From Bolinopsis microptera (lineage: Eukaryota; Ctenophora; Tentaculata; Lobata; Bolinopsidae): 64,000 bases of DNA. Both the position numbers and the translations under genes were made by a program. Shown piece by piece: positions 1-64,000 of the stretch (position 1 is its first letter; each line of letters begins with the position of its first letter). The stretch spans positions 3,799,675-3,863,674 of the forward strand of contig NC_087078.1 in assembly GCF_026151205.1 (NCBI RefSeq), in the 5' to 3' direction. The notes beneath the pieces are model-generated. The model ran no database searches. It saw only the letters and a program-made list of their open reading frames with translations, and was not told the origin of the DNA.

Positions 1-465
1 TCCACAGCGGTCTCCAGAGCCACATTACCTCCCCACTATAAAAACACCCGACCCTCAAGCTGGTCTCAGGACCCCATTCAGAACAACAGACCCACTTGAC
101 TGTAACCCTGGTAATCCTGGTAACCCTGGTAACCCTGGTAACTCTGGTAACCCTGGTAACCCCCTGGTATCCTCAGCTTGTGTCACCAGGAGCCCAACAC
201 CTGCTAGTCTTGTCTTACGGAGGATCAGTGCTACCAGCAACAGCCCAGCTCTAAACAGCACTATAACCGGTCTGAGTCCAGTGGTGGAGGAGCAGCTCTC
301 CAGACAGAAGAGTGAAACGTTCGAGGTGGTGGACTCGGATAACACAAAGTTTACCTTCAGTATTATATCAGAGATAGCAGCAGCTGGACAGGACGCCCTG
401 GGTAATTGCGTGGAACCTAATGGTCCTATCCAGAAAACATGCAGAGCTATCTCAGAGTGCATCAG
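1..465 (+). CDS. Candidate alternative N-terminal exon, 5' end outside the window
   Basis: Reading from base 2, the frame is open for about 154 codons up to a donor AG|GTACGA at 465/466, ending in phase 2. There is no start codon in frame near the left edge, so the exon begins upstream. The product is Ser/Thr/Pro-rich with a short in-frame 9-bp repeat (Asn-Pro-Gly units, about 109-165). An LRRIS motif fits a basophilic kinase site. The distal part is acidic and then ends with Cys-Ile-Arg. I do not recognise the protein. The phase matches the acceptor at 19887, as for the other exons of the 5' group. The opposite-strand open frame at 55-483 is taken to be its shadow. Confidence 0.45.
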
Positions 466-1900
466 GTACGACTTTTTAATCAATATATATCAGGTACCTA
501 CTTCACTTTAATCAATATTCAATTGTGGCTTTGATTAATTGCGATTGTTTGTCAGGTCTGCAAAGAAAGGGGACACATTTACCCGTTTTGTTTTTTTATA
601 AAATTTATTCCTCTTGCAGGTGTATCACTATATGTATCGGGTCGGGCTCACGCTAACTGATACTACCTGTGTATATGTATGGGTAGAATCACGTGGGGGT
701 CTGGAGGGGGGGGGTCTGGGGCTGTTTCGTAATAGTGAGTAATAATGCCGGAATGGTCACGGTATAAAGAGTTTCGCGGTATGAAGAAGCACAATTTACA
801 AGGCTTTTATTGTGTCGCCGACTAGGGATTACCGATTGTCGACTGGTGCCACCCGAGTTGCAAGATAGCGCAGAAAATGATAACCTCATTCGCGTTTTGT
901 TTATCTTCGGAAGAATGGTTCAATCTCACAATCAACACCAAAGTCTAGGTTCCCACTTAGAGACGCAACTTGTTCAATGGCAAAATTTTACTCTTCAAAA
1001 TTTTACTCTTCAAGCATTAGTGACTTATCCATAAATTCAAAGAGTTAGGTGTTGAGTATTGTGCTCTCAAGTGTGAGACGTGAGACACACACCATGTCAC
1101 AACTGCTACTACTACAAATCTACAACTCTCCCTGGCCCTTGTTCAAGTACATCGTTACACTGCGTTACTTTTTGTTGCCTTCAACTCGGTGGAGCCCTTA
1201 TTTAAGTTATATATTAAGCCATTCTGGTGACATCAAAATACAGAGTAATGGACTTTCTAAAACCCATTAGTGGCTATTTTCATTTATAATATCTTGAATG
1301 CTATTTATCGAAGAAGAATTCACTTTTCGTTACTGTATCAGAATGTTTCAACCAATTTGTTCTCTCTAACGAAAAGAATTAAAGACCTTTAGGACATTTA
1401 AAATATTTTAAGGCCTTTCAGATTGAACTTTGTTGCAGAGCGTGAATATATCAATAAATTTGTAACGCCTGCGAGTTTGTTCTCCTTTAGTCCACGGAGC
1501 AAGGACCTGCTTGTTTTGATGCGCCCGATAAAGAGCTTGCAATTTATATGTCTCCAATTTTAATGGGAAAATGACAGGACCGTAAATAAAAGAGTTGTAA
1601 AGATGTAGTAAAGTAGTAAACTGTAGGAAGCCATTAAACAGATTTTTTAGATACTCCGACGGTTAGCATTTATTTGCATTTTGTTAAGATAATCAGAACT
1701 CGGATAATTTCATTAAAAATTAAGCTACATTTTAAAAAGTAAATTTCTTGTAAGTTTCAGTCAGGAAAAAGATTACTCTCGTATTGTAGTATTGTAGTAT
1801 TGTAGTGTTGTAGTATTATGTTGTGTGTTTCACTGTTCAGCTCCTAATCTCAAACCAATCTCGGTACACTGTACCGGGCATTATTAACAGCCATATCCAA
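466..1900. other. Non-coding stretch, presumed intron
   Basis: AT-rich sequence with no convincing exon. A G-rich patch at about 691-722 has several runs of three or more G and could form a quadruplex. Short open frames at 810-1034 and 1049-1270 have no usable donor in the expected phase. TATTGTAG-type short repeats occur near 1780-1815. Confidence 0.5.
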
Positions 1901-4900
1901 GAGACACAGTTTGGTGCCTCAAGTAACAGAGACACAGTCTGGTGCCTCAAGTAACAGAGACACAGTCTGGTCCCTCAAGTAACAGAGACACAGTCTGGTG
2001 CCTCAAGTAACAGAGACACAGTCCGGTCCCTCAAGTAACAGAGACACAGTCTGGTGCCTCAAGTAACAGAGACACAGTCTGGTGCCTCAAGTAACAGAGA
2101 CACAGTCTGGTGCCTCAAGTAACAGAGACACAGTCCGGTGCCTCAAGTAACAGAGACACAGTCTGGTGCCTCAAGTAACAGAGACACAGTCTGGTGCCTC
2201 AAGTAACAGAGACACAGTCTGGTGCCTCAAGTAACAGAGACACAGTCCGGTGCCTCAAGTAACAGAGACACAGTCCGGTGCCTCAAGTAACAGAGACACA
2301 GTTTGGTGCCTCAAGTAACAGAGACACAGTCTGGTCCCTCAAGTAACAGAGACACAGTCTGGTGCCTCAAGTAACAGAGACACAGTCTGGTGCCTCAAAT
2401 AACAGAGACACAGTCTGGTGCCTCAAATAACAGAGACACAGTCCGGTGCCTCAAGTAACAGAGACACAGTCCGGTGCCTCAAGTAACTGAGACACAGTCC
2501 GGTGCCTCAAGTAACAGAGACACAGTTCGGTGCCTCAAGTAACAGAGACACAGTCTGGTGCCTCAAATAACAGAGACACAGTCTGGTGCCTCAAATAACA
2601 GAGACACAGTCCGGTGCCTCAAGTAACAGAGACACAGTCCGGTGCCTCAAGTAACAGAGACACAGTCCGGTGCCTCAAGTAACAGAGACACAGTCTGGTG
2701 CCTCAAGTAACAGAGACGCAGTCTGGTGCCTCAAGTAACAGAGACACAGTCTGGTGCCTCAAGTAACAGAGACGCAGTCTGGTGCCTCAAGTAACAGAGA
2801 CACAGTCCGGTGCCTCAAGTAACAGAGACACAGTTCGGTGCCTCAAGTAACAGAGACACAGTCTGGTGCCTCAAGTAACAGAGACACAGTCTGGTGCCTC
2901 AAATAACAGAGACACAGTCCGGTGCCTCAAGTAACAGAGACACAGTCCGGTGCCTCAAGTAACAGAGACACAGTCCGGTGCCTCAAGTAACAGAGACACA
3001 GTCCGGTGCCTCAAGTAACAGAAACACAGTCCGGTGCCTCAAGTAACAGAAACACAGTCCGGTGCCTCAAGTAACAGAGACGCAGTCCGGTGCCTCAAGT
3101 AACATAGACACAGTCTGGTGCCTCAAGTAACAGAGACGCAGTCTGGTGCCTCAAGTAACAGAGACACAGTCTGGTGCCTCAAATAACAGAGACACAGTCC
3201 GGTGCCTCAAGTAACAGAGACACAGCCTGGTGCCTCAAGTAACAGAGACACAGTCTGGTGCCTCAAGTAACAGAGACACAGTCTGGTGCCTCAAGTAACA
3301 GAGACACAGTCTGGTGCCTCAAGTAACAGAGACACAGTCCGGTGCCTCAAGTAACAGAGACACAGTCCGGTGCCTCAAGTAACATAGACACAGTTCGGTG
3401 CCTCAAGTAACAGAGACACAGTCTGGTGCCTCAAGTAACAGAGACACAGTCTGGTGCCTCAAGTAACAGAGACACAGTCCGGTGCCTCAAGTAACAGAGA
3501 CATAGTCTGGTGCCTCAAGTAACATAGACACAGTTCGGTGCCTCAAGTAACAGAGACACAGTCCGGTGCCTCAAGTAACAGAGACATAGTCCGGTGCCTC
3601 AAGTAACAGAAACACAGTCCGGTGCCTCAAGTAACAGAGACACAGTCTGGTGCCTCAAGTAACAGAAACACAGTCTGGTGACTCAAGTAACAGAGACATA
3701 GTCCGGTGCCTCAAGTAACAGAAACACAGTCCGGTGCCTCAAGTAACAGAGACACAGTCCGGTGCCTCAAGTAACATAGACACAGTCTGGTGACTCAAGT
3801 AACAGAGACGCAGTCCGGTGCCTCAAGTAAGAGAGACACAGTCCGGTGCCTCAAGTAACAGAGACACAGTCTGGTGCCTCAAGTAACAGAGACACAGTCC
3901 GGTGCCTCAAGTAACAGAGACGCAGTTTGGTGCCTCAAGTAACAGAGACACAGTCTGGTGCCTCAAGTAACAGAGACACAGCCTGGTGCCTCAAGTAACA
4001 GAGACACAGTCCGGTGCCTCAAGTAACAGAGACATAGTCTGGTGCCTCAAGTAACAGAGACACAGTCCGGTGCCTCAAGTAACAGAGACACAGTCTGGTG
4101 CCTCAAGTAACAGAGACACAGCCTGGTGCCTCAAGTAACAGAGACACAGTCCGGTGCCTCAAGTAACAGAGACATAGTCTGGTGCCTCAAGTAACAGAGA
4201 CACAGTTCGGTGCCTCAAGTAACAGAGACACAGTCCGGTGCCTCAAGTAACAGAGACACAGTCCGGTGCCTCAAGTAACAGAGACACAGTCCGGTGCCTC
4301 AAATAACATAGACACAGTCTGGTGCCTCAAGTAACAGAGACACAGTCTGGTGCCTCAAGTAACAGAGACACAGTCCGGTGCCTCAAGTAACAGAGACACA
4401 GTCCGGTGCCTCAAGTAACAGAGACACAGTCCGGTGCCTCAAGTAACAGAGACACAGTCCGGTGCCTCAAGTAACAGAGACACAGTCTGGTGCCTCAAGT
4501 AACAGAGACACAGTCCGGTGCCTCAAGTAACAGAGACACAGTCCGGTGCCTCAAGTAACAGAGACACAGTCTGGTGCCTCAAGTAACAGAGACACAGTCC
4601 GGTGCCTCAAGTAACAGAGACACAGTCCGGTGCCTCAAGTAACAGAGACACAGTCTGGTGCCTCAAGTAACAGAGACACAGTCTGGTGCCTCAAGTAACA
4701 GAGACACAGTCCGGTGCCTCAAGTAACAGAGACACAGTCCGGTGCCTCAAGTAACAGAGACACAGTCCGGTGCCTCAAGTAACAGAGACACAGTCTGGTG
4801 CCTCAAGTAACAGAGACACAGTCTGGTGCCTCAAGTAACAGAGACACAGTCCGGTGCCTCAAGTAACAGAGACACAGTCCGGTGCCTCAAGTAACAGAGA

Positions 4901-4979
4901 CACAGTCTGGTGCCTCAAGTAACTGAGACGCAGTCTGGTGCCTCAAGTAACAGAGACACAGTCTGGTGCCTCAAGTAAG
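1901..4979. repeat. 28-bp minisatellite, about 110 tandem copies
   Basis: An unbroken head-to-tail array whose unit runs cctcaagtaacagagacaca followed by gtctggtg. Copies differ by a few substitutions, mainly CTGG/CCGG/TTGG before TG, CAGAG/CATAG/CAGAA and GACACAG/GACGCAG, with almost no length change. The unit is not a multiple of three and the array holds no long open frame, so it is non-coding. It lies between candidate first exons 1-465 and 8292-8392. Variants are interspersed in higher-order patterns, which suggests unequal exchange. Confidence 0.95.
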
Positions 4980-7900
4980 AGCTCACTAAGTTCCTGGATG
5001 ATTTACCAGGTTGTTAAGAGCAGGTGGTATAGTTAACAGTTGCTTATGTGAGAGGTAATAGTGGTCTGTGAGTTGTACATGGTTAGGATATGTGATGTTA
5101 ACCCCACAGAATAGTTCACAGTCAAACACACACACACACACATTAACAAAGGTGGGAGCTAATGTTCTGGCTCATTTAATGCTCTGAGCTTTGTTACTGT
5201 TTTTAGATATGATGCACCAAATGTCTGCTATTTGAGTTGTTATTGTTTACATGGTCTCGTCTAACTGTTAAATAGTGATGTAACCATGGTGATGTAACCA
5301 TAGTAACCATTAGTTAGAATGCGACTTCAAAGATTTATAGGCTTACTAAACCGGCTCTACTAGACTAGAAAAGATTCCCTACTTCCACAGTATCCTAGTA
5401 CTATAGTATCAGATGTTAAAAGTGCGAACCGTTTCTATTATCTTTAAAACTACCAATTATATGTCTGCCTTGTTCTGTCTAACTATACTGTCGAGGAAGA
5501 AATAAACAAGATATTTAAAATGTGTGACGAATCGCCGGTCTCTCTTTTTAACTTTCTAAGTATCTATTTGATCCATGTTTGTATCAACACTGAAGCGAAA
5601 ACAATTAGCATAAGCTAAACATGAAAGCTAAGGTGAGGCCTTTATGCCAGACACTTCTACATGTCAGTTAGTAGTGAGTAGTGAGTAGTTCAGATTGTCT
5701 GGAATATTTCTCACATGCCAAAAATATTCCCAATTTGCATTAACAATTCCAGCGCAGACAGCGGGGTAATAAAACATTCAATACTTTGAAGTCTCTGAAA
5801 TTTGGATAATAGTAAGTTTGCCTGACGTCACTTCGTGGGTTGCACGTGTGCCCACACTTGTGCGAGGCAGGCGCCTCAACGAGGCAGTCACAGTCAACGT
5901 GGGGGCAAGAATAGATTTGGTTACTAAAAATTTGGTTCAGTTACCAAGAGTCCGAAATTTTGCAAATTTTTAGTAAATTTTACTTGATCGAATTTTATCC
6001 ATTATTTAAATTCTAAATTTTTTTAATGATATCAATAAACGTTTTCCCCATGATCTAAAAAATAAAGCTAATTTAGTACAATTTAAAAATTCGAACTTGT
6101 TCAAATAAAAAGTTAAATAAATAAAATAAAAGTTAAATCGTACAGAAATAAAGCAAGCAGATAAGAGAAATAATTTTAGTTACTGGGCGGCGCTCAGCCT
6201 GTCATTCCGCCGAATCTCTATTGTTTGTGAACATAATAGCCTGGGGTCCCCAGGTAATAATCACTGAATCATAATTTTAAAGGATTCACCGTATACCTTA
6301 ATTAAGTCGCAATTTTTGATAAACTAAGTATTTTGTGTTCAAGGTAAGGGAAATTTATATACTTCAAACCGATCTGAATATTTAAAAGCATAATTTTCCA
6401 AAACAATTGTAAATCTGGTATTACATATCAATCATCATGTAACTCACTAACTGCAACGACAAAGAAAGGTGCCTGAATAAAACCAGGTTACCTCTAATTA
6501 ATAGAAACATAATCACCTGTTAAGTGTTAATATCATACTTTGAATGAGACTGTCAGAGTTGTGGTACCTACGGAAAGCGGCCTTACCTCTAATTACCGTA
6601 GCACCACACATAATAACTTTCCCTTCCGAACATTAACTGTGCTGAAGAGGAGTTTACGAGTTCTGATTGTAGTATTTATCTAATTTGTAGCGACATTCTC
6701 GTATCTGATGGAGTAAAATTACCCATACAGGCGTACTGCATATGTTTTAATTATGTATCTACTGTATCTTTCCGCTGTTAAAATTACCATGGTTTGCCAA
6801 TTTTCTAGCTATTTGTCTTGATATAGCGGGATCACCTTGTTAGCTGTCTTGAGTGTCTGTCTTGATAGTTGATATAGCTATATAATCGGGGTGCCCTTTT
6901 TTCTTTCATTCTTGAATTTTCCATCAACCATGACTTAGATTTCAACTCAGACGCTTTCCCAAGTTCTTAAAGCTTAAACTCAGAAGCTTTATCATAATAA
7001 TTAATTATGATTAATACATACAGCAAATATAGCCGGTCTCGTCAAGGTAAAAGGTTAACATTATCTATCTCATTAATCATATCTCGGTCTAGGTATTGAA
7101 TTAATATTATTCAGTCTTCATTGTTATAGAAAGGCACCAGCAACATCCTGTATATTCTCATATTGTACGTATGTAAAGCTCATGACTAGCGACCACAGCA
7201 TTGCTCAAACCGCAGGTATCAGCTTTTGAGGCATGAATTTTAGGGTGTAACAAAGTTATTCAGTAAATAAACTGATCGTTAGAGGGTATTGTCAGTAGTT
7301 CTTGATGGCTTGCCACTAATCCAGTTTGTGGTTCAATATCTTTGATCTGTGTGTGTGTGTGTTCAACTCTGCCGTTTTCTCAAAAGTTTTCTTACAAATT
7401 CAAACTTCGATGTCTTCAAACACTTAGTCACATTTTTCCAATTTAAAAGATTGTCTTTAAGCACATTTGTCAGAATACAGCAGAGCTGTAAAACACAGAG
7501 TTTGTTTCACAGGGCAGATCTTTTCTAGAATTCTACGATGCAAGGAGAATAACGATCAATAAAGATTCAATTGAATTTAGTTTTCTTTTTCTCCCATCTG
7601 TTGCGGTTTGAACACACACAGGTGTAACATCGTTACATAATCTGGTCTCATGCCCAAGATATATATTTAAAAATGCAGTAAAAAATGTGAGTTCGACGAG
7701 CCGGTAGCAGACAAGTTAGGGGAAGTTTATTAATTAACATTGTAGGGCTCTTAGGTTAAAGTGCGACAATAAGATGCCTTGTAATGAGATACAGTTCCTA
7801 ACTTTCAGCAGTGCAGATTTGTTAATGTTTCAGACGGCCAGTTATCGGTTTATTATCCTCCGAATAAGCTGCCATTTTGATTTTATTTTGTACAGAGCTA

Positions 7901-8291
7901 AAACCCGACCAGATTGAGCAACTATACATCTATTTAACCGACCGCTGTCAAGAGTTTATAATTATCCATGGTTCCAGCCGACCTCTAATTAATCAACATT
8001 TTGAAATTTTCTTGAAAGAATTTGGAATATTGATAATTGATATCGAAATTCCGTTTGGTAACATTTTTTCATGAAATCTAAAATAATTGCCATCATTCCC
8101 AAATGATAAATTAGGAATGATCAAAGCAAAAGGTATCCTACGTGTTTAATAACCCTATTCTCTATCAATTTACAAATTATGCAAATATATAAGTACAATA
8201 TATAGATACTATATAGATGTTTGTGAAACATATTAGCTTTAACTTGTAACAGACCTTTTATTTTCTTTTATTTTAGCCAACTTACCTCCGC
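4980..8291. other. Non-coding stretch, presumed intron
   Basis: AT-rich and mostly featureless. It includes short dinucleotide runs (CA near 5127, GT near 7351). At 5823-5830 there is a perfect CRE palindrome TGACGTCA, followed by a CACGTG E-box at 5843-5848 in a locally GC-rich patch (5820-5905). That patch is promoter-like, but no open first exon follows closely. The small frame at 7877-8074 has no supporting splice signal. Confidence 0.4.
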
Positions 8292-8392
8292 ATGTACCCA
8301 GCGACTTTATACCGCCTGGAGCTGGGTTCTTACACTAAGCCTTTCCCTCCTTTTCGTAGCACCCTCCCTCCTACTCTCCTAGGCTGGCTTAG
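8292..8392 (+). CDS. Candidate short alternative first exon
   Basis: An ATG at 8292 opens 33 codons plus two bases and ends at a donor AG|GTAATA (8392/8393), phase 2. The peptide starts MYPATLYRLELG and ends GWLR. It is Pro- and aromatic-rich with no recognised domain. Its donor phase agrees with the acceptor at 19887, like its neighbours. Support is thin: the frame is short, the donor is only fair, and I found it while looking for this phase. Confidence 0.25.
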
Positions 8393-9719
8393 GTAATATT
8401 ATGTGGAGGATCCTTAACAAATGGCTTGATATGATTACGGACATGTCTTTGAGTCTGTCCTCTCAAAGTTTCACCTAACAAAGTTTCATTACTTAGTGGA
8501 ACACAGGAAGAGAATCACACAAATGTCCTTGAATTGCAAAACAACAACAGCAGTGTAGTAGTAGTGGGTAGCAGTGTATGGTAATTAAGTGGTGGTTTGA
8601 TGGGTGTCCAAATTAGGAATTAACTTCTAATTAAGGCTTGTTTTTTGTGATAACCAGGTCTTTGGCCCCGCGTTTCGTCCTTTTCAGCACTTCTAGTAAG
8701 TTTAACTGTCTGCTTACCCTGTAAGTAAGTGCTGTATAATTTCTCTTTAACAAATAGAAATAATAAGGTCTCCTAATAACATTTAGAGGAATTGACAGTT
8801 TCATGTATTTATTGAAATGAGCATAATAAAGCGGGCCACGTCATAGAGGTACCAGGTTGGTCAAGGTTTGAAACGGGCACTTGTAAAACAGACTTTTCTT
8901 TTGGGCATTTGTAACTCGCTTTCAGTTGTTCATTACATTCTTCTTCTTCTTCTTCGTAGGGGGCGGTGGTCATTATCACTAATGGAAAGATCGTGACCAC
9001 TGTAAGATAGAGCTTTGGAGCCCTGTGCTTACCCCGGTAAAAATTAAATTTAATTGGTTCATTACATTAGGGTTCATAGTAGAAAGGGACAAGCAATGCA
9101 CAGAATTACGACCTTGAGATCTTCCCTCTATAAAGATCAAAGATGTAGTTATTACACCGACTTTCGATATCATATCACTGTGATGCATCTCTTACAGCGT
9201 ACACATGTGTAGTTGATAGCACTAGTAGTGACTAGTAGTACTACTGTAGTGGTAGTTATATGATTAAAGGTCCGACCTGGCGAGTCTGGAGTCCTACTGT
9301 TTGCTTATTACCAGTCTAGTGTCACACTGTGTCAGTCGCACTTGTATTTATTTATTTTGTATGCTTTTCTTTTTACTCTGAAGGCACTAAACATCAGGAC
9401 TAGGTTACCGATGTGGTTTTATCAAGGTGGTTGTATAAAGGCCGCGTGCGTGGTGGCGGTGTTTACTTTTTTCTGATATTTGACATTGAGTTGCTATGGT
9501 TACATTTTAGGTTCATATCTTTAACGTGATTTCATGGTTCGAGTTACTCATGTATTAGATATATTTCAGATCAAAAATATATCTGTTAGACTTTAGTTTA
9601 GTTCTTACGACTTCATATTTCTTTTTTGGTGTTTCTTGGTGTTTGGTCAGTCTATCTGCTATAATGTTTTGTAATCACTTAACAAGAATCACTAAAACCG
9701 CTCCACCAAGACCGGAACA

Positions 9720-10183
9720 ATGAAGCGAGGGTCGGTGATAAAACAGAACAGCATCAGCTCAGGGTCAGATACTCACCTCAGTGAGACAGCTCCCCTGGTT
9801 CGTAGCTACAGAGTGTCCGATGTAACTGCAGTCCGGTTATCAGACCTCATCCTGCCCCTCAATCACCCTTTAGAGGAGATAGAGATACCAGATCAGGAGT
9901 ACCTGGGCTCCACTGAGTCTATCATCAGGAAGAAAGTGCAGTTTACCGCAGAAACCAGCCCAGTTTGTACGAGAAAGAAAAAGAGGAAGCTGTCCTCAAG
10001 AAAGTCTATTCATGAAATTAGATTCGCGCCTTCGAGTCAGATTGAGGAAACAGAAAATGGCACTGATACTATTTTTGACCCATCTGAAGGAGCGATGGAT
10101 CAGATAAAAGTGCCGGCGGTGAAATTTGAACCACATTCCCCCAAAATGTCAGCTGCAAAGAAGAGGTGGATTAAACTAGCGCT
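9720..10183 (+). CDS. Candidate alternative first exon (basic/acidic N terminus)
   Basis: An ATG at 9720 in a fair context (AACAATGA) opens 154 codons plus two bases, ending at a strong donor CT|GTAAGT (10183/10184), phase 2. The peptide begins MKRGSVIKQNSISSGSD. It has a very basic cluster in the middle (RKKKRKLSSRKS), usable as a kinase or lipid-binding site or a nuclear signal. Acidic Glu/Asp stretches follow, and it ends in an amphipathic RWIKLA. No known domain is seen. The codon choice and low complexity look like coding sequence for a disordered cytoplasmic tail. Splicing to 19887 continues the frame. It could instead belong to an unrelated gene. Confidence 0.5.
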
Positions 10184-11086
10184 GTAAGTAAACAATCGTA
10201 GATTTACATAATTGACTCTATACATACTCAGTTAACTAGGTTATATCATCTACTTGTTATTAATAAATAATTGTAATTACCATAATTCTCTAAATCTCGC
10301 CAAAGTTTTTCCAATTCCCACTGAGTAGCAGTAGTACTACTAACTACTTCTTCAGTAGCTAGTAATTATGGAGGAGTTGTAGTGGCTGTGAAATCGGTAA
10401 TGAAGCGCCACCCTAAATTAACTTAGTCAAGGAAAACTTAAGAGGTTTTATAATCATCATGGGATCAAGTTGATGTTATTAGCCCTGCGTCTCACCCACA
10501 CAGAGACTATACAAGTCACTTGTTTTTACGAGTTGTGTGATTTGATCAGGTGGAAATCTGCAATTTAGCCCTGTCACAATGCCTAAAAGTAAGACATACG
10601 TGAAATTTTGGGATAATAGTATGTAGTAAACCAATATAAATTGGCAAACTTTCCGCTAGCTTATGTGAAAAATTGGCGAAAATAAATTTGCTATTAATTT
10701 ATAAACACACAAAACAGTGGAACATCTCACCAATTGCCTCATTGAAATATGGACACTTTTACACGGTATGTCTAGGACAAGGAGACATAACTTTGTGGCT
10801 AGTCTCACGTCAAATAGTAACGTTGTCATGGTAACCCGGGTTGTCTCATGGTTTCCTGACAGCTGGTGAGAGCATTTACCGCATCGCTTAAAATAATTCA
10901 AATAGTTGTTTTTTGAGGGAGTTTGTAATTTGTAAGTTTGCAGATTATTTTGTGAGCTAGCTATTTTCTGTCACTTGTAGTTGATCCGTATCAACGTTGC
11001 AGAAGCAAATAAACAAGTTCCTGTCTAGTGTCTACTTTTTAAGAAGTCCTATTGTCACTGAGTAGAAGTACACTATACTACCTGAA
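10184..11086. other. Non-coding stretch, presumed intron and promoter of the next exon
   Basis: AT-rich sequence with no exon that can be supported. The minus-strand frame at 10656-10901 has no splice or homology support. The last 100 bases before 11087 presumably hold the promoter or 5'UTR of the next candidate exon; no TATA box stands out. Confidence 0.35.
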
Positions 11087-11376
11087 GTGGCGTTGATGGA
11101 GTTACCTCCTCACGGGTCCTTATCAGAGCTGGTGATTACAAGACAGGACTTCCAGCAACAGAGCCTCGTCACAGTTGAGGATATTTGTGTAGCTTTTGAG
11201 GGGGATTTGGAGAGAAGAAATGTAGAGAGGAGGCAACTGTGTTATGAGAACAAACATGCTCAGACGGTGGAAGAGGAGGAGGAGGAGGAGGAGGAGGAGG
11301 AGGAGGAGGAGGAGGAGGAGGAGGAGGAGGAGGAGGGACAAAGGTCTGAGGACCTCTACAAGGAATGGAGGAGTTT
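11087..11376 (+). CDS. Candidate alternative first exon with a poly-glutamate tract
   Basis: The frame from 11087 encodes 96 codons plus two bases up to a strong donor TT|GTAAGT (11376/11377), phase 2. The first ATG in frame is at 11096; 11087 itself is GCGTTG-context, so the 11096 start is preferred. The N-terminal part is ordinary mixed sequence (MELPPHGSLSELVITRQDF). It is followed by a GAG/GGA run at about 11272-11335 coding an uninterrupted stretch of more than 20 Glu, then a short charged end, YKEWRSL. Glu-rich segments are known in the GARP region of vertebrate CNGB1, but there is no homology here to call. The antisense poly-Leu frame is a shadow. Confidence 0.45.
11272..11335. repeat. 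GGA/GAG trinucleotide microsatellite (coding poly-Glu)
   Basis: A pure GAG-phase triplet run inside the candidate exon 11087-11376. Length changes would keep the frame and alter the length of the acidic tract. Confidence 0.9.
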
Positions 11377-11619
11377 GTAAGTAATGTAATTAACAGATAA
11401 TTATCTGCTTATTATCTGCAGATTAATCAGTAGATATAACACAGACATGGTATTATATATTCCCAGTCCTCACGAAATAATGAACCATGTAGTTCATCAA
11501 CCCTTCCGTTGAACTTCAACCCGTTTAAAGCAGATAACCCAATAACAAGGGACTGTAATGAGTACCCACCGTGTAAACACAGGACCTCCCCCCGTTATAA
11601 ACCAGGGACTGTAACTTTA

Positions 11620-11621
<2 letters not shown>

Positions 11622-11694
<73 letters not shown>
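11622..11694. repeat. (TC)n microsatellite
   Basis: A nearly pure CT/TC dinucleotide run with one interruption (tctatctc). It lies in an intron. Confidence 0.95.
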
Positions 11695-11697
<3 letters not shown>

Positions 11698-13762
11698 TAT
11701 CCCCCGTTACAATCTCAAATTGGATTTAGGGCCGCTGTTCAGCAACCCTAATAGCAGAGCCTCATATTGACCGCTGTCCTTAGTCTTTACTGTGACCTGG
11801 TGAATCCGGGGGCAAAGTTACTGTTATCTTTATTGTTAATGGTTTTTTAAAGTGAAATTAAACTTTCCGATGTGCTCAGTCGGTCTTTCATCTTAAAGAG
11901 TGATTACAGTCATTCTGAAAGAATACTTTTTGTTTAACTTTAGATATTTGTTCATGGTATATTTTCGAATCTTCCTTCATTTCTTTGGGCATAGTAAGAG
12001 CGTGTGACATATTCGACTGAGTTGCGTTAAAAATTCTTTTGCATCCGATCGTACCAGCAAATTGTCGACTATTTTTAATTTCTGCTCTTAAATTTACAAA
12101 AATTCAGTTTAAAAAGTAAAATGATACAATAAAATACAAATCATTATTATATTTTGTGAAAAAATTCAATAAATAGCTAACATGCTGTTCGCCCTCATTA
12201 TGTACGAACAACACTCTAGGATACATGTCAGTACCACAAACCGATATTTATTATCAGTATTTCTAAGACGGTTAAATAACGGTTAAAACACTAAACAGGT
12301 TACTTACAATATGTTACCGAGATACTCAATTGCGCAGATAAACTACTTCATTGATTATTCACATGCTGGGGAATGTGAGGACAGGAATAAAACTAGCTGA
12401 TAATTATCATAATTAGATGGACATTTGAAATATTACAATAACGTTATTCAAATCTCTTGGATGAATAGATGTTTAAATTTTTACATTATTCAACTATGAT
12501 TTAACGGTTGAATTTAATGGAAGATAAACGAATACTACAAGTTAGAATGTTAGAGATTGCATTTCTCGCTCCGTCTCCTTTTAAATATAGTTCTGCACTT
12601 TTATTTTAAAATATTTAAAAAAAACCGCTGCCATTGATAGTTGTAAGTTTCCCCAAAAACGGCGTCTATCATTGTTACCAATTTATCAAGTCAGGGAAAA
12701 GGAATTTAACTTTTGTCATGAAGTTATGTTTAATTAAAAAGCTGTTCAGTTGAATTCCAGTCTCATTATGCACATGATTAAAACAAACCAGTAACCGTCA
12801 ACCGGCTACTCTATAATTACCTGACCACGTACGAACTATCAGAACATGTTTCATTTTGCTTGTAGTAATTATACTAAACAGAGAAACAGTCCGGTATCTA
12901 CACTCTACAATATACACTATACAGTTTATTACATATGATACACGTTACACATTCGTTCTAGATTTATTTTAAATGACTGAGGAGTAGATAGTAATATATA
13001 ACAATTAATAGTATACTTGTAGATATGAGGTTCCTAATTATCTGCATATAAATGAACTCTTGCTGCACGTGCTACAGTACTACAAATTCTAGCGTTTATC
13101 ATTACTATCAGCTTATGCCTTGTTAGTTTAGGGATATTTTAAAACTTTAAGTCAACCTTTGGAATCGCAAGTTGCTGCAGCGTTGTTCATAAAAACAGTT
13201 CAGGTGTATCATTTTTGAAGCCTTCGTAATAATGTGCGATGCCCCTGTGAAACCTGATTATTTTCATCACCAAATATGGTTAGAATTCTTCTAATCATAT
13301 GAATTAAGTCACAAGTGTATGATCTAGCCCTTTTCTGTATTTGTCTATATTAATGGATCAAAAACCCCAACACAAACTCCCTGTTTTGTTTCCTCTCTTG
13401 TTCGTTAACTAATTAATTACCTCATTATTCCAGTGAATCCAGTGAATCTTGACAGTTAGGACAGTGTGACATATTAACTCATTAACTAATCAACACTGTT
13501 GGCAGTCAACTGGCTTCTCCTGAATCCTTATGTAAAGAATTTAGTTACAAAACACTGCAGAAGTCAGAACATCTTCTTAGCTTGGCTAGTTAACATTGCT
13601 AAATAATGATGTATCTACTATCTAAACCAATCTTCAAATCTTGTGGGATGTACCGACATAGTAGTAGTAGTAGTTACTAGTTCCTATTACTAGTTCAGAC
13701 GATAATATAAGTCCTTTAGTTTGAACAGTTTCCTAAGTACCAGATATTATCCCTCGCCCTAG

Positions 13763-13849
13763 ACTGAAGAGAGTCGCCAGTGGAAGCTGCACCAGTACCA
13801 TCGCCAGTACTACTGTGGAACCTGTTCAATGAGCTTCATGAAGTGTGAG
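13763..13849 (+). CDS. Possible isolated exon resembling a C2H2 zinc finger fragment
   Basis: An 87-nt segment is bounded by an acceptor-like pyrimidine stretch ending ...GCCCTAG at 13762 and a GT at 13850 (GAG|GTTTCT, a weak donor). Its only sensible frame reads TEESRQWKLHQYHRQYYCG and then TCSMSFMKCE. The YYCGTCSMSF portion matches the start of a C2H2 finger (Y-x-C-x-x-C-x-x-x-F). No pairing histidines follow in frame. It could be an exon of another gene, a pseudogene scrap or chance. Confidence 0.2.
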
Positions 13850-14859
13850 GTTTCTCTAAAATAGCATCACGTACCGACACCAGTGTCCAGTACTACTTAT
13901 TTCCATAAGTAGAAAAAAACTTAACCTGGTAACCTTGGTGCCTGCGCAATTCTAACTGCACAACAACATTTTTTGTGAACAAGCTGCTATGAACCCTATC
14001 TGCACAAACTTTTTTCAATGCGCGTTCATTACCTCTGTACTACCAGCATTAAGTCCTCATCAACCATGTATCTTTTAGACGTAGAGGTTTGATTCGATGA
14101 CAAAAGAAGAATTCTGTGTTTAACCAGAGGCACCTGTTTATACATAGCATCAGCTGTTGTTCCTAGTTGTAGTAGAGGAGAAATATCTACTGCATAAACT
14201 GTCATTATGTCATTAAAGAGGATTACAATATACAGTGATAAGAGTGATAAGTGTATGTCTAAACACTACGGTTAGCAGTTTTGTATCCAGATAAGTAGAA
14301 CCCTACATAACACGGCCCCTCCTCCCAACTAGCACACACTCAGTACCCAGTACCATCTGCAGTTACGTTATCTACAGTGCAGTTAGGCCATCTACAGACT
14401 GTCTGCATATTCTATCTGCACAATAGTCACCCCGTGACCCACACCCCTGCTTTAGTTTGTGTTATTCCGACGAAGAAGAATGAATTTTAGAAGGCACAAT
14501 TGTTTGGCTTTTGCATTTTACTAGAAGTAGATCGGTCTTTTTATGTCGAATAATCCATTATTTTGTAATCCGTATGTATATTTATTACTTTGTATTATAA
14601 GATCCCCCGATCAATGATCAGTGGCCAGATAGGGTAACTTCAAAGGTGGTTTATTCCTCAGATGGTATTAATTATCACTACTACTACTATATAGTAATAT
14701 ACTACTAATGGTATTAATTATTCAACGTGAACATCTAGAACGGCAGTTAACCAGTGCCCTGAATATATCAAGCTATTTTCTGGTCACTTTGTTTAATGTT
14801 TATACAAATTTACATTCGGCTTTTATTCAATATCCGGAGTGACAGATGTGCCGTACACT

Positions 14860-15045
14860 GCATACAGTGGGGTGCCGTACAGTAGGGTACCGTACAGTGG
14901 GGTGCCGTACAGTAGGGTACCGTACAGTGGGGTGCCGTACAGTAGGGTACAGTACAGTGGGGTACCGTACAGTGGTGAGTGGGGTGCCGTACAGTGGGGT
15001 ACCGTACAGTGGTGAGTGGGATGCCGTACAGTGGGGTGCCATATG
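14860..15045. repeat. 15-bp tandem repeat (GTACAGT-GGGT-CC type)
   Basis: About a dozen units of the form ccgtacagtggggtg / ccgtacagtagggta. The 15-bp period keeps all frames open on both strands, which explains the overlapping open frames there. No start or splice context suggests translation. Confidence 0.9.
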
Positions 15046-15785
15046 TTAAATACCAATTAAAGCCTCTCCTCGTATCATACAAATCCTAATCTGTCGACAA
15101 AAGGAGTTCACACTCTCACAGTACGTCTAATCTCTATATCATGACACTGCATGTCCCTTTTATCACTCCTGCCTGTTAATTTACGTACTACTCTGAGATA
15201 AGAGCAGAGGTTAAGGTTTTGTGTCCGTCTCAGTCTCTAAGTCTAAGTCTCTAGATTAATAGAGTTTGATCCATTATATTGGGTATTCTAGGTTTTAATT
15301 TTTGTGTTTCGGTGACGTGTTTTTCTGAACTGTGACTGAAATGATATGAAGATCGGCAATATTGCTATTGATAAACTCACTTTTAATATCATGATTGATA
15401 CAAAAATTGGATTGGCCAGGTAAAAAACTATCGCGTAATGTTTAAGTGCCGGTCATGTCCGAAGATTGGTGATTTTTTTCTTCAGTTCTTCATATCTAAA
15501 GCATAGGTAGTGATTCGCGTATCTTATCAAAATCAAATGGGTATCAGCTACGCAGTGCCGGCAGTCAATGTTTTATAATATTTGTGGTAGTGTCATTCTG
15601 TTGTTTAAAAGGGCCAAGTGGTGACCCTGATGGTACACGTGTACTATTAATCTCACGTACTTTCTGTAAATAACCCTAAGTGAGCAGTAGTAGTACTGCT
15701 CTGAGCGCTTTATTGCTACTAAACGTACTGAGCTTTTCCTTTTGTCAGCGAACTATTAGCTAAGAGTTCTATAAGAGTGTAGCTG

Positions 15786-16219
15786 ATGTCAGGGATACAG
15801 GAACCAGCCCCAGATATCACCACCGAGCCCTCCGTCATGTTCGTTAACGATGCAGCAGCTCAGCAGTTCACCACCCCCTCCTGCTCCGCCTCCAGCCAGT
15901 TCACCACCCCCTCCTGTCCCGCTTCCAGCCAGTTCACCACCACCTCCTGTCCCGCCTCCAGCCAGTTCACCACCCCCTCCTGTCCCGCCTCCACCGTGGC
16001 TAGTCCCCGCTCTTCGGGTGTAGCCCCTCCTGAGCCTTGGGATCTAGACAAGATCTTCCTGTACCCGGGCAGATTGGGGCTCCACCAGGCCCCTCTGAGG
16101 AGGTCTAGTTCTTGTAACATTCCTCTGATAAAGCAGACTAGTGCTGTTCCAGAGATACTGAGGGATGATTATGTGGGCTATATCCGGGACTCTGGACCTA
16201 ACGAGATGACGCTCAAAAG
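15786..16219 (+). CDS. Candidate alternative first exon with an 11-residue coding repeat
   Basis: An ATG at 15786 opens 144 codons plus two bases to a donor AG|GTACAA (16219/16220), phase 2. After MSGIQEPAPDITTEPSVMF comes a 33-bp coding minisatellite (about 15867-15990) of four Gln-Phe-Thr-Thr-(Pro/Thr)-Ser-Cys-(Pro/Ala)-Ala-Ser units. Then comes an ordered-looking stretch (EPWDLDKIFLYPGRLGLHQ), an LRRSSSC kinase-type motif and a mixed tail ending MTLKR. The third base is rich in C in the repeat, consistent with coding use. No family was recognised. The phase matches the acceptor at 19887. Upstream, an E-box at 15636-15641 could be part of its promoter. Confidence 0.45.
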
Positions 16220-16736
16220 GTACAAACACTAACAGTTACTACCATACTTGCTTTTATTATCTTATCTTATATCTGCTTATCTTGTATCAGCTTATCTTAT
16301 AGATAGCTTCGTTTATCTAATATAATGTAGGATATTACAGGGTTGCCTGCACAGTTTACTTTGTGTCAATTTAAACTTTTAAGACAGAATCGTTTCATTC
16401 GATTTCATATCTGCTTTTTAAGGTTGGTATCTTTCTATGTGATTTTGTTGTTGTTATCTGTAATCAAAATCTGTCGAATAAATGATTGATAGGTCAAATG
16501 AGGATGAATGATGTCGATTAGCGATGCGTGAAATTTAATTTTCATGCTGAATCTTATGTTAAACTGCTCAAGAACATCAAAGGCCACATTATGTGTTGTG
16601 ACCAATTCACACTTGTGATCAAATGATCTCAGGTTTAAATTATAAGGTTTCCTGAAACACCTACTCCTGAGGTCCTCACAAAGTAAGGTCTGTAATTTAA
16701 CAGTCTCTTCAGCTTGTTCGCGGTCTATATTCTATA
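16220..16736. other. Non-coding stretch, presumed intron
   Basis: AT-rich, with TTATCTTATATC-type short repeats at 16255-16300. Nothing else seen. Confidence 0.4.
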
Positions 16737-17047
16737 ATGCACCTCACAGAGTGCCGTGTTGAGGTGAACTCATTGGGCAGACTGATAATCACACAGCTGC
16801 TGGTAATCACACAGCTAGTAATCATCACACAGCTGCTGGTTATCACGCAGCCAAGCCCTTCTTTCCAGATCATTTCTACAGTACAATTAATGATCCCCGA
16901 CCGTTACATCTTTAGAAGATGTGTCTCACATGATGGCTACAGTGTGTCAGCCACTTCATTTGAAGGCAACTTCAGGGAAGTGTTCGTTCGTGGTTTTATG
17001 AGAATGCTCGACTTGTACGTTTCTAGTGAAAGTACAGTACCTCGGAG
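16737..17047 (+). CDS. Possible alternative first exon
   Basis: The frame from an ATG at 16737 runs 103 codons plus two bases to a donor AG|GTAGGT (17047/17048), again phase 2. The proximal part contains a degenerate repeat coding Leu-Val-Ile-Thr-Gln units and is hydrophobic, which is unusual for a cytoplasmic tail. A start at the later ATG 16890 (MIPDRYIFRRCVSHDGY) would avoid the repeat. The distal part is mixed and aromatic, ending STVPRR. No homology was recognised. Phase agreement with its neighbours is the main support. Confidence 0.3.
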
Positions 17048-17103
17048 GTAGGTTACAGAAAGGTTACAATAACATAAACCCGCCACGCAAAGGGTTTATA
17101 TAA

Positions 17104-17210
17104 CAGATCATCCCGCTAGCGCGGGATGATCTGATAAACACATACGAGTGCGCGCAGCGCACGAGTTTTGTGTTAATATGTAATCCCGAAGCGCCAGCTG
17201 AGGGATTACA
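17104..17210. repeat. Cluster of three perfect short inverted repeats
   Basis: Three hairpin-forming palindromes follow each other. At 17104-17133 there is a 13-bp stem (CAGATCATCCCGC) with a TAGC loop. At about 17149-17163 there is GTGCGC with a 3-nt loop. At 17179-17210 TGTAATCCC pairs with GGGATTACA. The cluster is GC-richer than its surroundings, and related GCGGGATGAT and GGGCCGGG words recur at 17740-17850. A repeat-element terminus is likely; the family is not recognised. Confidence 0.7.
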
Positions 17211-17550
17211 TTTATTTAGCCCTGAGCGTGAAGTGTTTATGGATTATAATTATCTCCGGCGATTTCGACAAAGGATTTATACTTTAGAAGAGATTGGAAA
17301 GCAGTTCATCAATCTGAATGTCAAACCGATCTGTCATAGTGGAGCAATAGCTTGAACGTTAGCAGGAACAAGAGCTGGAAGGAGAGCAAGCAAAACAATA
17401 CTATTTTTAGGGCACGGACAAGGGTAGCTGGCTAGTCGCCAACTTCTCACGCCACGCGTTGGAGAAATTCCAAGAATTAGCTGCTTTGGCAACGTTCCCA
17501 GGAATTTGCGTGTAAAAGAAGTGGACGGTTACGATGTTTCATATCAGTAT

Positions 17551-17634
17551 CACGTGGTGCGCTTTCGTGTCACGTGGTATAGACTCGGCGTATGCTATTG
17601 GTGGCACGTGGTACGCACGTGACGCGCCCACGTG
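17551..17634. promoter_or_regulatory. Cluster of five CACGTG E-boxes
   Basis: Perfect CACGTG palindromes occur at 17551, 17571, 17605, 17616 and 17629 within 84 bases of GC-rich sequence. CACGTG is the site of bHLH-zipper factors such as USF, MITF and MYC/MAX. The cluster is about 1 kb upstream of candidate exon 18624-19432 and could be a promoter or enhancer. It could also be carried by a repeat element. Confidence 0.4.
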
Positions 17635-18623
17635 ATCGCGCGTCTAACTGTTCTACTATTATCGAGTTCTAATCAGCAGTATCATCGATTATTGTAAGTC
17701 GGAGAATTGAATGATAAACATCAGTTACGACTAAAAGTAAAAAGCGGGCCGGGTTTATACAAATTTCCGGGGCGGGATGATATCACCTTGAGATGTTTAT
17801 CTAACAGCGGGCCGGGCTGAGTGATAATATGATCCCGCGTCGAAATCCCGGAGATATTTATAGAAAGGTTACCTAGCAGCAAGGTTTTAAATGTGGTTAA
17901 CAGGAGGGACCCGGCCAAATCTCATTATAACACCCATTTATAGACCCTTAATTTTTGTTTAGCGTGAAAAATTCCTGTTAAATGTTAAATCATCATTTTA
18001 TGTTATAAATAATAATAAAAACGTTCATCAGGCCCTAAATGAATATTACAGATCAAATATCATGAGGCATTGAAATTTGATCCCAAATATTTATCCTAAA
18101 GTAAAGGATCTCTTATAGAGAAGTTACAAACACAGACTAAATCTAATATCCATCACTCTAAACTAAAAACAAACATACTTAACAAGTTAACAGCTGCACA
18201 CGTCACAAGCTCAGATGAACCACTACCGAAATGACATTATAGACCTACTTTGCTCATTTTAAATATGCGAATATTCCACATATTCCGCCAATCTAGAAAC
18301 TGTGCCGTATTCTGTAATATTAACCATTGTAATCCTACGCCACCCGTGGACCGGTACATAGTGAGGTAGCCGAGTGGGGGTGGTGGGTGGCTCTGACTCT
18401 CTGACCCATATGTACCTATGCTCTCATATATTATATGTGGACTCAGGGCTTGTCATTACCCCTAGTTTCATTGCGCTCCTTATCGAATTTATCAGCTCTA
18501 ACCATGGCAACCATCTCGTTAATCGTTTTCTCTCCTTTTTCCCTCACAATTGCAACTGTACCAACTCCTAGATAGCTATAATTGCTTTTCGTTTTGAATG
18601 TTCGGTCTCTTAGTTCTTCTTTT

Positions 18624-19432
18624 ATGAGTGTGAGGGCGGGTGGAGTTAAACTTCCTCCACTTGCAACTAAGAAGAAGAGGAGGTCAAAGCAGCCTAAAAG
18701 TAGCGTTGTTCCACATGAAACGGAGTACGAGTTAACTCCGACTGATTCAGATTACATTGCTTTTGTTGGCAGTAAGCAGGAGGAAACCCCAATAGATGTA
18801 CCCAGTCAGTTTGAAGACAGTTCAACTGTAATTCTAAACAATGTCGTCAACCCTGAGAGTGAGATTGAAAGAGAAAAGGAGGAGGAAATGCTGAGGAACA
18901 ATATTGATTTAGAGGCCGGGGAGAAACACGATCTAGTCTCTAATGAGGGCACCAACCATAAAGTAGTGAATGTTCGGCCAACATCTGCGGCAGGGACGAA
19001 TGTTCCTGAAGATGGAGAAGTCGGAGATAAACCAAAACAACAAGCTACGGTTATTAAAAACGAGCTTGCTGACCATAAAAGTATACAAGACCGTCCACCC
19101 TCTACTCGACCGCTCTCCGCGCCAGAAATATATTTACCAGATGAATACAAAGAAAAAAATATATCAAATACTGAGGAAGCTAAAGATGAAGAAGCTAAGG
19201 CTGACACTGAGGAAGCTAATTCTGAGGAAGCTAATCTTCGGCCAGGAGACCAGGTGTGGACAGACTCTGTTTATGACAGTGACGAACTGGATGATGCAGT
19301 GGTTGGGGGCACAGCTGGCGGTGAAGATGGGGAAGGTCAGGAATTGAAGGTACCCAGGAGTTTCCTCCGAAGATCAAGCGAGCAAGGAAAGAAATTTAAA
19401 TTTGCAGTAACGAAAGTGTTGCTAGACAGAAT
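18624..19432 (+). CDS. Candidate alternative first exon (long acidic N terminus)
   Basis: The first in-frame ATG is at 18624; the frame is open slightly further upstream. It runs 269 codons plus two bases to a good donor AT|GTGAGT (19432/19433), phase 2. The product starts MSVRAGGVKLPPLATKKKRR and is then strongly acidic with short Glu-Glu-Ala repeats near residues 190-215. It ends with a basic patch holding LRRSSEQGKK and an amphipathic FAVTKVLLDRM. The layout of disordered acidic tail, RRSS and a short helix recurs in neighbouring candidate exons. The next exon at 19887 is only 454 bases away and continues the frame. Overlapping open frames at 18806-19207 (-) and 18970-19347 (+) are shadows. 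Confidence 0.55.
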
Positions 19433-19886
19433 GTGAGTTTACACTGTAAACTCAGTTTACACTTATGGTCGAGCCTTGTCTATCAAACAAATGAAGATAA
19501 ATATATATTTCTTTCGATTAATAATTTTTACCGTTTATGATTTGATGTTGGCAACAAATTTACCGTCACTTCAGTCTTGATTTCAATTTAAATCGACTTT
19601 AAGACAACTTCTTCAAAATAATTGAGTTAAAAGTTAGAGTGCTAATCGTCCGTAATTATTCGAAATTGAAAAAAAGCAACATTTAACCAAATACTAATGC
19701 TCCCAGCAGACGAAAAGAGATAAAATCTTGGATTTACTGCCGCGTATTTACAACATATTCATTTAAACTATGCAATATCTTAACAAATAGTTTAAATGAA
19801 TAACATACTAATCAACATCACAATACAATTCAGCTGTTATTCTGAAAACTTTATAAAAGCAAATAACTAATGCGTTATGTTTTCAG

Positions 19887-19971
19887 GGCGAACAAAACAG
19901 CGCTAGATCAGAAGTTAAAAGTGCACCCAACCTCAGAGGAAGGGAGCAATGGGAACCATCTCGGTCCAGAT
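19887..19971 (+). CDS. CNGA-like: Shared internal exon of the upstream transcript class
   Basis: An 85-nt exon between acceptor TTTTCAG (ending 19886) and donor GAT|GTGAGT. Entered in phase 2 it reads ANKTALDQKLKVHPTSEEG then SNGNHLGPD and exits in phase 0. All seven upstream candidates end in phase 2, so each can join it without a frame break. One other frame is also open over this short exon, so frame is assigned from neighbours. No domain is recognised. Confidence 0.5.
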
Positions 19972-20358
19972 GTGAGTATGTTGTGTTATCAGTTACGTTA
20001 CATTAACATTAACTAGTAAACAAACCTGGTTCCCAATCAGTTAACTATCAATAAAGCTGATCATTTGTATCACTAAAGATACAAAATTACAATTAAGTTA
20101 CACTAAAACGCCTGGAATCTGTATTTAATGACTTCATTCTCCTAATTGGTCTCATTACTGCCATTTAAATTTTAGCTCTTCTTTTTCTAATAATCTTCTT
20201 TTGTTAATTGATAATATGAATCTGCGGACAAATTTGTGGTATCATAATTATTTAACACCTTAACAGTTGGTTCACTATTGTGTTCACTATTTAACAGTTG
20301 GTTCACTATGTTTGTGTTAGGTGTAATGAAATTGTTTAACTCTCCCTCACCGGGGCAG

Positions 20359-20442
20359 GGTAAGAATAACGTACAGAGCATGGCCAGTGTTGCACAGACC
20401 ATCACATTCATCAGACGTATCAGCAAACGCACCGGCAAAAAG
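20359..20442 (+). CDS. CNGA-like: Shared internal exon with a basic RRIS segment
   Basis: 84 nt, phase 0 to phase 0, between acceptor CCGGGGCAG and donor AAG|GTCAGT. It reads GKNNVQSMASVAQTITFIRR then ISKRTGKK: an amphipathic helix followed by a very basic stretch with an RRIS kinase-type motif. It follows exon 19887-19971 in frame and would join the S1-side exon at 50137 (entry phase 0) across a ~29.7-kb intron containing the second group of candidate first exons. The long-range join is inference. Confidence 0.45.
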
Positions 20443-23159
20443 GTCAGTTATTACACGTTACTATTATGTTTTAAGAGTATTTTGAATAATTATTTATAAA
20501 TATTTATATAAATATGATCAGTTGCCATTTCAGTGGGGCAGCGTGGCTTTTAGTTTTATTCTGCACAGCATTTCAACTTGGTGTCGCTGGTTTTTGTTAC
20601 TAGGAACTTTATTGATTTGATCAAGATGACACTGCACGACATTTAATTTTTCCTACATTAAAATGTACGGTATCTAGTGTTATTTTGAGAAGATTAAGTT
20701 ATTAAGTGTTTTATAATAATTTTGTCTTTGCCTTTTTGAGTTACACTTATGTTCACATTTCTTATAATTTGCTTCTATCACTCACAGTCAGCCGCTCTGA
20801 CATGGTAATAACCTGCCTTCTTTTTGTCGGATGGTTAATCGTATGAGCGGGACAGAAATATCTCATTTCATTTCATATTGCTAATTGCATTGTCAGCCTT
20901 ACTTTATGTTTTACAGTTGGGTTTAGCCAGCGTTTTGGAATCTTTAAATCTACTTTTGATGATAGGTTAGTGTCGGGTGGGAGATTTGGGTTAGGTTTAG
21001 GTCGAAAATCCGAACCATAACCTTACTTTTTTGCCCGCAAATCGTAGAGTCTCACGTCTAGTCTGTATCATTTTACGAAAAAGTGGTCGTCATAGAGCTT
21101 CTTTTCCTATTGTATCATGCTGAAAAACCACTAAGTTATTTAATAGTTTGAAATACCCACATACTAATAGGTTTAGTTTAAGATTATAACTTAATAGAGA
21201 TAATTTGCGTTATGTACTTATAGAATATAGGTGGGACCGCATTCCCACAAGATGTACTACTAGTAGTTACTATAGTATTACTACTAGTTAGGCACTGTCA
21301 GTAATGTAATTCTAATTAGTACAATGATAGTAACTGAGTATGTTTGTATCGTTCTGACTTAGTTTGTGAGATGTTTCATATAAGCTGGCCTTTATAAATC
21401 ACACAAATTCACTCTGGCTGAGAGTGGCTGAAACACTCGCTCGGCATACCAAAATACCAGTTTTAATTGTTTTCTCCTGCTGCATGCAGTTCTAGGTTGC
21501 GGTTCTAATCTTCGCATGATTACCGTAAGTATTTTGTAACTTAGTTTTTTAATAACTAATACCTAAGGTTGATAGACTAATATGTTTTTATATTAATGCT
21601 CAATTCCGATCGCTTCCTGTAATAAAGAATGCTAAAAATAATCAAGGCTGCAAATTCTTATCCCTTTTTTAAAGTGGATAACAATTGAACAATGATTTGT
21701 ATTAGTATTTTATTCTGCTTCAGACGTAATAGTCATTGTCAGCATATTGCACGAATTGGAACATAGTTCAGTAAGCAAATAAAGCAAGTCAAGGGAAAAT
21801 TAATTTTTCGCTTTACATAATTAAGATTCACCTAGTTGGCTTCCTCCAGGCAGAGAATTTTCTGATCAGGAATGGTATAATTATCTAAATTCCAATTATG
21901 GCTCCGGTATTCCTAACACTATTGTTATTCTTTACCAACTTTATAAAGGTGAAATTTTGGAATTATGATTCTGGAGCTGCTTGTTTCATTTGTTGAGCTC
22001 GCTAGTGGAGGAAAAACAGAATTTTCACCTATCAACATTCTGGAGCTGGTAAAGATTTTCTCCCAGGGTAGAAATTTGTAGAACGATGTTTCGTGGCAGA
22101 TAATGAGGGTAAACATGGTGAATTTAAAGACAACTTTAACAGAGTTGTTTGGAAATAGTAATATCAGTAACAAAATATGGAATTCGCAAACATTACAACA
22201 AAAATGTATGCCAATCTGGATTCTGGGGCAGAGGAGGACATGTTTGAACAGCTACTATACATCGAAAAGATTGTTTCTGTATGAGAAACCACTACCCTCT
22301 AGCTGAAGACGATTTACACATGTATTTTTAAAGCTCCTGCTAAACAAACTTTTCGTATCACTTATATGTTTTAAATAATCCGCCTCCAAGCACTATCCTC
22401 TAATGTTTCTAGAAAAGCATAAATACCTTTTCACCTTTTGGAACAAAATCAGATAAAAATCATTAGAGCGTGCACTTTGGGAACATTTATAGAGTGTCCG
22501 TCCATACTTAACAAAGTAAACAAGTTTCAATTAAATGAGATGAATTACCTGAATTTTACCAGCTTAGTCGTCTGATCACAACTAATGAATCCTGTATTGT
22601 CGAGTTCTTTAATTACGCTATTAATTACAAAGCCTAAGTTAACACTTCGCCAACAGTGGCCATCATCTGTACGTTCATATTGCATAACGAGGAATTTAGT
22701 TAATGTTTAAATAATTACTCTTCGAACTTGCAGCTTTATTCAGTAATTGCATGTCATTACAATGTCGCGGAACGAAACTACCTCTGTGCTGCTTCACCGG
22801 TTACTGTCAGAGTTGTGGACATTTTAATTCGCTTCTCTTTTCTAACTCGTACTCGACACGGTTTGCTCGGTTTATCAGTTGTACGCTGGATGTGGACTGT
22901 GGAGAGTGACACATTCTCTCCCCCCCCCATCTCTCAAGAGGAGAGAATGATAAATCAAACATGTCACGAAGATGATCGGAATTCTAGTAAAGAATTAATA
23001 GAAATAATCTGATTTGTCATATTCAATATTCTATTTTTATTATTGCCTCGCACTAATCACAAGTTATGTATACTGTATAGGTGTTAAACTAAATATATCG
23101 GAGGCTTCAGTCTTCACGGTGAGCAATAATTCCATCAAGGTTCCATACAATTCACTGAA

Positions 23160-24708
23160 CCCATTAGGGACGATAGGGTCTTTTACGACCCACCTTTTCT
23201 AGAGGCTATAGAGGACAAACAAAAATACTAAACGCTACGAATCTTTAGCACATATGCTCAAAATTTATTGGGCTACATTATTGACTTTCCATTCGAGACC
23301 CAATTAATCACTAACAATTAAATAATTAGGCTAATTAGTCGTCATAATTGGAAAATATTTTACTTATTTCACTTAACTTCTTGCCTTGATTGGGACATCA
23401 AAACGTTATGTGGGCTTATTTGTTTGAGAACAAAATAGTTGTGGGCAACGATTTCCTAGAGAGTAGTGAAAAGCCCGTGATAATCAGATCTTCACAAACA
23501 GAGCTAGACGCTGTTTACTAATTACTGCGGTCGCAAACGACCCACTCGTCAGGGTAGTAAACGACCCATCACGGTTTTTCGGCTATTACTTCTGAAACAA
23601 AGACGTTAGGATAAAATAAAAACTGTAGCATAAGTTAAAAACATATGGTCAATACTCTGTGACTCTAACTTTTTTAAGTAAAGAATTTGGTTCATTATAA
23701 CGACCCACTCGGCTCACTTGCTTATTACTACATATTATGTCCATGTAACTTCTTGAATTCAGCCTACAACATGACATCATATGTGCAAAATCGCCTCTCA
23801 GCAAGTGATTATCATCATAAACTGCGAAAAATCTGTTAAATGGGTCATTAGCGACCACAAAATTTATTAATAAAATACGTTGTTGTCAAACTTTTACAAA
23901 TATTATTATAAAAACATGCTATATCTTGGTCATTGCTCCTGTACGTTGATTTAACTTTTAAAATCAATCAACATAAGTCATGGCTGGTCTTCCCCTACTC
24001 CGCATCCCATGAGTTGGTTCCCAAAGTAGCAAGCGGTTTGCGACTTGTTCTGGGTGCCGGTGGATATGGCCTGCTAGTCGCATCCTGCGCTCTTTGATCT
24101 TCATGGTTGCTCTCGGTAGGTTGCCATAGACTTCTTTGTTGGTTTTGCGCTGCTTCTAGTCCACATTTAGTGCCATCCTTAGCATTCTAGTGTAGCATCC
24201 ATCAATGCTTTTCTTCAATTGCTCTGTCAACGTCAACGTTTCAGAACCATATAGAAGTATTGACTACAGCAGTAGCAACAAATAGACGGATCTTTAGTCC
24301 TCTTCTAAGGTCAGACTTTGTGGTCCTAGTGGGTCGATAATGACCCATTTAACCGATTTTTCGCAGTTAATGATGATAATCACTTGCTGAGTGAGCCGAG
24401 TGCAGGTCGTTAATGACCCAAATTCTTTATTTAAAAAAGTTAGAGTCACACAGTATTGGCCATATGCTTTTAACTTATGCTACAGTTTTTATTTTATCCT
24501 AGCGTCTTTGTTTCAGAAGTAATAGCCGAAAAACCGTGATGGGTCGTTTGCGATGTCCATCGCTCATGTATCTTTTTTAGTAAACGAGATACAGATTAGC
24601 TTTTTTGGATATCTAATTTTTGCTGTAAAGTGACCTAGTATAGTGTGTTAAACGGCATCAAAACGGCATCAAAATCGGCAAACTTTAAAACTCGTCGTCC
24701 CTAATGGG
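23160..24708. mobile_element. Non-autonomous piggyBac-like element with long inverted repeats
   Basis: The left end begins CCCATTAGGGACGA at 23160 and the right end finishes TCGTCCCTAATGGG at 24708, followed by TTAA (24709-24712). The left flank is TGAA (23156-23159), one base from the TTAA target expected of piggyBac. Long, diverged inverted arms (about 23550-23865 against 24330-24560) contain repeated GGGTCGTTT-type words, which are common subterminal motifs in this superfamily. No transposase frame is present. A reverse-strand LINE fragment sits between the arms. The family call rests on the CCC ends and the TTAA. Confidence 0.7.
23960..24300 (-). pseudogene. Fragment of a LINE reverse transcriptase C-terminal region
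   Basis: Read on the minus strand, the sequence gives SILLYGSETLTLTEQLKKS, then DGCYTRMLRMALNV, a TAG, then KTNKEVYGNLPRATMKIK and a tail with RRMRLAGHIHRHPEQ and RSRGRPAMTYVD. This is the conserved region after the palm/thumb of many invertebrate non-LTR endonuclease-reverse transcriptases (the LLYGSETW...RRLRLAGH...GKRKRGRP region). It is broken by stop codons, one of them where Trp is usual, and lacks the catalytic domain. It is inert and lies inside the piggyBac-like element. Confidence 0.75.
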
Positions 24709-26767
24709 TTAAACTTATTTCTAATCTACAATTTTAAAGGAATAAATCAGCAACCAATATAGTCATTAACCTTGGATTAGGATAGGTTTGATATTTGAAG
24801 AGAATCTGATTGCTGCCAATCTTAGCTGCACATACATCAGTGAGATCAGTTATTTGAGGGGTCCGGAGTCCGGACTCTATTTGATACTTGCACATTATCT
24901 CTTCTATTCACTATTCCAACTTAAACCCAAATTATACACCCTTTTTACGGTTATTACCGCGGACGAGGCTTGCATTTCGCAGGTTGCACAATAGCTGTTA
25001 AATTTGTTGGCAAAGACTCATCAATCTTAATTTTGTATTGGGCGTATCATAAGCCAAAAGAATGCGGTAACTTAATTATCGAATGCCATTTTTAAAGGCG
25101 ATAACTCAAATTTGTAATGCAATGATAAAAAACCAATTTATATAAAACATTGTGTATCTCCTGTGTTGAGTATCTCTTTAACCTTCTACTAGAAATATAG
25201 CAGCCATATGCCCTAAGACAATTAATGAATTAATTAGGCTATAAAACAAATCTTCGTTTACAAATCATCCTTCTTTGTAAAGAAGTATACAATTATACAA
25301 TTATACTATTATAAAATTCCAGTTTTTAGTTTTGAGTTTTGACCACGTGATAATTGCTGAGAAGTGAGGAATGGTTTTTTAATTAATGATATAAGTAGGC
25401 AATTTAAATATAGAAATGTTGGTATTAAGTGATAATCTTCCTTTTTACTTAAAATTCATTAGGAGTGTCTGTACTCGTGTCTGTAGTGCCTGTACTGGTG
25501 ATTGTATTAGCTGGGCGTATGACTCAATCACTGGAACTTCTGGTCTTATACTGGAACAATTCGAGGATATTGAGCCTCAGTAACAGATTCTCTGTATTCA
25601 GTAACAGGTCACAACTAGGTCACATTGTCACATTGTCACAATATTTTTGTTTTACAGAACGTTCGTTTGATGTTTTTCAGTCAAGCAAAAATCTTTATTA
25701 GGCACCTTCTGTACTTCGTATTGAGTTGAAGTCTTATTGTGTTTTGGAGCTCGTTTCTGTTGAATTTTAGTATTTTCTTAACGTCTTCCACCTTATGGAC
25801 CTTTGCAATTATATAGCGATCCTTATCTGGGAGATTTACCTTTTATTACTCATGATTAGGGCCGCTGAAAATTTAGTGATATAAAAGCAGTTGCACGAAT
25901 ATAATGATATTAAATACTAGACTAATGGAGACGAGGTGACGTTTATTTGTTTGACCACTGCTGCCCACTGATTGGTTAATCGTAGTCACATCGTTACTTA
26001 CTAGTTAATTCTGTCCCTTAACCTGACTAGTTACCAGCCCTGTCTCAAACCTGGGTAACTGGTAATGCTTGTTCAGGGTAATATCACATGAGTTGTGAGG
26101 CCTGCCTACCTGCCTAATGTTACCACTAATCTGACAGTTGCCACTTGAATAATCAGACCTACACTGTGGACCGTGACATTCTCAATAGAAAGCACATCAT
26201 AGTTGGATAATATAATACTCATTACTCAATCGTATTTTCAAAATATATTTCGACCGTTTCAAATATGCAAGTATATGAGATGTGCGATAAAACTTGATAA
26301 AGATGAAGCTGAATTGCGTACTTCATTTGTGCAGCTTGTGATGTACTGAGTAGGGAGGTCACATGACCAACGGATCTGACACGTGACCAACACGTGACCA
26401 GGAGACGAGAACATGGTTGGACACTTCTGGGAGCTGAACACTCAGGCCAGTGAGCGTCAGGTAATGATATTATAACAACATATACATCACATATTCAACT
26501 AATCGCAGCTCAGTTAGACACCTGCCCAATCAGCTCAGCTCTGAAAACGCAGGCCTTTTGACAGGAGTGTGAACAACTCCTCCTTTCATTTGACAGGATT
26601 CTGCTGATATACTGTCGTTTTTAGTCTTCTCGTCTTTTTTTATCAGGTTCTTCGGTCGTTTTTTGGTGTAGTCTCTTATCTATCTTCTCATCAAAGTAAC
26701 AAAGTTGATTGTCGTACATTTTGTCCATCATCCAGTTCTACTTTGCTCTGCTCCTGATAAATCCTTA

Positions 26768-26881
26768 ATGAACGGTAAAATACGCTGGACGAACGTGATT
26801 AAAGATAAGGAGATAGGATCTAACGGTCCTTTCTTCGTGCCCTACAAGAAAACCCTTATTCCGCTCCGTAAAATTCAACAG
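26768..26881 (+). CDS. Candidate short alternative first exon
   Basis: An ATG at 26768 opens 38 codons to CAG|GTGAGA (26881/26882), phase 0. The peptide starts MNGKIRWTNVIKDKEIG and ends TLIPLRKIQQ; it is basic and mixed, with no recognised domain. The frame is also open upstream of this ATG. The phase fits direct joining to 50137 and, unlike the exons before 19.9 kb, would not fit 19887. A pair of E-boxes lies upstream. Low complexity does not explain it, but it is short. Confidence 0.35.
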
Positions 26882-29800
26882 GTGAGAAAGAAGTAGATCA
26901 TATTGTGATCTTTCTTATTCAAAAACTACTGTTCAACGGTTCGTTATATCTTGATATAAATTATAGGGAAACTCAAAATTGATCAATTATCCAATTATGA
27001 TTTCGCAATTCGCATCGATTTTTTTACCCTGATATAAACAAGGTTCGAATGAAGGACTTTGTCAACAAAAGGAATAGTATCACTTTTCTTTATTTTAACT
27101 TGTAGGTTTGTAACCTACCAAGACGCGCGCCGAGTTGGACTCGTCGACAAATATTTTACGAGTCGACAAATATTTTACGAGTATCACCCGTTAATATTTT
27201 AACATGCTGTAAAGGCTGGTGCCTGTTTTAGTCGGCTGATTTTAGTTAGTTGATCTATAAAAAGAGGTATTATGTAAATATACTTTTACTTTTCATCACA
27301 AATACAATATACATCACATTATTTGTTACCACCGTACAATATTGATACTGATTATTATTTTTTGGTTATATATTATACATTTTACTCCACCTAATTAATA
27401 TAATATTATTTTCATGCATGACATGTAAAACTCTCAGATTCGTAAAAAGTGTTCCGAAGCACGTGAACATATGTAATCACTGTGTAATTATAAGTAATTA
27501 ATAAAACTCTGAGATGTTGAGATCGGGTAAGATTGAGTAGTGGTATTCGTGTATATTCCAAAATTATGCGGTAAAAACCTTGAAGATTCCATGGAGAAAA
27601 AGAGAAACAAAAATTGTAAGTTATCCAATCCATGACATGCAACCAATAATATTTAAGATTGATCTACTTACTTTTCTTAGGATTGTATTTCCAAATATTC
27701 CTGCCCAATCACCCCATTACGAACCAAATAATGCTGCATTTTATATTTCTCAATTTAAATTAAATCCCATTAATATATTATTTCTAATGTTTCCGAGGTT
27801 ACACCACTCTTTGACCCCAATTTGGTATAATAAAATGCTGCTAAAATATAAATTCCTCGGAACTCCATGGAACTCCAATATCATTATTTGCTACATTTAT
27901 TAAATAATTTTCAAATTTTACAGAGTACAGCAATAAATGAATATAAAATAGAATCGTTCAAAATATCGACCCCATAAAAAATAAGATGGGCACCAAAACA
28001 CGGTAAACACGGTAAACACATAGTGAACTATATCCGCAATTACTTGGACCCAATACATCGAATTAATCTAAATCCAAAAATTTACGAAAAAATATTTAAT
28101 AACAAACAAATCCATGGTGAATAACTGTGGATATAGTGCTAAAATTGGTATTTCAATACGTCAAATTTCAGATACATTATAAATGGTTTTTAATGGGAAT
28201 GCAGTTAAATGGTGTGTGGGGGAAGTGTGATATGATGTTGGAAGTATACAAAGGAAGTTAGAGAAAAAAAATATGAATATATGGGGAGCAAAGAGATTAG
28301 GCTAGACTGTTCTTTCACTATCCAATAAACATTTCCATAGATGCTCAGTGACCTCAGATTTGAAACTACTAGTGGACACAATCTTATTCCGCAGAAAATT
28401 ATATTCCGCAGAAATTATATTTTGTAAAAATGTGTTCTTGTCGTCAAGTGTTATGTTCAGATTAGTTTAGCTGCCAGATAAAGTCTGGATACGGCTTTTG
28501 TCAGGTTTTGTGTCGATAATATCGGAGATCTTAACCCACAGTGAACAATAAAGCGAACCGATAAACTCAAAACTCATGCTAAACCTTGCCAGAAAATGAT
28601 ATTTCAATTTGTACGATAAAACGGTGTAACTGAGGATTACTCTTTGTTCACTGCCACCTCGTGACACCTTGTGCGCGGCACCCGTCTACCACGAGCATAA
28701 GCTTTTAAGTGTGTCAAAACGCAAAGCTTTTCAACACAACAACTATCTATCTGCCAACGGGACATACTAATAGTTATTCATCGAGTGAAATAATCTAATC
28801 TAAGTTTGAAAGGTTTCTTCCTAGGAGAGGAGCTCATTAAATTCAATAGGCCTACTACTTACTAGACCTACTAAACCTACGGCAACTTATTCTTGTAACG
28901 TTTTGTTCGACCAGCTCTAGATTGATTAGCTCTGATAAAATTGAAAGTTATTTCGCTTGAATTATTACAATTATACAGAGATGGGGTAATACTTAAAAGC
29001 ACTACGTTTCGTATCTGTAGTGGCAAAACGTACCCCCCTCCCGCCAAATGTTTTGCCGCCCCACTTAGAATAATTATCCTAATAAATGTCCGAAAAACAT
29101 TGTTATAAAGGAAAAAAAAAGCCAGGCCTTTTTTGCAGGACCCCTACCGTTTTTTGCCCCTCCCCTGCCCTGCGCTGTGTGCTGTGTGCTGTGTGCTGTG
29201 TGTTGTGTGCTCTGTTAGTACTAAGTGAGCTGCTCGATACAATAAGGTTACTTCTTCAATCTTCAGGATTGTTAGTAAAACGTGAGCGTACGAAGTGGTC
29301 GATATATAGCCACCATAAAAAGGTATGGGGTAGGCCGTATCTAGTCTGCGGAATATTCTAATATAGCTACCTTATAGTTATATAGCAAAATAAAGCCCCG
29401 AGCAGAGTATACTTATAATTCGCTGAGACGATGGTTAAGTCTGCAGCCAAATTCCAAAAAAACCTAAGATTAGTTTACTTCCTCTTGAACAAACCTATGT
29501 TGCCTCTTCGCCTATAAGCATAGTTAATTAAACTAATTGGTTCGCCTATAAGCCTAGTTAATTGAACTAATTGGTTCGCCTATAAGCATAGTTAATGCTA
29601 ACTAGCAACAAGGAAAAGGTACCCCGCAGTCAGGAACATACAGCCTGGACCAGTGGACCTACTACCTAACACTCAGACAGCATACTAGAGCGGATTATTA
29701 CACTTTAGAGTTTCCGTTGATTGTGAGACTGCAAGTATTCCTTACTATTTCCTTTGGTATTCTCTTTTTTAGGATATAGGTCTTGTGAATTTCTAACCAT

Positions 29801-30163
29801 TAATTTTCTAAGATTTGCGTTCAGTATATAAATCAGTTCATTAAAAAGAATGTCGTTCGATCGGTCAAGAGCTGTTAAAACCCAAAATAAGATTGTATTT
29901 TCAACCGTGATATAATCGTGATATAATATCAATTCTAAATAAGGCTATTGATAGATATCAGCTCGTGTCATACAGTATGATTTCAAAAACAAATATCTCC
30001 ACTCTTTTTAAAAATAAAGTTTTGGCAGGTATTGCAGCATTACCAACTTCACCAGAAATAGCAGCTAATTTGTAACTGTGAGATTGTGTCATTGTCAGTT
30101 TACTGCACGTATCTTGTTGGACACTAATTAGGCCACGCTAACGAACTTGCTTCTACAAAAACA
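26882..30163. other. Non-coding stretch, presumed intron
   Basis: Very AT-rich. A short direct repeat (CGACAAATATTTTACGAGT, about 27148-27182) and a repeated 'cctataagc-tagttaatt' motif at 29508-29595 are the only structures seen. The frames 27580-27903 and 29086-29361 have no recognisable product; the second includes a TGTGCTGTG repeat. Confidence 0.4.
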
Positions 30164-30247
30164 ATGGTAATAGTGTTAAAAGTTAGAATGGAGGGTAATT
30201 ATATCTCGGATCCAGTATCTAGGCGGAGAGTGGGTCGAAATAGAGAT
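30164..30247 (+). CDS. Weak candidate alternative first exon
   Basis: An ATG at 30164 (or 30188) opens a frame to a possible donor GAT|GTGAGA at 30247/30248, phase 0. The peptide starts MVIVLKVRMEGNYISD and ends in a basic RRRVGRNRD. The frame stays open to 30445, and other donors (30256 in phase 0, 30344 in phase 1) are possible, so the end is uncertain. No homology. Confidence 0.2.
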
Positions 30248-31904
30248 GTGAGATTAGTGAGCAGATCCAGAGGAGCCGTGATGCTCTCTAACTCTCTACT
30301 ACCAGCTCTAAATAGTTGTTTAATCTCTGTTAGATCTGTTGTCGGTAAGGAATGTACCACCAATGACTGGGATAGGTATATCTGCCAATCTTCTTCTCGC
30401 CAATTTGCTCTGAAAACTAATATAACTAACAATAGATACCGTTGATTTAAATCATTATTTCCTGGACAGTGTAGCCATTGCTCGATCAGTAACTCTTGTA
30501 AATCAACTTTTCCTGTAACCCTGGTACTGGTAGTTGGTAGTTGCGACCTGTTGTTTTTGTTTCCCTGGCATGTAGATTGTAAGATTGTACAAGGTATTTT
30601 ATATGATGACCATTAAGGCCGATCATAGAGAGCAATATCGTAATGATTTATGGATGCAACACCAACACTGGTAATATTGCAATATTCATTCTCGTAGAAC
30701 ATGACTCATTGTAACTGTAAGTGGTTATTATAAGAACCAACTTCTTTGATTTCGTTGCTATTTATTTCAATCGGAAATCGTCTCGTACATAGCAAGATAG
30801 TGACATATTAAGTATTTTTTCTCGTCATTCCGTTCTAGTAACCGATTAAACACGTTGTAAGACAGTCTAAGTTGTTTATATCTCAGTATGTTAATGGCTC
30901 ACTTCTTTGTGCAGCTAGTTATTTGTTTCTAGGGTTAGGGTTTATTGTCTTGCAGTTCAATAGTTTCTATTAGTCAATACTCAATAGCTTACGTTGACTG
31001 AGCAACGCAAGCAGCATCTCAACTAATTTGATCCCTAAATTGGTGGAATAAATTTACGTTATTGCAAAAACACGGCATTTATGCAAAGATTCAATTCTTT
31101 AAATGGTCCGATTATATTGAATAGCTCCAGTAAATCAAATCATTTCATTGTCGATAGTAGTTTAATAGTGTTTGTAATAATTGGTAAGAGCGGCTATCGC
31201 TACCGGTAGGGCGCCGGGTACGTTGTGCTTGAAAGCAAATACAGCTTTCATTTAAAATAATACCGTTCAAGCTGATCAATTTATATCAATTTATATGATC
31301 GTTTATATTGGATTCTATTATGAAGGCTCGGTCTTCTGAAGTTCAAATTCAATACCAGCACTATTGTGAGACGACAGTCGCAGTATAAAACAGAATCCAG
31401 CAAGCTTCAGGTGTATCTAGTTGACTAATACTGTTGAACAAAGTATTAGAAAAACAGAGGTGTCTGTAAAGGCTTGTTCAGGGCGACTTTGCATGACCTA
31501 CCATGTGACTTACAATGTAGGTAGCCTACAATCTACATTCTACATATTGTTACGATTACATGATGTTATGATTTTATTTCACGATAACACTATAGTTTAT
31601 TTGGCACAACAGATTTGTTTAACTAAGCTGAGATAATAGGTAACTGAATTAGTAATGACGCTAAAATGCAGGTTATCCTAACCTGTTCAGGCTGTACGGC
31701 TATAGGGCTTCTGCTAAACGAGACAATAGCACAACTTGGTGTATCTCCGTGAATATACCGGGAAAGACAAGCTTTAATATATTTCATTAACTCATAAACC
31801 AGGCGATGTGTTTGTTGCCGGAGTTTTGCTTTTTGTCTTAGGATAATACGTTTAACTTAGTACCTGTTGCCAAGATATTCAACATGTAAAAGAGTGAGCT
31901 GACT
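30248..31904. other. Non-coding stretch, presumed intron
   Basis: AT-rich with no supported exon. The frame 31421-31636 lacks splice support. Confidence 0.4.
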
Positions 31905-32177
31905 ATGGACGATCAGATCTCTGTAGACTTGGAGAGGGATGAAAATGGGGGAGTGAGAAACTTAACAGACAGTTGCCCTAGTGACACGGACAGTTGCCCT
32001 AGTGACACGGACAGTTGCCCTAGCGACACGGACAGTTGCCCTAGCGACGACCCGCAAGATGAAGAAATGACGGAGCTGCCTGAAATGAAGACGTTCTCTC
32101 CGAAGAAACCCCCGTTGCAGCGGAGAAAGAGCAGTATTCAGCGGATGATGGAGCTAGTGCTGGATACGGAGGATAAG
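31905..32177 (+). CDS. Candidate alternative first exon with a 7-residue coding repeat
   Basis: An ATG at 31905 opens 91 codons to a good donor AAG|GTAAGC (32177/32178), phase 0. It begins MDDQISVDLERDENGG, then four near-identical 21-bp units coding Asp-Ser-Cys-Pro-Ser-Asp-Thr (about 31971-32047). An acidic stretch, a basic segment with QRRKSSIQ and an amphipathic MMELVLDTEDK follow. The plan of acidic tail, RRxS and short helix repeats that of exon 18624-19432, but the donor phase is 0, as needed to join 50137 directly. No domain is recognised. Confidence 0.5.
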
Positions 32178-32694
32178 GTAAGCTACGTCACAAATAGGTA
32201 TAGGTTTTAATAGATTTTGTTGTTTTTTCAGTATTTTTTTATACTATACTTTTAACATTTTTGCTCAGAATCTTCTAAATCGTTTAAAAAATGAACTTTT
32301 AGCTACCTACCCTAGACGATTTTCGGCTAAAAAACCTATTATAATAATACCTGTTATTCCCCTCCGATTTCTAGCTACGTGACAATCACGTGGGGCGGGG
32401 CCCGGTCAGGGGTATTAACAATGCAAATATCGGGTTAGGCGAGGGGTTGAATATGTAATGTGAGGGTCTGATAATGTGTGGGTCTGATAATGTAGCTAGA
32501 CAAGCTGCCCTGTTTGAACACCTGCTCAGTGCTGCATGTATTCATTATTCACCCTCCGATATTTGTGTACTTGTAAAGTTGTAATTTTAGAGTTCTGTAA
32601 CTTTCACAGCCCGCTGCCTAGTGTCCATCCTTGTGTATTGCTTTGGGTCGCGTTATATTTACCTTATTTTTGATTAGTTAGTACTCCATTAATG
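32178..32694. other. Non-coding stretch; likely intron and promoter of the next exon
   Basis: Includes a CACGTG E-box (32387-32392) beside a short GC-rich patch, about 300 bases before the candidate first exon at 32695. Nothing else stands out. Confidence 0.35.
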
Positions 32695-32787
32695 ATGAAA
32701 TTGAGGAGAAAGTTGTCATGGTTAAAAAACCTTGATCTCAAGAAGTTAACATTGTTTTTCCAGCCTCAAAAGTTGGATAACTTAAAG
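32695..32787 (+). CDS. Candidate alternative first exon, copy 1 of a duplicated pair
   Basis: An ATG at 32695 opens 31 codons to AAG|GTTGGT (32787/32788), phase 0. The peptide is short, basic and Leu-rich (MKLRRKLSWLKNLDLKK, ending LDNLK), suggesting an amphipathic helix. A paralogous exon with the same beginning (MKLRRK), similar 5' flank and the same phase lies at 33244-33312. The conserved ATG, frame and donor in two diverged copies support real coding use. Confidence 0.45.
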
Positions 32788-33243
32788 GTTGGTAAAGATT
32801 TAGTTTTATAAAAAACGATCGTAATGATAATAAAAAAATTACGATTCGTATTATCTGATATGTTATTAACATTGGGAATTACAAGGAGGAATTAAACAGG
32901 AATTAGACAGGAACAGGTAGTACCACTACCATTGCATACAACAAATAGTAACTGGTACTGGACTACTTTTGTTAAAACCTAAAACACCTAGAATCTGTTG
33001 ATACCCGAAACAAGATGGCTACTAGGAATCTAACTTGATCACTACTGCTAACTTGTTAACGTCTACTACTGGGAGGGTTTAACCTATAACGTTCGGGCTT
33101 GTTCGGGCTTGTTCGGGATTGTTCCCCCTAATTAAAATTTCAACATCTCCGACATGGCCTTATAACCAGCATTCTTGTTTGTGTATTGGTTTAATTCGCG
33201 TTCAATTTACCTAATTTTGTGAATAGTTAACACTTCATTAAAG

Positions 33244-33312
33244 ATGAAATTGAGGAGAAAATTTAACTTGTTGAAATTATTTCTCAAGCCCAAAAAGGAG
33301 GATTTCTTGAAG
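33244..33312 (+). CDS. Candidate alternative first exon, copy 2 of a duplicated pair
   Basis: An ATG at 33244 opens 23 codons to AAG|GTGAGT (33312/33313), a strong donor in phase 0. The peptide starts MKLRRKFNLLKLFLK and ends PKKEDFLK. Against copy 1 it has lost eight codons in frame and diverged in the middle, while the basic start, the Leu/Lys character, the frame and the phase are kept. It would add a short amphipathic N terminus to the channel if joined to 50137. Confidence 0.45.
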
Positions 33313-35484
33313 GTGAGTAACTGAAAGATCAAATTCAATGAAATAGTACCTTATCACTTATCAGTCGTAATTTTATTGGCTGAAATGATGACTAGCTAAG
33401 GTTTTGGTGGCTAGAAAATCAAAAGTATGGGCACAAAAAGCCACTCAGATCTATGATTTTTTCAACAATTTTTGGCAAATTTTTTGTGATTCGACCTTTT
33501 ATTTCAAACAAATAGAAGATGCGTTCTATTTTTGACCGTAAATTAAACAAACAATAAGGTCGTCTTTGTTATCTGTTTTGCTGCCAGCACATTTTATGAG
33601 ATTATCTCTTTCCACATGAGACAACGGGCATTTTAGTAATTTAATAAAAAAAGATGAGAACAGAAAATATTTGGTTGGTGAAAATAGGTCGGAGAAATTT
33701 CTTTATCTTATCGGTAAAAATGTGAGTGGCTAAAAGTTTAGTTACAACAGCCGTTTACGTTCTTACCAACCACATGTTAGCCGATAAGGTTAATCTCGGT
33801 AAAACAAACACTTTTTATAAAATTACGATTCTTATTATCTGATATGTTATTAACATTAGGAATTACAAGCAGAGATTAAACAGGTACCATCACATACAAC
33901 AAATAGTTACTGGTACTGAATAACTTTTGTTAAAACCTAAAACACCTAGAATCTGTTGATGCCCGAAACAAGATGGCTACTAGGAAAGTAGGAATCTAAC
34001 TTGATCACTACTGCTAACTTGTTAACGTCTACTACTGGGAGGGTTTAACCCAAGGTTCGGGCTTGTTCTCCTTAATTTCAACATCTCCAACAGATTATAT
34101 ACTATATAGCTAGTTTCCAATATACTTATAGGAGATTATAACCAGTTCCTAGCAGTCTCTAACAGGGGAGGAGGGGATTGTCACCAGTTCTCAAAAGTCT
34201 GGAGAGAGAGCTACATGGTGGTGAAATTACATTAACATGCAGCAACCGTAATATTACAATATTATTATAGTTATGTGGCCGAGTTAATATACTTATAAAT
34301 TAAGGTAATGTCCTATTCGTCCTAGTTTCGTTGTAGATCTTGCTTTGTGAACATTGAACAATAAGAAGCTCTGTGGACAATAGGTTTAATATCATTTAAA
34401 AGGACGCCGCTATTTCACCTGTGACCTGATGCTAAGGACATTCGCAATTGATCTAAATGTAAGTTATACTACCCGGAGAACATTATCATAACAGACAGAT
34501 TTACATGTGATGATACCAAGTATATAAGGGAGAGAGGGAGACAGTATAAATAGTTATTTCTTATTCAGATGGTATATATAATGGCGCGATATATAGGGTT
34601 AGGGTTAGGGCTAGGTATAGGGTTGGTGTGAGTCTCTGTTATGTCGCTACTTTCCTACTGCATCCTTCTTTTGCGTATAGTCTTAAGTCTTCTATAGTTA
34701 TATCTTTATATTTATGCGCATCAATATATGTGTCTAACTTAAATTGGTGAATACAAATACTACCCCTTCAAATTTTAGTCGGTGAATCATCACCGCCATA
34801 ATTTATTATTCAATTAAGCTACAAGGTGTCCTTTCGCAAGCATGTTATTTCAAGACTGTAAAAATCTCTCTCTCAAAATATACGTTTACAAAATATTAAA
34901 GAATATGTGTACAGCTTAGAGATAAAACTTGCCAGTGATGCTATGTCTAAAACTTTAGAGTGTATTCCAAATTAGAAATCTTAACTCATTGGAGAAGTGT
35001 GCTTCTCATTAGGTCCGCATAAAAACTTTCATTCATCTTATGAAGGTCAAAATTAGAAAAGGGTGGCCCCACAAGGAGTTGGTATTCTCGATAAAGTAGT
35101 AATGTCTTGTATCAGTGCTGCAGGAGCCCTCTATATCTTTCAATCTTAGCGTGACAGGCCGCAGGACGGATAAGATGAACTCTTGAGTATTAATTAGTGC
35201 ATCGCACTGCACGTGTGCGCTGGTCCGTTGCCACGAGATACCCACGTGATGCCCACGTTGCTACCATATGGGTTCCACGTGGCGCACCGTCTGCCTTTTA
35301 TTGGCCTCTCCGCACTTCAGCTAACAGTAATTGTTTTTTATCGTGCATTGCTGCGATTTACGGTACTAGTGTCTCGTGTAAGCGTTCCGTGCATTTCTTT
35401 CAGGGTGCAAGTTTGTGTGCACTTTTGAGTTTTGCTTTTTTGAGTTCAGGTCTAAATTTGTTGGCTATTAGTTGTGACGTCACC
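33313..35484. other. Non-coding stretch, presumed intron and promoter
   Basis: Holds the second half of the duplication, AT-rich sequence, a short interstitial (TTAGGG)-like patch near 34596-34615 and a regulatory-looking region at 35200-35482 with three CACGTG E-boxes and a CRE. Confidence 0.4.
35210..35482. promoter_or_regulatory. Probable promoter: three CACGTG E-boxes and a TGACGTCA element
   Basis: CACGTG occurs at 35210-35215, 35243-35248 and 35276-35281, and a perfect CRE palindrome TGACGTCA at 35475-35482, two bases before the start codon at 35485. The region is GC-richer than its surroundings. The CRE overlaps the 5' leader, so if it acts in transcription it would lie at or just downstream of the start site. 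Confidence 0.45.
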
Positions 35485-36066
35485 ATGATGCAGAGCTTGT
35501 CTAATAATAGCGCAGCTTCTCCTAACCATTTGAACAGCATCTTGGTCAACACATCAACGATTTCAACTCCGCCTCAATCGTCTAATATTAATATAACCTC
35601 ACGTAAAAGTTCTACAGTTTCATCTGACACATCTTTTTACAACTCCAGAACAAACTCTCCTCGGCCAGTACTAAATAGCTCCTCTCAATTTGAGGTAGTT
35701 AACCTGAAGTCTCGAACTAGCTCCCTCGCCTCGACCCCTCCAGATCTGAACCACTTGAGCTCTCCTAAGAGCTCCACGGTATCGTCCCCCCACCAATCTA
35801 TATGCATGAACCATGACTCCGCCCCACAGCTGCCCAGTGTGGTTATCAACAAGTCCAGCTCTGCAGACTCTTCTCTCTACAAATCATCAGGTCCCCCTTC
35901 TAGAAGGATCTCCGAGAACTCTCTGAGTAACCACGTGCTGTCTGGCAGTAGTCACGTGCTCTCCAGGAGACTCTCCACCGTAACCACGGTAACCACCGGC
36001 ACAGCTTCCTCATCCAGGTGGGCTAAAGCTGCTTGGATTCTCGGAATCACTGGAACTCAAATGAAC
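35485..36066 (+). CDS. Candidate alternative first exon (long Ser/Thr-rich N terminus)
   Basis: Tandem ATGs (35485, 35488) in a strong context (CACCATGATG) open 194 codons to AAC|GTTAGT (36066/36067), phase 0. The product is extremely rich in Ser, Thr, Asn and Pro, with repeated (K/R)SSTVSS-like segments. Near the end it has two basophilic kinase motifs (SRRISEN and SRRLSTV), then an amphipathic SRWAKAAWILGITG. The frame is open further upstream (from 35197), but the Kozak match favours 35485. It is a disordered cytoplasmic tail by composition. The RW-x-KxAW end recalls the RWIKLA end of exon 9720-10183. Confidence 0.55.
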
Positions 36067-37509
36067 GTTAGTATTCCCCTTCATTCACTAGTCCCTGTAT
36101 ATTATTAGCATATTATTTTCGTGCGTGTGTTAATAGGTCAATATATTGACCATATAAACAAACTATGTGTAGATTTAACTTTATTGTCTACCTTACTAAT
36201 TCACAAGATATGTGATTTAAAGGTTTACAACTTGGCTCTACAAATTGGTAGGATTGTGATGGATTTAAGCACGGTTACATTTTCTTCTGAACACTCAAAT
36301 ACCAACAATTAAATCACAATTAAAATCTCAAAATAACTGACTGACCGTTTCACTATTTCACTATTTCACCGATTCACTATTTAACATTTCTTTCCAGAAA
36401 GTTAGACATTATTTGGTCTTTACCCTCAAAGTTACGCTCGAATTTTATAAACACGAAAAATTATCTATTAAATACGTGAAATTTATGGTGATATTTATAT
36501 TAAGGAATAAAATAAAAACGTATATTCTTTAAGCAGTGCAAAAGGGTCGGATTATTAATACCTTTAACGTGTCATTACTCATTAATAACCAGATGGAAGA
36601 GACTCGACTTCTTAATAATCTTCATCACATGACATATTAGTCTATTCTTAGTATCGCCTATCATGTAGTCTCCGTTAAAACTCACAAATGAATATATTGA
36701 CAGTCAATTTCTTCTTTATTACATCCAAGTTCATTATTTACCTTTCAGCGGTGGCAAAACGATCATAGTTAATGCGATTTGTCAGTTTCGAGTTTATCAG
36801 TATTTCATAGGTATCGTTTTCCGATTTTTTCAGTGTCTTGATATAAAAGTACATAAAAAACGAAAGAGTGAAGAAAAGTGTAATTGCGAAATTAAAGGGC
36901 ACTTTCGTTCTTATCCCTTAATATTCCGCCGTATATGCATATCACGGCGATATGTTCAGTGTTAAAATAGATAATAAGGGCTATTAGCTGGAGGCTAATT
37001 AAGGAACAGACCTAACTGCTTAGTCTACTAGTACTCTATTTGTTATGGTGATTAACTCCTCCCTGTCACCATGGTTACTCCCTGAGGTAGACCTCTAGCA
37101 GCCTGCTCTACTTGCTAGGTAGACTACTCAGCAGTATTCGGTACACAGCTCCTCTCTAGCAGGGTAATGTTATCCGAGCTAGCAGCTATAACATTGTGTG
37201 AGTTAGGGGCTCTAACGTTGTATGAATAATGGGTATTAGACAAATGGCTCTAACAATGACCCCTTGGTCGGGGTCGGATGAGGCAAACTGAGCAGCCCTT
37301 CTCATTGATAGTAGTAATACAGGAGCTCTGACAAAGCGACCACTTAACACATAAAGACTAGAACAATACCATGCATTGCAGATTAATAAGATAATACCAT
37401 CACTTACTTGTTTATGACATAATATTTCTCTCCGCGAGTATCACTGTCATAACGTTTTGGTAGTGCGGAGAGTGCGGATAGTGCGGAGGGTGCGGAAAGT
37501 GCGGATGTT
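36067..37509. other. Non-coding stretch, presumed intron
   Basis: AT-rich, no supported exon. A short GTGCGGA-type repeat (37463-37507) runs up to the next candidate start codon. Confidence 0.4.
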
Positions 37510-37572
37510 ATGGCCGAGCAAATGCTCCTACCTCTAAGCAACAAGAAGTCGTCCTCTGATGTTCCTAAAAGG
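37510..37572 (+). CDS. Weak candidate short alternative first exon
   Basis: An ATG at 37510 opens 21 codons to AGG|GTAAAT (phase 0): MAEQMLLPLSNKKSSS, ending DVPKR. The frame continues to a second, better donor GA|GTGAGT at 37607, but that is phase 2 and would not fit 50137. It lies directly after the GTGCGGA repeat. The choice of donor decides whether it fits the array. Confidence 0.25.
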
Positions 37573-38834
37573 GTAAATAAACAAGCTGCTGAGGAGGGCG
37601 TGACGGAGTGAGTACTGAGTATGTTTTAGAGCGTGATTCATAACCGAAATAAGTTTATAGTTATAACCAATCAAATACACTGTCAGTTATCGGGAGAGGA
37701 GTGCCGCCTCCCCAGGAAAGTACTGCCTACCCTGCAGAGTGCCGTCTTCCCAAAGAGTGCCGCCTACCCTGCAGAGTGCCGTCTTCCCAAAGAGTGCCGC
37801 CTACCCTGCAGAGTGCCGTCTTCCCAAAGAGTGCCGCCTCCGGAGCTATTCGTCAGTTGTGTGTGGTCCATTGTGAGAGCCCCATCAATCATAAAGGCAT
37901 AATATAACTATATAAATACAATATCATGCAGCTTTGGTTAAAAGCTTTTCCTCTCCTATCACTTGATCGATATATCCATCTTGTGGCCAGCCTAATGTAC
38001 GAAGATTGGAACTGTTAAATACTATTTCGTGAGTGGTTTCACTGTGAGCTGACAAGCTGGGGACATTACACAATAAAGTTCTTTTATTGTCAGGACCAGG
38101 CTGTCACGATACACCGTGAGAGAGGTGGCAGTACTTGCAGTGCGAGGGGTAGAGTCTAGGCTGTCAGATAGGAACCACTTGTGCGTGCATTGTTCACTTG
38201 TGCGTGCATTGTCATGACGACTACCTATCAGGTTCTCACATTAGAAGTTTTATTAAGTGCTCATTAAGTTATTACATAACTATAACGTATAAGACGTAAG
38301 CTCAGCTTATTTCTACGAATACCGCTTTAGAAGATCGCTTTAGTACGTCAGACTGTTTTACTTAACTAATGCAGATACCGGAGATGCCTGAGTAGCAGTT
38401 CAGATTAACCATTAACTTTGTAACATAAGATCAGATCATTTGAATCTCTTAGTTTTACATAATGCATGCTCCTGAACGGGCTGTTATTTGTCGAACATCT
38501 AGCGCCGCTGGAGCCTCCCTTTGTTGTGCTTTGTAATTATGTTCTAGCCAACCAGACATAGTTAAACCGCGAGGCGCCCAGATTTAGTTGTTGCGTAGTG
38601 CGCGATCAAACATTCCTTAGTTGCCAGCTTGAAGATAACATTTACTGTGGCTCTATTGTTTTAGTTCACTTTGTTGACACTTACTCACTTCTTTGGCAAT
38701 TACAACCGTCAGGCCATCGATCAAATTACTAATATGCAAATCATCAAATACAGCCATTACTGATTTTATCAGCCATAGAACTGAAGTTAAAAGTTAAAAC
38801 ACATGATTCCCAACTCTCTACCAGAAACTGACAA
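37573..38834. repeat. Presumed intron with a 37-bp tandem repeat at 37700-37838
   Basis: About three and a half copies of a 37-bp unit (gagtgccgcctaccctgcag followed by agtgccgtcttcccaaa), itself made of two related half-units. Two overlapping frames are open across it. There is no start or donor in a consistent phase. The rest of this stretch is featureless. Confidence 0.6.
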
Positions 38835-39077
38835 ATGAACATATCACTACCAAACATCGCTTCAAGCCGGAGACTGAAGCAGATCCGGCACAAGCGGCCC
38901 CTGACCCTGCCGTTCTCTGCCCAGCTAATCACAATGGCAGTGGAGAAGGAGGAGCTGACTGTCTCCTCTACTAGTGGACCCAGCACACCCTCCTCTTCCT
39001 CTGCACAATCTCCGAAACCAGCAAAGTCCCCCACTAACCCTCTCCAGACATTCTCATCCCGCAGTTTTAAAACACGC
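38835..39077 (+). CDS. Candidate alternative first exon (basic then Ser/Pro-rich)
   Basis: An ATG at 38835 opens 81 codons to CGC|GTGAGT (39077/39078), a strong donor in phase 0. The peptide starts MNISLPNIASSRRLKQIRHK (basic), becomes Ser/Thr/Pro-rich in the middle (SSTSGPSTPSSSSAQSPKP) and ends TFSSRSFKTR. No domain is recognised. A genuine coding exon is supported by codon use and by the donor. The antisense frame 38744-39034 is a shadow. Confidence 0.5.
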
Positions 39078-41777
39078 GTGAGTTTTAAATCGCAGGAAAA
39101 TTTCCTAACATTTAATCACGTGTCAGGAAATATTTCCTTGTGTTTGAACTGAGAGAATGTGTGACTTAGAGCCTAAGTTTTAGCTGAGCCGTCACGTGAA
39201 TACTGGTATTTTTCCCACTGTCAAACAGCTGAGCTGGTGAGGGGAGCTCCAACCCGACATAATCTTACAAGTACTAAGTAGTAGTTACCTGTAGTTGCTT
39301 CAGAGTAGCTACCTGAGTACTAGCTGTACTTACCTAGCAACTGCTAGTACTTACCAGGCTACTGGGGGAAACCTTGTTCTGTTTATGCCGTATTATTCAC
39401 GAGGTGTATCAATAGACTTTATAGGTTGCTGTGTTAAACACCATGACAACAGGGGCTGTTAAAACTCAGTAGTGACAAGCCTCTCTATAACCTCTACCAT
39501 GATTCTAACAGGAGTTACAGGAGTTACAGGAGTTACAGGAGTTACAGGAGTTACAGGAGTTACAGGAGTTACAGGAGTTACAGAATTTATAGTGTTCCGA
39601 ATCACTGCTCGCTGACAAATCTCTTTCATTTTTTCCATCGAGGTTTTATAGTCGTCATGTTACTTGGGAATAAACTTGTTCCGTTAGCTAGAATATCTAA
39701 CATGACAATGTTGCACACCCCTCCCCCTCTACAATCACAAACCGCTACATTAACTTGAGATATGGAACCTATATAACGTGTAACAAACCACTGCACAGCC
39801 CCACCCGATTAGCAAAGGCGAACCGTTTGAAAACCGGGCATCGTGCAACAATGTACATTGTGTTATTGCAACAGTGTGTTATCATCAGTGTACATTGTGT
39901 ACATTGTGTTATTAACAGTGAACATTGTGTTTGTGATGTTAAAGCCAGCTTTGAAGTTGAACGTCTCTTCTCGGCATATAGAAGAGGAGAGGGCGATTGA
40001 ATTTCATCGAGTAATTAAAACAAACAATTTCTCATTTCATCAACAGCTCATAGCTCTGTCAGCGGCAAACTTCCGAACAAGACACAAAGCCGCAAAGCGT
40101 TCTGTAGAATCGGCTGGGTGGGAGGACCAATCATAATAATACATATTATTAGTTACCTTCATGGTAAGTAATGTTAGTAGTTTCCTCTGTAGAATGTGTT
40201 TCCTTTTTCAAATAACTTACATTGTTAGTAACCATGGTAAAATATCCCCCGCAAAAATCAGGCAAAACTAAAAAAACCGTTCGTCGTAAACTTCTCAACA
40301 ACCCTTGTACTTTGTACAAATCTCATTGTTTCTTCTTTTCATTGTAAATATTATTTGAAGACTTGCATTTCTCTGGGATCCACATAACGGCTGATTTCCA
40401 CCAAAAACTCTAAATTGGCCATTATAAGCGGCGCTGGTTACACCTGAACCTGTCATTATATACAGCGCTCTGCCTCAGCACAATGCAATATCTTCCTGGT
40501 CACTACTTTCACTACCATATAAGGGCATCACGTGGTTGCTATTTATACCTGGTACAGCTGTACATAATGACCGGTATTTGTCGGTTGACGGTTACCCGCC
40601 TCTATAACTCCTACTAGTTTCGCCTAATGGCTAAATACCACGCAGGATCGTTTCTGGAGTCTTTTACCATAGGTCTTAATCTCAAATTAGTCAGAACTTC
40701 GATTAATTCAGTCAATCAATTAGCCTTCAATTAGTCAATCAATAAGCCGTTGTAACCCACATCCTCAATTCTTCTCGATTGGTAGTCTTATTTGATCTCC
40801 TTGGACATTTTTATTGGGTGATCTTGTAGTTTTCTTTAAACTGAATAATATGCAGGTTTAGAAGTGTTCCAGTAGTCATACCTGTAAATTAAATACGTTT
40901 ACACTTTCTCCAGAGTCATACCATAAGATTCGAAACCATTAAAATCCGAAATTTTGTCATCTTTTTGGACGTTTTTCCCCAATTTTAGCATATCATTTTT
41001 CAAGAAAAGGAGTCGTTAAGCAGTAAAAATGTTCATATAATTCGGTCCGATGATAGAAATTGAACGAAATTAAAAAGTATTTCCTGGACAATAAGTTCGT
41101 AGTTCATACTTTTGGGAAAAAAATTCAACGAACTTTGACTTGGATGGTAAAGGGACAGACTTTATTCGAGCGGACATTAAAATGAACGCTATGGCCTCCA
41201 GGATATACTAGGTATACCATTGACGTGCGGAGAAGTCTCCGTGGTAGGCAGCAAATCTCATTTAAGAGGTTCTTTTTAAAAAGGATAAAATGACTTTTCT
41301 GCCTCTAGAACCTAATTTAGTTTTATGTCTTGACGGCTGCCTGAAAATAAAGGTTTAAAAGACACGTCCTCTTGCACAATAACAAGTATAACATATTATA
41401 AAACTCAAAAGTATCATCTGTAATTATCCACGTCTATTATAATACACATTACACAATTACAAGTATAATTTATGTGCAGATGATAAACACCCACAGTTTT
41501 AATACTTTCAGTACTACTATATATAACAAATAATTTGAGATCATGAATACGATGTTGTCACATTGAAACGTTGAATAATTCCTTTCCTGATAAGAGCCTT
41601 TTCCTTGTTGCATCAAACAGGATCAATAGAAATTTACCCAAGAAGACATTTCAACTATGCGACCCATAAATAATATTCCAATCCGGATTTTACACACCCA
41701 CGTACTGCAGAGGTAACCATCATTCATGTTTGGCGTATAGTGTTGGCTATTTTACCTAACTCCCTGCGTGGAGTCTA
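39078..41777. other. Non-coding stretch, presumed intron
   Basis: Contains a 9-bp tandem repeat (ggagttaca, about eight copies, 39510-39583) and short ACATTGTGT repeats near 39850-39930 that keep two frames open (39755-40136) without other support. The rest is AT-rich sequence up to the transposon. An unsupported ATG frame begins at 40627. Confidence 0.4.
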
Positions 41778-42168
41778 TAGTTAGGGCAAGAATTGCTGTT
41801 TATGGGTCAATCTGTGAACAAATTCGTAACAAAGGTTTGTCTACAGGAATGTGTTGTCCATAGTCCCAGGAACCACCAAAAAAAACCGTCCAGCTGAAAC
41901 TTTTGGGCAAAAATTTTTATAGTCATTTTTCTCCAGGAACCCATACGCCCCACCCCTAATATTGGTTATTCGGCTCCCGAAGGTCTTGAGACCTCCATAG
42001 GGGGTGCAAAATGACCGCAATGGCCACATTATGGCAGGCGAATGATAGTTTCAGAACGATTGGGGCTTTATTTTTCGAAATAAATTGAATTTTTCGAAAT
42101 TTTTCGAAATTTTATTGAAATTTCGAAAAAAAATACACCAAATTATTTTTAACGCTTATTTCAAATCT
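41778..42168. repeat. Left terminal inverted repeat
   Basis: Pairs with 44913-45293. Its outer ~60 bases differ from the right arm by a small indel (tatgggtcaa against a shorter stretch). It includes a reverse-strand 62-codon frame (41841-42029), mirrored in the other arm and judged non-coding. Confidence 0.9.
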
Positions 42169-42225
42169 TACTCGGGAAATAACTTCAATTAACAAATATC
42201 AAGGTTAACTAACAAACAACAGCCG

Positions 42226-44820
42226 ATGATAATCACATTCGATCTGCCATTGTGGATTAAGGCCACCCGAATAGTACTGGAAACTGGGATGCCTATTGTG
42301 GTCAGGGTTAGGGGCTTCCACACTCTCAAGAGTTTTCTTGGCTGCATACTGCATAGGCTATATAATGGCAGACTCGGGTTTAGAGGAGCTCATCAAACTC
42401 GTGTATCCTGGAGACGTCACGCATATATCGGATGGAGGATCTTACTATAATAATATAAAGCGTTGAGAGCCCACTTTCTGATCGACGCCGCTCTTTGTTG
42501 TTTCATTATAGAGGAAGAAGTTTACGACGATGAACTAGTAGACTTGGAAGGTTACATCAACAAATGTGTGAACGAAAATCTAGGTGTTAACTTTAAGACT
42601 AAATCTATTCAGGATCTATCAGAGAAAATAACTCTGCTTCAAAAGAACCTGTTCTCCAACAGTAGAACAGCAGCTCTATGGGTTACTTACCACAATATGA
42701 TAACACTAGTAAAGGACTTCATAAGAGCAGAGAGGTTGCACGACTACAATATGCATTTATCAGCAGTAGCTTTGATGCTGCCCTACTTCGCAGCAGCTGG
42801 GAGGGGACAGTATGCAAAACCTTTAAGACTGTATTTGGAGCAGGATGCTATTTTTGAAGTCAAGTATGGGGCGCTTTTAAAGACCTTTAAAGTAACTGGG
42901 CTTCACACGGTTAGTTACAACGACCACGAGTGGGCCGGGGTGTGGACTGACCTCTCCATAGAGCAGAGTCTTATGAGGGCAGCTAAATCTAGTGGTGGAT
43001 TAACAAGTGGAAGGATGCGTAATCGTGAGTCCGCTCACAAGTTATGGGTGGCCACCCTGAATCAGATGGCTTCAATAAATCAGTCTTTTGGAGATTCATT
43101 AGCTAATTCATCGAAGCGAGTAGTACCAACTAAAGCTGCCATCCACTCAGATCTTACCAAGTCATCAATCAAGAAAAACTGTGATGTATTTGGAAAATTA
43201 TTAACTTGGTTTAAAGTTACTGTCGACTTTACAGTATCCGAAGATAAGACTAAGTTAATATCTTTTTCGACTGGTCTTATATCACAGTCTGGGAACGATG
43301 AGGTGAATCCCGAGGAATGTTTGGCCGTTGGGGCTGTCCTTCAACGTGAGCTAGATGGGTTGACATTCATCGATAAGATAAGTATCAAAGGTAAAGCAAA
43401 GAACTTGACACAACTAAGAAAGCAGGTTAAAGTGAATAATAAAAGCGTTGCATTCGATCCGTTGAAGTGTTTTAACCGTCTAGTCTTGGTTGCTGATAGA
43501 GAGACTTCAATAGAGGAATGCCTAACATACGAGTTAACTGTGGTGCCGATGAGCTTATTTGATCAATATCAGATGATGAGGAAATCTAATAAGGCTGCTC
43601 TTGGTAGCTACCTCAAAAACATAAACCAATCTACACTTAAATCTTGCAGCTTCACGATCCCACTAGTCATTGATGGAGGTTGGCTAATTCACCAACTAAG
43701 CTCATTTAAAGGGTGTGACAATTATGGTGAGGTAGCAATGGAGTACTTGAAGCTTATCCCTAAAAATCGGGAAGTTACTGTGATTTTTGATGGATATGAG
43801 CCTTCTACTAAAGATCACGAGCACAAGAGGAGAGTAAAAGCGTTCTGTGCTAATATTGCTGTAAAGAAATCCACCTTTTGTACTGTCACCAAAACAACAT
43901 TTCTGAGCAACAACAATAACAAAAAAGAACTGATCGACCTTATCTCAAGCATTTTTACTGTAAATGGTATTGAAGTGATCAGAGCTTGTAGCGATGCTGA
44001 TACTTTAATTGCAAAGAAAACATTGGAAATGTCATTCCTTGGCGATGTTGAATTGAAGGCAGAGGATACCGATATAGTTTGTCTATTAGTACATCATTTC
44101 AACAGTGGCCATCACAATGATATTTATCTAACAACGAAGAAGGGTACATATTCAATCAAAGAAATATCAAGTCATCTAGATCATAAAGAAAAGGAGATAC
44201 TTCTTCTAATTCATAGTATTTCAGGTTGTGATAGCGTCAGTGGACTGTTTGGTTTTAGCAAGGTTAAAGTGCTAAAGAAAGCTCTCACCTTTGATGAGCA
44301 AGGTCAGTTGGCAACATTACTTTCGGTGAGAGAATCAAAAGAAAAGATTATTGAGGCAGGCCTCTGTTTCTTGCAGTACATTTATGGTGACAAGAAAAAT
44401 ACTCCTTCTGCTTTGAGATTCCTAGCATACAATAGGATGGTAGCGAAAAAGAGTCTCAATCCGAATAGGCTACCTCCAACAATAGCTTCAGCAACGGAGC
44501 ACATCCTTAGAGCTTACTTACAGTACCATAACTGGGTCATGCTTAACGCTGACAGCCTGAATCCCCTTGACTAAGGCTGGAAATTGGCTCCTGGTGGCAC
44601 TTACGAACCAGTTGCAACAAAAGCTATAATTGCTCCAGAGCCTATTTTGAACCTTATATGTTGTAACTGTTCTGTCGATGTGGAACAGGCCTGTTTGACT
44701 TTCAGATGTTCATGTAGGAAATATGGCTTCAATTGTTTGCCAGCTTGTGGACGATGCCATGGTATGAACTGCACAAACATTAGACATGATGAACCTGAAG
44801 AACAAGCGAATTTTGATTAA
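42226..44820 (+). pseudogene. Transposon protein: N-terminal helical region, PIN/FEN-like nuclease domain, CXC domain; two frameshifts and one stop
   Basis: Three consecutive reading frames make one protein. Frame 1 begins near 42226 (ITFDLPLWIKA...GFHTLKSFLGC). It shifts at 42342-42355, where CTGCATA is tandemly duplicated (+7), then shifts again near 42445-42457. The main frame runs from 42463 to an in-frame TAA at 44572-44574 and continues to 44820. Recognisable parts are AGRGQYAK and a conserved SSGGLTSGRMRN-ESAHKLW region. PIN/FEN-like acidic motifs follow: IDGGWL (codon ~403 of the main frame), VIFDGYE (~439), CSDADT (~510), EDTDIV (~533) and a GCDSVSGLFGFSK turn (~587). After the TAA comes a Cys-rich CXC (tesmin/TSO1-like) segment (CRKYGFNCLPACGRC). 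Relatives are usually longer at the N terminus, so this copy may also be truncated. Confidence 0.8.
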
Positions 44821-44912
44821 TATTAACTGTGTATTAATAATTGTCATGGTATTTACTGAGAATACACATTTTAGATTAACTGTATTTGTTATTTGTAGAT
44901 GAATTTTGAAAT

Positions 44913-45293
44913 AGATTTGAAATAAGCGTTAAAAATAATTTGGTGTATTTTTTTCCGAAATTTCAATAAAATTTCGAAAAATTTCGAAAAATTCCATTTA
45001 TTTCGAAAAATAAAGCCCCAATCGTTCTGAAACTATCATTCGCCTGCCATAATGTGGCCATTGCGGTCATTTTGCACCCCCTATGGAGATCTCAAGACCT
45101 TCGGGAGCCGAATAACCAATATTAGGGGTGGGGCGTATGGGTTCCTGGGGAAAAATGACTATAAAAATTTTTGCCCAAAAGTTTCAGCTGGACGGTTTTT
45201 TTTGGTGGTTCCTGGGACTACGGACAACACATTCCTGTAGACAAACCTTTGTTACGAATTTGTTCACAGAAAAATCAACTCTTGCCCTAACTA
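44913..45293. repeat. Right terminal inverted repeat
   Basis: Reverse complement of 41778-42168. It carries the mirrored 62-codon frame at 45052-45240. Confidence 0.9.
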
Positions 45294-45808
45294 CTAGTCG
45301 TTCAAGCAGCATGGTATAGTACCAACGTGAACAAGAATTACAATTAGGAGACGTGATGCGTGTCTCCCCATTGTACCTAACTTTATGGTATTTTGGTTTT
45401 GATTGTCATTGCAGCACTTGACACCTAGCCACGTCTCGTAACAATCACGGCGTTCCACCATTATTCACCTTTCTGTACCTGTGTGAAAGTCTCACGCCAA
45501 CTATACTTCACATTTACTTGAGGGTAGCCCAGTTTAAAAAGCACTTTTAGTTGTAAAGTTGTAAGTTTATTATTATCCTGTTTGATATATTTAATAGCCA
45601 CTTAAAGTATTAAAGTTTTATATGCAGTATAATTAGGTTAATTATTGAACATGTAGTTAACAAGCTCTCTATCCCACACTCCACAGAGCTTCTCCGCGTT
45701 ATACTCCCTTACAGTTATATTGTTGAACCATTGTCAGCCAGCCTTGATAAACGGTGCCCTTTTGAAACTCTTAAAAAGTTCCGTCTTTAAAACGGTAACA
45801 CGACTCCT

Positions 45809-45954
45809 GTCCGACAGCGACATCTGTCCGACTCAGGGTACCACATACCAGAAATAAACGACCTCTGTCCGAAATTATCATCTGATTTCAATACGACACA
45901 TTTCCAATTTGAGATATGATCTGTCCGGCTGTCGGACAGATGTCGCTGTCGGAC
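45809..45954. repeat. Foldback: 24-bp perfect inverted repeat with a ~98-bp spacer
   Basis: 45809-45832 (gtccgacagcgacatctgtc then cgac) is the exact reverse complement of 45931-45954. The GTCCGAC/GTCGGAC words recur in between and just after. Probably a tiny inverted-repeat transposon remnant. Confidence 0.85.
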
Positions 45955-46520
45955 AGATGTCGCCCAATCCTTTAAAACTTCGTCAGCTTTACAATTTGCA
46001 TGCGTTTATAACTCCTGTTTCCACTATTATCCCGCGTATTTTCATAATAAGGAATATGTTTAAGTAATTTAAAAAAGATAAATGCTTCAAAACGTTAGGA
46101 AATACGTTTAAACGTATTTTATTACTTAATATAATAATATTACTTAATAATAATATTACTTAAGAAACACCGACCATCGCACTATTCAGGAAGGTTCGTT
46201 AACAATAAGAAATAGCAATATAGTAACAACGCGTAGTCAGGTAGCAATCAATCCTAAGAGCAGCTGTGGTCCTTACCACAGAGAGTTTTACATCTAAAAC
46301 GAGCACGGTGATCACTGACACCGCACGATCACCTTCTTTAAAATATATTTCCGTTTAATTCGTACTCTATCTGCGCTTACTACATGACAATCAGCCGAAT
46401 ATTTACAATTCACACAACGCGTTTCAAGTAGTTAGTTAGTTGTTAGTTGCACTTTCATACAGTGAGCGGTAAAGTCTGAAGACGGTTTGTTTGTAACTTT
46501 GTTGTATAATTGTGAGGAGG

Positions 46521-46625
46521 ATGCTGAACACGACTAGGGTGACCCCTCTAGGTAGAGTACTAGGTTACACCAAGAAGGATCCTCTTAGTTACCATCCTCC
46601 ACGAGGAGGCTTAGCACCCAACAAG
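46521..46625 (+). CDS. Weak candidate alternative first exon
   Basis: An ATG at 46521 after GGAGG opens 35 codons to a poor donor AAG|GTTCCT, phase 0; the frame itself ends at a TAG at 46656. The peptide starts MLNTTRVTPLGRVLGYTKK and is basic with Pro/Gly. It could be a 45-codon chance frame. Confidence 0.2.
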
Positions 46626-48416
46626 GTTCCTATTGTAGTATATAATTACTGTAATTAGTAATTATTAGTAATTACTATAATTGGAACACGGTACACCGCA
46701 CAATCACACATGCTATCATATCTTAGCTCATAGTTCATACACACGGCCACACATGATCATTGGAGGCGTACATCATAACTCTACTTACAACAAGATATTT
46801 TTTGGCTACTATTCTCTCTTTGCTTTTCCCTAAGGTTACAAAATAATAAGTTATAACGAATTTTGGAAGTATTCTCTGGTTTTTAAATAAGATTATGATA
46901 TTTAATATATAATAATAAATTGAAGTTTAAGAACACTACTATTTATATATAACTGTGGTAAAGCACTAAACTTAAATAAAGTAACTTTTACAGTTCTTAA
47001 TAAGTCTTCGTTTCACCTTCAATAGGTACATGCTATCATATCTTGGCTCCTCCACATCTGCCCGGAATTTCTCAAATCCCTTTTCCTTGGCTCAAATCCC
47101 ATGTTGAAGCTCGCATCGGAATATACTGTAGTCGGAATAAACATGGTAGTCGGTGCCACACTCGAGACTTGAGTCTGAAGTGTAAAGTGTGCTATTGTCA
47201 AAACGACGGCAGTATGCAGTTCCAACCATTGTGTGTACCTTGCTCCTTGCTCGTACTTCGTAGTTACCTTACTTTACAGATGATGGTAATCTAACCCAGT
47301 CACTACATTATCAAGTTGCTTTTTATTGTTTCCCTCTATCTAATCATAAGACGGGTTCTAGATCTCTACTACTCCCCTCTACTAAACTCCCTAATATTTC
47401 TGCTTTAACTCTCGTGTTATAGCGTTTCTCGTGTTATAGTGTTTCTTTACGAACATATTTATTTAAAATAATATATGATATCGAAATTTATTTTCTTATC
47501 CTGACATTGCAATTATAATGAGTACTACTGAATTAGAACACTATTTTATAAAAGTATTAAAACACTATATCATAACATCAATGGCAAGTTTTATACATAA
47601 GTTCACAGCTCCTTAAATAGAAAATAGTTCAAACTGAGCTTCATCTGTAGAGATCTCCCCCTCAGTTAAATGACCTGCTAAATGAATATAAATGGGCTGA
47701 CATTTTAAATCCATCTCGAATGAAATAGTATTTAAATTTTAAGCAAGATTGCTCTGTGGGTGTGGTGCATTTCGTTACAGTTCACTTCTTGTTCTGAAAC
47801 TCGGAACTTGTAATTAACTTAGTACAGTTAAGACATCCTGAGAGCTCATGTGCATTATGTTCCCGTCTACGTTAGTTGAAGTAAGAGGAAGGCACAGCGG
47901 TTGAAGTTAGCGAGCTCATCACCCGGTGTGCCTTCTTGCGGAGAATATCATTATGTTAATGAAAGAACCTTTTTATCGTAGAAGTCCCACATTTATGTAA
48001 TATTATGTCTCTGTTCGAATAAATGTGCTATCTTCTACCTTTTCGACAGAAAAACGCGAGTTGTTCGTCCTAGATTTCAAACAAATTTTGTAAATCCCGA
48101 ATTTCAAACCAAATTGGAACAAAATTGATATGAAAATTTCCAGTTCGCAATTTTGTCACGAATAATTAGACGCATAAATTGACTAGGTGTAAAATTTATT
48201 CGCTTTTAACCTTTGTTTTATATTTATTTAGAGATAAATACCGCATAGTTTTATATTTGCTGCTTCATTTAACAATATTTTACATTGTTTTCCATTTTGG
48301 AACTTACAGCGATTGAGAGCGTTCAGGCCCCCATTTGTCACCATGTAACTTATGACGGCACCATGTGTCCCCCAATCACCGTATGAGGTGCGGACAGTCA
48401 ATCCGACGGAGCCAGT

Positions 48417-48695
48417 CCTGCAGTCCGCGCTCTGGAGCCGGAGCAGTCAGTCCGCACTCTGGAGCGGGAGCAGTCAGTCCGCACTCTGGAGCGGGAGCAG
48501 TCAGTCCGCACTCTGGAGCGGGAGCAGTCAGTCCGCACTCTGGAGCGGGAGCAGTCAGTCCGCACTCAGGAGCGGGAGCAGTCAGTCCGCACTCAGGAGC
48601 GGGAGCAGTCAGTCCGCACTCTGGAGCGGGAGCAGTCAGTCCGCACTCTGGAGCGGGAGCAGTCAGTCCGCACTCTGGAGCGGGAGCAGTCAGCC
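48417..48695. repeat. 27-bp minisatellite open in all three forward frames
   Basis: About ten copies of tctggagcgggagcagtcag followed by tccgcac. The period is divisible by three and the unit has no stop in any forward frame, giving Ser-Ala-Leu-Trp-Ser-Gly-Ser-Ser-Gln, Gly-Ala-Gly-Ala-Val-Ser-Pro-His-Ser or Glu-Gln-Ser-Val-Arg-Thr-Leu-Glu-Arg repeats. The third would be a coiled-coil-like heptad-poor helix; its frame ends at a phase-0 GT (AAG|GTATAA near 48763) but has no ATG. An ATG-led frame (48352) ends at a stop before any good donor. Coding use is undecided. Confidence 0.85.
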
Positions 48696-48820
48696 GTTAC
48701 CGTCCCTACTTTACAGTACAGTTGTACCAGAAGGAACGGTCACGGCACTCTAGAACCCTACAAGGTATAACAACCTCCATTTTACTGTCTGACACATTTT
48801 ACCTCTCTATAACTAGTACT

Positions 48821-48852
<32 letters not shown>

Positions 48853-49039
48853 TGCTACTACTCTCTTTATAACTACCTATACAACCTTTTTATAAAGGTT
48901 CTGACAACAGCAGCGCTATCTAGTTAATATAACAGAGCCTTTCCGAGAGAATGTTATACTTTTAGTGACACTGACATTATCGATCATGTCGTGTTGTTTG
49001 TGTTGGATCTAGAGCCTAGGTTGTTTTGCAATCTCTGTT

Positions 49040-49162
49040 ATGATGGGGGATTGCGTCGTACCTGCAGCTGGAACCTGTATTGTGCCTGCAGTTGATCTGG
49101 AAGGCAGCTTGGCTAACATGAACCTCAAGACAACTTCCACGATAATCTGTAACAACACTAAT
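49040..49162 (+). CDS. Candidate alternative first exon
   Basis: Tandem ATGs at 49040 and 49043 open 41 codons to AAT|GTATGT (49162/49163), phase 0. The peptide starts MMGDCVVPAAGTCIVPAVDL; it contains a short Cys-Ile/Val-Val-Pro-Ala repeat and ends CNNTN. It is less polar than the others. The frame stays open to 49318 through a poly-G run, so the donor is what defines the end. It is the second nearest candidate to the first S1-side exon. Confidence 0.35.
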
Positions 49163-49722
49163 GTATGTTTAAAAGTGTTAACCAGCCGGGGTTTCTTTAT
49201 CCCACAATATATTAATATGAGACAAAACAGAGAACATTACTCTTATGTGGGGGGGGGGGGGGAGGAGGGGGAGGGGACTGGAGGGGCTATAACATTATTC
49301 TTATGTTATTCATATTAAACCTCGTCACCCTGAAACAGTGATCTTTGCTTTTCCTGTTCTTAGTGACTGCCTCATTTCAAATCTCTATCTGAAGGTGTGC
49401 TCAATTGTTCTGAATTTCCATTTTGTTATCCTTATCAGTTTATGACCAGCTAGCCAATAAGAATGATGGGTAATATAATTATGATGACGTAATAACACGT
49501 TTAGACTACGTGGTGGCATCACGTACTACTTAACTATTATTTGACGACACAACCATCCAAAAATACGCTAAGACGGAAGTAATGGGCAAATTACACAGAA
49601 CACTTAATTAGGATTAGACGGTAACCTGTGCTGTACAGCAAGTACTAACGTTGCCAATATCTTATGTGTTTGGGCAAGTTTCTTTATTATTCCCTTGTTT
49701 GTTTGGAGTTGATGCCAGTAAT

Positions 49723-49800
49723 ATGCAGAAATTCAGTAGACAGTGTAGTGAGATCCTCCACAGACAATCCTTGATACCAACGTCATTAACTAGTCCAATT
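49723..49800 (+). CDS. Candidate alternative first exon nearest the channel core
   Basis: An ATG at 49723 opens 26 codons to ATT|GTAAGG (49800/49801), a good donor in phase 0. The peptide starts MQKFSRQCSEILHRQSLIPT and ends SLTSPI. It lies only 336 bases before the acceptor at 50136. It would give the shortest N terminus. Short length limits confidence. Confidence 0.35.
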
Positions 49801-50136
49801 GTAAGGGTTATATTATAACGGTTTATTTCTCAGTGGAGACTGTGATACAAGTTATCAATTTATTTATTTAAACACTATTCTTGATCACGACTAATATTCA
49901 ATTTAAACTTTTTTTTTTCAGACATCAATGCGAAATGTTTGCAAATATTTGTCGGCTTGATGTATATTGCAAACTAATTCACATCAAGTTGAAATTGTTT
50001 ACAATTGTTTAGTTCAGTGAATATTATTTTATAATAAGTTCAGTATTATCTTGTATTATATTATTGTATTATTATACTATTATATTAATATTAACTACAT
50101 TGGTTAGCTCAGTGTTATATATATTCTTCATTTCAG

Positions 50137-50275
50137 GAGCCGGATGAGTTTTTACAGCGGCTCAACTTTGGAGCTGCGGCAGACATAAAAGAGAACAAAC
50201 CTCTCAGCACAAAGGACAAGGGATGGAACTGTTTGATAAACTTCTTTTGCCACTTCGTATTCGACCCTTTTTCTG
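50137..50275 (+). CDS. CNGA-like: CNG channel exon: cytoplasmic region leading to S1
   Basis: 139 nt between acceptor CATTTCAG and donor TCTG|GTAAG, entry phase 0, exit phase 1. It reads EPDEFLQRLNFGAAADIKEN then KPLSTKDKGWNCLINFFCHF and VFDPFS. The end matches the conserved pre-S1 segment of CNG channels (...FDPxSxxYYxW...). This is the first exon shared by all proposed transcripts, and its entry phase is the one met by the candidate first exons after 20.4 kb. Confidence 0.85.
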
Positions 50276-50988
50276 GTAAGCTGGATTTACAGTGTTACTT
50301 TAGTAACTAGCATAATAATATGGTATCAGGAGTCAGATGGAAGGTTCTCTGTTGTTTATTCACTTTCTTTGTATTCTATCCTATTACTGGTATGACTGAG
50401 ACACAATGGCAAACATTACTAATTGTTGATCTGGTAACGTTCTTAACGTCTTCAGTAGTACCAGTAGTAGTCCACTATTAACCTAACAGTCGTGTCTGGA
50501 TATTGTCACCAGTATTTTGTAAAGTTTTCCCAGACTTTAGTAAAAGTTAGTTTCTGTCTTGTCGGCAACCTAATTTTGTTGCGAACGGTTTTATCTTAAT
50601 CACGGCTAGACTTAGTTTAAAGTTGCATTTATTTCTTATCCTTTATATGGTATTTTCGAGTCTCACTTGTTCTACTTCAAATTGAATGATTGGGTGATTG
50701 TTTATTGGCCGCATATTTTATGTTGAATTATAATTATTTATTCCAACAGCTAGACTGTTGGACAAATTAACACGGTGAATTAATTGGAAATTCCTTTAAA
50801 TTGATTCGTCGTGTTGATTTATATTAATATATTAGTCAAGCTGTTAGAAGAAATACTTATATTTCAACAACATCACAGTAACACAGTTACCAATCATAAG
50901 ATCCCGTTTCTTATAGACAAATATCAATCTAGATAAAAAGTTATGTAAAATTAAGATAAAGACTAACATGTAATTGCTAACATTTCAG

Positions 50989-51070
50989 ATATATACTACT
51001 ATTGGCTATCCATCATTTCGCTGGCAGTCCTTTACAACTTCATTATAATTCCAGCCAGAATTTCCTTCAG
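50989..51070 (+). CDS. CNGA-like: CNG channel exon: S1
   Basis: 82 nt, acceptor CATTTCAG, donor CAG|GTTAGA. Completes Asp from the preceding exon, then IYYYWLSIISLAVLYNFIII followed by PARISF, the S1 helix with the conserved YxxW start and Asn-aromatic residues of the CNG family. Confidence 0.9.
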
Positions 51071-51224
51071 GTTAGAACTGAGCTTCAGTTTATTTTCTAG
51101 TATAATATCTAGTTTTCAGTATCTAGTAAAACTGCTCACACAAGATACTTAATATTACTGAACATATCTATAATTAAAGATAAAGATATTTATAGTTTAG
51201 ATTTACATTTTTTTATAATTTCAG

Positions 51225-51322
51225 TGAGCTGGAGGAAGGCAACTTCTTCACAACTTGGATGGTTATTGACATCTTAGCTGATGTTTTGTACGTCCTAGAT
51301 TTCTTCGCTTCGTTTCGAATAG
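51225..51322 (+). CDS. CNGA-like: CNG channel exon: S1-S2 loop and S2
   Basis: 98 nt, acceptor TTTCAG, donor ATAG|GTTAG. Reads SELEEGNFFTTWMVIDILAD then VLYVLDFFASFRI. This is S2, with the conserved Asp residues (IDILAD and LDFF) characteristic of CNG/HCN channels. Confidence 0.9.
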
Positions 51323-51684
51323 GTTAGTCAGAGACTGGGTAAGTAGGCAAGATGTTGTTAGTTAGTAATTAGTATCCTGTAGCATCTCACTAAAGCCGTC
51401 ACTGGATATTTGTACACAAAGATTGTCTCGCCATTATGAAAATCAAGATCCAAATACGATATGATTGATATCCTCATATCAAGTAATACCTTACTATAAA
51501 TAATACTATATTATATGCAATACTATATAGCTACAATAATTACTAGCATGAATGGTTAGTTATGTTGTATCGACGCTATAAAAATATGCTAAATGTTCAT
51601 GCTAGGGATAATTCACAAAAATTAATTCAGCTATAAGTATCAGAGATTTTCTCCTTAAACCCGTAAATATAAAACTCACGACAG

Positions 51685-51791
51685 GTTTTTTGGAGCGAGG
51701 TCTGTTAGTGACAGACACAGCACAACTTTCAAAGAAGTATGTGAAGAGCATGGCTTTCTACATCGACATATTCAGTATAATTCCTACTCAG
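51685..51791 (+). CDS. CNGA-like: CNG channel exon: S2-S3 linker and S3
   Basis: 107 nt, acceptor GACAG, donor CAG|GTGAGG. Reads GFLERGLLVTDTAQLSKKYV then KSMAFYIDIFSIIPTQ. The G-x-LE-x-G-LLV, KKY and DI-x-S-I-I-P-T motifs are standard for CNG S2-S3 and S3. It ends in phase 0, matching either of the two following S4 exons. Confidence 0.92.
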
Positions 51792-52673
51792 GTGAGGTTA
51801 TAGCACTGTCACAGTGACACAGTGACACAGTGGCACAGTGACACAGTGACATATTGACACAGTGTCACAGTGACACAGTGACACAGTGGCACAGTGGCAC
51901 AGTGACACAGTGACATATTGACACAGTGTCACAGTGACACAGTGACATATTGACACAGTGACACAGTGACACAGTGACACAGTGGCACAGTGACACAGTG
52001 GCACAGTGGCACAGTGACACAGTGACACAGTGACAAAGTGACACAGTGACACAGTGACACAGTGACACAGTGACACAGTCCCTTTGATAGACATGTTTAT
52101 TTAGTGGCGGACATTAGTTTCTCGTTATCTTATTTACACTCTCGTAGGGACCAGTTAGGAGTTGACACAGATAATATCTTACATCAAAACAGCATTATTT
52201 GCTCATACGCCTACTTTTTAAGTTTCATTCAGGAAATAAACTTCTAACTTTTTCCTGTCGTAGATTAATAAAGGTTAACAAAGCAGTTTTATTAATAACA
52301 CAATCCTAATACCCTCTTACACGTGACTTTACACGTGACCTTGTACAGACATCCTCCCATGTTGTGTTCTTTAAATACTTACTCTTCCTTACAATATAGA
52401 TCTCCTAACTTTATTTCTTCTCGCCTCTTTGTAAAAATGAGAGTGACCTCATCTTTCCAGCACTGTTATACTTCACCTCACCGCATATTGAACAAGCAGC
52501 CTATTGAACAAGCAGCCTATTGAACAAGCAGCCTGTAGAACTGGCAGTTTATTGAACTATTGAACAAGCAGCCTATTGAGCTGGAAGCCTATAGAATTGG
52601 CAGCCTATAGAACTGGCAGATTATTGAACCGGCAGCCTATTGAACAAGCAGCCTATTGAAAAAGCAGCCCCAG

Positions 52674-53349
52674 GCTGTTAAATTCGCCAAATTTGTGTCA
52701 AAAAGTACGGCGTATTTAGAGTTCTCAAAAAGTACGCGAATAATTCGCCAATTTAAAACTTCAAGTTTTAATTTTTAGGGCTGTTAAATTCGCCAAAAAA
52801 TGCGCGGAAAATTCGATAAAAATGCGGCTGTGGGAAGGCGCAGCATTTTCGAGTTTATCTAACTAATAATCCCAGAATGTGTGTTTTCTGTCTGTCTGTC
52901 TGTAAATGCTCCTACCCTTTTTAACTGCGGCAGTGAAATCCCGGCCGAAGGCCGGGTTACACTAGTAATCTTATAATCTAGTTGGATGTGTGAATTTTGA
53001 CGTTATACTTCAAATCTCAAACTTACAAATCTCGACAAATAGACTAGACTGTGGAGGAAATTAAGTGATTTCAAGTTTATTAAGATAAGTTAGTTTACTC
53101 CATAACGTCTTCGGGTATGAGCTAAATTTAACCCCTTGCGATCTTGGTCAGTACCCACGTTAGTCTGTTGCGGGAAGCACATGTTTTGGCAATATTCCAC
53201 CACACAAAGCCAACTATCGTGAACATTTTGATGCGGGCATGTGATTTCCTGTTCCCGTATTTGGTATATTTTTTAAATGCGGTAATTTATAGAGAAAATT
53301 CGTATGCGAATTTATTTCGAATAATACGTTTAGTGCGAATTTAACAGCA
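52674..53349. mobile_element. Small inverted-repeat element inside the 16-bp minisatellite
   Basis: Begins GCTGTTAAATTCGC and ends GCGAATTTAACAGC, interrupting the repeat array. A second inward copy of the left end lies at about 52779. It has no coding capacity. Inside it, a hairpin CCCGGCC-GAA-GGCCGGG (52940-52956) followed by TTACA and CTAG (52962-52965) resembles the 3' end of a Helitron, so the element may be composite. A target duplication is not evident. Confidence 0.55.
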
Positions 53350-53697
53350 TTGAGGCAGCCTATTGAACCGGCAGCCTATTGAACTGGCAGTTTATTGAAC
53401 AAGCAGCCTATTGAACAGGCAGCCTATTGAACAGGCAGCCTATTGAACAGGCAGCCTATTGAACAAGCAGCCTATTGAACAAGCAGCCTATTGAACCGGC
53501 AGCCTATTGAACCGGCAGCCTATTGAACCGGCAGCCTATTGAACAAGCAGCCTATTGAACAGGCAGCCTATTGAACCGGCAGCCTATTGAACAAGCAGCC
53601 TATTAAACAGGCAGCTTATTGAACAGGCAGCCTATTGAACCGGCAGCCTATTGAACCGGCAGCACACAGCACAAATCATTAACACTCCTCTTCCCAG

Positions 53698-53748
53698 GTG
53701 GTGTACTTCATACCTGGTTTTGCACGTCCCGTGTTTGCCAGGCCAGCA
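53698..53748 (+). pseudogene. Truncated copy of the S4 exon with an intact splice acceptor
   Basis: The acceptor and first 51 bases of exon 54366-55018 are repeated here essentially unchanged (VVYFIPGFARPVFARPA) and then break into element sequence. Use of this acceptor would add about 25 codons and hit a TAA at about 53773. It is a decoy, created by the ~650-bp duplication. Confidence 0.85.
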
Positions 53749-54365
53749 TGGCGAAAAATTCGTATGCGAATTTAATTCGAATAATACGTTTAGTGCGAAT
53801 TTAACAGCATTGAGGCAGCCTATTGAACCGGCAGCCTATTGAACTGGCAGTTTATTGAACAAGCAGCCTATTGAACAGGCAGCCTATTGAACAGGCAGCC
53901 TATTGAACAAGCAGCCTATTGAACAAGCAGCCTATTGAACCGGCAGCCTATTGAACCGGCAGCCTATTGAACCGGCAGCCTATTGAACAAGCAGCCTATT
54001 GAAAAGGCAGCCTATTGAACCGGCAGCCTATTGAACAAGCAGCCTATTAAACAGGCAGCCTATTGAACAAGCAGCCTATTAAACTGGCAGTTTATTGAAC
54101 AAGCAGCCTATTGAACAGGCAGCCTATTGAACAGGCAGCCTATTGAACAAGCAGCCTATTGAACAAGCAGCCTATTGAACCGGCAGCCTATTGAACCGGC
54201 AGCCTATTGAACCGGCAGCCTATTGAACAAGCAGCCTATTGAACAGGCAGCCTATTGAACCGGCAGCCTATTGAACAAGCAGCCTATTAAACAGGCAGCC
54301 TATTGAACCGGCAGCCTATTGAACCGGCAGCACACAGCACAAATCATTAACACTCCTCTTCCCAG

Positions 54366-55018
54366 GTGGTGTACTTCATACCTGGTTTTGCACGTCCCGT
54401 GTTTGCCAGGCCAGCAGTGCGTATGATAAGGCTGTTGAAAGGGAAGCGCATTATGCAATTCGTGGACCGAAGTGAGTGTGTGTCGAACTTTCCCATCCTG
54501 GGCAGATTGTCCGTGCTCTGCATGGCGATGCTCATGGTTATGCACTGGAACGCCTGTCTCTACTACTTCCTATCAATAGAAATAATAGAGAAGAGCTACG
54601 CTAACATAACCGACCTGGACAGCAGGAGCAACTTCATCTACCCTCCCTCGTTAGACATGGACGGGCACAGCAACAAGTACGCAGCTACCTCAATGAAGTA
54701 CGCCTTCTCACTATACTGGAGCACTCAAACAATGACCACTATCGGGGAGGTGCAGCAACCCACGGAGGTCTGGGAGTACTTCTACCTGACATTTGTGTTC
54801 CTGGTGGGGGTCATGATATTCGCCTCAGTGGTGGGAAGTATTGGCAACGTGATCACTAACCTGCGGGCCAACAGGAACCTATTCCAAGACAGACTAGATA
54901 ATCTCAAGGAGTATATGGGGTACAGGAAGGTCGGGAAGGACTTGTCTAACAGGATTATTCGGTGGTTTGACTACTTGTGGGCCCAGAACCACACCTTCGA
55001 GGAGGAAGACGTGTTAAA
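54366..55018 (+). CDS. CNGA-like: CNG channel exon, version A: S4, S5, pore, S6, C-linker
   Basis: 653 nt, acceptor TTCCCAG, donor AAA|GTGAGA, entry phase 0, exit phase 2. S4 begins near residue 8 (Arg-rich FARPAVRMIRLLKGKRIM). S5 includes the conserved HWNACLYY. The pore helix and filter read YWSTQTMTTIGE, with the filter Glu typical of CNGA subunits that binds divalent cations. S6 follows (LVGVMIFASVVGSIGNVITN), then the C-linker (FQDRLDNLKEYMGYRKVGK...WFDYLWAQNHTFEEEDVLK). It is expected in the plasma or ciliary membrane as part of a tetramer. Exon version B at 55740-56383 encodes the same region; the phases make the two mutually exclusive. Confidence 0.95.
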
Positions 55019-55739
55019 GTGAGAAAACAGTGTGATAGCGTGCGTGTCTAGCCAGGCATTGTTAGATTGTAGCATTTCTTATACAATACATTGTACATTG
55101 TACATTGTACATTGTAAAATTTCTTGTACAATACATTGTACATTGTACATTGTAGCATTTCTTCTACAAGTACAAGCAGCAACCGTGGAAAATTGGCATT
55201 CTTTGAAATTTTGATGATGAATCACACTGATGTGTTTTCAAGAGGAATTAGTAATTGTGCTACTACAGCTCTTGGTAAACATTCAGGAATGTGGTTCATC
55301 ATTTAAATTACGCTTCTTTTAACGTACGTGTGTATTATTACACACTGTTTTCTGTTCCGTGTTTGTGAGATCATGTGTTTATGTGAGTGTACGTGATTGT
55401 GTAGCTAATAATGCACTGCTGTTAATAACGGCATCTCAAACAGCACTCCTCATTCTCTCATAACGTTCACGTAACGAATTCATTAACATATTAATTGAAT
55501 CGTTGCATTTCCAAACAAACACCTCACATCAATATATGCACCAGTAGGTTCTGCAGATATTGTAGGAATTTAGTTATAAAAAGGTTAAAAGATAATTTGT
55601 GCGATAATCTTCATATATTACAGGCAATAAAACTCTCCAACGAACTGATATGTCAACAAACAAATAATATATTTCTAACTAAGATAATTGAGTACTACTA
55701 TATTGCTATATCTAACAGTTCCACTTCCCCTTTCTTCAG
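55019..55739. repeat. Intron between the two alternative S4-pore exons, with ACATTGT repeats
   Basis: Two near-identical blocks (about 55077-55125 and 55126-55175) each carry several TACATTGTACATTGT units, flanked by TTTCTT-TACAA sequence. TGTACA is self-complementary, so the region could fold. The frames 55032-55306 are products of the repeat. Confidence 0.7.
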
Positions 55740-56383
55740 ATCGTCTACGCCTTTCGCCTCTCCACCGCCTCAATATACATCGCCCCTCTTATCCGTCTCA
55801 GCAAATTCTTCAAATTCCACCGTTTAGTGGCGTGGAACGACAGAACAGAGTGCAGGACGAGTGTGCCCACTCTGTGGAGGATAGTCACTCTCTTCACCAT
55901 CATGCTCATGGTCATGCACTGGAACGCGTGCCTCTACTTCTTCGTGTCTACCACTGTTATCAGACAAAACCCAAACACTCACCCTAACCGCAGCAAGTTC
56001 ATTTACCCGTATGATACGGAGAAGAACGGTACTAAGAACAAGTACGCTAGTACAGCTATGAAGTACGCCGTGTCGCTCTATTGGTCCACTCAGACTATGA
56101 CCACGATAGGTGAGATGGAGCAGCCTGAAGAGCTATGGGAGTATGTTTACCTGACTATTATATTCCTTATTGGGGTCATGATATTCGCTTCAGTTGTGGG
56201 TAGTATCGGTAATATCATCACAAACTTAAGAGCAAACAGGAGCGTGTTTCAAGATAGACTTGATCATCTTAAGGAGTATATGGGCTACAGAAATGTGGGC
56301 AAGGACCTTCAAAATAGAATCATTCGGTGGTTCGACTATTTGTGGGCTCAAAACCATACTTTTGAGGAGGAAGATGTGTTAAA
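55740..56383 (+). CDS. CNGA-like: CNG channel exon, version B: S4, S5, pore, S6, C-linker
   Basis: 644 nt, acceptor TTCTTCAG, donor AAA|GTAAGT, entry phase 0, exit phase 2. Begins IVYAFRLSTASIYIAPLIRL and continues SKFFKFHRL, a very different S4 from version A and closer to the usual CNG form. From HWNACLYFF onward it tracks version A closely: filter YWSTQTMTTIGE, S6 LIGVMIFASVVGSIGNIITN, C-linker to WFDYLWAQNHTFEEEDVLK. The turret between S5 and pore differs (NPNTHPNRSKFIYPYDTEKN). The ATG at 55827 is internal and not the start. It is an ancient exon duplication kept under selection. Confidence 0.95.
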
Positions 56384-56943
56384 GTAAGTATAATTCTTCA
56401 TTGTATTAATTATATTAAGTAAGTGTAATTCTTAATAATATTAATAATGTGAGCGAGGTCACCCCTCCCTTTAATTGAGAATTTAGAAATCGAAGGTAAA
56501 GTTCCAAAAACTATACCAAGCAATACTAAAGATAAACCTAACATTTCCACCACATTCCACACACTCACCAGACAGCACCGTATCTGTAGTGATTTGATTT
56601 ACAGACATCTTCCCTATCTAACACGCATGGGGAGACTTTTAAAACAGATTTCATAGAGCTATAACCCGTCTTGATTATATCCGTATAATTTATATAAAGC
56701 ATATTAGTATCATGGCATTGAATCATTAAACAGTACATTCAACCATTTCTGCTTTATGGGGTACAGAAGCTGTTGTGATTGACGCTATTACTTGTTCGTG
56801 GGCGTTTATAGCTACTTATTCATGTGCTTTCCAGCTATTTTTAGTTCGTTATCATTAAAGGAGATATTTAATTATAATATTATGAATCCGGGATCTTTTT
56901 TAATTAGATTGTATAAAAATAATAAAAATAAATATTTCCACAG
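56384..56943. other. Intron
   Basis: AT-rich sequence; nothing seen apart from the acceptor ATTTCCACAG. The frame 56792-57133 merely overlaps the next exon. Confidence 0.7.
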
Positions 56944-57073
56944 GTATTTACCAGATAAACTTCAAGCCGAAATGGCTATACACGTACATTTAGCAACTTT
57001 AAAGCAGGTGGAACTATTCCAAAACTGCGAGTCCGGCTTTCTAATAGCACTTGTGCTTAAACTTAAACATCAG
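56944..57073 (+). CDS. CNGA-like: CNG channel exon: C-linker to start of the CNBD
   Basis: 130 nt, entry phase 2, exit phase 0, donor CAG|GTAAGT. Reads YLPDKLQAEMAIHVHLATLK then QVELFQNCESGFLIALVLKL and KHQ. YLPDKL-AE-AI-VHL-TL is a family signature of the CNG C-linker, followed by the first helix of the CNBD. Confidence 0.95.
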
Positions 57074-57423
57074 GTAAGTCTGTTAATGCACGATCACATT
57101 TGTACAAAAGGCTCCCTTTTAAAACATTTCTAGCGTTGTCAAATTAAATTGGTCCCTGATAGTATGAAAATCACGCCCTCTTCTGATAATTTATCTGTAT
57201 TGTAATCATGGGAATGGTGACATATCAGGGCACAGTACAGTGCATACCTTGTGTTTTTTAATAAGCTTACGTATCTGGTTGTGTTTTTCATTTTTTATAA
57301 AACGCCATCTTGATAACCTGTGAGTCTAGATCTCAGTTCCGGTGTCAATGTTGCAGAGAAGGACCTATTTTAATAAAAACTAAGATCACTATACTCACTC
57401 CTTACTCACTACTCCTTACTCAG

Positions 57424-57493
57424 GTGTACTCTCCTGGCGACTACGTTTGTAGAAAGGGGGATATTGGCAGAGAAATGTTCATAGTAAAGCAAG
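57424..57493 (+). CDS. CNGA-like: CNG channel exon: CNBD beta-roll, first half
   Basis: 70 nt, acceptor TACTCAG, donor CAAG|GTAACT. Reads [20 protein letters not shown] then VKQ, the SPGDYVC-KGDIG-EM signature of CNG cyclic-nucleotide-binding domains. Exit phase 1. Confidence 0.95.
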
Positions 57494-57695
57494 GTAACTA
57501 CAATACAACTTGCAAGGTGCTGAGACTTTTCTTAGTTTAGGGCCTTTTGATGATCCTAGTTTTGTAAAAGTTCCGAGGGATGTAAATGTTTGTGACGACA
57601 GAACAATAACCTAGTGCTAAAACTGTAAAATGAGTCTCCCAACACGTGACCACTCCTCAAGTGTATTCCTCACGTAACCCCTCCTCCTCCTCCAG

Positions 57696-57913
57696 GCATG
57701 TTGCAAGTAACAGCAGATGACGGTAGAGCTCTAGCCACCTTATCAGACGGGTCCTACTTTGGGGAGATCAGTCTGCTGAACGTGGGTAAGAACGGAAACA
57801 GACGGACTGCTAACGTGAGGAGTGTGGGGTACTCGGACTTGTTCTGCTTGAGGAAGGAGGATCTGCTCCACGCTCTCAACGACTACCCAGAGATGAGGGA
57901 GGTCCTCAAGGAG
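57696..57913 (+). CDS. CNGA-like: CNG channel exon: CNBD phosphate-binding cassette and C helix
   Basis: 218 nt, acceptor CTCCAG, exit phase 0 at GAG|GTTAGC. Reads [20 protein letters not shown], then YFGEISLLN (the FGEI/L phosphate-binding cassette), [18 protein letters not shown] and the C helix [17 protein letters not shown]. The Arg of NRRTANV contacts the cyclic phosphate and the Thr after it favours cGMP in the vertebrate proteins, so cGMP sensitivity is likely. If the donor is not used the frame stops seven codons later (VSEYSLS). Confidence 0.95.
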
Positions 57914-59369
57914 GTTAGCGAGTATTCACTTAGCTGAGATCTAGCTTAGATCTAGCTCACATTCACTTAGCTTAGCTCTTCGTCTAGCTTATCTTCACTT
58001 AGCTTAGGTCTAGCTTAGATTTAGCTAAAGTCTGGCTTAGCTCTGGCTTAAATCTAGCTTAGGTCTAGCTTAGCTTAGCTTAGCTTAGCTTAGCTTAGGT
58101 CTAGCTTATGTCTAGCTTAGCTTAGCTTAGGTCTAGCTTAGCATTAGCTTAGGTCTAGCTTAGCAGCTAACAGTTCCAATCTCTATGTATTATAATATTA
58201 TCTGCTGGTCCCTGACGCTTATTTACGTACACGAATGCCGTATCTTTCAAAGTGTCAATGTATAATGTATATGTTTAATTTGTTTTAATGCTTATCTAAC
58301 AAAGTCAAAAACCGTGTATAAATCATGTCGTTGCTTTATGTCCATGTTAAATGTTTTAGATTGTTTTCTGCTTTTCTTGTTAAGCTGTTTATCTATCCCT
58401 ATCTTAACAATACCATAACATGTTCTAAATGTTGAGTGTTAACCATTTACCCTTCAGCGTGTTTATTAATTATCAATAAGCTCTCGTTTTGCTAAAGCTC
58501 TCAAGACCTTTTCGTTAAAAAGCCGCTGATTTAAGGTACTTATACTGTGGATTACCCTTGCTGCTGAATTAATATGCTCTAACGGACTTATTTCTACTGA
58601 TTGTTCAGGAGAGTTTAACCAATCACTCAGATGTCAAGCGCAATATACCGCTTTTCAATTTGTTGCTGAAAATTCTGTATTTTGGTGGCTATCGTGCACC
58701 TAGGAGTTAACGATCTCGATCAATTTGAACATCGCCCAAACAGTCACCTCCGGCCATTCAGTGCTCCCGTGACTAGTTCATCGCTTTTACTAACGATTCC
58801 GGTGATTTTTTGATTCTCATTCGAATAGATGGTGGATGTCAAGAAGTACTCAGCTACAAAAACTATGCTTACTTCGATTAAAAGATCCGCTGACAAGATT
58901 TCAATCATTTCGCTAAGTGATTAACAATGATTTCAAGGACAAATCGCTTCTACAATGCATTGAAATGCTCTCGACTGAACCGCAGGCCGACACGCTGAAT
59001 ATTTTTAATAATGATAAAGGTCTACAAGTATATCCTTGTTTGCACGCTGGATATCTATAAAGGTCTACAAGTATATTCTTGTTTGCACGCACTAGTTGCA
59101 CGTGATGTTTCATAATACTCGTATTGCACATGTTATTCCACGTGGCACCACGTGTACATTTGTTATCTACACCATGTGGCACGTGTACATTTGTTATCTA
59201 CACCACGTGCCACGTGTGCATTTGTTATCTACACCACGTGGCACCACGTGTTACATTTGTTATCTACACCTCTCTTTACCGCTGCTTGAAGCACCCTTAT
59301 CACTGTGTGGAGTCCCTCCGAGGAAGCTCCTTATCTTCGCCCCCAACAATATTTCCTACAACTTTACAG
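57914..59369. repeat. Intron with a TAGCTTAGGTC repeat and a CACGTG-rich minisatellite
   Basis: A degenerate tandem repeat of (TAGCTTAGGTC)-like units runs from about 57935 to 58165, directly after the CNBD exon. At about 59095-59265 a ~35-bp unit (caccacgtggcaccacgtgt then acatttgttatctaca) recurs about four times, placing many CACGTG palindromes in 170 bases. The frames there (59096-59525) are artefacts of the repeat. Confidence 0.8.
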
Positions 59370-59426
59370 GCAGCCAGGAAAAAACTCAACCTCAATAACC
59401 AATCACCACGACCAGAGACTCCCGAG
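59370..59426 (+). CDS. CNGA-like: CNG channel exon: post-CNBD segment
   Basis: 57 nt, phase 0 to 0, acceptor ACTTTACAG, donor GAG|GTGAGT. Reads AARKKLNLNNQSPRPETPE. Follows the C helix as in other CNGA proteins, where a KGRQIL/ARKKL-type basic segment comes next. Confidence 0.8.
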
Positions 59427-60252
59427 GTGAGTACGATGGGGAGGGGATGTAATCAGGGTACAGACAGACAGACGGGCGGACGGACACTATCACTAACTGG
59501 GACTAAAGAAAAAATACTATTTTAGGACAGTTAACCAGACAAGAACTGACGTGAACTTTGACTGACAATATTTCGTTTGGTCTATTTGAGGGGATCGGAG
59601 TTCTATTGACGACCTGTTTATATATCCTGACAATAAACATAAACAGTAACTGGAGGGGGTTGGGATTAGGTAACCGTCTTTGTGCTTTGTTTTCTAATAA
59701 GCTGTTTTAATGTTCCAATAATCATGTGATCAACTAATCAACTAATTAATTAACTACTCGATTAACTGTAATTAACTTAAAGTGTACTGTGTCTTAATGT
59801 CTTTACTATTATGTGCAGTTCATATCGCTGGCTGTAACATTTTATAAACCTTATGTAGAGGTATTTTCTAAAAACTGTTGCTGAAATGGTGAGTACCATT
59901 AAATGGTAACGTGGTAACTGTTACATGGTACCTATGGTAACTATTATAATAATATGGTAACAAGATGACTTAAACCAAAACTCCGGACCAACTTATGCCT
60001 TGCTGCATTAAATTTGATTCAAACCAGCTTAATTCGGGACTGTCGCGCCTTCTTCCGGAGTGCTAAGTTGTGCTGTAGATATATTATAATAGTATAATAT
60101 TATTAACTAGGACTTTAATAAGTTAAACTGGGTAAGTTGGAAATACCACTTACCTAGCGTGTCGCTATAGCTACATATTATACAATCACCACTGAGTATG
60201 TACCACATCTCATTACACAAGATAGTTACCATAGTTACACAAGACTCACCAG
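59427..60252. other. Intron
   Basis: AT-rich, with GACAGACAGACGGGCGGACG-like short repeat just after the donor and several ATGGTAAC repeats near 59905-59955. Nothing else seen. Confidence 0.6.
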
Positions 60253-60432
60253 GTGGCGGCACTACGTATGGAAACTAACGGGTCAGTCCCTGGTTCAGTC
60301 TCCTCTATAGACTCCAGAGAATCACTAATAGACCACCTTACCGAGCATGATATTGATCTGATAGATGTTCTGAAACCACAGGATCAGGGCAGATTCAATA
60401 TGGGGCTTGACAGCTACAAGAATGTAGTCACG
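60253..60432 (+). CDS. CNGA-like: CNG channel exon: C-terminal tail, part 1
   Basis: 180 nt, phase 0 to 0, acceptor CTCACCAG, donor ACG|GTAAAC. Reads VAALRMETNGSVPGSVSSID, then SRESLIDHLTEHDIDLIDVL and a polar end. Not conserved enough to name a domain. Open frame, flanking exons and phase support it. Confidence 0.75.
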
Positions 60433-60811
60433 GTAAACGTAACAGCAATATAAAAACAAAGCAACCAGTCTTTAAAAGAAAACAGCATTTCTATTAATGG
60501 ACAGGCAATTTCGCAGTCAAGCATATGAAGGACGGATTAAAAAGACGAGATGAAGTGACTTGGTATTTTAGTTGAGCATCCATCTACCTTCTTACCGGAG
60601 CCAGGATGTTTTCTAGCAAACTCACAAGCACACCCACAAGCACACTCACAAGCACACCCACAAGCACACCCACAACAACACACTCAATATATGACATATT
60701 ATACACAGTCAATTCAGAAGAGATGTCGAACTATCGTTATCAATATTTCATATTAAAATCACTCATTCTCATCAGAGATATTGTACACAATTCCACCTCC
60801 CTTCTCCTCAG
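60433..60811. other. Intron
   Basis: Holds a short (ACAAGCACACCC)n-like repeat at 60620-60680. Ends with a good polypyrimidine tract (CCACCTCCCTTCTCCTCAG). Confidence 0.7.
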
Positions 60812-60971
60812 GCTGCACGGCAGAAGCTAGCTCGTGATGCTAAGCCCCAACAAGACGAGGACACCACAGAGACTGAGAGGAGAATTAGTTTTACAAACAG
60901 TGTGGAACTGGCAGACACTCTCGGAAAGAGATTGGAAGATCTGGAGAAACTAGTTCTCACTCTAGCTAAAG
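60812..60971 (+). CDS. CNGA-like: CNG channel exon: C-terminal coiled coil (CLZ-like)
   Basis: 160 nt, acceptor CTCCTCAG, donor AAAG|GTTAGG, entry phase 0, exit phase 1. Reads AARQKLARDAKPQQDED, an acidic linker, ERRISFTNS (an RRxS kinase-type motif), then SVELADTLGKRLEDLEKLVL then TLAK. The last part has leucines at heptad spacing and sits where CNGA subunits carry the leucine zipper that sets subunit trimerisation. The exit phase fits either 61240 or 62911. Confidence 0.85.
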
Positions 60972-61239
60972 GTTAGGGGTCCACTTTTAGGGGGCCAACA
61001 GGCGTCCACTCGAGTACAGGGGTCCACTAGTAGGGTCTCCTGTGAAACAGTACACTAAACACGTGATAGAGTACATGGTTGACGGTGTAATGTTAATTCA
61101 CTAGATCTAAGTATATCAGATAAATATAAATCTAGGCTAGGCTATATACTTGATAGGCTATATACTTGATAAAGATCTTTAAATTAGATTTTAACCAAAT
61201 TAATTAGTTACCAATTATATGATTATGCTAATTACCCAG

Positions 61240-61352
61240 AGATAAAGACGACGAATAAGAGCGTGTTAACACTGCAGAAACAGCTCACTAAAGTCTATCC
61301 TAACTCCAAGTCGGACAGTAGTAGTAGCAGCAGTAGTGACGATGAATCATGA
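61240..61352 (+). CDS. CNGA-like: CNG channel terminal exon
   Basis: 113 nt, acceptor TTACCCAG, entry phase 1. Reads EIKTTNKSVLTLQKQLTKVY then PNSKSDSSSSSSSDDES and stops at TGA 61350-61352. It extends the coiled coil by about two heptads and ends in a Ser/Asp tail of casein-kinase-2-like composition. A clear polyadenylation signal is not close; the nearest AATAAA noted is at 62561. Confidence 0.85.
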
Positions 61353-62910
61353 TCTTAAAATACAGGTGCGTAGTAGCTGTAGTGACTGTGAGACCCCAGT
61401 CTGACACTGGGTGTGAGACTGGAGATTTGACCGCAGCAAAGTAGATAATTTAGTCAGGATCAGCGAAAAATGTAAAACTCAGAATTCCGAATTAAGATCT
61501 TTATTTATTCGAGTATTGTTATCGGCTTTCGATTTCGAGATAAGCTACGAAATTAATGGTGATGCTTCGCATAAACGAGGATAGTATATTATAGTGTAAA
61601 GACATGGTACTCCTAGTATAGGTCTCCATGGTAACTATTTCATACTCCCAGCTCAGGTCGATTAGCAACAATTGGGCGGGGACCAACTGAGAGCTGACAG
61701 AGAAAGAACAGAGACTACAAAACAACCTCACCAGAAAGCCACATTAATACTCACGATACATAGAGTAGATTTGCATAATGAGCCTAGAGGATTTTAATCA
61801 GAGTTTAGTAACCGTCCTAGGACAATGATCTTATAAGAGCTTGAAAAGAACAACAAGACCGGGCAGAAGTGTGAGACTGTTAACAAGTGATCTCAAAAGA
61901 AGGACAAATCTGTTTTGGGTTTAGAGCTACTGATATGTTTGGTAGTTCACGAGTTATGCTATTACTGAATATGATAAAACACGCACACGCCCACACACAC
62001 GCCCACACACACGCCCACACACACGCTCACACACACGCTCACACACACGCTCACACACACGCCCACACACACGCTCACACACACACACGCACACGCCCAC
62101 ACACACGCTCACACACGCGCACAACACTGCGCTAAGTTGAAAGATGAATATTTGAAAGATGAATATTTGAAAGATAAGATACCAATTAGAATGCTCTCAC
62201 TAGAAGAATTATAGTGACCGATGTAAAATGCCACGTTTTAGCCGTGCGGGAGAGTAGTGTATTGATTAATTGCATCCATTTTCTCTGACGATATGCTTAT
62301 TAATTTCATGTTCAATAACGTGTTAAAAATGTAAAGCAATTTCGTATTTTCTATGATATTTATATTGAAATCTTGAGACCGATTCTATTTGTAGAGAGAA
62401 GGAAAACGTCATTGCTAAAAAACGTAAAATTATAGTGATGATATATGGAGCATAAGATATCAAAATATATTGCAAAACAAATGTACCTCAAAATGAAATA
62501 TCAAAAGTGTAATCAAACGGATAAAAAGCTGTAGTTACAAAACATAATTCTATATCAGGAAATAAATGCGTCACCTCTAACAGTAACCAACGATGACTTA
62601 CTTTTCATTTGCATAAAAATAATGTAACAGAAGAGGGGTACCTCATTTCCTTCTCAATTTTCCTAAAACAGATAGATGAAAGCAATTGAAGTAAGTTTAA
62701 CAAGTGTAACTTAATAACCTTATAATGCTTTTGGACACGATGGGAAACACACAACATAAGGCTTGAAATCTTCGTAAAACTACATCATTAGAGCCTCAAA
62801 TTATTTGTTATATTATATGTAGTAGTGTTGAAAGTATTAAAATAACCTTATCACACAACTCAGTTAACCCAGTGTAACTGGTACACTCCCGCAATGTTTC
62901 TATTTAACAG
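61353..62910. repeat. 3' flank or intron with an ACACACGCCC minisatellite
   Basis: A CA-rich repeat (cacacacacgcc/cacacacacgct units) occupies about 61979-62122. A triple TGAAAGATGAATATT repeat follows at 62139-62175. The rest is AT-rich. It may contain the 3'UTR of the channel. Confidence 0.8.
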
Positions 62911-63011
62911 GGATAATCCTGTCAGAGGAAAGTAGTGTCCTGATATCTGAACTGTTGGAACTCTGCCAAGAGCAGTCTGAACTGATTTCACGTTGTGTGG
63001 AAGAGGCGTAG
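62911..63011 (+). CDS. Possible alternative terminal exon of the channel
   Basis: After an acceptor TATTTAACAG (ending 62910), entry in phase 1 gives GIILSEESSVLISELLELCQ then EQSELISRCVEEA and a TAG at 63009-63011. The hydrophobic spacing is heptad-like, a plausible different continuation of the coiled coil begun in 60812-60971. A GT donor (AAG|GTAAAG) follows a few bases after the stop, so it could be an exon of another transcript with an intron in the 3'UTR. Confidence 0.4.
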
Positions 63012-64000
63012 AGCAAGGTAAAGTGAATACCATCCTTTCCCTGGGATCAGTTTTAGTGGGGGGGGGGGGGGCGAGGTATTCTATAGATTACAAGAAATAG
63101 AATACAGCAGTATGGATAACAAGAGGGTAAAGGTAGATAGGTGAAATCTGCAATGATTCGCTTCAATACAATACAAAAATAAGGCTTATAAGAAATGCTA
63201 AGAGACTGGCAGTCATTATTTTAGCCACGACTTTTAAAGCTTAATAGTATTCATTCTTGATCACACTCATTATTATTTTTAAATCGACAGCCGAGAAAAT
63301 CATGACAAGGATAATCAATTTAATAGGGAAGTTCATTGGATCAAGGAAAGGACAAGCTGTGATTAGAATAAAACCACTCTCACGAAAGTGATCTCAGTTT
63401 AGAATTAGATAAGAATGAGCGAGATTCGTAGTAGTTAGTTGCTGTTATTACTTCAGCGAGATGTCCTTACAATTATCACTTCGTCAAAATTCAAGATTGT
63501 TGGTTAGATTTTTCATAACAACACGTGTGAAACATAACAACACTTGTAACACATAACAACACGTACCTGTCGACCATCGTAGGCTAAAGTTAGAATACCG
63601 CGAAATAACAAGTCAGAGGTGGAGCCAACTCCTACAATCTCCTGAATTAGAACTGTTTGTAGATCTCAAGTAAGTTGAGTTTTAGAACTGGACTGCTACT
63701 TTAAACGCAGCTATTGTATCAGCTGTGATTCTCGAATACACGTTGAACTTCTGTGCGTACATATGAAAATATCAGATTTCATATCAAAAGATTGCAAGCC
63801 TATGCAAACTTTCAAATGTAATGAGTTTGAACTATAAAGTTTCTGAGTAAAGAAGAGTGACGACCAATGTCCCTTAATCAATGGATCTCACATACCTTGC
63901 ATATCTTGTCAGCTATCCCAAATATGTCGAAAATATGTTTGGCATGGCTTTTGGGGTCCCTTTTTTCAATAGACATGGTCGGGAGACCTCCACTTCTATC
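63012..64000. other. Non-coding stretch
   Basis: A poly-G run at about 63057-63071 and short direct repeats (AACAACAC-TGTAACACAT near 63518-63562). No exon could be supported. Confidence 0.4.

Follow-up and report, generated by a model that had tools for sequence, protein, structure and literature searches.

In protocadherin and UGT1 clusters, variable first exons stand in a row and are joined to a constant region that they share, and these variable exons are tandem duplicates encoding a domain. CNGB1/GARP isoforms and Shaker-type channels show a few alternative N-termini per gene, and we know of no channel gene with as many alternative N-termini as are proposed here. The plectin gene (PLEC) is described as having about a dozen first exons, which encode different short N-termini and are all spliced to one common exon 2 (PMC8468861).

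CNG channels have been reported from the same phylum as the gene considered here, namely CNGA and CNGC of Mnemiopsis, and a broad expression of CNGA that included sensory and neuronal metacells was described; the main text of that paper made no mention of alternative splicing, first exon or N-terminal (PMC9803222). No open-access paper on a CNG gene with an array of first exons was found among the matches listed, as judged by title or abstract start. We estimate a probability of roughly 0.6 that this ctenophore CNG channel gene carries an array of alternative coding first exons. According to the best reading, about 8, perhaps 12, such exons would feed one CNG core.

The CNG core, its pore exons and the shared linker

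The CNG channel gene was located on the + strand of a 265 Mb ctenophore genome, within the window (the whole stretch of DNA analysed, 64,000 nucleotides). The channel identity proposed in the initial annotation was confirmed by PDB matches to CNGA3/CNGA2, by Pfam Ion_trans and cNMP_binding above cut-off, and by an in-frame core. The CNG-type S1-S6, the TIGE filter, the C-linker and the CNBD were all present in one frame, and the core joined in frame at GT/AG sites resulting in 589 or 586 codons. The exons were as follows.

50137..50275, + strand: first CNG core exon, PDEFLQRL ... FVFDPFS, phase 0 in and 1 out
50989..51070, + strand: core exon with S1, placed by core assembly
51225..51322, + strand: core exon with S2, placed by core assembly
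51685..51791, + strand: core exon with S3, phase 0 out
54366..55018, + strand: pore exon A (S4-S5-pore-S6-C-linker), 653 nt, phase 0 in and 2 out
55740..56383, + strand: pore exon B, 644 nt, phase 0 in and 2 out
56944..57073, + strand: core exon with C-linker/CNBD part 1, placed by core assembly
57424..57493, + strand: core exon with CNBD part 2, placed by core assembly
57696..57913, + strand: core exon with CNBD part 3, placed by core assembly
59370..59426, + strand: possible alternative post-CNBD exon, AARKKL..., 57 nt, strong donor
60812..60971, + strand: post-CNBD exon, AARQKL... RRISF ..., probable coiled coil, placed by core assembly
61240..61360, + strand: last exon, containing the stop codon, placed by core assembly

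The pore exons A and B were adjacent, homologous, of the same phases and both under constraint, and their joint use would break the frame. Identical residues were found at 135 of the 214 aligned positions and dN was 0.29, while dS was not computable and was interpreted as saturated. Judged by their sequences, the two are an ancient, frame-exclusive pair, which was absent from the initial annotation; one of them, either A or B, would be chosen per transcript.

The acceptors 19887 and 50137 and the donor 20442 were present as annotated earlier. The sequence spoken of as 19887...20442 consisted of two exons.

19887..19971, + strand: shared exon, 28 codons, phase 2 in and 0 out, acceptor and donor scored, in-frame join
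20359..20442, + strand: shared exon, 28 codons, with the basic segment TFIRRISKRTGKK, phase 0/0

The basic segment immediately precedes the conserved PDEFLQR, a position occupied in vertebrate CNGA2 by the N-terminal calmodulin site. The join of 20442 to 50137 was supported by a single line of evidence, the phase, and its intron would be 30 kb long with a mobile element inside.

Two intronless paralog copies of the gene, C1 and C2, were found in the genome and, as introns were lacking, were considered to be probable retrocopies. In C1, similarity to the gene set in where the 50137 exon starts, and the N-terminus ahead of it was different; hence, the N-termini appeared to diverge from this exon boundary. 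The C2 frame was without an ATG ahead of the core. The N-termini of both copies were also examined as natural cDNAs that could reveal the first exon used, and no convincing candidate match was obtained: the lowest shuffle P was 0.003, uncorrected, in 40 comparisons, and none was left after allowing for these. In a tblastn search with the C1 N-terminus alone, the top match was the 39077 candidate (E 0.21, shuffle P 0.15). The paralogs were retained solely as evidence on the 50137 boundary.

Candidate first exons before 19887

The initial annotation had proposed up to about 17 ATG-led segments ending at GT donors. It listed 18 ends, all of which (18/18) were followed by GT, and the ATG of the segment ending at 465 lay outside the window, at -31. 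The phases given for them agreed in 18/18 cases with the frame with the longest ATG-led stretch (for 465, the longest open stretch). We proposed that 19887 was the common acceptor of the following exons, named below by their ends.

1..465 (ATG at -31), + strand: candidate first exon, 165 codons, phase 2, donor CAG|GTACGA of 4.6 bits, frame 0 best of three, RRIS
9720..10183, + strand: candidate first exon, 154 codons, end ...AAKKRWIKLA, phase 2
11096..11376, + strand: weaker first-exon candidate of 93 codons in phase 2, in which a GGA repeat encodes a long Glu run
15786..16219, + strand: candidate first exon, 144 codons, phase 2, weak donor of 0.0 bits, RRSS
16737..17047, + strand: candidate first exon, 103 codons, phase 2, strong donor of 5.9 bits whose TAG closes the frame
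18624..19432, + strand: candidate first exon, 269 codons, phase 2, donor AAT|GTGAGT of 4.2 bits whose TGA closes the frame, RRSS

Two further phase-2 members, -4131 and -18959, were found upstream of the window in DNA beyond the view of the initial annotation, so that 2 of the 3 hold-out frames outside the window fitted phase 2. The frame -14513 had a strong codon signal, yet its best donor was weak and in phase 1. The segment ending at 8392 was left out of the array, as it had only 33 codons, a weak donor and a strong acceptor just 5'. The donors at 8392, 11376, 16219, 36066 and 46625 scored only 0.4 to -2.4 bits.

The phase test included all ATG frames of at least 75 aa with their best donor, unselected for phase, against a null of 0.237 obtained from 1050 simulated frames. 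Between -30 kb and 19,886 on the + strand, the best donor was in phase 2 in 10 of 11 frames. The frames 18970 (overlapping, as it lies within 18624) and -21364 (low complexity) were dropped before the main count, which lowered the phase-2 count, since both were in phase 2. The independent frames from -20 kb to 19,886 then gave 8/9 (P 7.1e-5), and those ending in the window before 19887 gave 6/6 (P 1.8e-4); the phase-2 pattern claimed for this region was thus upheld, with nearly uniform phase. Over fifteen settings, dropped rows included, P varied from 7e-6 to 0.054. An end exactly at the donor was recorded for 6/9 upstream frames (null 0.062, P 4.0e-6). The phase-2 pattern was seen in 0/7 frames of the minus strand, 9/40 frames of eight 10-kb genome control regions, 3/10 frames of the downstream flank and 1/6 frames of the upstream flank from -60 to -20 kb, namely -21364.

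An alternative is that these frames represent small genes of their own, or belong to several different genes as first exons, located within or ahead of the CNG gene. Nested genes are common in ctenophores, and for Hormiphora 12.24% of exonic bases are given as lying in nested genes, many of them parallel to the host (PMC8527503). Separate genes would not be required to have one common donor phase, yet 8/9 frames agreed, and no Pfam family reached the cut-off in the variable exons scanned. We consider this explanation unlikely. DNA searches with the regions 9650-10300, 15700-17040, 18500-19436 and 35194-36108, in which simple repeats and common words were skipped, returned no second genomic copy of the variable exons, and the same four queries found no second haplotype among unplaced contigs.

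The first codon-usage test favoured most candidates, including 36066 (p 0.003) and 39077 (p 0.0045) on synonymous codons. It was set aside, since its null came from A+T-rich intron DNA and the test therefore partly mirrored G+C content. The codon evidence was taken instead from a frame-contrast test, the null of which was calibrated; neither 36066 nor 39077 passed it. The own frame was best in 9/9 upstream frames (calibrated null 0.44, P 6e-4), and in 21/41 and 3/7 control frames. The codon margin was weakest for the 18624 frame (null P 0.34), which was outscored by the overlapping frame 18970.

The position of the ATG and the surrounding acceptors bore on a further possibility, that the frames before 19887 were consecutive internal exons of symmetric phase 2 in a single transcript encoding one long N-terminus, the ATGs being incidental. 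All but one of nine frames would join in phase 2. Phase-2 acceptor-like sites, which make internal-exon use possible, were present in 4/6 window frames: 465, 16219 (four sites, in a frame with about four internal 33-bp repeats), 17047 and 19432 (18614, just before the ATG). No such sites were found in the 10183 or 11376 frames, and the former had an in-frame stop 27 nt 5' of its ATG. The first ATG lay at most 17 codons from the start of the open frame, and hence from a stop, in 7/8 frames of at least 110 codons before 19887 (18970 excluded), as compared with 2/6 between 20443 and 50136 and 2/6 in the upstream flank. Within 150 nt 5' of the ATGs, the acceptors were no better than those at random sites in 8/9 upstream sites (P 0.06 to 0.84), the sole exception being 8292 with a strong acceptor 15 nt 5' of its ATG. 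A single long N-terminus was judged improbable.

The same acceptors were relevant to spliced-leader trans-splicing, by which one long pre-mRNA would be capped at different acceptors and separate promoters would be unneeded. Spliced leaders are reported on at least 56% of Hormiphora reads (PMC8527503), and the acceptor at 8292 would suit such a process. The other 8 upstream sites were without unusually good acceptors, and trans-splicing would alter how the starts arise while the starts would still be alternative; little weight was given to it.

The motif RRxS was spotted by eye and then tested, thus post hoc. It occurred in 4/9 upstream exons (shuffle mean 0.4; 0/2000 shuffles reached 4) and in 6/12 long exons as against 4/60 control frames (P 9e-4). 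Of the 11 phase-0 candidates, two, 32177 and 36066, together had three sites (P 0.001 when sites were counted and 0.03 when exons were). We infer that these are PKA-type motifs recurring in the variable exons.

Several candidate ATG-led coding exons with donors in matching phase were therefore found before the one acceptor at 19887. The claim of alternative first exons was supported for this set by phase, codon signal, ATG position and two more members upstream, and was not supported for the second set as a group.

Candidates between 20442 and 50137

A second set of first exons, all in phase 0, had been proposed after 20442. Phase 0 was found in 5/10 unselected frames, one of which was a transposon, against a null of 129/314, and among the 11 phase-0 candidates originally listed the frame-0 codon signal was best of three in 5. 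As a group, the phase-0 set was no better than chance. The members discussed individually were as follows.

31905..32177, + strand: most plausible phase-0 first exon, 91 codons, strong donor of 6.9 bits, RRKS
32692..32787, + strand: phase-0 first exon candidate, forming a tandem duplicate pair with 33244-33312, another frame outscoring frame 0
33244..33312, + strand: phase-0 first exon candidate, duplicate partner of 32692..32787, donor of 8.2 bits, top of the 18
35485..36066, + strand: phase-0 candidate, RRIS and RRLS, donor doubtful, frame 0 not best of three
38835..39077, + strand: phase-0 candidate of 81 codons, uncertain, another frame outscoring frame 0

The 32787/33312 pair matched at 83.5% across the 5' flank and start, and the exons, 96 and 69 nt long, had a length difference of 27 nt, which is divisible by 3. 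Where the 35485 frame ends, the highest-scoring donor was 36017 (phase 2), not 36066 (phase 0), and at the end of the 49040 frame it was 49246 (phase 0), not 49162. A strong acceptor preceded the ATG at 26768 (P 0.004). A few members, 32177, 36066 and the tandem pair 32787/33312, were considered plausible.

A further possibility was that the whole array consisted of chance open frames and a story picked by phase. The phase-0 set fitted this description, and the initial annotation itself admitted a phase-guided search. The upstream set passed phase-blind tests and extended into DNA that had never been seen during that search, so that chance frames were regarded as very improbable there. Overall, the earlier observation was partly confirmed and its interpretation partly supported.

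Proposed array and comparison with known systems

It was proposed that six exons ending in the window (465, 10183, 11376, 16219, 17047 and 19432) and two upstream, each of 90-270 codons, lie in series before 19887, and that every first exon would be transcribed from its own upstream start. Each would be spliced in phase 2 to 19887-19971, then to 20359-20442 and the core, which begins at 50137. A smaller set of lower certainty (32177, the pair 32787/33312 and perhaps 36066) would bypass the shared exons and enter 50137 in phase 0. The isoforms would share an identical cyclic-nucleotide-sensing core and differ in an N-terminal tail that is probably disordered and would often bear a PKA-type RRxS site, and promoter choice could determine cell type, targeting and kinase feedback. 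The splicing, the promoters and all functions of the array are here predicted from the DNA.

A wider combinatorial family is a tentative extension, to which we give somewhat less than even odds: about ten or more N-termini (two entry points), two pore exons and alternative post-CNBD exons would be combined with a single, invariant cyclic-nucleotide sensor, and many of the N-termini would have PKA signals, and perhaps targeting signals, of their own. If true, we know of no ion-channel N-terminus that would be more diversified, and it would occur in a lineage that may have evolved neurons independently. That ctenophore neurons arose independently is one of the hypotheses in the literature (PMC4685580).

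If the array is real, one gene in an early-branching animal would, through its choice of promoters and exons, generate a diversity of channels for which vertebrates rely on a gene family, and a testable case for signalling specialisation of ctenophore cells would be provided. It would also follow that large first-exon arrays can arise without tandem duplication.

The likeness to protocadherin and UGT1 suggested earlier held for the layout and failed for the sequences. DNA self-comparison of the window returned one candidate first-exon pair instead of a row of tandem duplicates. In an all-against-all comparison of peptides (190 pairs, P uncorrected), six other pairs had a shuffle P < 0.02 and were short or repeat-based, one of them being two overlapping versions of a single exon. 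Unlike protocadherin and UGT1, the CNG candidates thus included one duplicate pair only, 32787/33312, and those scanned had no Pfam family at cut-off. CNGB1/GARP and Shaker-type channels have far fewer N-terminal variants than are proposed for the CNG gene. Since its variable exons are not duplicates, the array is plectin-like rather than protocadherin-like, and plectin, with multiple first exons spliced onto a common exon, is the closer likeness. However, plectin is a cytolinker and not a channel, whereas the CNG gene has a pair of pore exons and two linker exons that are shared, and may have two entry points.

Channel core, pore exons and paralogs

A CNG channel gene was located on the plus strand of the window; the genome searched comprised 264.65 Mb in 232 contigs. 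From 50137 the core was a single frame to the stop codon, 589 codons long with pore exon A and 586 with pore exon B. Pore exon A matched CNGA3 (E 3.6e-50), and the CNGA2 match of the S1-S3 part started just before PDEFLQR. The upstream exons 19887-19971 and 20359-20442 were joined in frame onto 50137.

Exons of the channel gene and its paralogs
50137-50275, 50989-51070, 51225-51322, 51685-51791, plus strand: core exons, GT/AG joins, one frame
54366-55018, plus strand: pore exon A, S4 to C-linker, phase 0 in, 2 out
55740-56383, plus strand: pore exon B, S4 to C-linker, phase 0 in, 2 out
56944-57073, 57424-57493, 57696-57913, plus strand: core exons after the pore exon, GT/AG joins, same frame
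60812-60971, 61240-61360, plus strand: last core exons, GT/AG joins, frame closing with a stop
L004, G000:C1:2629000-2636500, minus strand: intronless CNG paralog, frame of 676 codons
L005, G000:C2:6535500-6541500, minus strand: intronless CNG paralog, frame of 624 codons

The two pore exons were identical at 135 of 214 aligned residues, with a dN of 0.29; the dS was not computable and was read as saturated, hence both exons appear to have been long maintained. Because they share the same phases, the inclusion of both in one transcript would lose the frame, and these homologous exons are probably mutually exclusive. The paralog pores were B-like, with an identity to B of 76% (C1) and 66% (C2), and a dN of 0.14 and a dS of 2.1 were obtained for pore B against the C1 copy. 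The N-termini of the two paralogs were unrelated; both are probably old retrocopies.

A 16-bp minisatellite array (53353-54331) lay directly 5' of pore exon A, and within it the beginning of pore exon A was partially duplicated (53683-53772). The post-CNBD exons 59370-59426 and 60812-60971 had a common start, AAR[KQ]KL, and possibly represent alternative C-terminal routes. A photoprotein gene (tandem array elsewhere in the genome) gave a full-length match to Mnemiopsin 1 (E 1.9e-127), which places the animal among the ctenophores.

Candidate first exons upstream of 19887

The initial annotation listed 18 donors of candidate first exons, and GT and the assigned phase were confirmed for 18 of 18, several being weak donors; the ATG for donor end 465 lay at -31, upstream of the window. 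The claim that all donors before 19887 were in phase 2 was assayed blind to phase, by taking all ATG-led frames of >=75 aa and the best donor within the final 150 nt of each. From -30 kb to 19,886, the best donor was in phase 2 in 10 of 11 plus-strand frames. After one nested and one low-complexity frame were dropped, phase 2 was the best-donor phase in 8 of 9 independent frames, versus 23.7% in a simulation of 1050 frames (P 7.1e-5). The donor itself formed the stop codon in 6 of the 9 (null 6.2%, P 4.0e-6), and the in-window frames ending before 19887 were in phase 2 in 6/6 cases (P 1.8e-4). With the two dropped rows kept, P ranged from 7e-6 to 0.054 when minimum length and search range were varied in 15 settings, and was <=0.0102 in 14 of them. 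Phase-2 best donors were recorded in 0/7 minus-strand frames, 9/40 frames of eight 10-kb genome control regions (both strands), 3/10 in the downstream flank and 1/6 in the upstream flank (-60 to -20 kb).

Two further candidates lay upstream of the stretch initially annotated.

Additional candidate first exons
-4131 to -3755 (L001:5869-6245), plus strand: phase 2
-18959 to -18685 (L048:1041-1315), plus strand: phase 2

The latter starts with MGNKPS, which we take to resemble a myristoylation signal. Frame -14513 (L048:5487-6020, 178 codons) was a misfit to the array, with a weak best donor in phase 1 and a strong codon signal.

Coding signal was scored for frame 0 against the other two frames; the codon tables were built from the two paralogs and 40 segments of this genome that encode kinase and channel domains. 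Frame 0 scored highest in 9/9 independent upstream frames (calibrated null 0.44, P 6e-4), and among comparison frames of >=75 aa in 21/41 of the genome control, 3/7 of the minus strand and 3/6 of the upstream flank. The signal of frame 18624 was not clean, since the overlapping frame 18970 had a positive and higher codon score.

Phase-2 acceptor-like sites were present inside 4/6 window frames, so these four may instead be used as internal exons. However, of the 8 frames of >=110 codons before 19887 (overlapping 18970 excluded), 7 had their first ATG <=17 codons after the preceding stop, compared with 2/6 frames between 20443 and 50136 and 2/6 in the upstream flank. Acceptor-like sites in the 150 nt 5' of the ATGs were no better than at random places for 8 of 9 upstream sites. 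Both observations point to first rather than internal exons.

Between candidate first exons, the segment 1900-4978 consisted of a 28-bp satellite in 110 copies (95% match). Dispersed short repeats occurred soon after proposed donors at ~17063-17100 (at least 41 other places) and 20005-20044 (22 other places).

RRxS is a classic PKA site. Four of the 9 upstream exons carried it (-18959, 465, 16219 and 19432), a count reached in 0/2000 shuffles, as did 6 of 12 variable exons of >=75 codons, whereas the control frames had it in only 4 of 60 cases (P 9e-4). Two of the 11 phase-0 candidates, 32177 and 36066, jointly held three RRxS (P 0.001 when sites are counted, 0.03 when exons are). These tests were post hoc, as the motif was spotted first. 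RRIS was also present in two other exons, the shared 20359-20442 and the one at 60812.

Candidates between 20442 and 50137

The corresponding claim of a phase-0 set was unsupported: the best donor was in phase 0 in 5/10 frames, including the mobile-element frame 42697-44574, versus 129/314 by chance. Frame 0 had the best codon score in 5 of the 11 listed phase-0 candidates and in 4/10 frames of >=75 aa from 20443 to 50136. Donor 36066 (phase 0) was poorer than 36017, which lies in the same frame in phase 2. Individually, 31905-32177 (strong donor and frame signal) and the pair 32692-32787 and 33244-33312 are plausible first exons. The pair are tandem duplicates differing in length by 27 nt, with ATG and donor kept. 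Downstream of each lay a copy of a 278-bp duplication (32835-33104 and 33819-34068; 82%), thus the tandem duplication extended beyond the exon itself.

The mobile-element frame, of 625 codons, lay in the 30 kb intron and had at least 25 further full-length copies, plus partial ones; among the 40 of 115 candidates scored, 22 were 96-99% identical and 3 were 87% identical.

Proposed transcript assembly and known systems

We propose that promoter choice would pick the first exon, which would then be spliced to 19887, 20359 and 50137, or straight to 50137, before one pore exon is selected. The tail and pore would thereby vary, the core sensor staying constant. A basic segment precedes PDEFLQR at the position of the CNGA2 calmodulin site, so calcium feedback may not be the same for the two routes. 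Broad expression of Mnemiopsis CNGA, including sensory and neuronal cells, is described in PMC9803222; this would suit many promoters, should the window gene be a CNGA orthologue.

Protocadherin variable exons are copies of one another, whereas those of the CNG gene, bar one pair, are not. Among the open-access papers listed, no title or abstract start reported a first-exon array in a CNG channel. The closer likeness is to plectin, for which PMC8468861 describes a dozen first exons entering one exon 2, as here many first exons would feed one common exon. Multiple first exons being already known, as in plectin, the CNG array would be a new instance of such an arrangement.
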